This document shows positions 1-64,000 of a stretch of DNA of 64,000 nucleotides, piece after piece. Made by a program: the position numbers and the translations under genes. This stretch comes from Styela clava (taxonomy: Eukaryota; Chordata; Ascidiacea; Stolidobranchia; Styelidae). Location: contig NC_135262.1 of assembly GCF_964204865.1 (NCBI RefSeq), positions 4,092,001 to 4,156,000 on the forward strand. Direction: 5' to 3'. The notes beneath the pieces were generated by a model. That model had not been told where the DNA came from. It was given only the letters and a program-made list of their open reading frames with translations, and did no database searches. The number at the start of each line of letters is the position of its first letter. Position 1 is the stretch's first letter.

Positions 1-221
1 ATTTCTGAATTTGTAAAGAAAGAAGACCATTGTTTCAATTGAATAGCTATTTTTCCAGCACTATTTACTTATAATTACGGAAAAAAAAGCTTTTTCACCT
101 GTGTATTGTCACAATGTAAAATTATGGTTTGTGTGTTTCTAATTTAATGGTACAATGCGGCAACTACCATGTTTCCTAAAAATAAGTCATATTTCGATTT
201 TCTTTCGAAAATTGACACTAG

Positions 222-400
222 GGCTTATTTTTGGGTGATGTTTTTTTCAGTGGTAGAGAACAATAGGAAATAAGAAGCGCTTTTGTCACAACGCTGTTGA
301 ATTTTAAGCGCCGGTAGATAACACTAACACCTTGGGCGTCCAAGTAGGCCTACAGAACAGATAGCATTGATTACGTAACACCATGGTTCTCAAACTGGGC
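222..400. repeat. Dispersed repeat, inverted relative to a copy near 17.58-17.73 kb
   Basis: This stretch, with the TTACGTAA-type motif and the segment ending in GGTTCTCAAACTGGG, recurs in reverse complement at about 17,577-17,735 inside an ABCF2 intron. The GGTTCTCAAACT edge resembles hAT transposon ends. No coding potential is seen. Bases 1-548 otherwise hold no exon I can recognise. Confidence 0.5.
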
Positions 401-548
401 CCGGGCTACAAAACGAGAAATTCGGTATACAAAATTGGAAAACTGGTGTCAATTTACTTATAAATAACATGTTTCCATTTAAAAAAGACCGGGTTAGGTC
501 TTATTTTCGGGGAAACACAGTATCAAGCCAAAAGTTGACACCGCATAC

Positions 549-3500
549 CTCTTGCTTGTCTTTCGAAATCTTCTCTCAACTGAGTGATGTGTTCGTCTTG
601 TTTCTAGGTTGAGGACGGGAAAAGAAATTGAGATATTTGGATACTATGAAAATATATAACATTCATAACAATACTAGAGGAGATCGGCTTAGAAAATTAA
701 ATTAAAACAGACTACCCAGGTACCTAGTACCCACAATCCTACAGTTGCAACACATTGCAAACTCCTATTAATTGACATATCGTTACACATCAAAGGTCAA
801 AAACATAACTGATATCATGAAAATAGTATAAAAATAATGATGCATAGGGAAGTGAAAAATGTTGGGTAAAAAATGTTGCACAGCAATGTTTTTAAAAAGC
901 AACTCAAAATTTACAGCTATTTGACAAAAGACCTATTTTTGATGGCAAAATCAATATAGCTTAGATCTGTACCTACACAGGGAATAATATTGCCAACCCC
1001 CCACCAAATTACTGTCCTTTGCTAGTGCGGTATTATTACTTGTGTTAGGTATTTCTAGGTAATTTACCTTTCATATATTCAAATTTGTCAATAAGTAATT
1101 AAAATTGAGCTTGTAATGAATCTGAGAAAAGTCCACAATCAAAATATATTTAAAATTACCATGTAAAATGAATAGTTTTCATTGAACAAAATAATGAAAA
1201 GTTAGTCTCATACCTTCACAAGATTCTTCACAGATTCCTCATGAGATAATTCCTGTTCTTTCAAATTGACCTTCAATGACCTTTTATCTTTTCTGAGGTC
1301 TGTCTCCTGTAACCTGTGATCTTCCTGCGATAACTTCAAAGCCACCGAACTCTCTGCTTTCAATTCTGAAATGTTGTTCTGATGCTCGTACAGAAGATGT
1401 TTGACTTTTTGCTTGTATACCTGGGATACACAAGATCAAATAAGACAACATAGATGGATTAGTCTGGTATTAAAATTTGGAGCAAAGCCCACACGACAAT
1501 GACAAATGCATGAATAAAAACTAATTTAGAATTTTATAGACTTTTATGACAATAATATTTGCCATATCAGGAATCCCTAAAACTTATTTTATTAATGTTC
1601 AACCGTTTTATGATTTCAATAAAATATGCAGAGCCCATCATCTCTAAATTCCTTATATCTCTGTGGTCATATGTGTGTAGGACTTAATATTATAACTTTA
1701 TGACAACATCTTTTTATTTGAATTTCGTTTTAAACCTGTTTTCACCTTGCCTAAGGTTTTGTTTGCTCTTCTGATTTTGTAACCAGTTTGTATATTTTTT
1801 TGTAACTATTTTTTGTCTGTTATGCTGATTATGTAGGTTAAAAACAAACTTTACATTTACTCTCAATTCGACTATTTTCACAAGTGGCTCAATTTTGCAT
1901 GGCATATTACGGCAAAAAATACAACAGGCAGACATACAAATAGATGAAGGACTGGTTCACCATATAGATAGGTCGTCCTTTATAATGATGAATATAGAAT
2001 TATATCCCAGTATATACAAATGAGACAAACTTTAATTTCAATTTGATGTCTTTCTTCTGAATCTTCCATTTCTCGATCTTTATTTCTCAATTCAGCTTTC
2101 TTCTCTTCCAATTGTCGCTTTGTGATTTCCCAGAATGTGTTGACCTGAAAGAAAATTTTTGAAAAATTTGATTAATTATTATAACCCTTACTTTATTATA
2201 TACTTTGTTTTTAAGAAGAAAAATTTGCAACATTAATTACCAGTGTTGTGGAGTCACGAGTCACCATTTATCAAAAAATTCAATCGTCTAAAAAATGAAG
2301 TCAAGAAAATTTTATGATATCTATCACAATATCTTTTGTATTTCAGAGGTCGCCCATGAATTTGGTCCAAATTGAGTCTCATTTACATCTAAGTGATTTC
2401 ACTTTTAATTTTAATTTTTCACATTTTCTTTTAAAATAAAGATTTAACACAAGGAAATCCATTGTTATTGACTCATAATTAGTAATTATTGCGCAATAAC
2501 AATCAAAACAAACCTTATCTCTCTCAAGTTGAAAATAATTCCTTTCCTCTCTCTCTCTTTCCAATTCTTCACGAAGTCGACCAATGTGCTCCTCCAACTA
2601 TTGAGAAGTGGATCGTGTGGATAAAAAGTGATGTTTTTATTAATAAATAAAAAATAAAAAAACTATTGAGAAGTATAAAATTTAAACAATGGGAAAGAAC
2701 ATTCAGCAAATATATACGGGTAGTTCAGTATCATGGATTAGTATATAGCATCTGCTTGTGTATAACTTTCAATTACTGCCTAACCGATTAGTTTTAAGTG
2801 ATTCATGTCTCATACAGTCACTCAAAACAAAGCTTTGCAAATGCACCCACCCAAGTTTAAGAAGCCAATGGGCTTGGAAATTAAGGAACCATTTATTTTG
2901 ATATCGCCATCGTAATTTCGCACATTCTGATGACTGGTCAGCCACGTCTTGTTGTTGAAGTGTTACGTGACATTTGAGGCAAATACGTAACAGAAAGTAA
3001 GCGACATAGAAGGGTAAAATGAATTCATTGATTGATACACACAGCATTTAAAATAAGAAACAATAGGACATTTATAGAACATTTAAAAAATGCAAACATA
3101 TTTTAGTAATGTTTAACACAATTCCGTTAATTTTCGCGGCGAATTTAGCCACTCGCTGCACCTTTTGGGAACGGCTGATCTATGCCTATGAGGTTATAAT
3201 ACCCTAACAGCTAGCTCATGAGAAGCAAACAACACATGTCATAAGATCAATTACCAAAACTACTAGAAAGCCTATGTTAAATAAAGGTGCGACCCCCGGT
3301 TATACTGGGGTATTAATAATATCTGGCACTCCTCTTTAAAGTTTGCACACCCCTAGTTCATAGCGATACAACTATGTTTCAAAATTTAGATTTGAAACTG
3401 GTTTAAACATTACTTTATAGAACATACCTGCTCCTTTGACATTTCTTCAGTTGACATTCCATCTACGACGGTCGGGGTTTTGGGCTTTTTCGCAGATTTT

Positions 3501-4368
3501 TTGCCCTTTTTTCCCTTCTTCCCTTTTTTGGGAGGCTGCAAAAGCATGAAACAATTAGAAAATAGCCAACTACAGTACATAAATTTAATACTAGGCTTTA
3601 TTCAATGATTTTATGGGTAGAGATTGCTTGATTTTTAATTCTAGTAATTTAATTTACTTTTCATTTCAAACTCCTTACTCCAGAAATTTTGGGTTGGACC
3701 ATCACACTATGAAAAATCAAGAATGTGGCTTCATCTTTGACTTCAATGAGACAGAATAAGATAGGATAGGATTTACATATTTATCCCGGGGGAGAGGAAA
3801 GCCGATAATACAGCTTAACCATATGGCAAACCACGGCCTCTCGTCCGATTACCATTCCATGTCGGGTATGGGATTAGTTAGTTATTTGTTTTCGGAAGCA
3901 TGGACTTGATGGTGGAGGAAGTCGTAACAGACCAGCGGTTACGTGAACCACCCTACAGCGGCGAGAGTCCAGCAATCCTCTCGCACATAGCCCTCCCCCC
4001 GCCTGGGATTCGCAGAGTAATTAGAGGTGCGGTGGCGAGCGTATTCCTAACGATTAGCACGATGAGCCACACCGCCACGCCGAAGATCCCGAAAAAAGAG
4101 GCATCAAGTAGTATTTTTATCTGGGGAGTATTTACAGATTTATTATTTTAAACAAATTCCAACCCTAGTCATTTAGACAAAAAAAGTAGAATTTCTAAGA
4201 AATGATAAGATTAAAACAGGGATAATTAAAAAACTCCCCCATTGTCCCGGTGCTAGAGCCGCCAAATCAATGGCTTCCTAAGCTCCAGAGTTGAAAATAG
4301 TCGGTTATTCATAACCAAGATTTTGAAATAAAGTTATATAACACTAAAACTTATATGACACTTACCAT
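549..4368 (-). CDS. GAS8: GAS8/DRC4 dynein regulatory complex subunit, 5' exons (3' end outside window)
   Basis: Coiled-coil subunit of the nexin-dynein regulatory complex of motile cilia and flagella. Six coding exons are seen on the minus strand: 4366-4368 (only the ATG), 3428-3535, 2514-2597, 2031-2144, 1214-1420 and 549-603. All have AG acceptors and GT donors and join in frame to about 190 residues. The N-terminus is a lysine/glycine-rich stretch ([13 protein letters not shown]) followed by [17 protein letters not shown]. Then come [40 protein letters not shown] and [16 protein letters not shown], which closely match vertebrate GAS8/DRC4 in order and spacing. The first five coding exons are separated by phase-0 introns; the intron after 549-603 is phase 1. 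Most of the protein is a predicted charged coiled coil. The family is near 480 residues, so more than half lies left of base 549. The 5' UTR was not delimited. Confidence 0.93.
3760..4080 (-). mobile_element. tRNA-derived SINE, copy 1
   Basis: Lies in GAS8 intron 1 (between the ATG exon and the second exon), on the minus strand. It matches copies at 19.3, 31.2 and 35.65 kb. The head (near 4077) reads as a degenerate tRNA: an A-box-like GTGGCTCATCGTGCTAA and a region corresponding to the B box. A body with conserved CCACGGCCTCTCGTCCG follows, ending in an AT-rich tail near 3760. A 60-80 residue open frame here is a by-product of the SINE. Confidence 0.7.
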
Positions 4369-4731
4369 TATGAAGATTTGCCGTTCGAAATGCAACCAGA
4401 CGGGAAAACTTGGAAGGCAACACCAAAAAAGTAAAGCAAGGCGAACAAGCACGGAAATCAAATTTTCTCTCGGTGTTACTATGGTAATTTTCGTATTTAC
4501 GTGAGTGATATTTCACGCATGATATCTCTCAACAATGAACGAAAATGAGTTTTAAAAAATAAAATTACAAGGATTGGAATTAAATAGACATGTAATACAT
4601 GTTATAAAAAATGTTTTACGTAATATAAGAGTGCAATCTAATACAAAAAAACTAATGTGAACAAACAAGTTCAAAAAAAAGGTCAGCGAGCCGTAAAATG
4701 TATATACAATTTCTGTGACTCGGAGCCGTGC

Positions 4732-4804
4732 GGGCGCGTGGCGCAATGGATAACGCGTCTGACTACGGATCAGAAGATTCCAGGTTCGAATCCTGGCGTG
4801 CTCG
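4732..4804 (+). tRNA. tRNA-Arg(ACG)
   Basis: A 73-nt intronless cloverleaf. The acceptor stem GGGCGCG pairs with CGTGCTC (two G-U pairs). The anticodon stem TCTGA/TCAGA encloses the loop CTACGGA, giving anticodon ACG. The T arm is CCAGG-TTCGAAT-CCTGG, with a perfect B box GGTTCGAATCC. The discriminator is G, and CCA is not encoded, as usual in eukaryotes. A T5 run at 4806-4810 is an ideal RNA polymerase III terminator. It starts about 360 bp from the GAS8 start codon, in the opposite direction. Confidence 0.97.
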
Positions 4805-4805
4805 C

Positions 4806-4810
4806 TTTTT
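4806..4810 (+). terminator. RNA polymerase III terminator of tRNA-Arg
   Basis: Five T residues begin two bases after the tRNA 3' end, the standard polymerase III stop signal. Confidence 0.85.
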
Positions 4811-5626
4811 CATAAAATCAATTTGGGATCATTTCTTCCCTCATAATATAAAATAATTGTTAAATATTGTCTGAAAACAAAAATATCACTAAAAGACGAA
4901 CCCTCGTTACGATATTCAATAAATTTATAAGTTAACTAACATAAATAAAAACAAATTAAAATATCTCACGACGGTCAATTTCTCATAAAATGCAATATAT
5001 TGACTAAAAAAGCAAATATGATATGAAATGCAAGTTGAAAAATAACTACATGCGAAAGATTCAGATAAATTATTTTTATCATGCAAGAATCAATGCAAAC
5101 ACAACACAAAAGTGTATAACGTAACGCCGTACCCCCTTCTTATATTATTATATCTTTGGAAATGTTACGTGTAACCCATCAAATAAATAATCATTGTGAT
5201 TAATCGAGGTAATAATCTATACACAGCCTTTGTTTTCTCATGACTCCCGAATGTCTTGTCATAATAGGAATTTCTCTTTTTTTAGGGGTCGGTGGCCATA
5301 GTTGACCTTGCAGTCTCGCCCGTCCCCTCCCGATTATATTCTATAATTGTTCTTTTCCATTTATTGTAATTTTACATTTTTTGATATATTCGGAAAATAA
5401 ATCATTATCTATCATCTAACGGAATTGAAAACAAAATTGAAATATACACGTAAAAATAACGTCAGAAAAACAAGACTTTACAAAAGTTTGTGTGCGTCAA
5501 ATACCTCCAACTGCCACCCATAGGTCAATTAGTTCGAGTTCAATATCTTGTTCAATAATAAAAGCATTTTTGCTTCGGTAACCGAATGCTTAAAACTTAT
5601 TCAAAAATGGGACAGATAGAGAAAAG

Positions 5627-5698
5627 TGCGTCGACCGGGAGTCGAACCCGGAACTATTGCTTGGAAGGCAACAATGCTAACCGTTACACCATCGACGC
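5627..5698 (-). tRNA. tRNA-Gly(UCC)
   Basis: A 72-nt intronless tRNA on the minus strand. The acceptor stem GCGTCGA/TCGACGC is fully paired. The anticodon loop CTTCCAA gives anticodon UCC (Gly). The T arm CCGGG-TTCGACT-CCCGG contains a good B box. The discriminator is A. Downstream on the minus strand, 5625-5622 is a T4 run suitable for polymerase III termination. It lies about 0.8 kb from tRNA-Arg on the opposite strand. Confidence 0.97.
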
Positions 5699-5699
5699 G

Positions 5700-7230
5700 A
5701 CGAGGTAGGTGAATCGAAATATTTTATATAAATAAGGAGAGAATTAAAAAAACGCCCGACATTCTCTCGATCGTAATATCGTTATTTGATTTAAGATGTA
5801 TAAGTATATAAGTATAAGTATAAGTTTATTTCGACTCCATAATCAGCATAACAATACATTTGACAGATAAAACAAATAAATAAAATCTGATTATGAAATC
5901 AGGGGAGCAAACAAAACCTTAGATAAGGTTTATAACGTACAAAATATAAGATGAAAGGTTTTGCCAAGAGGAAGTGGTACGTGTTTACTCACCTAAAATT
6001 ATCAAGTTATTTCACACACGCTCACATGCACCCACCAGCCACACACACACACAACCACTGAGAAGTTATTTAAGTAAGAATGAAACGCGATAAATTTAGG
6101 GTATACTATACAGTAAGCAAAAAAATAAATAAATAAATACTAGAAAAGAAAATTATCTGCCACACCATATTGATATTTTTGTAATGGTTGCCATTGCCAA
6201 ATTGATCGATCTTCTAATCGTTAATTAGGTATATAAAAGGAAGATTCTATTGAAAACATATTGCCAAGCTGATTATAGTTGGAGTCAAATGCCAAGTTGC
6301 CCAACCAAAGTTGCCAGAATTGGGTGCATGAAGAGGTGGGCGAGACCATTTCATTCCCCAAATTAGAGCCTATTATTGCCAAATTATAGTCCAGATTGTA
6401 ATAAGTAATTAAGTTACCGGTAACAGTAAAATTACTATAATTAAGTAAAGTAGGATGTGGAAATAAATTGGTTACAAAGGGTGTAAGTGAGGTTTTTCAT
6501 TCTTGGGTATTGATTTCAGACAAGGATATGGGAATGAGGTTGTTATTTCACAGGATATCGGGAGTCTTTTTTGTTTTTTTCCTTATGTGTTTTACTTCAT
6601 TTAATCACTTTGAAGTAACCTGAAAAACAAAAAATAAAACTGCGAGTAGATGTTTCAATGATTGGGTGAAGGGGAACGCTCTGAACTATTTATTACAGGC
6701 AAAAAATAATTGTTTAATTAAATGGGATGTATTGTCATTATATAGCGATGGATAGATGATCTATGATGACATTCTGCTTGGGACAGAGAAAAATTTATCA
6801 CACCATGCAAAAAACACACAAAATTTTACTATCTATACCTTGGCCAACAAGTCAACTCAAACACCATGCCTTAACATAAAACGCATGCATACATAAATGA
6901 TATAAAAACCACATCCAATTACAATGACCCACAGCAAATTAAAATCTGAAGGGGAGAATCCAACATAGCTCTACTGCTCGCCTAGTTGCAATAATTAGTA
7001 ACCTTGCAGGAACAATATTGTACTATCTACAACCCTTATACCACCACTCAAACATAAGACCAAGCGTGTATGATAGGGACATCACAGCTAGAAAAAGATA
7101 AAAACACGAGCGTGAAGTGATAGAATGCGTGCAGTTATTTAAAGAAAATATCATCTGAGTACGTTAGCTACCTGTATATTTAAAAAAATATATATATACT
7201 CATGCATGTCACAATACCATTTCTTTGGTG
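5700..7230. other. Intergenic DNA, no gene seen
   Basis: AT-rich sequence with short simple repeats (AAGTATAAGTATAAGT near 5800, CACACA near 6045, AAATA repeats near 6122). No open frame with recognisable similarity and no tRNA or splice-flanked exon was found. The same holds for 4,811-5,620. Confidence 0.5.
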
Positions 7231-7239
7231 CTGGACTAG

Positions 7240-8222
7240 TTCTGGCCAAGTCGTGGCAAGATATTATTATAGTCGTGGCACAGTATTATTATAGCTGTTC
7301 AACATTTTCATTAAAACAATAATGTGCAAGTGTGGAGTGTCCCAAGTTTTTGTCATCGAATACCACCAGTAGTAATTTTTAATATTTAATATTTGGAAAC
7401 TAAATGAGACTTGACTTGTTTTTGAAAAGATTTTTTGGACTTTAACGTCTTCAAATTTAAGGGAAGAGAATTCCAAAGTTTGGGTCCAGTAAAAGACAAG
7501 GAATGCTGACTCACGGATTTACTCATGAAAGGTACGAATAAATCAGAACTACTTCTTCGGTTGGAGGTATTTTTGACAAGTATGTCATTAAAGCAATTGG
7601 GCAGCGCATTATTATGAAGTCGTGAGCTAGAGATAATATTTCAAATTTCATCATATCTTCAACCTTAAGTATATTTAGTGATTTGAAGTAAGAGTCTACA
7701 CTTTCACGTTTTCTTTTACCAAAAACTATTCTTAAAAAATTATTACAAATACTCTGCAGTTTTGAGACAAGTGTTTTATTACCATGAAGCCAGACTGAAC
7801 AACAATATCGAATATGGCTAAGTAGTAATGATTGAAACATTGCTAGTAGAGCTGATTGGTCAACACACTGGGATACTTTGGCAGAAACTGCTAGGTTTCT
7901 TTTTGTTTTAGCAATAACATGCATTATTTGTGATTTCCATGACAGATTTTCATCAAAGATAACTCCTAGAAATTTTATTTCTTTCACTCTTTCAATTTCA
8001 TTGCCATTGAGCAGTAGTTTTTTTGAACAACTCACACTTTTATGCTTGCTTGGATGGAATAATACAAATTTAGTTTTGTTAGCATTCAGAGATAATTTAT
8101 TAACTAACATCCAGCTATGAATGTTGGTTAGTTCTTGGTTTGCAACTGTGAATAGATCTTCAAGGTTTTCCCCATGAAGAATCAAGTTAGTGTCATCAGC
8201 AAACATGATCGACTCAGAGGAT
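7240..8222 (-). pseudogene. Non-LTR retrotransposon reverse transcriptase remnant (5'-truncated, frameshifted)
   Basis: The minus-strand frame from 8206 begins at the catalytic FADDTNL motif (the YADD box of reverse transcriptase). It continues with the thumb-type sequence KCKF-like NANKTKFVLFHPSK, KEIKFLGVIFDENLSW and HIRYCCSVWLHGN, typical of LINE elements of the jockey/CR1 kind. The fingers and upstream palm domains and any endonuclease are absent. Near 7616 the frame shifts: the natural continuation (NALPNCFNDILVKNTSNRRS, then SFTGPKLWNSLP) is in another frame and ends in TAA near 7390. The 3' end passes into ATTATT-rich repeats near 7245-7290. Truncation plus frameshift make it a dead copy. 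Confidence 0.85.
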
Positions 8223-8229
8223 TTCAGAC

Positions 8230-10300
8230 ACCATGGCCATGTTTGACTACAAAGGTTAGAATTCCTCTCGCATCAATCCGCGGAATGATAAGACGGCTAT
8301 AAGATAACGGAATAGTTTTTAGTTTTAAGGACTTGGAGTAAACCTCCATGCGATCACGGACAATTTTTGGGCGAAAATGAATAAAACGTCTTACCGACTT
8401 CTATTATTATATTTCTTTCATATTGTATTTAGTCTAGTCTACGATGACTAGGAGCCCAGCATAACCCTCTCTTCCAAGAAATCCGGGAAAGAGTATTTAC
8501 GATAAGACAGTAACAACCCAGATAGCATGTGAATAACCGCAAAGCGATTAGGCTTACAACTTTGCGTCTCAAAAAAGGTCTTTCGTCAAAAATGTATTTT
8601 TTGGCAAACCTAGCTCTGAACTTTAGAGTGTGACATCTAGATTTTCTCAAAATAACTAAATTTTCTTGTCATTAGTATTATTTACTGGAAACTACTTTTA
8701 TACGTCGTTTTATTACCTTCTTTCTGAACGAGGCCGTAACATAGTATGCAATATTTAGAAAGTTGCTATATTTTGGAACCTAACAGAATTGCCCACATAA
8801 TTCATTGCACTCAAAACGAGGTCGTGGGAACTGGAGTCACATAAAACGCTTTGAGCCATTGATTGAAGAAACCGGGACAGGACTGCACTGATTGATGACC
8901 ATTTGACAGATAATTACAAAAATACCAGCTTTTCTCTACAAAGTCAGTTTTCTGGATCAAACAATAATAAAAATTCAGATGTAGAGGCTGCAGCAACAGA
9001 TTGTAATTTACATTCACAATATTTTGTAAGAACCATGTTTCACAGAAACAAGATTTGTAGCTTATGGAAATCATTACTTTAGCAAATATCAGGCACCCCA
9101 TGTTCAGTCAGTGAACAAGAAGCATTGTACAACTTAAAAAACAGGTGATAGACATAATAAAATAGAGCAAATTCCAAACTTCAACTATAACACAACCAGC
9201 TTCACAGTTCAGCCAATCATGAATATTTTCTCCGGGACCTAAAAATTAATCAATTGTTTAAAATAGATAATTCTTTCTGTTATCATTCATTTAATATTCT
9301 AATAGTTATTTAAAACAGAATCGTTGTTTTATTCATTTTATCGTTCAAATCGTTCGTTTCTATGTAACAGAATCAAATATTATTAATAAAATGATAGGAC
9401 ACCCATTTAAAGTTCATTAGTCTCACCCTAAAATGAGATAACACCCTGCTTAATATACAAGGGAGGTTTTGTTCACTGTTGGGAATTCTCAATCTTATTA
9501 TATCTCATAAACTATATGTCTAGGTTCTATGCAAGTTTACCGAAGGCCATAAACAACAATGGACTCTGGCGAACATGTTACAGAAAATAGGCTGCATTTA
9601 GTTTCAAGTGGAAAGCGAAGAGAAAGGAAAACATATCAGCAGACAGAGCAATATTTCATTGACAAAATTTCCTAAGAAATAAATATCAAAAAACAAATAA
9701 GTTACTCATACAAAACTGAACTCAAATGTACAAAAGGGAAAAAAATGTACAACATCTCAAAGTCAAGGATTCACACAAAGAACAAATTAACCTAAAGACC
9801 CAACACTCATTCATTACATAGTCATAGCTAAATATTATTAGAGTTTTAATATTAGCTAGCAAAAAAGTTTTGAGACTAAATAAGTATTTAATGATGTGTA
9901 TATACAATGGTCTCATGATCAATTTAACCCTCGTGTGAATTCCTAAATCGGAACAAGTCTTGGAAACCTGATTTTGAACTACACGAAAAATATAGATTGA
10001 ATTTACTTATTCTTCACAAAAATAGCAAATTTGGGGAAGTTAAAGCCACTGAATCCACGTGCGGGTCGTGAAAAGTTCAAAAGGAATGAGAAGTTGGACC
10101 AATAGTTCGTACAATTTGGAAAAATAATTCATAACTTTGTATATTTCATTAAATATCACCAATAAGTGTATCGTGAATAATGACACCAAAATAAATTTGG
10201 CTTCCAAAATCACCTATAAATATTTACACAAAAACGACTTCGAAATTTCCTAATATGTGTATACCAGCTCAAATTGTTTCCAAAGTTTAGGGAGTTTCTC
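8230..10300. other. Intergenic DNA downstream of ABCF2, no gene seen
   Basis: AT-rich sequence. Short open frames on both strands lack splice context or recognisable similarity. No poly(A) signal for the minus-strand ABCF2 gene stood out clearly. Confidence 0.45.
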
Positions 10301-10301
10301 A

Positions 10302-13300
10302 TTAATCTTGATCCCAATGGTCAACTTCTTCTTTATGTCCATTAGACTGTGCAGTCTTTTTTTCAGTTTTTGGTGACGACTTCTTAGCTGCGACAATCCC
10401 GACAATCATGTTCTTTTTTGGAACTGCTTTCTTCTGTACAACTGCAGGTTTCTTTTCGTCATCATCATCACTGTAAAAAACATGATTTCCGAATAAATTT
10501 GACATTCTTATCTTCAAATTATCGCATGGCCATGACAATAACACTGAATTCTAAATGGTAAAATATGCGCTTTGCAGAAATTAAGCAGTCATTGGAATTG
10601 CTGCCAAGAGCTTTGACTTGGAAGGAAACAGATTATTCGATAGTTTTCGGTGTTAGATTCGGCTAATGAAGAAAGCTTGGAACATTTGAAAATTAAGAAA
10701 TTTCACGCATACTGTGAACCAACAATTTCTGAGTTTAAAAATACAAATAACTCTTACCTGTGATGATCAGCACTTCGTCCCCTGGAAGAAGAAGAAAGAT
10801 ATTAATTGATGCAAATATTATGATACATTTAAAAATGAAAGTAACTACAAGAGGAAAATATGTGCCAATTGAAACTCAGCGTACATTTTCCCTGATCTTG
10901 CTTTGTTGTGATTGTGACGCAAAAATGTGAAATGCTTGGCAGTCGTTGCAGCAAATTGTAAGTCAATATATCACAATTTAGTTTGGTGTATGATTACTGG
11001 GGGTTCGCGTTGACTGTTTCGTGACTTTGGGGGTTCGCGTTGATTGTTTCGTGACCTGGGGGGTACTTAACAGAGAAAAAGTTGAGAACCCCTGCTTCAA
11101 ACAATAGTAGTTTAAACCATATGTATCCATGGAGAGATGTGTGAGAATGGCCCATTAAAAATCGACAACAGATACCGGTCGAAAGTTTTCACCTCATTTG
11201 CAATACCTTTAACAAATCATACAAATTCCATAGAAATTTATTTTTTAATATGTCCACAAGTCACTAATTAAAAGCTGGTGAATATTTTTGTGTATCATGA
11301 CTATTTATTTGTAATTCAATAGTTCATTAATTGATCTGAATACTTTAGTAAGCCGCAGACAAAAAACAATTTCCCATTTAGAATTAACGGCGCTCCCGTA
11401 GTATGTGTACCAGGTTAGGGTTAGGCCATAATTTTATTCCAATTTTCCTTATTTTAGTTCTATTACGAGTTGGGGACTAGCCGAATGATTCCCGCAGTAT
11501 GTGTACCTGAAATTATGGCCTAACCCTAACCTGGTACACATGCTACGTTCCGGTGTTCGCCACCTTGGTTCACATACTACAGCAGTACCATAAAAAGCTG
11601 GTGAATTTTTTTTACCATGACTGTTTATTTGTAATTCAATGATACATTGATCGATCTGTACCCTTTGGTAAGCCACAGACGAAACTGAATTTCCCATTTA
11701 GAATTAACGAGCTTTTTTCATAATTGACATCACACTTACTTAGACAAATCTTTATCCTCCTTCATCACTCTCTTCTTTAATGAATCCTTGTAAGCAATAA
11801 TTCCTTTCGTCCATGGTGTCACGGTTCGCTTTTCACAAATCCAGATATCTTTTGCCACCTGAAACCATTGTCAAAATGCGAGATAAGTTGAAAGTTTGAA
11901 AAGATTCCTATATAACCTTCTTAGTATGCGCATAGCGGACATAGTCTTCTTACTATGAGTATAGCGGACATAGCCATTATAGTAAGGACATGACGGACAT
12001 AGCCATTTTAGTAGCGGCATATGGTGGACATAGCCATTCTAGTAGGGACATGACGGACTTAGCAACTTTAGTAGAGACATAGCCATTTTATATATATATA
12101 TATATATATAGCGTAATTGAACAATAAAAACATAGATAGTTAGAAAAGAATTTAAATGCCCTTTCAAAACAATTTCAATAATCCAGATTTACTGTGATTC
12201 AAGAAAAAAATGTAGAAGAAGACTGAAGATATTGCTCAACTATTTCGTCAGATAAGACCTAATCTGTTGAATATTTCAGATATTTGGGCACATTGGTGCT
12301 GAGTGAAGCAAGACCAGTAGCTATCTTCATATATAGCACTCATGAGTACTCCCATAGTATGTGAACCAAGATGGAGGACACCGGAACGCAGTATGTGTAC
12401 CAAGTTGGGGTTAGGCCATAATTTTATTCCAATTTTCCTTATTTTAGTTCTATTAAGAGTTCGGAGACTAGCCAGGTGACTCCTGTCGTATTTGCACCCG
12501 AAAACCCAGAAAACAGTACATTTGTGAAACTTACCCCACTGTTCAAACCAGATATCAAGTCATTAAATGAAACCCAAAACTCGAATTACAGAAACATACC
12601 TGACTAATGAGCCTAAAATCGTGAGACACCAGTATCATTCCACCGTTAAAATCCAGGATGGCTTCCGCAAGTGCATCGATAGTTTCGATATCCAAGTGAT
12701 TAGTGGGTTCGTCAAGTAGTAAGAGATGAGGATTCTGCGAAGCCAACCACGCGAATACAACTCGACACTTTTGGCCATCTGATAACTTTCGAATAGGACA
12801 GATCTAAAAATTTGAAAACGAAACTGTAAAACAGAAAAAAAAAACACAGAACAGGTTTCAACCAAAACAAGTTTAAATATATGATAAAACCATGGTGTCC
12901 AGCATTTTTTAGCATTGTTGGAGTGACTCCAACAAACTCAATAACCAGAGATTTATGGGGTTGAAATTATGAACTCTTGGCAGACTTTAATAAGCTTCAG
13001 ATGCCACAAAACTTGTTGGAACTAAAATTTCAAAAAAAAAGAAACAACCTGCAGGCAACTATGGCTCTTCTGAAAAATTTCAGTAGCAGTTTTAGCCCCA
13101 AATTTTGAATCAAAATCCATATTTAAAGTCTCCTCTTGACACTCACCAAGTACCCTATCGCTTATGACCTTGAATACTATTAATTAATATTGACATTTTC
13201 CCACCATGCTTAGGTTAGATTAGATCAGCGAAATGGTTGGCAGTTATTGCTAAATGGCTGACCATCTGTCACCTTCCCCAGTTCATTACAAACCTGTTGT

Positions 13301-16300
13301 TTTCCACTTAGTCCGTATCTTCCAATGATTCTTCTCATCTGTTCAATTTCTTTGATTTCAGGATAACATTTCATCATATAGTCAAGGGGTGAAAGGTCAA
13401 GATCGAGTTGATCAGTTAAATGCTGTAAAAAGTTTGATATAATGTGAAATAAGATTTTCACTCCAGCTAATAGTATATAAGCAAGTATAAAGAACACAGG
13501 ACAGAAGAATTTAGGAAGAGAATGTTTGATGCTAAATACAGAAATGATATATAAGCAAATGTCGCACCTGATGATATCTTGCTATCTTAAGATGACTGTG
13601 TCTTCGTATTAATCCATCACTGGGCACGAGCTAAATGAATACAATTTTTTTTTATTATTTCTAAGATTGAAGATGCGGAAAACACAAACTAATTTCTGAA
13701 GCCTAAAAATACAGCTGATATTTGATTTTAATATCAACAGAAAACATGCAAAAAAACATTTTATTCCAGTTTTGATAATTTAAAATCAAATATTCTCAAA
13801 ATCATATTATTTTTGCGCTGCCCTTGTCCCTTTCCAAAGAATAAAACAGAATAAAATTGAAACGCCTTGTACTTTACAATTTTTTCAAGTCACCAGTTTA
13901 AATTCTGACTGATAAATTACCCAAATCAATCAAAAAGACGTTTTCTCAATATAATAAAATAAATCAGAAAAAAAGAAAATTAATCATTGAATCATACCTC
14001 TCCTGCAATCAGCTTTAATAAAGTTGATTTTCCAGCTCCGTTGGGGCCAACAAGAGCAAGCCTTGTATCAAGATCAATTCCAAATTCAAGATTTTCGTAG
14101 ATTAAAGGCTGAGATAAGAATAAAAATGCTGAATCAGTAAAACGTTATTTGTATGTAACCAAATCAGTTAAAAACTAGTTTCGCTGTGTCATAACAGCAA
14201 GAACTAGCACTTAAAACACCCTTTAAGACTCATTCAAATGTTTTCCCATGTAGATAGTATAAATCAGCCAGTAGATAGTTTAAATCAGCCAGTAGATAGT
14301 ATAAATCAGCCAGTAGATAGTATAAATCAGCCAGTAGATAGTATAAATCAGCCAGTAGATAGTATAAATCAGCCAGTAGATAGTATAAATCAGCCAGTAG
14401 ATAGTATAAATCAGCCAGTAGATAGTAGATAGTATAAATCAACACTTTCGCATCCACATGCATTTAGAATTTGACATAGAAAAACTGACAATTTAGACAA
14501 TTTTCTGAGAGGGCGTGGAGCTAATTGATAACAAAAATATTTGTTAGATTTGATCTTGCCCGCCTTATTTGGGATATTTACTTTTCAAAAATTTTGATTC
14601 ATTTCATTATTTACTTTCCATCCACGTATTTTCAACATGTTTTTTGAATAAAACATACTTTCGCCTTACTATCTGTTATTTGTTGCCTATTGGTAGTTAG
14701 TTTCCAATGAGCTGGGGCGCTAGACTTGACAAACAAATTCTAAAAAAGGGCCGAGGGGCTTAAAAAGTTTGAGAACCACTGTTTTAGAGTATAAAGCCGG
14801 CAAATAGATTTGGGAATTTGGATTAGAATAACGATTATTCAACTTCTCTGTGATATTGAAATCATCTCCATAGCTATATAATGATTTCCAGTAATGGCAT
14901 GTTGTACAACACTAAATTTAAAATGATTCAATAGGCTAATCAACGACATAAAAAAATAGGAAAAAAAATATTTCCAGGATGTAGATGCAAAAACCATTTT
15001 CTGCAAAAAATATCCCTGATACAGAACTGTTTTTCAATTAAAAGCAGGAAACAAGCAGAAAACAACCTCAGTTCAGAGTCGGTAAAATAAAACTTACAGT
15101 TTGATCATTGTATCTGAAACTGACATTCTGAACCATCATGACAGGTGGAGCTAGTTTTCCGCATTCAGGAAAGAAAAAACTAATTCCATTATCAGATGAA
15201 ACTCTCTGTGTCAAACCTGTAAGAAACAAAATAAATTTGAGTTGATATTCCCCAAAAAAGCTTGAATCAATCAGGTGTTTCCACATCCAAACTTTAATCT
15301 GAACACTCTAAGTCGGTGGTTTTCAACCTCTTCGGTGGAGTAAAACCAAAATGAAACATTGCACATTCCTGAGACCCTTGTGCAATAGTGTGAATTGTAT
15401 AAGCTATGAATACATATAATAGCAAACCTAATACTGTCAAAACAGAATAATTTTTTTTAAATGTAGCGAAGTTTAATCTTAGGGGCAATCATGATGGCTA
15501 TTTGATTGTAGAATTTGTATTTATATAATATACATCTCGAAGGTTATCATGTTTTTAGCATAGAAGTTGAACTATGACGAGGAATGCAAAAACTTAACCT
15601 TTTTCAACCATTTTAGCTAAAGTCTTTTCTTTACTTTGTGCTTGTTTTGCTAACTTGGCACTTCCGTGACCAAACCTAGCGATGTAGTCCTGGAAACATG
15701 AAAATTTAATTTGTTGAACATTTATTAAGAAAATGAAGTGAACTTGCAAAATACAAATTTGTGGGATAAATTATTCAGCTACGCATCATATCACATGGAT
15801 CAAAGATGCAATGATCCATAGATAACATAATTCATTTCTAATCATAGCAATGGAATATAAATGCAAAATCTCCAATTCCACCCCAGTAAATATCAAACTA
15901 CGTTGCTTACAAGTTACCAAGCCCGCCCTAAGACTCGCACCGGTCAGTGTAAATAAACTGTATTAATTTGGAGATATGACGCTTTTTTGAAGGGGAGTTT
16001 CACACAAGGTTCTAAAGAAGCAGCACCCATTGATAGGTGAGGAAATAACAGTTTGCAAACTTTGCACTAATGAAAAATGTAACTATAATTACAATTACTA
16101 ACACAGTATACAGAGATCGAACAAATAACCTACAAATACCAGTACTGATTTACTGATGTTCGAAAAGAAACTATTCATTCCTTGAAGCAAGAATTTGAAA
16201 TCAAATATAATCAATTTCGAATTGATTTGAGTTTCTATATCATTCCAAACACTCTGTGGAGTATCATGCTTCAAGTATTAGTTTGCCACAATGCTTAAAT

Positions 16301-19300
16301 AATTGTAACTAACTGCTTGAATAGGTTTTACTCAAAAAACAAAACATCACAATTCATAACCGACCTTCATGTGAGAAATCTGATCCTGTTCCCACTTATA
16401 TCTCTTCATTTGATTTTCATCAAGTTCAAGTTTTGTACGAATGAATGCATCATAATTACCCTGAAAACAAAGTTACAAGTAAAATAAAAGCAAATCAAAT
16501 TTGAAACAAATCGAATATACAAATATAAGAATTTGATTTCGAGGTTCGAAATAAAGGAAATATAAATATATATAGTTTATGCGAGAGAGGAATTCTATTC
16601 ATTAATTATTCTTTTGCAAAATATAATGTTTAATTACTCCAAAACTAAATTTATTTAGATGGGTAACTAAATTCTTGACAAGATGTTGAATAAGTTATCA
16701 GTACTCGCGTAGTGCGTGTACCAGGTTAGGGTTAGGCCATAATTTTATTCCGATTTTTCTTATTTTAGTTCTATTACGAGTTCGGGGACTGTCTGTGTTA
16801 CCCAAGTGAACATCCCGCTCGCTACCCATAGGTTTAAGTCCCTTTACACAACTGTAAAGTAGGTGAACAAAACTAGTTACCCCTATATTGGTACACACAC
16901 TTCTGGAACGCCAGACAATGACCTCTTTAAAAACTGTGATCATAGAAAACACAACAAAGCTGGAACCTTAACTCCATATTTCAGTCTAATTCTTAAAATC
17001 CAAGAAAGTTTTTCATGCATTGGTAAAATTGGAGGTAATCAATGCGATACTTACCGAAAAATAAGACAATTTCTTCTGTGTCATGTGTATCATATTTGTG
17101 CAAACTCCGTTTAAAAAATCTTGAGAATGTGAAATTAATACAAGAATGTGCTTGAATCTGAAAAAAAAAATAGCATGTAGCATAAAAAAATAGCATAGTC
17201 TTCAATAGCATGGGCCAGTAATATCGTCACCAACTAATAGGGCCTGGAAAACGGCAAATTTTGTTACTGATAGTCCACCTTTTCAATTCTTTATTTAGAA
17301 GACTACCGTATTTGCCTGTTTTGTAGCCCGGGCCCATATTTTTTCAACCAACTCACTAACCGGGCCCTTATTCAAGCACGGGCGCTTGGTATTTTCGATC
17401 GTTACAATAATTGATATATATTGTTATTTCCAGTTCTCAAGTATGATTCAAATGAGACTAACGAAAATATTGACTTTTTCTACGCATCGCAGGTACAAAT
17501 CTGCAAAAGAAGAAAAGTTTTGTGACACCCTATCAATAATGAAACGAAGCACTTGGGTGTCGCGACACCCAGTTTAAGAACCACGGTGTTACGTAATCAA
17601 TGCTATCTGTTATGTAATTGGACGCCTAAAGCGTGACTGTTATCTACCAGCGCTTAAAAATCAAAAGTGTTGTGACAAAAACGCTTATTATTTCCTATTG
17701 TTCCCTACCACTGAAAAATCAGCTTTTACATCGGGTGAGTATTCAAGCACCGGCCCTTATTTATTTTTATGTTCTGTTCACATGGGCGGCTATTCAACGG
17801 GCCCTTAATCAAGATCGGGCGGTAAAACGAGCATAGTCCAGATTTTCCTTGATTTAGCATACAGGCAAGCAAGAATTACATTTTGGTTAATGTGAAGGTA
17901 GGCATGGGGTTTGAAATTGAAAGAAAAGTAATTTTGTCTTTGATATATGGCATAAAAAAAGGAAAAGACATTCAATTGTGAAGAATAGAAATTTACCCGT
18001 AAGGCCGTAACCAAGTGGAAATGATTAAAACAGAAGTTAGGAAATAATTCAATATCATGCCTTCTATCATGCTAAATTAAGCAAATGAAACAGAGTCAGG
18101 TGAGCATTGAAAATCGGAAGTGGAAATACTACCTAAGTAAAGAAATTGGCCTGTTATAAACACATAATTACATGTTTGAACGGGAGCAAAAATGTTGCCA
18201 ATTTGGTAATCACTAGAATATTCTGTAATATTCAAAATGTGGGCACAGTGGTCCCTTGACCGCCTGCTTGCCCGGGCTGAAATTCCAGAGCAGAAATATT
18301 ATGTACCTTGCAAAAATACCTGCAAAGATTTAATAGCTTAAATCTATTGGATTATAAAAAAATTCTCACGTTTTTAATTCCTCTTCCAGCCACACACAGG
18401 CGTCCAAGTCCAGATGATTTGTCGGTTCATCAAGAAGTAGAAGATATGGTTTCACAAACAATGCTCTGAACAGAAATATGAACTGATAATAAGTGATTCT
18501 ACCGACAATCTAAATTGGGTGCTCCCGAAGTATGCGAACCAAGATGGCGGACATCGGAACGTAACATGGGTAACTGGTTAGGGTTAGGCGATAATTTTTT
18601 TCCAATTTTCCTTATTTTAGTCCTATTATCAGTTCGAAGACTATCCAAGAGCCTCCCGTAGTATTTATACCTAAAATTATGGCCTAACCCTAACCTAGTA
18701 CACATATTACATTCCGATGTCCGCCATCTTGGTTCGCATACTTCGGGAGCATCCTTAGTCTAAGCCTGGCATGGGCAAACTACGGCCCGTGGGCCAAATT
18801 AAGTAATTCAATCTGGCCCGCCTGACGCCGCCACAACCAAACCAAAACTAAATTTTAATGTTTCAGCTGGAAAATAACACAAGGAATTTGACATTGCGAT
18901 TAAATTTAGTTTTGGACCAAAGCTTTTTGCTTTATACTACTGCTTTTATAACACTTTACATATTGTTCGTGAAATGTAACTCACATCACACTTACATGGC
19001 CCGCCAGTAAGTGGAAATTTTGGGTTCCTGATCTAAAACCTTGCCAAACTGGTGTTAGCCATCGGGAAGGAATTTTGCCCTGTATTTGCTGTAGTATTAC
19101 TGATATTCTTAGTTCTTTATTAATACTATGATACTTGTTTATGCAAATATCCTAAACAACATGAACTGTACAAAATAGGGGTTTGCTTGCTCATAACTCT
19201 ACCTTAGGATCCGATCCATTAAATGTGAATGAATAAAGTAGTTTTTATGCAAAGTTCCAAATAAGCGAAAGGGCCAAATTTAACGAAAAACATTGGAAAC

Positions 19301-22300
19301 CAGGCTAGAAATTACATATTTATTCTGAGAAGAAAAGGCGATAAGATAAGACGACTTAATCACATGGGGAACCACGAATGTGTATGATGTAACACATTAA
19401 TCCCGGTGGTGAGGAAACCTGATAAGATGGCCTAATCACATGGGGAACCACGGCTTCTCGTCCGGTTATCAGTCCGATATGAGATTAGTTACCCAGTCAT
19501 CTGTTTCTAGATGCATGGACTTGCAAGGTGAAGGAAGCCGCAACCGACCAGCGGTTAAGTGAACCACCCACTGCACTATGTCATCACACCCTCATTCAAG
19601 GCTCAGAAAATTCTCACCTAGCAAGAGCAACTCTCATTCTCCAACCACCAGAAAAATCTGACAATTTCTTTTGCTGCATAGCTGCGGTGAATCCAAGTCC
19701 GTGTAAAATTCTTGCTGCACGAACTTGAGCTAAATCGACACCCAGTTCATCCAAACGTTCATAAATTTGAAACAAATGATCACTTTCCGCTGAGAATTAA
19801 TTTTAACATTCATTAGTGTTGATAATTTTACTAAAATAAGGCTAAATTCACTTGGCTAACATAAACAGTCCCTGAACTTATATTAGAACTAAAATAAAGA
19901 AAATGTGATTATTATGGCGAAACCCTAAACTGGTACACATACTACGTGAGTACCTTATTTTCACTAGAAAGATTTAAAATGTTAAAGATTGAGAGGATAT
20001 CACAGTCACAGATGTTTTTGTACTCGTAAATTTAGAAAAGTTCTACCGTCTGTGATGACTATAAATTTCCCAGAAAATTAACTGGATTCTTGATATACCA
20101 GATAAGAATTTGCATTCTAAGTGAATTTTATAACATTGTGGACTGTGGGACAAAGCAACAAACTCAAGTTAATTTAAGTAAGTAATCTCAAATAATTTAC
20201 TCAAGAGATGAGTCTAAAATATTTCTGATTGATCGCGCAACACCTTGCTCCAAGCGGAAGATTCTCATAAATAAAAATTCCACAACACACACTCCCGAAT
20301 CTTTATAGTTGAGATATTTAATAGCAGGTAATGCATCACAAGGATGCTATAGGGTTTCAGTAGCTCTAGTAATGACTTTGCTCACAGGCGAGTCACTTTT
20401 ACATTTAAGTTTTGAGAGAAACTTCTTATGAATATAAACATGAAACCCTCCCTTACTCACGATCTTCATGACTAAGATAATGGTTTTATAGCGTGCAATT
20501 CATCACACAAGGTTTTAGAACTCAGAGGTGAGTTTCTTTCACTTCTAAGTAAGTGTGCAAAACTTCGCTTTGAAGGCAAATTATCATAATTAAAAATTCA
20601 ACAACACATACTCATGATCTTCATGACTGAGACATTCAATGGCATATAAAGCATCGCAATATGGTTTTAGTAGCTCTGGGTACGTAGTGTGTGTGCCAGG
20701 TTAGGTTTAGGCCATAATTTTATTCTGATTATCCTTATTTTAGTTCTATTGTGAGCTCGGAGTATGTTGTATTAGCCAAGTGAATATCCCCCTGCCCATA
20801 GGCTTCAGTTACTTCACACAACTTGATGTAAGGTAGGCGAACAAAATTATATACCTCCATATTGGTACGCATACTTCTGCAGCGAACGCAACAATTGCTT
20901 TGGGGAAAAATTCTCATAATTAAAAATTCAATGGAAAATTTAACGTACGATCTTCATGACTCAATCTTTCAGCTTCTTTTTCCAACCGCGTTCTTTCTTT
21001 ATCAACTTCCATGACAGTTTGGAGAGGAGTTTTATCGCTCGCTTCCATCTCACGATCAAGAATAAAAACATCAATATGATCAGGAATGGGAACATCTCTA
21101 TGTCCAAGACTTCGTAGTAAAGTGGTTTTTCCTTGAAATTTTGGAAAAAAGGGGCAATTTTAATATTTAAATAAGCTCAAACATTAAAAATATGCAATAT
21201 TTAAACATGTAATGAATTGGATAGTCAGCGCCAAAATGGAAAGATCCCAGCTCTTGTAAAAATAGTAGTACAGTATAGGAACTCTACTTAACTGGCGTTT
21301 GTACACAGCATTGTTCACATCAAAAAAAGTGATTAAAAAATCATATAATAAACAATCAATTAGGATATTCCATATAGAAATGAATAGAACAAAACATTTA
21401 AATTAAATTGAGATGAACAAACATAATAAATATTATTTAAAATTTCAGACTGATCTAGAAGTTAAGTCCATACTACATAAAAAAATATCTTACCACATCC
21501 ATTAAGGCCGATTAATCCATATCTGTTCCCGGAATTCAATTCCAAATTTGTGTCTTCCCAAAGTACCTTGTAAAAAAGAAAAACTAATCGAACACCTATT
21601 CTATCCTTTCGCACACAGCTTTACAAACTGAATTTTCACACAATTTAACCAAAGTTAAATAAAGATTCAATGAAGAGTAATTGAAATTACCTGGCCATGG
21701 AAAGTACAGGAATAATTATGGATATGCAAATCAGTAGCAAGAGGATGGGAGGCAAGAACACCAGTACAAGAACGTGAACTCAAGGACAGGTTTTCAACTT
21801 CTGTGTTTAATCCTAGAAAAAATAGAATAAAAGCATGAATCATGACGTAAGATTGATTGGGTTTTGTAGCTGTTTCGTACCTAACGCACTATTAGTGGGT
21901 GTAGAAAAATAAAGTTGTCACATGTCTATTCTAACCCCCGCCTGACTTTGCCATCCAAAAAATACGTTACTACTACGTCATAGAGCTTGTCAACGGCATC
22001 TGTGCGAATGATAAAGAACTGACTATCGACAGCGATCTCTCTCACATCAGGGTCGTTGCGACGAGAGAAATATCTTGCTCGATTTTGGATGATCGTCTGC
22101 GCGTCTTGGATGACTGTTCCTACCTCATTACCCTGCATGATTGCAAAGATTCAAATTTCAAGCGGGACTGATGGACACCTCTTAACCACAAGGTGGCTCA
22201 AGTAACTAACAACTGGTAAGTTAATGATTCCTCTACCTGTCCAACATCAAGTCCAGGCATCTGAAACAAATAACTTGTTCACTATTCCAATAACCAACAT

Positions 22301-22614
22301 GAACTGGTGGCCCTTGTTCACCATTATGATTACAAGATTAAGCCATCTAATTTGTCGCCTTCGTCGGAATATATATGAATGTTTCATTAATGAAAATTAT
22401 TACTGAAATAAAGCTGTTCTAAAACTACTCTGGAATAATGTTAACATTCAGACTATTGTATATTCAGTATTTAGAATAAGATGAATATTACATTAATTTG
22501 ATACAAACCATTCACATCTCCATTGCCATTTTCATTTTGAGTTTTTTTGACTGGCTTCTTCTTTGAAGCTTCTTTCTTTTTTGCAGCTCGGCGTTTGGCG
22601 GCTTCAGAAGGCAT
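10302..22614 (-). CDS. ABCF2: ABCF2-type ABC-F ATPase, complete 17-exon gene
   Basis: Soluble twin-ATPase ABC-F protein without membrane domains; the family acts at ribosomes. Exons: 22509-22614, 21691-21812, 21494-21566, 20949-21131, 19618-19789, 18370-18465, 17055-17157, 16365-16460, 15599-15689, 15098-15216, 13998-14108, 13568-13630, 13294-13422, 12600-12803, 11740-11858, 10758-10781, 10302-10470. They sum to 1980 bp, 659 residues plus TAA, with every junction GT-AG and in frame. The N-terminus is lysine/alanine-rich ([20 protein letters not shown]). Cassette 1: Walker A GLNGCGKT (96-103, split by an intron), signature FSGGW (207-211), Walker [12 protein letters not shown] (D230/E231), switch His261. 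Cassette 2: Walker [10 protein letters not shown] (408-416), signature LSDGQ (495-499), Walker B D519/E520, switch His549. Human ABCF2 is about 620 residues; the extra length is mainly an acidic/lysine-rich C-terminal tail. Introns carry several MITEs, a SINE and a minisatellite. Confidence 0.96.
10758..10781 (-). other. ABCF2: ABCF2 24-bp micro-exon (exon 16)
   Basis: A micro-exon between AG (10783-10782) and GTAAGAG (from 10757). With phase-2 introns on both sides it adds KGRSADHH and joins exon 15 (ending LSK) to exon 17 (beginning SDDDDEKK). Including or skipping it keeps the frame, so it could be alternatively spliced. Confidence 0.75.
11387..11590. repeat. Foldback MITE (superfamily M), in ABCF2 intron 15
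   Basis: Starts GCTCCCGTAGTATGTG and ends CACATACTACAGCAG. The inner ends are GTACCAGGTTAGGGTTAGG and its complement CCTAACCCTAACCTGGTAC, so the element can fold into a long hairpin. Confidence 0.8.
11920..12075. repeat. Degenerate minisatellite
   Basis: About four imperfect units of roughly 35-40 bp containing GCGGACATAGCCATT-like cores (TAGT.GGACAT...GGACATAGCCATT). It is followed at about 12,089-12,111 by a TA microsatellite. Lies in ABCF2 intron 14. Confidence 0.75.
12345..12500. repeat. Foldback MITE (superfamily M), partial, ABCF2 intron 14
   Basis: Left arm ACTCCCATAGTATGTGAACC with AAGATGGAGGACACCGGAACG, then the internal TTCCTTATTTTAGTTCTATT box. The right arm is missing. Confidence 0.75.
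14250..14440. repeat. 21-bp minisatellite, about nine units, ABCF2 intron 10
   Basis: Near-perfect tandem units of GTAGATAGTATAAATCAGCC plus one A (21 bp), with a single T variant in an early unit. Because 21 is divisible by three, long repetitive open frames appear on both strands (NQPVDSI and YYLLADL repeats). These are not genes. The array lies between ABCF2 exons 13998-14108 and 15098-15216. Confidence 0.95.
16701..16915. repeat. MITE, superfamily M subtype b, ABCF2 intron 7
   Basis: Shares GTACCAGGTTAGGGTTAGG and the TTCTTATTTTAGTTCTATT box with other copies, but its far end is the subtype-b arm (ACTTTACAGT...GTAGGTGAACAAAACTAG, then TTGGTACACACACTTCTG). Confidence 0.8.
18517..18752. 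repeat. Foldback MITE (superfamily M), full-length, ABCF2 intron 5
   Basis: About 236 bp with long inverted arms: GTGCTCCCGAAGTATGCGAA at the left and TTCGCATACTTCGGGAGCA at the right, each continuing into a GATGGCGGACATCGGAACG-type segment. Confidence 0.9.
18768..19030. mobile_element. hAT-like nonautonomous fragment
   Basis: Begins GCATGGGCAAACTACGGCCC and is related, in inverse orientation, to the element at 39,750-40,030; both carry TTGACATTGCGATTAAATTT or its complement. It lies in ABCF2 intron 5. Ends are approximate. Confidence 0.6.
19320..19570 (-). mobile_element. tRNA-derived SINE, 5'-truncated copy
   Basis: Matches the 3' body of the SINE (GGGGAACCACGGCTTCTCGT, GATGCATGGACTTG, GACCAGCGGTTAAGTGAACC) with an internal partial duplication near 19,330-19,440. 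The tRNA-like head is missing. It sits beside ABCF2 exon 5. Confidence 0.7.
19846..19955. repeat. MITE fragment (superfamily M), ABCF2 intron 4
   Basis: Contains CACTTGGCTAACATAAACAG, AGAACTAAAATAAAGAAAAT and CTGGTACACATACTACGTGA, the half-element common to subtype b. Confidence 0.65.
20678..20885. repeat. MITE, superfamily M subtype b, ABCF2 intron 4
   Basis: GTACGTAGTGTGTGTGCCAG at one end and TTGGTACGCATACTTCTGCA at the other, with the subtype-b GTAGGCGAACAAAATTA segment. Confidence 0.8.
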
Positions 22615-23430
22615 TTTTATCGAATGATTTCACAGTTCTAGACGATTATTTTTCACTTTTCAAATATCTTTATATTCTTTTGACTGTTTGATAAGGGTCT
22701 GAGTTTATAAAGTAATTCATGACTTTTTTTTATGTAACAAGACATTTTTAAAAGTATGACAGACTGCAGAATGTACTTCTGATGCCTAAATTCTGACCAT
22801 CTACATACCGGTACATTAGATGACATTACTTGAGTAGTAACCCCCTTTCCAATTATTATCTTACATTTTGTGAAAATAATTGTAACATTTAGAATGTTTT
22901 ATCTCTGTATTTTCCGATTTTAATATATAGCCATCTGAAATCGTGTATCTTAAACATAATAGGAATAAGATGGGAGTTGACTTGATCACCATATGGCTGT
23001 ATCACTCCCTTCTGTCTATACCAAATTACGGTACTTTATTACTCGATATTTTTTAATAATCTGATATTATAATAGTATTACGAAAGTACGACGACTGTTT
23101 TTTGGTTGTGGGTTCTCTTCCCGACTTTTGAACAATAATATGATATTACGTATGGCGATACATGTTACTGAACATTTAGACAACATATTCTACTCTCTGT
23201 TAACACAAACTCGAAACAAATTGGACCTTTCTGAAAGTATAACCCATCTTCTATACATATCCCGCCCAAGTTTATAGCATACACGAAGTTAACAGCACGA
23301 CACGAACGCACGCCGAAACTAATCTTGCGAAATCGTGAAAACAGCTGTTTATAGGAAACTCATTATGACGTCAAGCGATTACTCGAGCTTATCGAAATGT
23401 CGCGCGGAAAGGATAGAAAACGGTTTGGCG
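22615..23430. other. 5' flank of ABCF2, no gene seen
   Basis: AT-rich sequence upstream of the ABCF2 start codon (minus strand) up to a transposon at 23,431. It presumably contains the ABCF2 5' UTR and promoter, but no defined core element could be picked out. Confidence 0.4.
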
Positions 23431-24661
23431 TAGGGCTTCTCAACCTTTTTCATATAGCGGCCCACTTTCACAAAGAGTTTTACTTCGCGGCCCACCTTTA
23501 TTAAGTTTTTTTTTTCGGAGGCTAAAATAAGTCGAGGCAGGGTTGTCCAAAACCAATCGAATTTTTGAATATATTCCAAAATCAAAGTAAATTCGAAGTA
23601 ATCGAATGTATTTTCGGCAAATTTTCTATTCGCCGTCAGCCAAATATATCTTCAAACGATATTTTGCATTTTTTCACGTATTGTAATGACGATAAAACAG
23701 AATCGTCACTTTGATTGTTCCTTATCTTCTGTGCGAGCGTGCGCGCATATGGTTGCGACACCTTTGCACGGCTGCGTGGTGGCCATTGCCACCATTCTCT
23801 TGCGAGGCTTCTTATTTAGGCATTGATTTCAAGCATGCCAGAAGGTGTTTTGGCCAAGTAATCACACTTTAGGTTTTGATCATTTACGAAAGCGCTTTGT
23901 TAGTTCGCGCACGCCTCTAAAACATACGAGTGTATTTATCCACATTGCCTCCACATGAAAGTGAACATTTCCGTATTGCAATATTATCCTTGCTGAACGT
24001 TCCATAAATAACTTTGAAGCGTTCTAAGCAGTCAAACGCAAAACTACAACAAATACTGGCATAAAAACGACATCTAATAAGATGTTATCCCGTAGGCTAC
24101 ATGTTTATTCCCGATTTAACTTTCATGCTCCGCTGTTTTCCTTTCGAAATAATAATCTGCCGCGATCGTTTCAAAATTTTGTTGTTATTGTTATTATTTG
24201 ACTCCCTCAACACGTTTTGGAGGAATCGCTTTTCTCTTCGAATACTGGACCAATTGCTTTGAAATTTTCAGTGGTTAAAGATAAAAATTTTCTCCAGAAG
24301 GCTATTACTTTTTTTTTCGCTATGACGTCATCAAAATTATGTGACTTTACGTGTCCATATATTTGAGCATAACTCTCTTGTTCCCATTGAGATAATCAGA
24401 TTTACAATTCTGATTACAATACAATTTTTAAGGTTGCTGAAAGTTTCTGGTTGTGGGGTCGCGAGTATCTGTAGTCTTCCTTTTAATGAAAATTGGGTAT
24501 TGAATAGAAGGTATTGATACCCTATTAAAAAGTCGAAATAATTTCAATTCCAACACAAAATTTATAGGAAAATACGAATAATATGGCAACGAGTTGGCGG
24601 CCCGCCATGTGATGCTTGGCGGCCCACCAGTGTGCCGCGGACCACCGGTTGAGAAGCGCTG
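23431..24661. mobile_element. hAT-like transposon with perfect 8-bp target duplication
   Basis: The 5' end TAGGGCTTCTCAACC and the 3' end GGTTGAGAAGCGCTG are near-complementary. They are flanked by GTTTGGCG at 23,423-23,430 and again at 24,662-24,669. The 8-bp duplication and the TAGGG...CAACC ends are hAT hallmarks. No transposase frame is visible, so it is nonautonomous or decayed. A fragment of the CAAGAGAG-end element lies inside it (about 24,190-24,395). Confidence 0.88.
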
Positions 24662-24699
24662 GTTTGGCGGTTACCGCCCTGTGCTCAGCATTAGGAATA

Positions 24700-24840
24700 C
24701 GTGGAATAGAACCGTCTCACGAAATTTTATGAGATCAGCGAACCAGTTAGCATTACATGATATTTTGTAACAGAACCGCCTGAAAAATATGACATTTGTG
24801 TGATGGAACCGGCTGACAAAAAATTTGAAATCCACCACTG
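24700..24840. repeat. hAT-like MITE, copy of the 59.0-kb element (inverse)
   Basis: Contains GATGGAACCGGCTGACAAAA and ends CCACCACTG at 24,840, the reverse complement of the element that starts at 58,997. The left edge is approximate. Confidence 0.6.
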
Positions 24841-25261
24841 CCTCCACCCCGATATAAATGATCCTACCCTATGATCCTACAAAACACAATGCAAAACGTA
24901 GGGCGAAAGTTCAGGCAACTTTTTAGAAGTTCGAATGAAATTTAAAACACCAATGCATGATATGTATCCACGGAGTATCAACTTCCCCAGTTTATCTAAA
25001 ATACGAATTCATTATACCAATCAGTAATAACACAACAATTGAAATCCAAGCTTTTCTGTGTAAGAGAAGATTGCTCGACTATTTGGCTTCGCGGGGCAGT
25101 TTCCCCAATTCGATGGCGGATTATGTAATTTCGAACGTCCTTTCTTGTTGATTTGTATGTGAGACATCTTTTTCAATTGTTGATTGGTGGCAAATATGTT
25201 ACGGAGGTAATTAAATGGGAGACCTCCCGTCGCCAAAATTCGAAATCTCGGCGCACCTTTG

Positions 25262-25345
25262 ATTACCCTGCGTGGATTCGCAGGTTCGAATCCGATGAGG
25301 GATAATTAAGTGCGGGTGGATTGCTGGACTCCTCACTATAGGGCT
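25262..25345 (+). mobile_element. SINE fragment
   Basis: Contains the B-box region GGATTCGCAGGTTCGAATCC and the following GATTGCTGGACTCCTC shared with the full SINE at 31.2 kb. Confidence 0.65.
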
Positions 25346-26253
25346 CCTCAGCAAGCGGCGTAGAGTTCCTTCTGTTTATAGATATCAATACTTCCGAACT
25401 CGAACAATTTTCGAACACAAAGAAAAACAAATTTTTGCAATTTTTATCATATTTATTTCTTGTAAATGAACAATTATAACATAAGACATAGAAGCGTTTA
25501 CGTGAATTGAAAAATAAAACGACAAAATTTTCGGATAAATATCGGGTAACATAAGACTTGGAGCAAATTCGAGTTATTGCCAGGGGCGTGTCTGGAGGGG
25601 GCAACAAGTTGTAGAAATGAGTTTGTTGTCTAGTTTGATGGTTTGAAGTCACTTTAAATAATAATAATACAAATATTTTCACCTTTACTTGACCTTCAAT
25701 TTATTTATTCTCATGTATAACGACACATTTAATTTGTAAATTCCTTGAATGATTTTTGTAGTTGGGTATACTATAAGGGACATCATTAGAAACTCGCCCT
25801 GGGCAGCAGGAATGGTTAGATCTGTTTCGAGGCTTCAATCATCTTTTAAAAATGAGATTTAAAATTATTTGGGCCATTAGTAGAAAGAAGAATTGTTCGT
25901 AATAAAAACAATTTAGCAATTCATATTTACAATTTGTGTCCAAAAAGCAACTTGTTGACAACAAAATCTCAGAAGGCTAGTTGAGCCATCCATCCTACAG
26001 CCTATTAAATAATTCTCATAAGATATATTAGGTTCCATTACATTTGAACCCACGTTCCCATGAACCCATGACAATTGCACCTGTATGCTATTGCACCTAT
26101 GGAATTTTTTTTGTTTCACGGATAGTTAAACCCATACTAACCCTAACCCATGGGTTTTAGCACCCGCATATAGATTGAACCCGTGGATATACGCATGGGT
26201 TCAAATGTACGGTCACCGATATATAATTGTAAACAATATGGTCGAAATTGTCA

Positions 26254-29200
26254 TTACCATTGACATATAGCAAAGCTGAGTAGATCATTGGGATACGTGT
26301 TTGACATTCCTCCGATATCATTCGAATCGGCAAACACTGTCAGATAAACATTTACAAAGCGCCGATGCCAATATCCTGTAAGGAGTTGGGACGAATCTTC
26401 CCATTGAATGAAAGAATCTTCCGTAGATACTTCACCTTTCTGAAGAAATGTGATGAATTAAATATTTTTTTCATGAACCCGGACAAGTTCATGCACATGT
26501 ATGACCCTGTATATGAATATGGCCTAACCCTAACCTGGCACACATACTACGTTCCAGTGTCCGTCATCCATCTTGGTGCACATACTACGGGAGCGCCGAG
26601 TCAACCCGTTCAGAAAACGAATATATACTGTTTATTCCGTGGTATTTAGTAAAGGCACTCACTAATACCAACGGAGCTACCCTATGTTTCCAATTTCGAA
26701 TTTTCGGTTCGGCCAAATATACTTATTATATCAGCCTTAAGGCGGTGACACGGGGTTTCAAACCTTTATCTCTAACCTGCGACGCCAAAATTTATAAACC
26801 TAGTGCGTTGCTAGAAGGGGTGGAGGAATCGATTACAAAATCGTGATTACAGAATCTATGCAAGATTCAAAGGGTGAGGAGGGGGTAAGGTTGATTTCTG
26901 AAATTTCTGTTGGCCAAGTTAGATCTATCAGCTATCGGGTCAGGCTGGGGGTCTTGAGGGTCTAGGAAGCGCTTTTTGAAATGCGCTCTGCTGAAATGCG
27001 TTTTTTTACATTTCAAATTGGGGCTGGCGGGTTGTCCAGAATGTGTATAACTTACCACCGGGTCGAAAATAATTCCAGTCCAAGCGGCCACGAGTTCGGC
27101 GGTTGTAGGTCTTATCATGTTTACAATCCCGTCGTACTCTTCCTTGTTTTTTATCTGTGCTATAGTTGAATTGCTAATCTCACAGAATTTAACAGAATGC
27201 AAATAATCCATATAAAATCCATTGGTATATCTCCCGTACCAGAATACATCACCGCTTTCAGAAATGTAGAAATCTGAATGAATTACGGGTGGGATTTATT
27301 CCTCTGTATATATATATATATATAGAGAGGAATAAATCTGGTAAATCTGGTATATATATATATATATATATATGAATATTTGAACCTGTAAGGTCTCCCA
27401 ACAAGTGGGGAATTCAATTGTTGTAGGGAGAACTACTTTCTCTATGTTTTCTGTATTATTACAAATATTGGTACTCCAGAAGTATGTGCACCAAAATGGC
27501 GAACACCGGAACGTCGTATGTGTACCAGGTTAGGGTTAGGCCATAGTTTTAGGTACGAATACTACGGGAGTCACTTGGCTAGTCACCGAACTCGTAATAA
27601 AACTGGGAAAATTAAAATAAAATTATGACCTAATCCTAAGCCGGTACACATACGACGTTCCGGTGTCCGCCATCTTGGTGCACATACTTCTGGAGCAGGG
27701 GTGGACACTTTCCAAATTTGGGGGGGGGGGGCGAACTTGGATCGCCTACCAAAAAACACCGCGTCGTGTATCGTCACGTAACCATAACCTGTCGATGTCA
27801 TTCTCTAAGTATTAGAATGTCATTTTGCTACTCATATATCGAGTACCTAAGATGCTTCGCTTAGAAACGGAACTTGCGCGCCACTGAACCAATTTCTTGA
27901 ATTCCGCGAGAATTAGCCCACGGCTCTTGCTAACAAACAGAAAATCACAAATTTGAGGAGTCCTATTAGGTTATTGTTTCAATTCCTAGTTCTGCATAAA
28001 TCGCACTAACGGCCGTTTCGTAAAATTAGAAATGCAAAACAAGGTAACAAGCTATTGTGCGAATTTTTTTCCTAAATTTTACCAAGGAATTATCATTTGA
28101 TTAGTAGAATGGCCATTATTGCCGATTTATTGAATCATCATTTGAACTCGAAATAACATTCAGGTTTCACGCAATGACTTTGCAGGGTTCTAAAATGTCC
28201 TTATATATTAATTTAATTGTGTGCAACGTAACTCGCGGCTGCGACTTCTTACCTCAAAATAAAAATGTTACTAAACGAAAGTACCACGGCGATATGTGGA
28301 CATAAAAATATGAGATAAGCTGCCTGATGTATTTAATTTTGATACGTATTTTTGCAATCTTCTGAACTCGTTATCGCCGTTACAAAAATCTCGATATCTG
28401 ATATAAAATCCCATATAGTACAATTTTACTTCATACAATGAAAATAATTATAAAGTATACTAGTAAATCAAAAATACAAATTCACAGCCTCGCGGAACAG
28501 TGGCCGCGATTACGCCACTTGTTAAAAGAGCCCACTTTTTCAACAAAAAATGATTTTTCACTTGTGCAAAGTAATCAATCAAAGACCGATACGGGCATAT
28601 TCAAAATGTCTTGATTTATTAATTTAATTGTCTTCAATTTAAACCGCGGTTGAGTCGACAAAACAAGAGCCACTCTAAAACACCATGGCAATCCGCGGAC
28701 ATAAAAATGTGTGGTAAACAGCCCGTTTATATATTGTTTTGAACCGTATTTTTGCTATTTTGCGTATTCGATAAATTTGAGATGTACTTGTAACACTGGC
28801 TCCGCTCAATCGCAATGTTGTCACTCCGATTATTTTTGAAAATAAAACCTTTTGAAAAATCCGTAATTTTCTGTCAATTCTTACGTAGTAAAAGTTATTT
28901 CAGTACAATAAAAATACATAAATAAATACAAAAGTTGATCGAATATACTTTAATTATCTTATATATCATCACAAACCGGGAAAAATTCGCGTTCTCAGCT
29001 TTGTTTAATGTTACCACGAAACTTTTCGACGTCAATTTGGAAGTAATCGATAAAAGGCAAATCCCGCTCGCAATTGACCATGTTTCGATTTCAGTGACAA
29101 AAATTTTAAAGGTCAAGCAAACATAATTTGTGCGGTAGGCACACGAAATTTTGCGATTTTCGATGCCTAGAAAAGCGTTTTCAGACTGTCGCGGGCCTCA

Positions 29201-32200
29201 ACAATTTCACAGTTTTATTTTTAGTATTTTACATTGCCGCTTTTCAACTTATGGATACTTATTAGAATTCTCGCCAGGTTCATAAGTCTGTGCTTGTACG
29301 AAAATAAATCAATTATCATAGTCATTGTGTCACAAATTTATGATTTAGAGAGGATAAACGCCAACGTAAAGGCGTTTACGACCTAAATAATAAGTCACAA
29401 TGATGAAAACAATCAGCGATTTTAGCAAAGGGCAATTGCACGCGTTATTGGCGACTTTTTCAGTTTTCAAAAAAATTCAGAAGGGGTGGGGGGTATCCCT
29501 TTTAGATAGTTTCTGTGGTCTGAAAAGTCGAATAGGCGTTTCGACATAGTAAACGCTTTGATCTTTGCCCGCAAATTATGCTGGGCCTTGCTCGAAATCC
29601 ATAACGTGAATAGATACGTCCAGCGGTGAAAATTGTTTATAACAACCTTAGATCTATAGTTAAATTTTAATCGATAGTAATTAATTGTTGTAATGAAATG
29701 CAGTTTGCCTCTTTCACTTTACTCGCAAATGCCAACAATAACACTATTGAAAGATTTTGATAATGAGAAAACCATATTAAATTGTACAAAAAGGAATTAG
29801 TTGTGAAAAACCGTGGCGCGTGATCGGCGGTGCGTTTGAAGACGGAGTATTACCCGTGCGGGCGCGCATGTTTCACGAAAATGTCAGGTGCTCCGAAGGC
29901 GCTCTGGTCCACAATATTGTAAGAAAACAGTTATAATATCGGTAACTATTAACCGTTTAATTGCGCTTGACTATCGCACATGTTTATTCCCGCTACAGTA
30001 TCCTTGCATTGTACGCATACGAATCCCCTAGCGCAAAGGCATAGAGGAAGGATTGGGAGTTAGTTTCGCGTAACCTCTACTGATGGCTATATTATTGTAT
30101 TATATATTTATGCGCATATTTACTATTCAAACTGTGCAAAAGCCAGAATGCGAGCCGTACTTATCATGAGATAAAAATTCATTGAATATTAAAAAACAAA
30201 CATAGAGTTTTAAATATATCGATGTGGGAATCAGGATTGGAATTTGTAATTGCCAAGTAAGATCTTATATCGTTATCATTATATCGTCACACTAATAACC
30301 GAATTGCGAAAGTCATTTTTGGCGATTTTGAGTTTTTTTTTTATAAAATAGGTATTTATATAATGCTGAGCACCTGTCTGTTAACTCAGATTTTATTTTA
30401 AGAATTCCGAAACCCATAAAAATGAAGATTTAGTATGACATGCACATTTGTGCAATTGTTTCGTCATAATGAATTATCATCGTTACCGAAGGACTATTGT
30501 GACGTCACAAGAGCAAAATAACCTCTGCGAAGTATTTTCGAGTTTTTGCATCTCGGATTCCAGCTTAGCGCGTATTAATTTATGTTTAAACTACAGTATA
30601 GGAAAGCGTGCACTTGTGATATTCACTGTCCGAGTCCAATTCAACTTGGTTGGATTTTATATTGGGTGCATTGCTGTTTTATTCTTTATATTTAATCTTA
30701 GTCTTATTTCGGTGGGTGTGCAGAACGTGTTATATTGATGAAATATATATTTTTAAACATAAAAAATAATGTAATTGAAACTGATTAGCTATTTTGGGGA
30801 TTAGACATTGTAGATACTGAGAATTACATTCGTTTTTGGAATGTTTAATTTTCAGGACTGGTGCATATAGTAAAATTGCGAATGTCCCCAAGGCATAGAC
30901 ACATTTCTGCCTAAGTCACAGTGCGCCATTATGACGTCACCTAACTGCGTCATACAAATTAACTTAAATCCGGCTACGATAAAAAAAATTGAACCATGGC
31001 AAATTATTGATTCTCAATGGCAAAACAATATCATTAGTAAGTCTTTTACGTTTTTCTCAAAACTGCTAAAAATGACTTACGCAATTCGGTTATTAGCGTG
31101 ACGATATCCTAACCAGGTTTGTTGTTTTGTTTTATCAGTGCCAATTCCTGAAGAATCTGTTCATTACAAAAAGATTAGCACATCGGTGGAAGCTATAGAA
31201 AATGGCATTGTATAAAGCGAAAGGTGTGGCTCATCGTGCTAAGCGTTTGGAATACGCTCGCCACCGCACTTCTGATTACTCCGCGTGGGTTCGCAGGTTC
31301 GAATCCCATGCTGGGATGGTTATGGACGAGAAGATTGCTGGACTCCTCGCCGCCGTAGGGTGGTTCACGTAACCGCTGGTCGGTTACGGCTTCCTCCACC
31401 ATCAAGTCCATTATTCCAACTATATCCCAATATAACTAACTAATTCCATACCCGACATGGGGTGGTGACCGGGCGAGAGGCCGTGGTTCGCCATATGGTT
31501 AAGCCGTCTTGTCAGCTTTCTTCTCCCCGGGGATAAATATGTAATTTAATAGGATAAAAAAAATAAGCTTTATAAAGAAAAATAAAAGATGCTACCTAGA
31601 ACGTATTTAATAGAATCTATCAAGCACATACTGTTTACAGTTGTGGAGATTATAAGAAGTTTGTCAATCACTTGATGTCGCTCGTCGATCTCTTTCTGTT
31701 GTTCGGTAATAATTGCTTTTTGTTTATCTACTATCTGTTGTTTCTCATTTTCTAAACAAAAATTCACTGAAATGATTAATATATGTTATCTAAATTGATA
31801 TTTTATGCGAGATTTTTAAGGAAGTTGTTGGAGCTGAGTATGCTGTCGTGGAAGGTTGAATATATAAGGTTTGAAGATCTTGCCCATCGAATGAGGCCAC
31901 TTCCGAAGTATGTAAACCAAGATGGCGGAACCCGGAACGTAGAATGTGTGTCAGGTTGGGGTTAGGCCATAATTACAGGTACAAATACGGGAGTCAGGTA
32001 ACCAGTAATTCATTTCTTCATCATACTGAAAATACGGACTATACATACACAAATATAAAACAAATCACACTCCAGGGTGATTTAGCAAATTAAAAAATTG
32101 TAGCATAAAAGAACATGTTGTTGAAGTAATTTAATGTAGATAGACACGGAGAACAAACGATGAAGACATTTGAAGAAATTTGAAATCGAATATTCACCTT

Positions 32201-35200
32201 CATTGCATAATCAATTGGCCATAAGATTATTTGCAATTTGAGTAAACACTCTAAGTCTGTTTTCAAGCAATTCATAGAAATTAAGATCCGAATTAATATC
32301 GCCAAAGAAGAACTATACATTGAGAAAGGAAGTAGTACGATAAATGTCCCAGTTAAGAGAAAAATCTTATGTATATATACCAAAGTAAAACAAATTGATG
32401 AATAATATTTTTATTCGATTGTCTTGCTCGATCATTTTTCGCTGTGATCTTTATGAATATCTAAAAGCGTGCGCTTCTTTCGTACGTTTATAAAAGATTA
32501 TCGTTCGTTGAATTTTCACCTTTTATTTTTGAATTCAAACAGAAGTTCATATCGTTCATTGTGCGGACTTTATCCGTCGTCTGATTTTTTTCCGATTTCG
32601 TGCCTTTGTTCCCTCATGCTGTGATACCTTTATTGCTGTACCATCTTTAACGTTGTTGTCGTTGTTTTGTTGGGTCACCTTTAGCGATTTCGAATCCACA
32701 TCAGAAGATTTGCTATTCTTTGGTCGGGGTCACCAATTAATTTAAGATAGTGGTCCTAAATATAACTTGAGTCGACGTACGAGATCTTTCGTAGCTATTT
32801 AATCGGAGTACGGGCTCTTGTCTTTTAACTTGCACGAATTTTCTGTTATGTATGCGCTTGCCCCCAGCAGACAATAGATGAAGACATGACGACACGACAC
32901 CGATCCAGACGACATGACTCCTAGTCCTAATACAAGACCTTTCAATACATTCCTTCTTCAATACCTTACCCCCAAATATCCAATTGAAATCTTTTTATAC
33001 GTATGTGCGTATGGTGATATCGATTCCATTAGGGTTATCGATTCGGGTTTGGAATACTAATTACCATATGTCATCGATTCAATTATATTTTTGGTTGTCA
33101 TCTGTTTGTCTAATTACAACGGGAACTATATCGATCCAATTCATGAATTTGGAGAAATTAGCAATTTCCAGTCTTTTTAATGAATTTTACCTGAAATAAC
33201 GAATTTATCCCCAAAGTGATACTGGTTATCGAATGGCGACACTCTAAAATCGTCCTAACGTGTCATATCCGCTCGTGCATGACACTGTTGGAAGTGAATT
33301 TGTAAAAAAATTTATTGAAAAGGAATGAACTCAAAACTGATTTTGGGTGACAAATTTAGAAACATTACATTTAAAAGAACTGAAACCTTTGGGAAGGGGG
33401 TATATTTATTTGGCTAACACAGACAATCCCCGAACTCGTAATAGAACAAAATAAAGAAAATTGGAATACAATTTTTCCCCAACCCTGGCCTGGTACATAT
33501 ACCACGGGAGTACCGAATATTCGTTCAATGCAACATGATAAAAAAATCTTTAATTAGAAGAATATACCAAGGATTCGTTGACTGCTAAAATTATACAAAT
33601 CACGACTCACTTAGAAGTAATCCATAAACCAATCCAACTGCGAAGAGAACCAGAAATGAAGCAATGATCGCGATGAATAGTTTTTTGTGTTCAGTCTCTG
33701 GTGGTAGTGAAACATGTTAAAAGGTAAAATATATTAATTCATTTTAAATTGAATGTTTTTTTTATAAAAAGTGACATTTTGGATGCACAATAAGATAGCG
33801 ACTTAACAACAATGAAGAAGTTTGTAAAAAAAAATAAATATTTTCATAACTATCTTTCATACCGCTCACATTACGACGCTCCATAAGTGTGTGTACCAAT
33901 ATGGAGGTAACTAATTTTGTTCGCCTATTTACAGCAAGTTGTGTAAAGGGACTGAAACCTATGGGAACGGGGTATATTCACTTGGATAAAACAGACAGTC
34001 CCGAACTCGTAATAAAACTAGAATAAGGAAAATCGGAATAAAATTATGGCCACACTGCGGGAATACCCACGTCACGGCTGTAAAAATGTTTAAAAAATAA
34101 TACTTTACCAAATTTTATTTTGTGATATATATATATATATATATACAAAGACTTAACTCCAATACAAACTATGTGAAATGTAAAAAATGGAATAAAATAT
34201 TTTCTCAAATATGGTCCATATCACTTAAAAGTTCAACTACTTTATCGTTCGTTGTATAGATTTCTCGGAATGAAAAAAAAATTGGGTGCTCTCGAAGTAT
34301 GTGAACCAAGATGGCGGACACCGGATTTAATGATTTAATTTTTTTTACCATTCACTTTTTCATTTTTTTCCAATTTGATTTTCGATGGCCGACTGTCTAT
34401 TTTATCGAAGGTCTTTATTCCAGGTTCTTTGTTTTTGTTAGCTTTAAAAAATATACAAAAATCGTGACGAAGTGAGCTTAAATTGTATTGACAATATTTA
34501 TATTAATATAGGATTTGCTTGACTATCTGATGGAAAAAAAAACGGTAAGACGACTCAATCATATCGAAGATCACTGCCTATAGTCCAATTGTCAGTCAGT
34601 GGCGTATCTACGTAGAATGGCACCAATGGAAAAATTTGAAAATGCGTCCCACTATGATCGTTGGGTGACAATTTATAATGAATATTGTTGAAATGAGGTA
34701 TTTGTACGTTATTATTGCTGCAAAAATATGAGTTTAAGTTATTTCCAATTTGAAAATATTTTATCCTGTAAAATTTCGTCTTACTCTACATCAAAAAACT
34801 GAATCAACTATCAAGTCTGATTGGAAAATGAATTTGGCAGTAATTTCAGACAAAAAGTTATATATATTCAACCACTAAACTTAATCGTTCAGTTTAGTGG
34901 TTCCGAACCGGGATCCTGGGAAATCTAGGGAATAAGGAAAAGTCCTGGAGAGTTCATGATATTTGACTATTTGGCCTTGCGTATCTTATATATATGCAAA
35001 GAGTTCTGGGCAGGCAAGATCTTGGATCACCCTCCAAAAGCAGTTTCGATGCGCAGCTGTCATGAACATTTGAATTAGAGACCCCTTCCTGGTACATCAG
35101 CGCACCGCGGCCAACAACAACATTTCTGAAAGTCATCTTAAAAAGGGGCGCATGGCTATTTTAATACAAATGGTTGCTATAAATGTATTACGTTCTACCT

Positions 35201-36008
35201 TTCACTTTTCCGATCTTTTCCAATTCAATTTTCGATGGCCGACTTCCTATTTTATCAAAAGTCTTTGTTTCGGATTCTTCTTTCCTGTCATCTTTGAAAT
35301 AAAAATATCGAGAGGAAGTGAGCTTATATTGTATTGAGATTTTTATAATGGGATTGGATTTTCTTGTTTATCTGGAAGGAAACAAAAGTCGGTGAGACGA
35401 CTCAATCATAAGATCACTGTCTATTGTCCAATTTCCAGTCAGTGGTTTATCTACGTAAAATGGCGTTCATGGAAATTTTGAAAATCCCCGCTTTTTTGGC
35501 GCCCTTGTTCAAACGATATCCAGTATGGACTAGTTTTGTTGACTGGGCTACAATTTTCAGGCGAGTGGACGAAAGGGTTCATTGCGCTGAAAAGGTTGTG
35601 AAACACTTTAAAATTGCATGTCACGCGGTTGGGATAGGACAGTGCTAATATTTATCTCGGAGGGAAGGGGAAGACGATAAGGCGGACAAATCATATGTCG
35701 AACCACGGCCTCTCGTCCGTTTACCTGTCCACGTCGGGTGTGGGATTATTCAGCCAGTGATTCGTTTTCAGATGCATGGACTTGATGGTGGAGGAAGCCG
35801 TTATGAGGGAATATGATGAAAATTCAAAACTTTATTCCCAAAGGGGAAGAAATTCAGATTCTATACTCGGCCTAACTATTATAATATAAATAAATACATT
35901 CGCTTAGCTTACTTTTTATTTTTTTAATTTTCTCTAATTTGACTTTCGGTGATTTACTGCCAATTCTCTCCGGGGTCATGGTTTCCGTCTTTCGTTCGTT
36001 GTTTATCA
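26254..36008 (-). CDS. Type II membrane C-type-lectin-like protein, gene B (5' end unresolved)
   Basis: Seven coding exons on the minus strand: 35913-36008, 35199-35291, 34349-34441, 33611-33697, 31632-31751, 27056-27273, 26254-26439 (stop TAA 26254-26256). The first five are phase 1 on both sides; the last intron is phase 0. Exons 1-3 are homologous 30-31 residue lysine-rich cytoplasmic repeats (KTFDKIGSRPSKIELEK and variants). Exon 4 is a membrane span (LFIAIIASFLVLFAVGLVYG) after TEHKK. Exon 5 is a charged coiled-coil stalk (KQKAIITEQQKEIDERHQ). Exons 6-7 form a C-type-lectin-like domain: SVKFCE, IKNKEEYDGI, AAWTGIIFDP, TEDSFIQWED, and the end SFAICQW. Only the outer cysteine pair is evident, and no EPN/QPD or WND calcium motifs. 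No start codon exon was identified; an in-frame ATG inside exon 35913-36008 could serve. Function unknown; a cell-surface recognition role is inference. Confidence 0.72.
26519..26598. repeat. MITE fragment (superfamily M)
   Basis: GGCCTAACCCTAACCTGGCA, then CACATACTACGTTCC, and the terminal CACATACTACGGGAGCG. It lies just upstream of gene B's last exon. Confidence 0.75.
27302..27375. repeat. Paired TA microsatellites
   Basis: Two (TA)n tracts separated by a short spacer, AGAGAGGAATAAATCTGG. Located in the gene B intron just 5' of exon 27056-27273. Confidence 0.9.
27470..27697. repeat. Foldback MITE (superfamily M), full-length, gene B intron
   Basis: Left end GTACTCCAGAAGTATGTGCA, right end GTGCACATACTTCTGGAGCA, with inner TTAGGGTTAGG segments. 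Confidence 0.9.
28000..30280. other. Gene B intron with a diverged internal direct repeat
   Basis: No exon or recognisable gene seen. About 28,185-28,390 and 28,600-28,790 resemble each other: both contain ATTAATTTAATTGT, then an ACC(AC/AT)GGC-type stretch, GGACATAAAAAT and CCGTATTTTTGC-like motifs. This suggests an old duplication or two copies of an unknown repeat. Confidence 0.45.
30282..31110. mobile_element. DNA transposon, about 830 bp with about 45-bp inverted ends, copy 1
   Basis: Starts ATATCGTCACACTAATAACC and ends GGTTATTAGCGTGACGATAT, with complementarity extending through AATTGCG.AAGTCATTTTT. A second copy lies inverted at 48,727-49,556. The internal 96-residue frame has no recognisable domain, so it is nonautonomous. 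It sits in a gene B intron. Confidence 0.85.
31222..31545 (+). mobile_element. tRNA-derived SINE, most complete copy
   Basis: The head carries a polymerase III-like A box (TGGCTCATCGTGCTAAG) and a strong B box (GGTTCGAATCC near 31,295). The body GGGTGGTTCACGTAACCGCT and GAGGCCGTGGTTCGCC follows, ending in GGGGATAAATATGTAA. It lies between the gene B stalk exon and the lectin-like exons. Confidence 0.8.
31898..31995. repeat. MITE fragment (superfamily M), gene B intron
   Basis: Left arm only: CTTCCGAAGTATGTAAACC, AAGATGGCGGAACCCGGAAC and AGGTTGGGGTTAGGCC, ending ACAAATACGGGAGTCA. Confidence 0.75.
33383..33515. repeat. MITE fragment, superfamily M subtype b
   Basis: GAACTGAAACCTTTGGGAAG, CTCGTAATAGAACAAAATAA and a terminal TACCACGGGAGTACC, adjoining gene B's membrane-span exon. 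Confidence 0.7.
33880..34075. repeat. MITE, superfamily M subtype b
   Basis: Starts GCTCCATAAGTGTGTGTACC, has TTTGTTCGCCTATTTACAGC and GTCCCGAACTCGTAATAA, and ends near CACTGCGGGAATACCC. It borders segment X of the inverted duplication. Confidence 0.8.
34287..34325. repeat. MITE end fragment (superfamily M)
   Basis: GTGCTCTCGAAGTATGTGAA followed by CCAAGATGGCGGACACCGG, cut off at the start of the cytoplasmic-exon unit. Confidence 0.75.
35650..35805 (-). mobile_element. SINE fragment in arm 1
   Basis: Minus-orientation SINE body (CCACGGCCTCTCGTCCG, GATGCATGGACTTGATGG) truncated at GGAGGAAGCCGT. It is absent from arm 2. Confidence 0.7.
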
Positions 36009-36140
36009 CTTTAAAACATATATATTTCTGCAGAAGTTATTTGGTCTGAAATACAAGAGAGTAATGTTCAAATATATGGACACGAAAACCAAAACGAAGC
36101 AGTACGAGTATCTAATCTTTCACACTACCGGTACGTAAGC

Positions 36141-36428
36141 CTAGTCTTTCGTCGCGTCACGACTAACCACCAACCGCCACAAGATAATGAAGCCCCAAAG
36201 CTTCAGCCTACCTTGCATAATGGAAAATCTGTCCCTGATTGCGATAATACAAAACAACTCAACAATGATAGTTAAAACTACACCAACTACAAAATAATAT
36301 TTCTGTATTTCCCCCCGAGAACAATGAAAAGGAAGTAATTCCTCCACCGTTCTCTCTACTAAACGAACTTCAAAATAGGAATCATTTTTACAAGCCCCCG
36401 CCAAACAACAACTCCGGCCAACGCGCAA
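36141..36428 (-). other. Uncharacterised frame with one hydrophobic segment in arm 1
   Basis: A 95-residue minus-strand frame. Residues about 43-65 form a strongly hydrophobic stretch (YYFVVGVVLTIIVELFCI) followed by AIRDRFSIMQ, with a usable phase-1 donor (CAAG/GTAGGC, donor at 36,211). The phase would be compatible with gene B exon 35913-36008. It could be an upstream coding exon of gene B, an unrelated relic or chance. No family recognised. Confidence 0.25.
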
Positions 36429-36491
36429 AACAAGAAAATTAGTATTTATTCAGATTGGATTTGGGGTATGAATGTAGATTGCACTGGATAT

Positions 36492-36920
36492 TTATATTTT
36501 TAAATCATCTCCAACTCCAACTTTAACCCCAACTGGATAATTAAGAATATTATTCAAAAACGTGGCGGGTGTTTTTCTCAAATCGCACATTTTTGCATTA
36601 GGCGGAGACTTTGTACAAAACATCCCAAAATAGATCGAAAATTTATAGTAAAAACATCTGCGAGCTTGTTCCTCTAAAACAACGAATGAGATAAATGGAC
36701 ACCGACGTAAATAAAGCTCCATTAAAACCTGTTTCACTTTTAACCTGTACCTCATTACCTCATGTAATGATTTGATGAAAGACATTTGAGGTAAATAGAA
36801 AAAAATTGTAATTTTATGGACACTGTACGACAAAGAACAATTTGAGCAAATCACCCGTAGATTGTTCTTTAAATTCAGCGAAAAAATATTTGTTGTTTTC
36901 GATCGCCTTGCTTCTAACAT
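36492..36920 (-). other. Uncharacterised frame conserved in both duplication arms
   Basis: A 142-residue minus-strand frame starting MLEARRSKTTNIFSLNLKNN. Its counterpart in arm 2 (plus strand, 41,474-41,800) keeps about the first 75 residues with few changes and then diverges at the duplication breakpoint. No domain is recognised, and conservation may only reflect recent duplication. Confidence 0.25.
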
Positions 36921-37127
36921 CTGATACTTATCGCAAGTAGGATAGTTGCACAGAGAGCCCTTTAAATTATTTGATGCATTCCATGTTCAACAACAATTCA
37001 ACTTTCCTTCATATGACGCATACGAAGTATGATTTCGCTCCGAAAAAGGCGCTATTGAAACAAAACCGAACGCAATATTTCGAGTTTGACATAAGCTACA
37101 CAATTCATACAACCCCGAGTGGGGTGC

Positions 37128-37340
37128 TGGACGCTCCAGAAGTATGTGTACCAATATGGATGTAACTAATTTTGTTCGCCTACTTTACATCAAGTTGTGT
37201 AAAGGGACTGAAACCTATGGGCACTATTTAGTTGGCTAACACAGACAATCCTCGAACTCGTAATAGAACTAAAATAAGGAAAATCGAAATAAAAATACGG
37301 CCTTACCCCAACCTGGTACACATACTACATGAGTACCGTG
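37128..37340. repeat. MITE, superfamily M subtype b, edge of arm 1
   Basis: GCTCCAGAAGTATGTGTACC at the left; CCTAC-TTTACATCAAGTTG and CTGGTACACATACTACATGA at the right. The same MITE flanks the mirrored block at 41,040-41,265. Confidence 0.85.
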
Positions 37341-37827
37341 TGCTGGACATGGGAATTGCATCCGATATGTGTAACGTATACGGTGACAACACGGCTGAGT
37401 CTTACGCTTTAATTGCCTGGTCATCTTACACGACGATCCACATATTCAGGCATTTTAAACACTTCTCACCGCTTTCAGATGCGCCAGTTTCAACGCTGTA
37501 TATGGAAATCACAGAATATGCGACCACCTCATTGTATTGTGCCTGACGTGGGACTCGGGGACTTAAGACTCGAATTTGAAATTTGCTGGGACCTGACTTG
37601 AATGGATCGTGACTCGAATTGAGTCGAGACGCGGGGTTTAAAGATTACACCCAACACTTGAGTTAGCACGAAACCACAACACAGATTTATCAATCACGAA
37701 AGTTAATTCAAATGAGTAACTGATTTTTCGAACAATATATTGTGGTGTTACAATTTTTATCAAATTCCGTAAGTAAGTAAGTAAGTAATTTAACCAGCCA
37801 TCGACTGTATTTTCAAAGTATATTAAA

Positions 37828-38283
37828 GGACAAGAGAGCTACGCCCAAATATACGGACACGTCTGTTCGCAGTACATTACGGTTTACCGTACCGTCGGAC
37901 AAGAGAGCTACGCCCAAATATATGGACACGTCTGTTCGCAGTACATTACGGTTTACCGTCAGATCACAGTCTACAAATATATTCACACCAAGCGAAGCAG
38001 TACAGTAGGACACAAAATGGCGTCCGATGTCCGCAGAACGTTTAATGACGTCATAGCAAACAAAAACAAATCTCACAGAGCTAACAGAAATATTTAAAAT
38101 GAATAAAAGTGATAGCCTTCTGGGAAAATTTTTTATCTCCAACCACTGAAAATTTTAAAGCAATTGGTCCAGTATTCGAAGAGAAAAGCGTTTTTTTAAT
38201 ATTTCCACTAGGTGTGTTATTCTGTGTCAAACAACAAGAACAAGAACAACATAATATTGAAACGATCGTTATGTCCACTACGT
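37828..38283. mobile_element. CAAGAGAG-end DNA element, degenerate copy
   Basis: Begins ACAAGAGAGCTACGCCCAAA with a partial tandem duplication of its first about 75 bp (GGACACGTCTGTTCGCAGTA appears twice). It continues with AATGGCGTCCGATGTCCGCA and ends GTTATGTCCACTACGTGTCC, as in the copies at 45.5 and 52.6 kb. Confidence 0.8.
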
Positions 38284-38564
38284 GTCCAAAAAGCTACTAC
38301 AATCTCTGCAGCGCTCAACTGTGCTCATATTATCATTCCGACGAATACGTCATGGATAGCGATTGGCACAACGTGACTTGCAAAAATCCATGTCAACAAA
38401 AACATTCGTTCCAGATCGCCAGTTTACGAATATTTCCGACAATTATTCCAGTTCACTGGCTCAAAATGTCGGTAATCTGTGACCTGGACAATATTACCTC
38501 AATTAACGAGCATTTCAATGCGCATTGCATTCGTTTCACTGGAATTTATAAACAAGCGAATTGA
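38284..38564 (+). other. Cysteine-rich open frame of unknown status
   Basis: The frame starting in the preceding transposon stays open for about 93 codons into unique sequence, with eight or so cysteines (for example NLCSAQLCSYY, VTCKNPCQQKH, SVICDLDN), and ends TGA at 38,562-38,564. Cys density is unusual for random DNA. No family is recognised, and no clear own start, signal peptide or splice site is visible. Confidence 0.2.
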
Positions 38565-39510
38565 AAGATTTGAGAAACTTCCATAATATTTATGTCAGAG
38601 GGCGTGCTTGTTTTTTTATGGGACAAAAATCTTGGACAAAAATATTATTCAATCAGCAGAGTTGGTTGGCCGTGTATATAGTGGAGTTGCGATCTGGTTT
38701 GTTTCTTTAAAATATATTAGACACAAGTACAACTCTTGATCTGTTTGAAATTTTGTTATTATTGCAACAAAACATATTTGTCTTATTCTATATTCATATA
38801 CTGTAACAATCTACTTTAGTAGTTAGAAAGAAAGGAGTCTTTTAAAAGACTCAAGCGGAACTATAGTTCTGCTTGAAATTTTGTTTTCATTGTAAAAAAA
38901 ATACATTATATATCCATAACTATAACAATTCAGTTCAGTAGTTGGAAAGGAAAGTGTCTTTTATGTATAAGTCTAATATTTCGTGTTTTTCAAATCGTCT
39001 CTTGGATGCTATTTTTATTTTTTTAAAATGTAAAATTCGACGATTCATTCTGCTGCGTAATAATCTTATGTGACTCTCAATTGAGAATTATAAATATCTA
39101 TTTATGCGGAACTGCGAAGGGTGTGAAAAAGCTCCATATAAAAAACAGTAGATGACACGGAAAAAATGTAAAAACGAAAAACATTTGAGTTTACGAATCA
39201 TCTATTAGAAGCACTAGTTACAACGTCTCGAGTTAATTATTATGACAGTTGATAAATTGATAATCGCAGTTTAAGTCATCATTGTAAGACAAGGGGTCTC
39301 AGAGCAGTTGGAGGTGGCCACAATGCTAGGCGCAAAACTGAATATACATTTCCCCTTCACAAGCAAACTAAACAAGTAAAATAATAGTTAAAATCAGTTC
39401 AATGTATTTCTCAATCATTTTTCTGTATTATATATATACTTTGCAGTAAACTATTACTGATCCATAATTTTATTCTCTATGTATTGTTTTGTAGAAACTA
39501 ACATAAAACA

Positions 39511-42500
39511 ATGAGTCACTTATCAGCATCATCAAATAAAGAAGAAGATTTTGAAACAAATAAAAGTAATATTAGATGCTTTTTTTAAATAAAATGTTAA
39601 AATATGGTGGAATGTTACAATGTATCTGATTTAAGTAAGGCATTATTACAAGGTTCTAAGTAAGGTTCAAAACAAACTACGATACTTATTCACAATCCTA
39701 TCAAGGCCCTGTACAATCAGTCACCAATATTTAACTATACGTTAGTTAACAGGGATGGGCAAGGTTGTTTACCAGGGGCCAAAAATATAACCTGGTGAGC
39801 CACGTAAGTGTGACGTAAAAAGTTACATTTTATGAAAAATATTTACAGTGTTACAAAAGTAAATGCGGAAAGCAATAAGCCTTGTGCCAAAACTAAATTT
39901 AATCGCAATCTCAGCAAATTCCTTGAGCATTTTTTTTAGCTAAAACATCAAAATTTGCTTTTAGTTGTGGCAGCATCAGGCGGGGTACCCAGCGGGCCGG
40001 ATTTAGTCCGCGGGCCGTAGTTCGCCCATGTCATCGCTTGTTTGAAATAACCGTAATCCATTAATCCCAACCTATCTCATTAATTCCTCTTTAACCCTAC
40101 ATTCTTCCCCCACTATGCACAAAAACTACCTTGTTTATTCAATCTTTAATACATCCTTTGTTAGTCGCACTCCCGTTTTTGTTTAAGTAGTTTATAATGT
40201 GTATAGTTTATAATAAGTTTTATAGTAATAATAATGCAAACCTAAAAAATACTAGTAATACTACAACAACTGACTGCTTTTATCTAGCCTTGTTCGGAGC
40301 AAAGGCGCGAGTTTGCGTCGTATTCATCAATTTACAAAAAAAAAAATTGCCCCTAAAAAAATGAACTGGCTACGATTTTGAATAACAAACCGCCAATGGT
40401 ATTTACAGCTCCATGCCCGTCCTATTATTTCATTCATTGGAAATATTAAATTATATTCTGTATTTTAGCAGATAAATCCGATGTCAACACAGAAGCTGGA
40501 GATTCGAGCATAAATAAAAGTAATACCTATCTTTGTTTGCCCAAATATTTGACTCCGTCATTTTCAGATCAGATTGCTGTGTTTAATTTTATACCATTCT
40601 TTGGTACTCCCGAAGTATATGAACCAATATGGCGGAAACCGGAACGTAGTATGTGTACCAGGTCAGGGTTGGGCCATAATTTTAGGTACAAATACTACGG
40701 GAGTCACTTGGCTAGTCCCCGAACTCGTAATAGAACTAAAATAAGGAAAATTGGAATAAAATTATGACCTAACCCTAACCTGGTACACCTACACGTTCCG
40801 GTGTCCGCCATCTTGGTTCACATACTTCGAGAGCACCCAATTTTTCTCATTCCGAGAAATCCATACAACGAACAATAAAGTAGTTGAACTTTTGAGTGAT
40901 ATGGACCATATTTGAAAAAATATTTTATTCCATTTTTTACATTTCACATAGTTTGTATTGGAGTTAAGTCTTTGTATATATATATATATCACAAAATAGC
41001 ATTTGGTAAAGTATTATTTTTTAAACATATTTATAGCCGTGACGTGGGTATTCCCGCAGTGTGTGTACCAGGTTAGAATTAGGCCATAATTTTTATTTCG
41101 ATTTTCCTTATTCTAGTTTTATTATGAGTTCGGGACTGTCTGTTTTAGCCAAGTGAATATACCCCCTTCCCATAGGTTTCAGTCCCTTTACACAACTCAA
41201 TGTAAAGTAGGCGAACAAAATTAGTTACATCCATATTGGTACACATATATACTTCTGGAGTGTCCAGCGCCCCACTCGGGGTTGTATGAATTGTGTAGCT
41301 TATGTCTAACTCGAAATATTGCGGTCGGTTTTGTTTCAATAGCGCGTTTTTTGGAGCGAAATCATACTTCGTATGCGTCATATGAAGGAAAGTTGAATTG
41401 TTGTTGAACATGGAATGCATCGAATGATTTAAAGGGCTCCCTGTGCAACTATTCTACTTGCGATAAGTATTAGATGTTAGAAGCAAGGCGATCGAAAACA
41501 ACAAATATTCTTTCGCTGAATTTAAAGAACAAACTACGCGCGATTTGCTCAAATTTTTCTTTGTCGTACAGTATCCATAACATTACAATTTTTTTCTATT
41601 TACCTCAAATGTCTTTCATCAAATCATTACATGAGTTAATGAGGTACAGGTTAAAAGTGAAACAGGTTTTAATGAAGCTTTATTTACGTCGGTGTCCATT
41701 TATCTCATTCATTGTTTTAGTATTTAGGGCGCCAAACGGGCGGGGAATTTTAAACGTAATATTTTTAAATTTTTCCATGAATGCCATTTCACGTAGATAA
41801 AACACTGACTGGAAATTGGACAATAGACAGTGATCTTATGATTGAGACTTCTCACCGACTTTCGTTTCCTCCCAGATAAACAAGAAAATCCAATCCCATT
41901 ATAAAAATCTCAATACAATATAAGCTCACTTCCTCTCGATATTTTTATTTCAAAGATGACAGAAAAGAAGAACCCGGAACAAAGACCTTTGATAAAATAG
42001 GAAGTCGGCCATCGAAAATTAAATTGGAAAAGATCTGAAAAGTGAAAGGTAAAACGTAATACATTTATAGCAATCATTTGTATTAAAATATCCATGCGCC
42101 CTTTTTTAAAATGACTTTCAGAAATGTTGTTGTTGGCCGCGGTGCGCTGATGTACCAGGAAGGGGTCTCTAATTCAAATGTTCATGACAGCTGCGCATCG
42201 AAACTGCTTTTGGAGGGTGATCCAAGATCTTGCCTGCCCAGAACTCTTTGCATATACATAAGATACGCAAGACCAAATAGTCAAATATCATGAACTCTCC
42301 AGGACTTTTCTATATTCCCTAGATTTCCCAGGATCCCGGTTCGGAACCACTAAACTGAACGATTAAGTTTAGTGGTTGAATATATATAACTTTTTGTCTG
42401 AAATTACTGCCAAATTCATTTTCCAATCAGACTTGATAGGCTTCTAGTTGAGTCAGTTTTTTGATGTAGAGTAAGAGGAAATTTTACAGATTAAAATATA

Positions 42501-45500
42501 TAAAAATGTGATACATAAAAGTGTGACGGCTCTGTACACACTGGTGGCCACTTCCAACCAATTTTTGCAAGTCTAATACGGAAACGTGTGTGAGTAAAAG
42601 TGTCAAGTCTTCGTACACATGAAACAAATAACTGGTTAATTATTCATATACCCGGCGTAAACAGGCAGCAGTGGCGCATCTAGGGTGCGGTTCAAGCCAT
42701 GGGCGCTGTTTGGACAAGGGCGCAAAGTTTTAATCCAAAAATGTTTCAATAAAATATTTTCCAATTGGAAGTAACTTAAACCCACATTTTTACAGCAATA
42801 ATAACGTACAAATACCTCATTTCAATAACATTCATTATAAATTGTCACCCAACGATCAAAGTGGGACGCAATTTCAAATTTTTCTATGGGTGCCATTTTA
42901 CGTAGATACGCCACTGACTGACGATTGGACTATAGGCAGTGATCTTCCATATGATTGAGTCGTCTTACCGGTTTTCTTTTCCCATCAGATAGACAAGCAA
43001 ATCCTATATTAATATAAATATTTGCAATACAATTTAAGCTCACTTCGTCACGATTTTTGTATATTTTTTAAAGATAACAAAAACAAAGAACCTGGAGTAA
43101 AGACCTTCGATAAAATAGGCAGTCGGCCATCGAAAATCAAATTGGAAAAAAATGAAAAAGTGAAAGGTAAAACATAATACATATAAAGCAATCATTTGTA
43201 GTAACATACCCACCCGATTACAGACCTCTCTTTTCAAACAATTTCCAGACATGTTGGAAATGCTACAGAAATTTCGGTACTCCCCTAGTATGTGAACCAA
43301 GATGGCGGACACCGGAACGTAGTATGTGTACCAGGTTAGGGTTAAGCCATAATTTCAGGTACAAATACTACGGAAGTCACTTGGCTAGTCTCCGAACTCG
43401 TAATAGAACTAAAATAAGGAAAATTGGAATAAAATTATGACCTAACCCTAACCTGGTACACATACTAAGTTCCGGTGTTCGCCATCTTGGTTCACATACT
43501 ACGGGAGCACCGAAAGCACGTCGTTTTAATGAAATAGTGTAATTATGGCACTTAGTTAATGAATATATAGGAATAATTCATGGCGCTCCAGAAGTGTATG
43601 TGTCAATATGGATATAACTAATTTTGTTCGTCTACTTCACACCAAGTTGTGTGAAGGGACTGGATCATATGGACAGGGGGTGTATTCACTTAGCTAACAC
43701 AGACTGTCCCCGAACTCGTAATAGAACTAAAATAAGGAAAATCGGAATAAAATTCTGGCCTAACCCTAACCTGGTACACACAGTACGGGAGTACCTAATT
43801 TTTTTAGCTCAGTAAATCACCATAATTGGTAGCTAAAAATCATTATTTATATTTTGTCTCTTTGAACGATTCGACGCTTTTAAACGCTATTTTTGTTTGC
43901 GCAGGTTCTTCAGACGGAGACGGAAAATGTTGCAATTCGATAAAAGGTAAAAGGAAACTTTCTTATTTCTAATACTTTGAGCTCCGTTTTGAATTACAAC
44001 CAGGGCTGTCGGTTCCGGGCCGGAGTTTCACTTTTTTGATAGGAGTCACATTTTCATTTCATTGCCCGGAGTGGTAATTTCATAGTTTAAACGATAATTG
44101 ATGATAATAAATAATATTTCAAGTTGAAATTCAATTGGAATTCAAATGGAAATGTTTTGACTAATATTTTGTTTTTCTTTACTTATTCCCTGTCTTCAAC
44201 AGTAACTGCTCATAAGAAGCCCATACTCGCAACATTTGCGGTTTTCTTGGTTCTTGTTGGATTGACTTTGGGATTGGTCTTCAAGTTTAGTAAGTCAAGT
44301 TTCATATCATCAATTGTCGATTATCGGTTTTTCTTATATCTTGCCTCCTTTCGCTCCGGAAAAGATCGCTATAAAAGCATCCACTGATATCTTACAACAT
44401 GTAACAAGCTGATACTAATATTTGGAACGACCGGAACCTTTGCGATCTGGCATTACCTACCCGATTTATTACACCCTACCCAGAGTGCAGTGTGTTTTGA
44501 AGAGTGTTCCGCGGAACACTGCTGTTCCGCGAGCTTGTTCGGAGTGTTCTGCGGGACGGGGATCGAAATTGCGACTAGATTGGTCGCCATGGCGATCTCG
44601 GCAGAACTTCGGCGCTTCTGGGTTTTAAATTTGTCTCCCAACAGGCGACAAACAGGCGGGCGGGCCTAGAGTCAGTCTGGATAACATGGCGTTTTTGTGA
44701 ACCGTGCAATATCGATAACCGCCGGCGTAATTTTTTAATTGTCAAGTTTACATCAAACTTTTTAATATTACCATAAGCTAAATTTTTTGGAAACACTCCT
44801 TCCCAATAGATTGTTAGCTTAAAACTGTAAGCCTCAAAAGATGTCGTGATAAGCCGGTTGTGCAAGTTGATGCAAAAAGTTAATTCATTACGCAATTTTT
44901 GTTATCAATTTTACCTCCTAATTTCTTGATGTTCCGCGGGGCGAGATAAAAAGCGTAGGTGTTTCGGGGCAACAAAAGTTTGAGAAACAGTGCCCTTGAA
45001 TTTAATTTTTTTTTTTTCTAGGAAAAGAAATAAATGAGTTGGAACTTGCTATAAATGAACAAACTGAAAAGATTAACGAACAAGGAACAAAAGCATTCGA
45101 GCAATTGAAAAAGATAAATTTTTTCCGAGCTGTTTTAATCCATCAAGGTGGGTATTCACTTATTCAACGTCACAAATATCAATGACTTGCCCATAAACGT
45201 CCTTTCAAGCTGTTGCGCAATGCGTTTACAAACGTGGTTGGCAGAGGAAGACGCAACCGATATCAAATCATACTATGAATAAAAATATTTCGTCGATATA
45301 ACTTATTGAACGGAATCAAGCTCGTCTCGTTGCAGATTTATTTTGTGGCAATTAATCACTGACGCACATAGACGAAAGTCACTTCTACAATCCTGTTGTT
45401 CTAATAATATTCCCAGCCGAATCGCTCAAAAGCAGTGGTTCTCTAACTTTTTAAGGCGAGCACCCTTTTCAGGAACTGTCAAGTCTCGCGCCCCACCTCA

Positions 45501-48500
45501 AAAATAACATGCTACAAATAAACAAGAGAGCAATGCTCAAATATATGGACACGCAGAACAATTCCCCGAAAATCATATGCGGTGACCAACGACTAACATA
45601 CCGGCGGTGACTTACCAGTACCTGTATCGGGGTACCGTGACGGTACAGGGACTGTCATAGATATTTTAGGTCCTGTGACAATTGAAACATCAGTTGAAAT
45701 ATCTCGTGATATGAGTCAATTATGTACCGTATTATCGGATCAGGTACCGAACCACAGTCAAACATTTCAGATAAAAACGTTACTAAATAACATGCGTCAA
45801 CTTAACACCAGCCGAATCGGGGTACAATTTTTGGTACAGTGACTGTCATAGCCGTTTAGGGCTGATGGACAATTCGACTACACGGACAACTCACCAGGCC
45901 TAGGGTGGTGTAGCCAGTCTGCGGACAATTTCATTCAAACCGCTATAAAACAAAAACCAATATATCTAACCCGTTAATTTTTTTCACCGTGGGTGCATTG
46001 GCGGCATTTATTCTACACGCTAAACCTCGTATTAACTTTCTACGACAAAGGGTTGAAGCTATACAAATCCCCAAAGTACGGCACTCGAAAGACGTATTTG
46101 CGACCGAACGACCAGTGTGCGACCACGGATTTCAAGCCTTGATCATCGTTTATGCTGCGTCGAGACTATCGCATACGCAGCCATACAGCAATCAAACAGA
46201 CAAAACACGGTGGTCGCAAATTGGTTGACAATTGTTGGTCTTGTGACAGCGTGAAAACATTGGGCTTCTAATTGCATTTCTGACCGTCATATATTTCAAG
46301 AACACGGTTATTTCGAACAAAACTCGTTAAATTATAAACAAAGCACCACATCACAGCAATCAAACAGACGAAAACACGGTGGCCGCAAATTGGTTGACAA
46401 AGATATTATCGACGTATCGGAAATGCACACCCCCTATTCCCCCTCCTTCAAATGTAGAAACGCGAAACTTTCAAATATGATTAAAAGAAACACAACTCTA
46501 CCCACCTGCCAAGTTTCATCTTTTTATTTCTCATACTTGTATGGATTTTCAAGCTTTTGACAGCTACGAGTTAGTTCAGTGTCACCGCGCTGTGTTACGG
46601 TACCAGAACTCCTGTCTTGTGACAGCGTGAATTGAAATTGCAAGATGGTCCGTTGGACACAAAATGGCGTCCGATATCCGCAGAACGTTTAGTGACGTCA
46701 TAGCAAACAAAAACAAATCTTACAGAGCTAACAGGAATATTTGAAATAAATAAAAGTAATAGCCTTCTGGAGAAAAATTTCATCTTCAACCACTGAAAAT
46801 TTCAAAGCAATTAGTCCAGTAATCAAAGAGAAAAGCGACTTTTTAAAAACGTGTCAAAGAACAAGAACAACAACAAGAACAAGAACAAGAACAACAACAA
46901 CATAATATTGAAACGATCGTTATGTCCACTACGTGTCCAATAATAGTAAGGCTCCATGCTAAGAATACTAAAAATACAAGCACAACAGCGCTCTGCAATC
47001 TCTAAACAATGAAGAAATTTAAATATCCGAAAAATGGCGGGCAAGATCAAATCTAACAAATATTTATTGGACACGTTTGGTGGACTTGACGATCGTTTCA
47101 ATATTAAGTTGTTATTGTTATTATTTGTCTCCATCATTTTTGAAAAATCGCTTTTCTCTTCGAATACTGAACCAATTGCTTTGTTAAAGATAAAATTTTT
47201 CTCCAGAAGGCTATTATTATTATTTTTGCTATGACGTCATCAGACGTCATCAAAATTATTGCCATTGGGTGGCGCTACGTGTCCATATATTTGAGTATAG
47301 CTCTCTTGTATTTTAATTAGCTTCACGACCTCTCGAAAAATTGTCTACGCCTCCTTTGTGGGGCGTGCCCCACCGTTTTAGAACCACTGTTTTACAGTCT
47401 TAGTTTTACCTTGATAGTCGCCCGTAATCTCGCTCTGAGATTAGCGTTCTCTGTTTCGGATTAAGAGTGCTCGACGTTGCTTTGAGTAAATTTTCTTGAA
47501 AAAAAATTTACAAACACTTTCATTGCTGTGATCTGCAGCCGAAAAACACAGCGCAAATCATGTGACTCTCGTGGTTTTCCATATGGTTGAGCCGTCTTAT
47601 CGGCGTTCCTCTCCCCCGGGATAAATATGTATATCCTATCCTTGTTCTTTGCGTTACTGCCTATTGTTATGACAAAATCGCTTTTTTTCTTCAACTATCG
47701 GACCAAATGATTTGAAATTTTCAGTAGTTAAAGATTGTACTTTTCGCTATTACTTTAATTTAATACTAAATTTTCTATGAATTCTATAATCTGATATTTC
47801 ATCCAAAATTTTGCTGTATTATATTTTCTCACTCATGGAACACTGTTTTCAACTTATTTCAAGCGGTTTCTCGATTGAATATCAGACCTACAGGTACGGT
47901 ACTGGTAAGTTACCGCATATGGATTTTCAAGGAATTGATGATAAAATATTTTGTCTATACATTTGAACATCTTTCTCTTGTTTTATTTAGAATATGTCAT
48001 CCGCAATGACGGCGTAATAATATGGTACAATAACCAAATACGCAATCACGCCTATTATCAGGCTTCGAGGCTTTGCAATCAATACAACTCAACACTCGTA
48101 AAAATAAGAAATAAACAAGAATACATTGCAATCAAGGACTTGGTGAATAATATCCAAAACTATCCAAAAACTTGTTGGACTGCACTGATATACGATCCTA
48201 TGGTAAAGTTGCAATATAGGCTATCTATTGAAGTAAAACACAGTAGGATATATATATGATATGATTGATGCACATAATCAGAGAGATAAAAGAAAATTTC
48301 AAGCAACTTAATTTTCGTTTGTGGAATATGTTGTATTACCAATCCAGCTGTCCATCTGGTACTCCCGTAGTGTGTGTATCAGGTTAGGGAATAATTTTAT
48401 TCCGATTTTCCTCATTTTAGTTCTATTACGAGTTCAGGGACTGTCTGTTTTAGCCAACGACTAACATACCAAGCCAAGTGAATATACCCTCTATCCATAG

Positions 48501-50056
48501 GCTTCCACCCCTTAACACGATTTGATGTAAAGCAGGAAAACAAATTTAGTTACCTCCATTGGTACACACTCTTCCGGAGCGCCGTCAATCCTATACGTTG
48601 CTTATATTTTTAATATGGAAAAGATCTAGCAAAGAATATTGTTAAAATGAAGGCACTTTCGTTTACAAAAGCTAGAAAAAAAATATATATATATAAAAAA
48701 CATTTGTTCCCTCATAAGTTATATATCGTCACGCTAATAACCGAATTGCGTAAGTCATTTTTAGCAGTTTTGAGAAAAACGTAAAAAACTTTCTAATGAT
48801 ATTGTTATGCCATTGAGAGTAAATAATTTGTCATGATTCAATTTTTTGATCGTAGCCAGATTTAAGTTAATTTGTATGACGCAGTTAGGTGACGTCATAA
48901 TGGCGCACTGTGACTTAGGCAGAAATGTGTCTATGACTTGGGGACATACGCAATTTTGCAACTTTACTATATGCACCAGTCCTGAAAACTAAACATTCCA
49001 AAAGCGAATGTAATTCTCAGTATCTACAATGTCTAATCCTCAAAATAGCTAATCAGTTTCAATTACATTATTTTTTATGTTTTAAAATATATATTTCATC
49101 AATATAACACGTTTTGCACACCCACCGAAATAAGACTAATATTAAATATAAAGAATAAAACAGCAATGCACCCAATATAAAAGCCAACCAAGGTGAATTG
49201 GACTCGCACAGTGAATATCACAAGTGCACGCCTTCATATACTGTAGTATAAATTCAAATTAATACGCGCTAAGCTAGAATCCGGGTTGCATAAACTCGAA
49301 AATACTTCGCCGAGGTTATTTTGCCTTTGTGACGTCACAATAGTCATGTGGTAACAATGATAATTCATTATGACGAAACAATTGCACAAATGTGCACGTC
49401 ATACTAAATCTTCATTTTTAGGGGTTTTGGAATTCTTAACCAAAATCTGAGTTAACAGCCAGGTGCGCAGCATTACACGAATACCTATTTTATGAAAAAA
49501 CTCAAAATCGCCAAAAATAATGACTTACGCAATTCGCTTATTAGCGTGACGATATATATACATCCTATTGGAAATCATCGACCCGTGGTTGCAGTAGAGT
49601 TGATAACTTGTCTACTGTCTTGAAACACGTCCTCCTGCCCCAGATATTTCATGTTGCATCACAGAGCTTCGCAACAAAAAAATATCAGCACATGCAATCC
49701 GTGGACCTTCTGTAGAATGCCGCAAGGTAATCACAGGTGCGGTGGCGAGCGTATTTTTAACGCTTAGCATGTTGCGCAACTAAGCCGGGCTAATATTCAA
49801 TATATATACCAATATATAGCCAATATATATAACAATATTTTATCATGCACAGACGTTTTACCCGAATATATTCTAAACCTGTATTTTGTTTCAGACGGGC
49901 CGAGTAACACCGGAAGATTCTTTCGTTCAATGGATGGAAAATTTTCCATTGATTAATTCGGAAGGGTCAAGAAATCTCGTTTTTGTTGTGACGCGTAACA
50001 CTGATGGATTGGGATACGAATATTACTCGCCGGACTTCGGTCTATGTGAACTATAA
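39511..50056 (+). CDS. Type II membrane C-type-lectin-like protein, gene A
   Basis: Exons 39511-39565 (ATG; acceptor AG just upstream at 39493-39494), 40469-40519, 43905-43946, 44203-44289, 45022-45147, 47991-48202 and 49895-50056 (TAA), all GT-AG. They join to 244 residues; all introns are phase 1 except the last, phase 0. Residues 1-49 are a polar cytoplasmic tail with a KCC pair at 43-45. About 56-76 is one membrane span (ILATFAVFLVLVGLTLGLVF) after HKK. About 79-120 is a charged coiled-coil stalk. 121-244 is a C-type-lectin-like domain with ASRLCNQ (Cys149), IRNKQEY, CWTALIYDP, EDSFVQW and the terminal FGLCEL (Cys242). The inner cysteine pair and calcium-site motifs are not seen. A further intact phase 1-1 exon at 43074-43166 could be included (275 residues). 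Membrane and lectin-like exons align with gene B, including identical 87-bp membrane exons. Role unknown; cell-surface recognition is inference. Confidence 0.74.
39750..40030. mobile_element. hAT-like nonautonomous element, gene A intron 1
   Basis: Starts CAGGGATGGGCAAGG and ends GGGCCGTAGTTCGCCCATG, roughly inverted ends. The interior is related to 18,768-19,030. No clear target duplication. Confidence 0.65.
40603..40838. repeat. Foldback MITE (superfamily M), full-length
   Basis: About 236 bp: GGTACTCCCGAAGTATATGA at the left and TTCACATACTTCGAGAGCACC at the right, both flanking GATGGCGGA/TCCGCCATC segments. In gene A, between exons 2 and 3. Confidence 0.9.
41045..41262. repeat. MITE, superfamily M subtype b, in arm 2
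   Basis: GTATTCCCGCAGTGTGTGTA at the left and TGGTACACATATATACTTCT at the right. Mirror of the copy at 37,128-37,340. Confidence 0.85.
41956..42048 (+). pseudogene. Duplicated cytoplasmic exon with in-frame stop
   Basis: Reverse-complement copy of gene B exon 35199-35291, same 93-bp length and splice sites. The codon that reads GGA in gene B is TGA here (42,036-42,038). If spliced into gene A it would truncate the protein before the membrane span. Confidence 0.8.
43074..43166 (+). CDS. Intact duplicated cytoplasmic exon, possible optional exon of gene A
   Basis: 93 bp between TTTTTTAAAG and GGTAAAAC, phase 1 on both sides. It encodes NKNKEPGVKTFDKIGSRPSK and then IKLEKNEKVK. It is the mirror of gene B exon 34349-34441. 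It lies in gene A between exons 40469-40519 and 43905-43946 in the same orientation and frame, so it could be spliced in. Confidence 0.55.
43276..43512. repeat. Foldback MITE (superfamily M), full-length
   Basis: GGTACTCCCCTAGTATGTGA at the left, TCACATACTACGGGAGCACC at the right; inner GTTAGGGTTAAGCC and CTAACCCTAACC. Confidence 0.9.
43584..43797. repeat. MITE, superfamily M subtype b
   Basis: GGCGCTCCAGAAGTGTATGT at the left, TACACACAGTACGGGAGTACC at the right. It lies just upstream of gene A exon 43905-43946. Confidence 0.85.
45521..47310. mobile_element. CAAGAGAG-end foldback DNA element, copy with empty site
   Basis: Starts AACAAGAGAGCAATGCTCAA followed by ATATATGGACACG. Ends with the complement: CGTGTCCATATATTTGAG, then TATAGCTCTCTTG. 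An internal inverted pair (about 46,740-46,938 and 47,083-47,225) makes the 3' part a hairpin. The 45,521-46,938 part is nearly identical to 52,576-56,162 minus an insertion. An older hAT remnant flanks it (GGTTCTCTAACTTTTT at 45,436; TTTTAGAACCACTG ending near 47,393). In the gene A intron between stalk and lectin-like exons. Confidence 0.82.
47570..47640 (+). mobile_element. SINE tail fragment
   Basis: GTGGTTTTCCATATGGTTGA, GCCGTCTTATCGGCG and CCCGGGATAAATATGTA match the 3' end of the SINE at 31.2 kb. Confidence 0.65.
48357..48585. repeat. MITE, superfamily M subtype b, gene A last intron
   Basis: GGTACTCCCGTAGTGTGTGT at the left and TTGGTACACACTCTTCCGGAG at the right; the interior has GTTCTATTACGAGTTCAGGG. 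Confidence 0.85.
48727..49556. mobile_element. DNA transposon, about 830 bp with inverted ends, copy 2
   Basis: Inverted relative to copy 1 (30,282-31,110). Starts ATCGTCACGCTAATAACCGA, ends GCTTATTAGCGTGACGATAT. Interior landmarks such as TGACGTCATAATGGCGCACT match the reverse complement of copy 1. It lies in gene A's last intron. Confidence 0.87.
49728..49790 (-). mobile_element. SINE head fragment
   Basis: GTAATCACAGGTGCGGTGGC, then GAGCGTATTTTTAACGCTTAG, matching the complement of the tRNA-like head. It is about 100 bp before gene A's last exon. Confidence 0.6.
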
Positions 50057-50314
50057 AACCCTCTGTTTAGTAATTTCAAATGGAGCTTTAATTTTACAAC
50101 GATGCAACTCTGTGTTTTGATACTATTAGATGTGGCGAACGCAGAACTTCGTAAACAATTTTTTTTATTAGAATGTTTCTCAAGACATAATGATCCTTGC
50201 GAATACCTACCTCTTGAACCTGTAGTCTGCCGAAGATTTTTTTGATCAAATACAACCGGAAACATAAATGTCTACTATACCATGTGTTGGCAGACCTCCT
50301 TTGTCAGTATAGGG

Positions 50315-51105
50315 CAGTGTTTTTCAAACTGTGTGCCGCGGCACACTAGTGTGCCGTGAGAGATTCTCAAGTGTGCCGCAGAGCTTTTTGGAATTATAGA
50401 AAATAAGCTGTTTGTATTACACATAACATGCATGCAACTTATGAGATTTGAATATCCATAATTAATTAGACTGATATTGTTATTGCACTTGCCTTGTCGT
50501 TGTAGTAAGGAGTATTGTTTCAGTATACTTGCATTGTGATGTCATAATGTTTTGTAAAAATGAGATCCACCTTCCACTATGTTCACTTGCGCGTTGAGTT
50601 AGGCCAGTGGTCGGCAAAATTTGTGTACCTGTGGGACGAATATACACATTTCTCCCGCTTACGAACAATCGCCACAATTAATATATTATCCAACAATATA
50701 TTGTTTTTATTTACTTATTCTCAATATGAAAGATGATGTGGTTATGACAACTTGGTACGTTGTGGTACGTCGTTCAAATGACGATCTGTCAAGCGAGTAC
50801 GAAGTTTGCCGACCCCTGAGTTGAGCTAACAGGAAAGCAAGTTTGGTCGAGTTTTGGCTATCTGCTTACAAATTCTATTCAATCGTCGGTGCAAAAGCCA
50901 TCAAAATATTCTATCCATTTGCATCTACATGGCTCTATTAACCCGTATTTTCTGCTTTGGCTGTTATCAGAAGCAAAAAAGGGAGCGACGGACCATCGTT
51001 TCTCAAAACAGGCACATCGCATTAACATTTGTAGAATAATTTGCCCAAGTCTAGCTCAAATTTTTCACAAGTGTGCCGCGAGAAAAAAAAGTTTGAGAAC
51101 CACTG
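50315..51105. mobile_element. hAT-like element with perfect 8-bp target duplication
   Basis: 5' end CAGTGTTTTTCAAACTG, 3' end AGTTTGAGAACCACTG. It is flanked by GTATAGGG on both sides (50,307-50,314 and 51,106-51,113). Subterminal GTGCCGCGGCACAC and GTGTGCCGCGAG are also inverted. No transposase. It hosts a second nested element. Confidence 0.92.
50605..50818. mobile_element. Nested hAT-like MITE
   Basis: 5' CAGTGGTCGGCAAA and 3' TTTGCCGACCCCTG are inverted ends; length 214 bp. Flanking octamers AGTTAGGC and AGTTGAGC match at 6 of 8 positions. It is inserted inside the element 50,315-51,105. Confidence 0.82.
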
Positions 51106-51572
51106 GTATAGGGCATAGGCTATTTATACATAAAGGGAAATCAGCGGATACAGTGATTCATGCCATGAGACTGAAATGTGATATTTACGACGTCATTATC
51201 AATGCCTCATTTATGTCACTCGATGTTACTGTTGAGCCCTCTCTCTCTCTCTTACTGTACTGCATGCTGCTTTGTGCTATGATTTATGATTTTATGTTAT
51301 TTCCTTAATATACTCAAGCATCCGTGACAGTTGTGCGTTTACCCACAAAAAAATAGTGACCTTGTTAGAGTACGTTCAACTAACAGTTATTTATCCTTCG
51401 TCCCGGTTTTTTACACGTGGACTGAATGGTTTTAAGCCTTAAACTGTCAGATTTGATCAAATTGAATTGGGAAAGTTTCATAATTTGGATTGGGAAAATA
51501 TATCATAAGATTATCTGTATTAAAAAAAGAATTTTGCGGCGATTGGAAACATTTACGTCCTAAGTATTTAAC

Positions 51573-51933
51573 CAGGGGTCTGCAACCTTTAATACAGCAG
51601 GGCCAGATACAAGTGAAACCGCAGGCCGCACCTTTTTAACATAGACTTTCTAGTAGTTGCATGCACAAAAATTTTGGTTATTGATCTTATGACATGCGTT
51701 GTTTAATTCGCACAAACTAGCTTCGGGTATTGTAACGTCATATGCATAAATTGGACTCAAGTATTGGCTTTGCAACGCGAAGAGATTGGGATTACTCGAA
51801 CGTTCCAGATAAAACTGAAGTAAAAACTCGTTTCGTGGACGCACACCATTCAAAATTGGCATTTCTCCGCGGGCCGCACAAGTTTACCTTGCGGGCCGCA
51901 TATGGCCCGCGCGCCGCAGATTGCACACCCATG
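51573..51933. mobile_element. hAT-like MITE
   Basis: 5' CAGGGGTCTGCAACCT and 3' AGATTGCACACCCATG are near-complementary, with GGGCCGCA-rich subterminal repeats. Target duplication is not clear. Confidence 0.75.
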
Positions 51934-52447
51934 GTATAAACTGTTCATTTACTAGAAAAAAATATGATGAAAATTGTACAAGTTTGTTTTCTGTTTGATG
52001 GATGTTTGAGTTTCCGAAGATGGTATTGATATTTACCAGCAGTAAGAAATCTCGGCCGCTCGCTGCGAATAAAACAAGAAAATTTGTTTGTTGTAATTGT
52101 AAATGCTACCTTGTGCAAATCTTGCTCTAAATTCTAGAACAGTTGTTCTCAACCTTTTTTCCTTCGGTGGCCCATTTTCGTTGCACAAAAATTCTGTGGC
52201 CCATTAACTTTTTCATGGTAAGGGAAAAAAACTATGTCAACAGAAATAGACACTTTCACTTTAATATTTAGAATGAAAATTTGAATTTTAGGTCGATGTT
52301 TGTTTTGATTCAGCATTGGTATTCAAGTTATGATTCTGTAGACATTTCAAAGAAAAACAATACTGTTAGCGGTCCGATACTTGGTTCAGATTGGTTTTGG
52401 GAAAGAAAAACGTAAAATCCGATAAAGGTATATGGAACCTGTGACTA

Positions 52448-52527
52448 CTTAATTAGAACCAATCCAAACGCAACCAGGATTAGAAAAACCGCGACGGGCG
52501 CGAGTATGGGCTTCATATGAGCATTGG
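52448..52527 (-). pseudogene. Third membrane-span exon of the A/B lectin-like family, apparently broken
   Basis: After an acceptor (TTTTCAACAG) the minus strand reads NAHMKPILAPVAVFLILVAF and then GLVLIK, followed at once by TAG (52,445-52,447). It aligns with gene A's TAHKKPILATFAVFLVLVGL. The exon is shorter than the 87 bp of genes A and B, and the phase-1 donor is lost. The only nearby GT donor (AA/GTAGTC) would be phase 2. No companion stalk or lectin-like exon was found nearby, so it looks like a relic. Confidence 0.65.
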
Positions 52528-52575
52528 CTGTTGAAAATAAGTTATAATTGAAGAAAAACAAACTATTTCACTTTA

Positions 52576-55500
52576 AACAAGAGAGCAATGCTCAAATATA
52601 TGGACACGCAGAACAATTCCCCAAAAATCATATGCGGTGACCAACGACTAACATACCGGCGGTGACTTACCAGTACCTGTATCGGGGTACCGTTACGGTA
52701 CAGGGACTGTCATAGATATTTTAGGTCCTGTGACAATTGAAACATCAGTTGAAATATCTCGTGATATGAGTCAATTATGTACCGTATTATCGGATCAGGT
52801 ACCGAACCACAGTCAAACATTTCACATAAAAACGTTACTAAATAACATGCGTCAACTTAACACCAGCCGAATCGGGGTACAATTTTTGGTACAGTGACTC
52901 TCATAGCCGTTTAGGGCTGATGGACAATTCGACTACACGGACAACTCACCAGGCCTAGGGTGGTGTAGCCAGTCTGCGGACAATTTCATTCAAACCGCTA
53001 TAAAACAAAAACCAATATATCTAACCCGTTAATTTTTTCACCGTGGGTGCATTGGCGGCATTTATTCTACACGCTAAACCTCGTATTAACTTTCTACGAC
53101 AAAGGGTTAAAGCTATACAAATCCCCAAAGTACGGCACTCGAAAGACGTATTTGCGACCGAACGACCAGTGTGCGACCACGGATTTCAAGCCTTGATCAT
53201 CGTTTCTGCTGCGTCGAGACTATCGCATACGCAGCCATACAGCAATCAAACAGACAAAACACGGTGGTCGCAAATTGGTTGACAATTGTTGGTCTTGTGA
53301 CAGCGTGAAAACATTGGGCTTCTAATTGTATTTCTGACCGTCATATATTTCAAGAACACGGTTATTTCGAACAAAACTCGTTAAATTATAAACAAAGCAC
53401 CACATCACAGCAATCAAACAGACGAAAACACGGTGGCCGCAAATTGGTTGACAAAGATATTATCGACGTATCGGAAATGCATAGGCTTGCACGTAATTGA
53501 CAAAAATCAATTCCGTAATTACGACAAAATTAATTACGTAATGACCCCGTAATTGCGATATTTTTCCACGCATTTAAACCTATCATAACAACCAATTGAA
53601 TCCACTTCTTTTCCGAATGGGACATTGAAGTTGGGTTTTCATATTCTTGGCAGTACTACACGCCAGCGGTAGATGTTAAATACAAATATCAAGGAGTGAA
53701 TTCAAATTAATTTTATTCTGATTTTTATCTTTTGTGTTAGCTTTGGTTTTCCTTTATCACCTTCGCAAATTAACCGTCCCATTTTTATGTGATCAATTTT
53801 ATTTCATCATTACCGACACTGGTATACGGATATTTATGGAAACGATAGTTTTTTAAAACCACCTTAGTACTGAATAAAAATTACGGGTTTCTAATTTATT
53901 AACCAACGACGAGCGTATTCTCTCGTTTGATTATACTTGCGATTTCCTCGCGACGAAGCTTGTTTTTGCAGCGTCTTCTGCATTATCCGACATAACTGCC
54001 TTGTTAGCATTTTATATTAAATCATTGATGTCGACTTATTGACGATATTCCGATTACCATGCTTCATTTTACATTTAATCATTTCGCGGACTGAATGTTT
54101 ATAACATTATTTGCGATAAATTTAGATCAAATATTATTTATTTGAGTATAATTTAAATATCGAACTTATATGATATGCCTTCTCCAAAAATACAAAGTTA
54201 TATCGCAAAACAATGCATTTTGTGACATTTATTTTACACTCACGACATTTATTTGCTAACTCAAGTCGGCGATCCTATCGGCCAAGATTGACACAAGTTT
54301 GGTCGAGTGCCGGTGGTATTCAAGTCGACGATAAATCAAAATAAGTTTGTTATTTGGTAAGACAGTTAATCATATATGGCCGAAATATTGAGAGGAATTG
54401 TGAAAAACATCATGAGCAAGGCCAAGTCCGGACTGATATATAACGATAAAACCGTTAACAGAACATCAAGATTTTGTAATAGAAAATGGATCTCGCACAG
54501 AATAAACACACTGGCTCATATTTGATTATATATGATAGCAGTTAAATTTTTAGCGGTCAGCGAGGAATCCGTCGTTTTGCTGTTTTTCTGCCGCCTCAAT
54601 CGCTTTACCGATGCCGAGAAGACGAAGTTGCGTTGGTTCATTACGCAATCTCTCTTTTGTCGTCATATTGCTATTTGATTAGCGCGACATTAATTATCAC
54701 GGCGAGGTATTGGCGCGAGTGATCAATCGCTCTTTTCGCTTATTTGGTTCCAATTCGTCGCGAAAGCTCTTCGTTAAATTTCACAAGATCGTCGTGTTGA
54801 AAGGTTATGGATATTTTCCTGTTTATACCGCAAGTCTGAAATAAAACAGTATGATATTCCATGTTCATATATCAAGTGTTGATATTAACAATAAAGAATG
54901 GTTAAGCATTGCTAATCCACACTTGGTGGGGTATTCCCACTATTTAAACGCGTGACTATAAAATAGAATTAAATAGAAACGGAACATATATACCATAAGT
55001 AACAGAAAACTGGAACAAGTAAATAATAAATAAAAGTAAAATGGATACAAATGTTTGATAGACCATGTTTGAAAGATTGATCTCATGCGTTCATTAGTCA
55101 TTTCACCCGAAGAAGTTGAAACCGGGCGTGTTAGCGTCCATCGGTCTTAACACAATTCTTCCCCCTATCTACGGTTATTATGTACATTGGCCATGACCAT
55201 GCTGGATAAGATGGGAGAGAAGTTGAAATCAGGTGTGTTGGCGTCAATCGGTCTCAACGCAATTCTATCCCTTTTCTACGGTTAAGTTACGGGAGAAGTT
55301 AAAACCAGGTGTGTTGGCGTCAAACGGCCCTACTCAGTCCTTCCCCCTTAACTACGTTAATAATTTACATTGGCCATGCCGTTGATAATAGGTCAGTAAA
55401 TGGCAAAGCGTCATGCCTTCCTTCGCCTACGTAACAAGAGAGAGAAAAGGGAGAAAAACGGCTGCGAATACCGGAACTCTAACTTCTTCTACTTGTTGAG

Positions 55501-56162
55501 CTTTCATTTTTCGCAATCGACGAAATTGACTGCTTTGAAGAAAGCTCGTTTCAATGCAAAATTACGACTTTACGTAATTCGTAACTTCCCTTCCGTAACT
55601 CCAAATAATTACGTAATTCCGTAAATCAGTAAATTACGTGCAAGCCTAAAATGCACACCCCCTATTCCCCCTCCTTCCAATGTAGAAACGCGAAACTTTC
55701 AAATATGGTTAAAAGAAACACAACTCTACCCACCTGTCAAGTTTCATCTTTTTATTTCTCATATTTGTATGGATTTTCAAGCTTTTGACAGCTACGAATT
55801 AGTTCAGTGTCACCGCGCTGTGTTACGGTACCAGAACTTCTCTATCTTTAGAAGGTCCTGTCTTGTGACAGCGTGAATTGAAATTGCAAGATGGTCCGTT
55901 GGACACAAAATGGCGTCCGATATCCCAGAACGTTTAGTGACGTCATAGCAAACAAAAACAAATCTTACAGAGCTAACAGAAATATTTGAAATAAATAAAA
56001 GTAATAGCCTTCTGGAGAAAAATTTCATCTTCAACCACTGAAAATTTCAAAGCAATTAGTCCAGTAATCAAAGAGAAAAGCGACTTTTTAAAAACGTGTC
56101 AAAGAACAAGAACAACAACAACAACATAATATTGAAACGATCGTTATGTCCACTACGTGTCC
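52576..56162. mobile_element. CAAGAGAG-end element, second copy interrupted by an insertion
   Basis: Nearly identical to 45,521-46,938 with a handful of substitutions (for example GACTCTCAT for GACTGTCAT). It is split at the AAATGCA corresponding to 46,421-46,427. Ends GTTATGTCCACTACGTGTCC. A 79-residue frame is shared by both copies but is part of the transposon and has no recognised domain. Confidence 0.88.
53482..55648. mobile_element. 2.17-kb inverted-end transposon insertion with 7-bp target duplication
   Basis: Ends TAGGCTTGCACGTAATT and AATTACGTGCAAGCCTA are perfect 17-bp inverted repeats (19 of 20 over 20 bp). AAATGCA stands on both sides (53,475-53,481; 55,649-55,655), while the uninterrupted copy at 46,421-46,427 has it once. 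If one mismatch is allowed the duplication is 8 bp, as in hAT. No transposase is visible; the longest frame (74 residues, near 55,400) has no recognised domain. About 55,100-55,380 holds three degenerate tandem units with GTGTTGGCGTCAA.CGG. Confidence 0.92.
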
Positions 56163-57315
56163 AAAAACATCCATCCAAATCCTTCCAAACATTTCCGTTT
56201 GATAGCCTATGCATACGGAAAATGTATTTATTACGAAAAGTTTCAACGCTTCGGGTTAAGGAAAACACTTGACCCCAAATCTGATTCCGGGTCGTATATC
56301 ATTTTGAATCCTAGATCAGAATTCAAAGAAAATGAAATGTTGATAATAAAAACAACAAGCCGCTTTTATAAGCTGTTAATAACACCTAGTAAACTTGATG
56401 CCCCTTGAGTTTCTGAAGAAATTTCAACTGATATTCATCACTTACTACGCGATAGGTTGTGCTCAACATGTTTTCTGACCAAAAATAACGAGGATACGAA
56501 ACTTGAAAGTACGTAGTTCATGACATTTTGTTCTATCTATCTATCTTTACTTTGGTATACTATAAAGTTTATAAACTATTAAATTAATGAAACAGAAATA
56601 CCTTGGGGTCCTAATTTCTGCCTTTTCTGTATTTACTTGATCTCTAATTGGTACCAACAGCGTAGCATATGGGTAATCCTGCTGGTAATTTTACTGACCT
56701 TCGGCGGTCTTTCATAGTGACCAACACAAAACGGACATTGTAACCTGTAACGTCATTTTTCTCATATCAGCGATGCATTAGCGCCCCCGAGCGGCAGAAT
56801 GAAACACGAATAACGACGAAAGCGCCGTTCCTTCTTGACTTCCTTATTTGTATCTTGATACGTTTGTTGTTCTAGAATGCTTCTAGCTATTTTTTCTATA
56901 ACCTGGGCACCGCTATTAAATGAATCACTTAGAAATCAATTTGGCTTAAAAACATGTTCCAGTCTATTTTCACAGTTGGGAGTTGGTCTGTGTTGAAATT
57001 ATCGACTGTAACTACAATCTGACAGTCAGTGCTGCAGTGAGCCAGCCCTAGAGTTCTCAATCGGTTAGACTTCGCACAGTTTTAGCCATCTTCACAACAC
57101 AGCATATATCTGTTCATTTCAAGTATTCAAACAAACTGTCTATCTAATTGCCAGCAATTATTCATCAGTTACTGAAGCAGTTTTTCTGTTATTCCTGTAT
57201 TCACCGGCGTTTAAAATTGTAAACATTACATCGTTCACAGTATTAGAAATAATTTTTGTTACTCTTGCATGTCATCTCTGTATGTTGGAGCATCTTCAAC
57301 TCTTTTCTTAAAAAC
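56163..57315. other. Intergenic DNA 5' of PGAM5
   Basis: Contains a short CTAT microsatellite near 56,534 and one open frame continuing from the transposon to 56,408 with no recognised similarity. The PGAM5 promoter and 5' UTR are presumably in the last few hundred bases. No TATA box or other element could be assigned with confidence. Confidence 0.4.
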
Positions 57316-58131
57316 ATGTTCTCGAGTCGTCTTTACAAAACTACGGCATTTATTAGCGTAAGTTCATGCATTTTATATTCATATAAAGACGACATAAAAA
57401 AGAACTTTGGAAATACATGGCTGAATGCAGCTGTGACAGAACCTTACTCTGATTTTACAAAACCATATCAACCAGTTTGGGATGACAATTGGGATAAACG
57501 AGAATTAACCTTGAAAGAAAAGCAGGAAGGAGTGGCAAAACCAACTGCGACTCGTCACATTATACTTATTAGACATGGACAGTATAACTTGAATGGTGAA
57601 ACTGATGAAAAAAGATTTCTCACTCCACTAGGGCGCGAACAAGCTCACTTGACAGCGTTGAGGTTAAAGGAATTAAATTTGTGTGTGTCTACTATCTATG
57701 AATCTACTATGACCCGTGCTAAAGAAACATCTTCAATTATACAAAAAGTCCTTCCTGATATTGAGGTAAAGGCCTCTGATTTATTGAGAGAAGGTGCCCC
57801 GATACCCCCAGTTCCAAGTCACCCAACATGGGTGCCTGCGCCTAAGGAGTTCCATTCAGACGGCCCAAGAATTGAGGCTGCTTTTAGGAAATTTGTACAC
57901 AGAGCAAGCCCCAAACAAGAAAAAGACTCTGTTGAAGTATTTGTTTGTCATGCAAATGTGATTCGTTATTTTGTTTGTCGAGCTTTACAATATCCACCGG
58001 AGGGATGGCTTAGGTTAGGATTAAGGCATTGTAGTATAACTTGGCTCACAGTAAGGCCTAATGGAAAAGTTTCATTGCGTTGTCTTGGAGATTCTGGTCA
58101 TTTTCCTCCAGACAAACTCACTTTTAATTGA
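57316..58131 (+). CDS. PGAM5: PGAM5, mitochondrial serine/threonine phosphatase, single exon
   Basis: Histidine-phosphatase (phosphoglycerate-mutase fold) enzyme of the mitochondrial membrane that dephosphorylates Ser/Thr/His on protein partners. 271 residues against about 289 in human. N-terminus [20 protein letters not shown] gives a hydrophobic anchor (about 11-22). Residues 55-60 WDDNWD match the WDxNWD multimerisation motif. The catalytic core follows: LIRHGQY (His87), TMTRAKET (Arg134), LLREGAP (Glu159), CHANVIR (His212), then PPEGWLRL and PPDKLT at the C-terminus. The ATG at 57,316 has A at -3; the frame extends 20 codons upstream to a TTG but without ATG, so this start is chosen. There are no introns, unlike vertebrate PGAM5. 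It converges with RFWD3. A SINE-free 3' UTR has AATAAA at 58,309-58,314. Confidence 0.95.
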
Positions 58132-58308
58132 TACGTGTTCTGGCTTCTATGATACAATGATCATAACTGAATACACAAGCTTTATATTATTTAGAAGCTG
58201 TGTTTGCTCTTGAATTTTAGATTAATTGAATCAATCTATCCTAATTTGTATCATGTTCAACTAAGATTGCAAAAAAAATCTTGTACTCAATACTTGTTTC
58301 ATCATTTC

Positions 58309-58314
58309 AATAAA
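58309..58314 (+). promoter_or_regulatory. PGAM5: Candidate PGAM5 poly(A) signal
   Basis: AATAAA about 180 bp after the stop codon. A second AATAAA occurs about 22 bp further on. Which is used cannot be told from sequence. Confidence 0.5.
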
Positions 58315-58996
58315 ACATTTATCCCTTCAATTGAAATAAATTGCATCACTGGTCCAATCTTGGTATGCCAAACAACTCAAATTGAAAATGTTCGATGAAG
58401 ATATCAAAACTTTGAATACATTCATATAATTTTTCGACATACTTGTATGAAGCATATAAGGTTTTATTATAGTACAGCAAAATGGATTTTTTTCAGTTGT
58501 TGAGTTCTTTATATTTTTTGTCTTTACTACCTGCTAATGTAATGCTAATATTTTTATTTGCTTTTTACGCTTAACAATTTTTCTACTTTGGTATGGCTAT
58601 TTCTCAGATAATTTGATTTTGAAATGTTCAAAAGTAAAAGAGTCAAAACGAACGTTTTTTCAAATGAACTATGTTATCCGCTAATTCTTTAGGCAAAATA
58701 CAAAGTAAATCACAGCAATCTTCAACTTCAGCCCAATTATTTTTAGCACGTTGCATCAAAATTATGGTTCAAGGAGGTTGTATATCAGGTTTTTTTAATG
58801 GATGACCAATTTTTTCCCTCCTTCCCTTAGAATTGTGACCCACCTATTTGTTCAACTATGATGTAGAATTTTCACCAAGTATAAAATACCGATTACCAAA
58901 TTTCAAACCTTATTCATTCCCACTCTGCACTGCATGATTTTTTTTGCAATAAATAATTTTATACATCTAAGCTTCGTGTTCTATTGGTACTCAATG

Positions 58997-59166
58997 CAGT
59001 GGTGGGATTCAAATTTTTTTGTCAGCCGGTTCCATCACAAAAGCAATATTTTTCAGCCAGTTCTGTTACAAAAAGTCACTGACAGTAACCAGTAATGCTA
59101 ACGGGTTTGCTGATCTCATAAAATTCCATGAGACGGTTCTATAGAACCGGCTGAATCCCACTATCG
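58997..59166. mobile_element. hAT-like MITE
   Basis: Starts CAGTGGTGGGATTCAAA and ends GGCTGAATCCCACTATCG; AGCCGGTTC and GAACCGGCT are subterminal. A copy lies in inverse orientation at 24.7-24.84 kb. Lies between PGAM5 and RFWD3. The remaining DNA from 58,315 to 60,413 holds no recognisable gene. Confidence 0.75.
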
Positions 59167-60413
59167 ACTAAAAGCTATATTTCCAGTTGCACAGATCTTA
59201 TCGATTTACTTCCAGTCCAGCCATTATGTGTGGTTATAGTGTTCTGAGCACAGGAAATGAAACTTTCTTTCAGAGCCTGGTATTGGCCATCATTTCCCCA
59301 ACCCTACAGTCAAATATCGTGGTCACGACAGTTTTTTTTCAAACGTGATTCAAAGCGGTGTGAGAAGTGCAGAAATTTTCAGCACATTTACATCACTTAG
59401 CAATTGACTAGGAAGGTCACATATTTGAGTACCTCAATGGCACAACTCCCTTACAGAACAAAGAAGATGAGACACAATATTGCAAACATAAATATCTGTT
59501 CTTAAACAAATGAAATAAACATAATCAAGGCAACAAGAATTCAACAATAATAACATAAGGCCATGATAGATGAATGAGAACTCGTATAGCAGCAGAAGTC
59601 TGTTACATTCGCCCGATAATATAGAGAATTTGAGAAAAGTTGACAACCACTTTTGCATAGTACCTCCGGGATACCAGTGTCTGGAAAGTCCCAAGAACAT
59701 TTGTATGAATGTGAAATCTTTTTAAAGCTATGATAGTTTTGGGTGTTGAACCAAAGTTTTTCAACTAGAGAGGAATACCGCCCAAGGTAGGAACTTAATT
59801 GTTTTATGGAAGGAATTCATACTTTGTATGTAGTATCACCAATATTCTATACCTATTATTAACTACCAAAGCCGGCATGCGAGAACTTCTATGTGCAGCG
59901 GCAGGACTGAAGGATCTTAAAAAGGCAAAAGAGGTATGGTATTACAAATTAGGCAAGATAGGAAAGCAAAATGTGTTTTTGAATAGTGGAAAGTAGAGCT
60001 TTTATGGAGGCAAACTCTTCAAATACAAAAAGTAGGGTAAGATACTGGTACTTATTACTCCAAAATTAGACAGAGGTTGACAATGCTCTCGGCTACACCT
60101 TCTCATAGAATATGAGTAATAAAAATGTTTAGCTATCAGCTAAGTTTCAGACTGGTTGATAACCTGTGTGAAAAGAAAGCTACAAACAGCAAAATTATAA
60201 ACCCCCACTTATAAGTTGATAGAAAAGTTGCAAGATATTGCTGACGCAATGAGAGCCATACATTTAAACTTGCCAGCTAACACGAGACTTGAAATTGTCA
60301 GGAAAAAGGCTGATATGTTGAATAACTATTAGCCCAAGGGGTAAGTACAATTAGCATGGTTCATCGCAAAAATGCAGCGATTGGCGGAACAAAGTCTTGT
60401 TTGAATAAAGCAC

Positions 60414-63400
60414 TTATTTCTGCTCGTATACTTTAAGTTCTTTATCAGTTAAAGTTGCTAAAAGTTGTTTCTCATTGATTTTCATAGGTAATATATCCAA
60501 AGCTGGACCACTGCATGATAATGATTGAATTAAACTTCCTTTTGATTGTGCTTCATAAATCTGAAAAAGGAATCAACTCAAATTTTATTATCGACCAGTA
60601 AAAAGCGAGGACCGTTGGTGCATCACGCTAACCCAACCAAGGAAGAGGTTAACTGTTTTAGATGAGGAAATTTTAGTTGGTATTTGTGTGTAGTATTACT
60701 AACATTACTAATGTCTTTTACCTGTTCAGTATCACTGTAACACATAGAAGCTATTCAAACTGCATAAACCAGTCAATTATCGTATTAAATATTGAAACGA
60801 AAACAGAATTTATATGTATAATGGGGCGAATGAAGAGTTATCAAAAAGGCAAACCATATCAAAAATGTCTACACAACGATATCCAGGCCGGATAGAGACT
60901 GTCAAAACAGCGACTGTCATAATGGCGACCGCATTAAAACAGCGACTGTTGTGATAGTGACACCAACGACACATGATGTTCACTGAGTAGAATCCTCTGA
61001 GTCGAATTTCCTGGTCTGTCGTTGGAAGGTAACGCTATGTTGTGTCACATTAATTTTAAGGTAGTTATGGTTAAGGTTTGTTGCTGTTGTGGCAGTCGCT
61101 ATTTGGAACCCTAGCCCTACACAACCCTCGTCCATGTTGGCAGTGTTCCCTTTAAGGTGTGCGCGCGCACACAGCTTTCAAAGGGTGCACACATGCATAG
61201 ATTTACTGCGCACAGACGTATTTCGATGTAATGTAACAATGTGCTCGGTTGGCAGGTTGGGAAAGTTTGTTGTTGGCCCACCCATTACCCGGTTAGAACG
61301 CCAAAATTTCTTCATTGGTTTTTGCACAAATATTAGTCATTTCCAAAAAAGTGCGCACACACCAAAATTTCTGCGCACACATACTACAAAAAATTAGAGG
61401 AAACATTGCTTGTTGGCGCAACCGACCAGAGATTTTGTCTACCACCATACAGTGGCGTGGAGACCAGCAATCCTCTCGCACATAACTATCCCCCATCTAC
61501 ACAATGCTCACATTTTCCTTTGGACACACTTACATTAACTAAATTCTTTCCCTCATCTGTCACACAGACTAAGTTATTTGACGAATTGGTTGAGAATAAT
61601 GAATTCCTTGTCAACATTTTATGGCATTGTCCCCCATTATATGTTTCTATCACGTTTGTGATCATTGAGTTGTTGAATTCCATTTGACAGAGAATATGTG
61701 TTGTGCAAGTATATGATTGTCCTATGAGGAAAGATAAAATAGTCTTTTGTTAAGAAGTTCATATATAGTCAAGATATTCATGAAATCATTAGCACAACGA
61801 CTAATACTTTCTGCAGGACGGCTCACTGATTAGAACATGGTCAAAGGTATGTTTATGTAGGCTCAATGAGTTAAAGATGTCAATATGCAAACAACAATTT
61901 ACCAACAAAGTAATGAACTGGGTGGATTATGCAAAGAACATATGTAGCTCTGTACAGATTAAAGACTGCTTATCAAAAGTTTGGTTGAAAGCATAAGGAT
62001 GAAACAAAACACAAAAAAATTATAATTCTGAATTGCTTGAAGCAAGTTTCATAACAAAACAATCACTCGTGATATCTGGATACCAAATTTTTTTTAGTGA
62101 AAATTTGATTGATTGATAATGTGGATAATATATATATTGATAATATGGCGAGTTGAAGCCAGAGTCATCATCAAAAATATAAAATCTTCTTAAATTGAGT
62201 CAGAATTAATTTCAGTTTTTCAATGCTGATAATGCAGACAGTCAGGTGTAATTTTTTCCAGTCTCCGCAACCATGTTCTCGGTAATACCAATGACTTATT
62301 TATTATAATGGTTATGGAAAGAAATTATTCAAAGCAATAAAAATTTTTACAACCCATTATTATTATAGGTACGAGCATCAAACCATATTTCAAACATCTA
62401 ATTATGTAACAAACCTGGTCTGAAAGTGACCAAACATTGTTTTAAATTATCACAATATTGAAGTCCAGCGCAGTTGCCAGGTTGCAGAGGTAAATAATGT
62501 GGAGTATATTCTAATTCTTCAGTTGACTGTTGCCAGAAAGTTACGTTTTTGAAAGTTTGTGAAAGAAGACCGTTCTTTGAAGTTTCAGAATCTGAAGTTT
62601 GAGACACATTGTACAAAGACACTATTGGACACCTAAAGTAAAATAAATGTCAAAACATATGTTTAATCGTCTCATAATGATGAGAAATGCACATAAACTG
62701 CGATCCATGCAATACCATACTGGCCTAACACACAATGTGCGGAGGTAACTAATTTTGTTCGCCTACTTTACATCAATTTGTGTAAAGGGACTGAAACCTA
62801 TGTGCAAGGGTATATTCACTTGGCTAACACAGACAGTCCCCGAACTCGAAACGAAACTAAATAAGGAGAATCGGAATAAAATTATAGCCTAACCCTAATC
62901 TGGTACACATACTACAGGAGTACCACTTAATTTCCCAATTGGTCCTCCCAATTACCGGCCCTGTGCGTCCTTCCGAAAAAAAAAACAGTAGATTTTCTCA
63001 CCTTGATACTGGGTTTAATATCGTATGCAAAACATCAGTCGTGTTTCTCATATCGTAGCATTTTATCGATCCATCACTCAATCCTCCGTAGAGAAGGTTT
63101 GAATCCTTCATATCCCAACAACAACTCCACACAGGTTTCTGAGGTTTGTATGTGTGAACAGAAGAATTGTTTTCCCAGCTGGAAAAGGAAAATTGATTCA
63201 GACTTTATGACTAGAGTTCTTCGATTAATCTTAAACCATTTACGGTTTTTTGCAATGTTATTATTAACTCATTTAGGTCTTTGGTAAAACTTTTTATTCC
63301 ACACCACTCTGCATAAAAGTATTTAAAGAATTCTTGGCTAATGTTCATGCAACTCACACTCAGGCTTTTGCATGTTCGAATTAATTAGTATATAATGTGT

Positions 63401-63724
63401 CCATTGATGATATGTATTTCAAATTTACAAGAATACTAATTAATTCAAAAGTATTAGTATTGAGATAAATATTTAACTAAATAAACTAATAAATATCAGT
63501 AGCAGCTCCATACATAACATACCGGCAGATGCCCGACCTTGTTCAGAGCAAATCTTACAAAGTAAATAGTACTTACTTTGTTATTTTCAACGTTTCATCT
63601 TGAGATGCCGTCAATACAAAACTATTGTGAGGTGAAAATCTTACATCTCTGATTGGTTTGGAATGAAGAATATTGAAATGACTGCTTTTCATGTCACAAA
63701 CACTAAATTTTTTCAATCCAAAAC
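60414..63724 (-). CDS. RFWD3: RFWD3 E3 ubiquitin ligase, last five exons (5' end outside window)
   Basis: RING and WD40 ubiquitin ligase of replication-fork and DNA-crosslink repair acting on RPA and RAD51 (family knowledge). Minus-strand exons: 63577-63724, 63002-63178, 62415-62632, 61534-61721 and 60414-60560 (TAA at 60414-60416). They join in frame to about 290 residues of the C-terminal WD40 region. Landmarks: GFGLKKFSVCDMKSS, HSKPIRDVRFSPHNS, LTASQDETLKIT, PVWSCCWD, YGGLSDGSIKCYDMRN, RCPIVSLY, YLPLQPGN, CLVTFRP, ETYNGGQCHKMLTRNSLF and the end LATLTDKELKVYEQK. These match vertebrate RFWD3 in order. RING and N-terminal parts must lie to the right of the window. Introns carry a hAT MITE and a superfamily-M MITE. 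Confidence 0.93.
61141..61408. mobile_element. hAT-like MITE in the last RFWD3 intron
   Basis: 5' CAGTGTTCCCTTTAA and 3' TTAGAGGAAACATTG are inverted ends (12 of 15). Flanking octamers CATGTTGG and CTTGTTGG match at 7 of 8. Subterminal GTGTGCGCGCGCACAC and TGCGCACACA repeats are typical of hAT elements. Confidence 0.82.
61415..61495 (-). mobile_element. SINE fragment next to the hAT MITE
   Basis: GCGCAACCGACCAGAGATTT, then CCACCATACAGTGGCGTGGAG and AGCAATCCTCTCGCACATAA correspond to the SINE body. It lies in the RFWD3 intron just downstream of exon 61534-61721. Confidence 0.65.
62735..62925. repeat. MITE, superfamily M subtype b, RFWD3 intron
   Basis: CAATGTGCGGAGGTAACTAA at the left; CCTAACCCTAATCTGGTACA and ACATACTACAGGAGTACC at the right. 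Confidence 0.85.
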
Positions 63725-63860
63725 CTGGAAATTAGAATAGAAAATTAAAGATAAAATATCATTTTTGAGTTTAGCATTAAAACGATAAACTCAACTTTTT
63801 GGCATCACAGATTACACATTTGAGGTTTAAATCCCATGCCGTACAGTATACCCTAGCACA

Positions 63861-64000
63861 GAGGTCTCAAACTCAAAACATGTCGCGGGCCACTTTTTGA
63901 AAATTATTGACCATGCGGGCTGCAAATCAAGAAATTAGGTACAGAAATGGGTATCTGAATGTACTGTCACACTGTGTTGAAATTACACTTGAATCTTACA
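63861..64000. mobile_element. hAT-like element running off the window, RFWD3 intron
   Basis: CAGAGGTCTCAAACTCAAAA followed by TCGCGGGCCAC has the typical CAGxGGTCTCAAACT start. The other end is beyond base 64,000. Confidence 0.55.

Follow-up and report, generated by a model that had tools for sequence, protein, structure and literature searches.

The window analysed here, a 64,000-nucleotide stretch of Styela clava DNA, contains two genes that point away from each other, gene A on the minus strand and gene B on the plus strand, with exons lying between positions 26254 and 50056. From the membrane exon onward the two models follow the same course, with a single membrane exon, a stalk exon, and a C-terminal lectin-like domain (CTLD) divided between two exons, and in both the membrane exon is preceded by a tail rich in lysine. 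With basic residues on the N-terminal side of the membrane segment and the CTLD at the C terminus, both proteins would adopt a type II orientation, with the tail inside the cell.

Exon structure of genes A and B

To build the gene models, we located the exons and checked splice sites, phases and translation. Gene A comprises seven exons that join into 292 codons without an internal stop and end at a stop codon, and GT-AG borders are found at every internal junction in the models of both genes. Exon 1 of A (35913..35979; all A exons are on the minus strand) supplies the ATG and the first copy of a lysine-rich tail repeat (MTPERIGSKSPKVKLEKIKKIK), while exons 2 (35199..35291) and 3 (34349..34441) are tandem copies, each a 93-nt tail repeat of phase 1-1. 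Exon 1 can be aligned to both of these copies, and the match extends upstream to an acceptor-like TTTTAAAG, so that it could be an internal exon instead; its ATG occupies the position of a lysine codon in the other two copies. Exon 4 (33611..33697) is an 87-nt transmembrane exon whose best 19-residue Kyte-Doolittle mean is 2.77. Exon 5 (31632..31766) encodes the stalk and measures 135 nt in this model; a second AG lies 15 nt downstream, in frame, and would shorten the exon to 120 nt, both acceptors being possible. The CTLD is encoded by exon 6 (27056..27273; 218 nt, N-terminal half, entered in phase 1 and left in phase 0) and exon 7 (26254..26439; 186 nt, C-terminal half and stop codon), and AATAAA occurs 545 and 549 nt 3' of the stop.

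The tail of the predicted A protein is 90 residues long, with 28 Lys or Arg and 16 Asp or Glu residues and no tyrosine. Its ectodomain of 179 residues has cysteines at positions 4, 76, and 177, of which two belong to the CTLD and the remaining one lies at the start of the stalk. In A as in B, one strong hydrophobic segment follows the lysine-rich tail, and it contains no charged residues. The stalk is probably helical, as judged by eye from its composition.

In gene B the reading frame is open from the second tail-repeat copy onward: it passes through a candidate 42-nt exon, the membrane and stalk exons and both lectin exons, and ends at a stop codon. The copy of the first tail-repeat exon (B2, 41956..42048; all B exons are on the plus strand) carries an in-frame TGA, and the next tail-repeat exon (B3, 43074..43166) is open. 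The candidate tail exon that follows (B3b, 43905..43946; 42 nt, SSDGDGKCCNSIK) is predicted from splice sites and frame only and has no counterpart in A. The transmembrane exon (B4, 44203..44289) is again 87 nt long, with a best 19-residue Kyte-Doolittle mean of 2.69, and is followed by a stalk exon of 126 nt (45022..45147), the N-terminal half of the CTLD (47991..48202; 212 nt, phase 1 in and 0 out), and its C-terminal half with the stop codon (49895..50056; 162 nt). The known part of the B tail amounts to 50 residues, none of them tyrosine, and the ectodomain of 168 residues has cysteines at 73, 106, and 166, all three in the CTLD.

The 5' end of B looks damaged. A search of B with the A exon 1 peptide found the repeats B2 and B3 together with chance-level matches, and no start exon. 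In each of the four frames leading upstream from B2, B3, B3b, and B4, a stop codon is reached before any Met. Downstream, the 744 nt searched after the B stop contain neither AATAAA nor ATTAAA. We considered an open reading frame in block X, a duplicated segment described below, as a first exon of B (41474-41800, with a copy in 36495-36986), and dropped it because the copies differ by nine nonsynonymous and one synonymous changes over 80 codons, which makes it look like a chance frame. The exon with the TGA is of phase 1-1, and leaving it out of the transcript would keep the reading frame, so B may not be dead. As assembled, B has no visible start exon, and it is probably either 5'-disabled or dependent on an unrecognised first exon.

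These models bear out much of an initial annotation of the locus, which had proposed divergent genes with 87-nt membrane exons, phase 1-0 lectin-like exons of 218 and 212 nt, and terminal exons. The stalk length of 120-126 nt given there agrees with B as modelled and with A if the second in-frame acceptor is used. The exon plan it described as common to both genes is shared from the membrane exon to the lectin exons; it does not extend to the whole of the genes, as B has the TGA, no recognised start exon and the extra 42-nt candidate.

Paralogy and the lectin-like domain

Over the membrane segment, the stalk and most of the lectin-like domain, A and B are identical at 56 of 175 residues (E 4e-27, two-sequence BLASTP without composition adjustment), and on this comparison the predicted proteins are paralogous beyond chance. 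In a codon alignment the same residue is found at 59 of 194 positions, corresponding to a protein identity of about 30%. The three codon positions are identical at 97, 107, and 84 of the 194 sites, figures that fit coding constraint only modestly and are biased, since the alignment was made on protein.

Compared with the Pfam Lectin_C model (PF00059, cut-off 22.6 bits), B passes with 27.4 bits (E 5.8e-6), whereas A falls short with 18.5 bits (E 0.0035); A is counted in the CTLD superfamily because of its homology to B. Other Pfam matches of the two CTLDs lie far below their respective cut-offs. Sequence searches of the PDB with each spliced CTLD alone returned nothing significant, the best E value being 0.12 for both. 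A profile combining the two CTLDs matched Ly75/DEC-205 at E 7.7e-5 (profile positions 23-91 of 134) and the mannose receptor at E 0.0033 (positions 22-84 of 134). Profile matches at E 0.2-1 were disregarded because selectins and a mosquito lectin were mixed there with transaldolases. AlphaFold modelling of exon 6 alone gave a mean pLDDT of 55, too low for a fold search, and the order strand-helix-strand-helix (E-H-E-H). The identity between the two genes, the Lectin_C score of B and the PDB profile matches support the earlier proposal that A and B would be paralogous lectin-like membrane proteins, with A itself below the Pfam cut-off. The two best PDB profile matches are of another build: Ly75, with a chain of about 1700 residues in the match, and the mannose receptor are long multi-CTLD proteins, and A and B have one CTLD each.

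Those C-type lectins that bind calcium and sugar carry the motifs EPN or QPD, and WND. None of EPN, QPD, and WND occurs in the CTLD of A (134 aa) or that of B (124 aa). A CTLD devoid of these classical motifs would most likely bind a protein or another surface ligand, in adhesion or recognition. Both proteins also retain a single NST sequon, and the two sequons coincide in the alignment.

Near-identical tails and diverged ectodomains

An inverted-repeat search and a self-BLAST of the window revealed that A and B form a mosaic, in which near-identity is limited to the tail half; this is the main addition to the initial annotation. The tail-exon block of A (34343..35485, minus strand) has an inverted copy in B (41761..43172, plus strand), and the match includes the introns, at 94.3% over 424 columns (42749-43172) and 95.0% over 739 columns (41761-42499). 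About 250 nt between these two parts of the B block are missing in A. In contrast to the 94-95% identity of tail exons and introns, the membrane-to-lectin exons are 44-53% identical between the genes, with identical aligned columns numbering 49/93 for exon 4, 59/135 for exon 5, 104/218 for exon 6, and 85/186 for exon 7. Within the blocks, exons and introns are similarly conserved (87/93 in exon versus 615/637 in intron for one, 89/93 versus 310/329 for the other), as expected from a recent copy.

Two further blocks accompany the tails. Block X (36674..37326, minus strand), upstream of A, is 92.6% identical to 41058-41720 on the plus strand, and the 1.2 kb that come next in A, containing exon 1, have no long match upstream of B. 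Block W (33890-34325 versus 40797-41245) is 89.9% identical and consists in part of a repeat present elsewhere in the window. The order of the blocks is X, exon 1, tail exons, W in A, and W, X, tail exons in B. The near-identical tail blocks, the diverged exons downstream and the different block orders together indicate that copying or rearrangement of the tail half took place long after the ectodomains split, and tail exchange or late copying between the inverted paralogues explains the mosaic best.

Allelic copies in some highly polymorphic invertebrates reach the 92.6-95.0% identity seen in these blocks, so that the inverted near-identical segments might be thought an artefact of assembly or haplotype, leaving only the diverged ectodomain exons as two genes. 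We consider such an artefact very improbable, however, because the block order differs between A and B and because the B tail block stands directly upstream of B's own membrane exon and in the same orientation.

Constraint on the tail repeats

Comparison of the tail repeats within each gene gave a dN of 0.195 and a dS of 0.655 for exons 2 and 3 of A (dN/dS about 0.30), and a dN of 0.108 and a dS of 0.464 for B2 and B3 (dN/dS about 0.23), values that derive from 90-nt exons with at most 20 differences. These low ratios suggest that the repeats were once, or are still, coding. The intron sequence flanking the repeats is identical at 158 of 192 positions and the repeat exons are no more alike; the dS of the repeats exceeds the divergence of the flanking intron, for which we have no explanation. 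Between A and B, the tail exons differ by six nonsynonymous and two synonymous changes in addition to the TGA, and hence display no visible constraint since the copy was made. We also searched with exon HMMs, which were built from the exons of A, B, and an isolated relic exon (C4, see below), so that strong matches to these same exons carry no evidence. The frame of A exon 1 matched the tail model at E 0.0014, and no further match was better than E 0.12.

Tail exons that have diverged between the two genes no differently from the adjoining introns, the damage in B, and introns rich in repeats and transposon-like insertions are what would be seen if both genes were decaying pseudogenes, their open frames being leftovers and the tail blocks only a recent inverted repeat. 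Yet A retains seven exons with intact splice sites and its full run of codons free of stops, and both CTLDs have stayed open at their present level of protein divergence. That both genes are in decay is thus distinctly unlikely.

Relatives and genomic setting

A third membrane exon, C4 (52449..52527, minus strand), survives as an isolated relic of 79 nt, which is not a multiple of three, with a TAG at the end of its frame. By tblastn it matches B4 at E 1.2e-5 and the membrane exon of A at E 0.003. In the 40 kb on either side of the window, tblastn found no relative of A or B better than E 0.18. Across the 376.6-Mb assembly, where 150 of the 698 candidates received a score, we counted at least 149 matches to PF00059. 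Neither A nor B is among the places listed, as expected for a domain that is split and divergent.

The case for a working receptor cluster bears on these observations. In this alternative, both genes would work as parts of a recognition cluster that resembles the NK receptors and evolves fast, with B employing an unrecognised first exon and skipping its TGA exon. B is indeed open from B3 onward and has a better lectin score than A, the C4 relic shows that the copy number was once above two, and the assembly-wide PF00059 matches indicate that CTLD genes are many. Opposed to these points are the want of a recognisable start exon in B, whose four upstream frames examined all lack a Met, the lack of AATAAA or ATTAAA in the searched sequence after its stop, and the fact that relatives of A and B appear neither in the 40-kb flanks nor in a CTLD array elsewhere on the contig. 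We consider a functional cluster of this kind unlikely.

The array just mentioned lies on the same contig at 4.53-4.65 Mb, about 0.4 Mb from the window. It contains four exons for the N-terminal half of a CTLD, which are set apart from one another, resemble each other closely and have a WIGL motif. It was examined as a possible parent cluster (120 kb searched) and rejected on two grounds: the best match to an A or B exon reached E 0.18, and its CTLD looks different from those of A and B.

Several repeats are interspersed with the genes. The segments 30280-31107, in intron 5 of A, and 48723-49556, in intron 6 of B, are inverted copies of each other (92.0% over 839 columns); with its terminal inverted repeats, the element looks like a DNA-transposon-type insertion. 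A direct repeat (45519-46427 and 52574-53481) is 99.1% identical over 909 columns and is likely a young mobile element, one copy being located in the B intron after the stalk exon and the other beside the relic membrane exon. Members of a short repeat family are found at 11397-11590, 27463-27697, 40599-40844, 43269-43516, and at other places, and certain copies lie in facing orientation. A 28-base piece of this repeat (exact at 11397-11424) has 10 matches in the window at two or fewer mismatches, and none in viral or prokaryote contigs.

A Pfam scan of neighbours covered 10 open reading frames of the window. A single-exon frame on the plus strand, at 57253-58131, is PGAM5-like (Pfam His_Phos_1, E 1.8e-20; PDB 5muf, E 6.3e-76), and a reverse-transcriptase fragment at 7526-8272 on the minus strand matches RVT_1 below the cut-off (E 9.9e-6). 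Genes for tRNA-Arg (acg) at 4732-4805 and tRNA-Gly (tcc) at 5626-5698 are the only Rfam matches in the window.

Comparison with known receptor systems

Signalling receptors of the NK type have a tyrosine motif in the tail or a charged residue in the membrane, although not every group V member does. Tyrosine is absent from the A tail and the known part of the B tail, and the membrane segments of both are uncharged. The initial annotation had likened the locus to clustered NK-type receptors; this likeness finds weak support, given two genes and a relic exon within 64 kb, 40-kb flanks in which no relative was found, the two CTLD exons, the two or three CTLD cysteines and the tyrosine-free tails.

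The receptors of the NK complex (group V, including the KLR and DECTIN-1 cluster) resemble A and B in having a tail, a membrane exon, a stalk exon and a C-terminal CTLD, and in being multi-copy. In mammals, these lectin-like receptors have one exon each for tail, membrane and stalk, a CTLD spread over three exons, and six cysteines that are conserved in it (PMC3322459). By comparison, A and B differ in their two CTLD exons as against three, in their CTLD cysteines (two in A, three in B, as against six), and, for A, in a tail of three exons as against one; they have one membrane and one stalk exon. The CTLD exon and cysteine counts and the multi-exon tail thus place A and B outside the mammalian NK-complex receptors, with which they share the general plan.

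Within group V, carbohydrate binding has been lost, according to a section of PMC514892. By architecture, the nearest described invertebrate analogues are the tunicate CD94-like receptors BsCD94-1, of type II with a CTLD, and CiCD94-1, described as lacking the ability to bind carbohydrate (PMC5465252). PMC514892 finds no group V genes in Fugu, and calls this at odds with studies naming homologues in a tunicate and in cichlids.

The proposed tail transfer has a parallel in cattle and goat, where KLRH-like genes are described as having acquired KLRC2-like tail and membrane parts in an inverted region (PMC5350243). In the relevant portion of that report, non-allelic homologous recombination is called likely, not proven, by its authors (PMC5350243). 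Chicken BG genes, as presented in part of PMC4046983, encode a long cytoplasmic tail of heptad repeats on several cytoplasmic exons and have formed hybrid genes by recombination. Their repeat-built, multi-exon tails are like those of A and B, but the extracellular part of BG is Ig-like and not a CTLD (PMC4046983), and we take the likeness as analogy rather than kinship. In the open-licence literature we recognised neither a published description of a gene pair like A and B nor, in keeping with the initial annotation, a family with lysine-rich repeat exons in the tail.

Discussion

Taken together, the observations are best explained if A and B are old paralogues whose proteins cross the membrane once, with a lysine-rich N-terminal tail inside the cell and a stalk leading to a C-terminal CTLD outside. 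Long after the ectodomains had diverged, the tail exons with their introns would have been copied as a block of DNA between the inverted loci, possibly by non-allelic recombination, gene conversion or segmental inversion. Either this event or a later deletion may have deprived B, in this assembly, of a recognisable start exon and placed a stop in one of its tail repeats. Given these defects, A is probably the working gene and B is probably 5'-disabled or reliant on a first exon that was not recognised. As a whole, this account of old type II CTLD paralogues, late tail copying, a working A and a 5'-disabled B seems to us fairly probable. An immune-recognition role for the two proteins may be envisaged.

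What the copying might achieve is a more tentative matter. It could hold the module of repeat-exon tails constant, and with it an intracellular output common to both proteins, and leave the lectin-like ectodomains at liberty to change; this is a suggestion we would advance with considerable doubt. Similarly speculative is the notion that such uniform tails would parallel the tail transfer described within the mammalian NK complex, but at a locus outside it and with a tail that is tyrosine-free and rich in lysine.

Should B simply be dead and A only one among numerous divergent genes with a CTLD, the locus adds modestly to a superfamily that is already very large. If the tail copying is real, the pair would show in compact form, and beyond the mammalian NK complex, how receptors swap output and recognition parts, and the lysine-rich, tyrosine-free tail built from repeat exons would point to a mode of signalling or anchoring unlike that of ITAM and ITIM.
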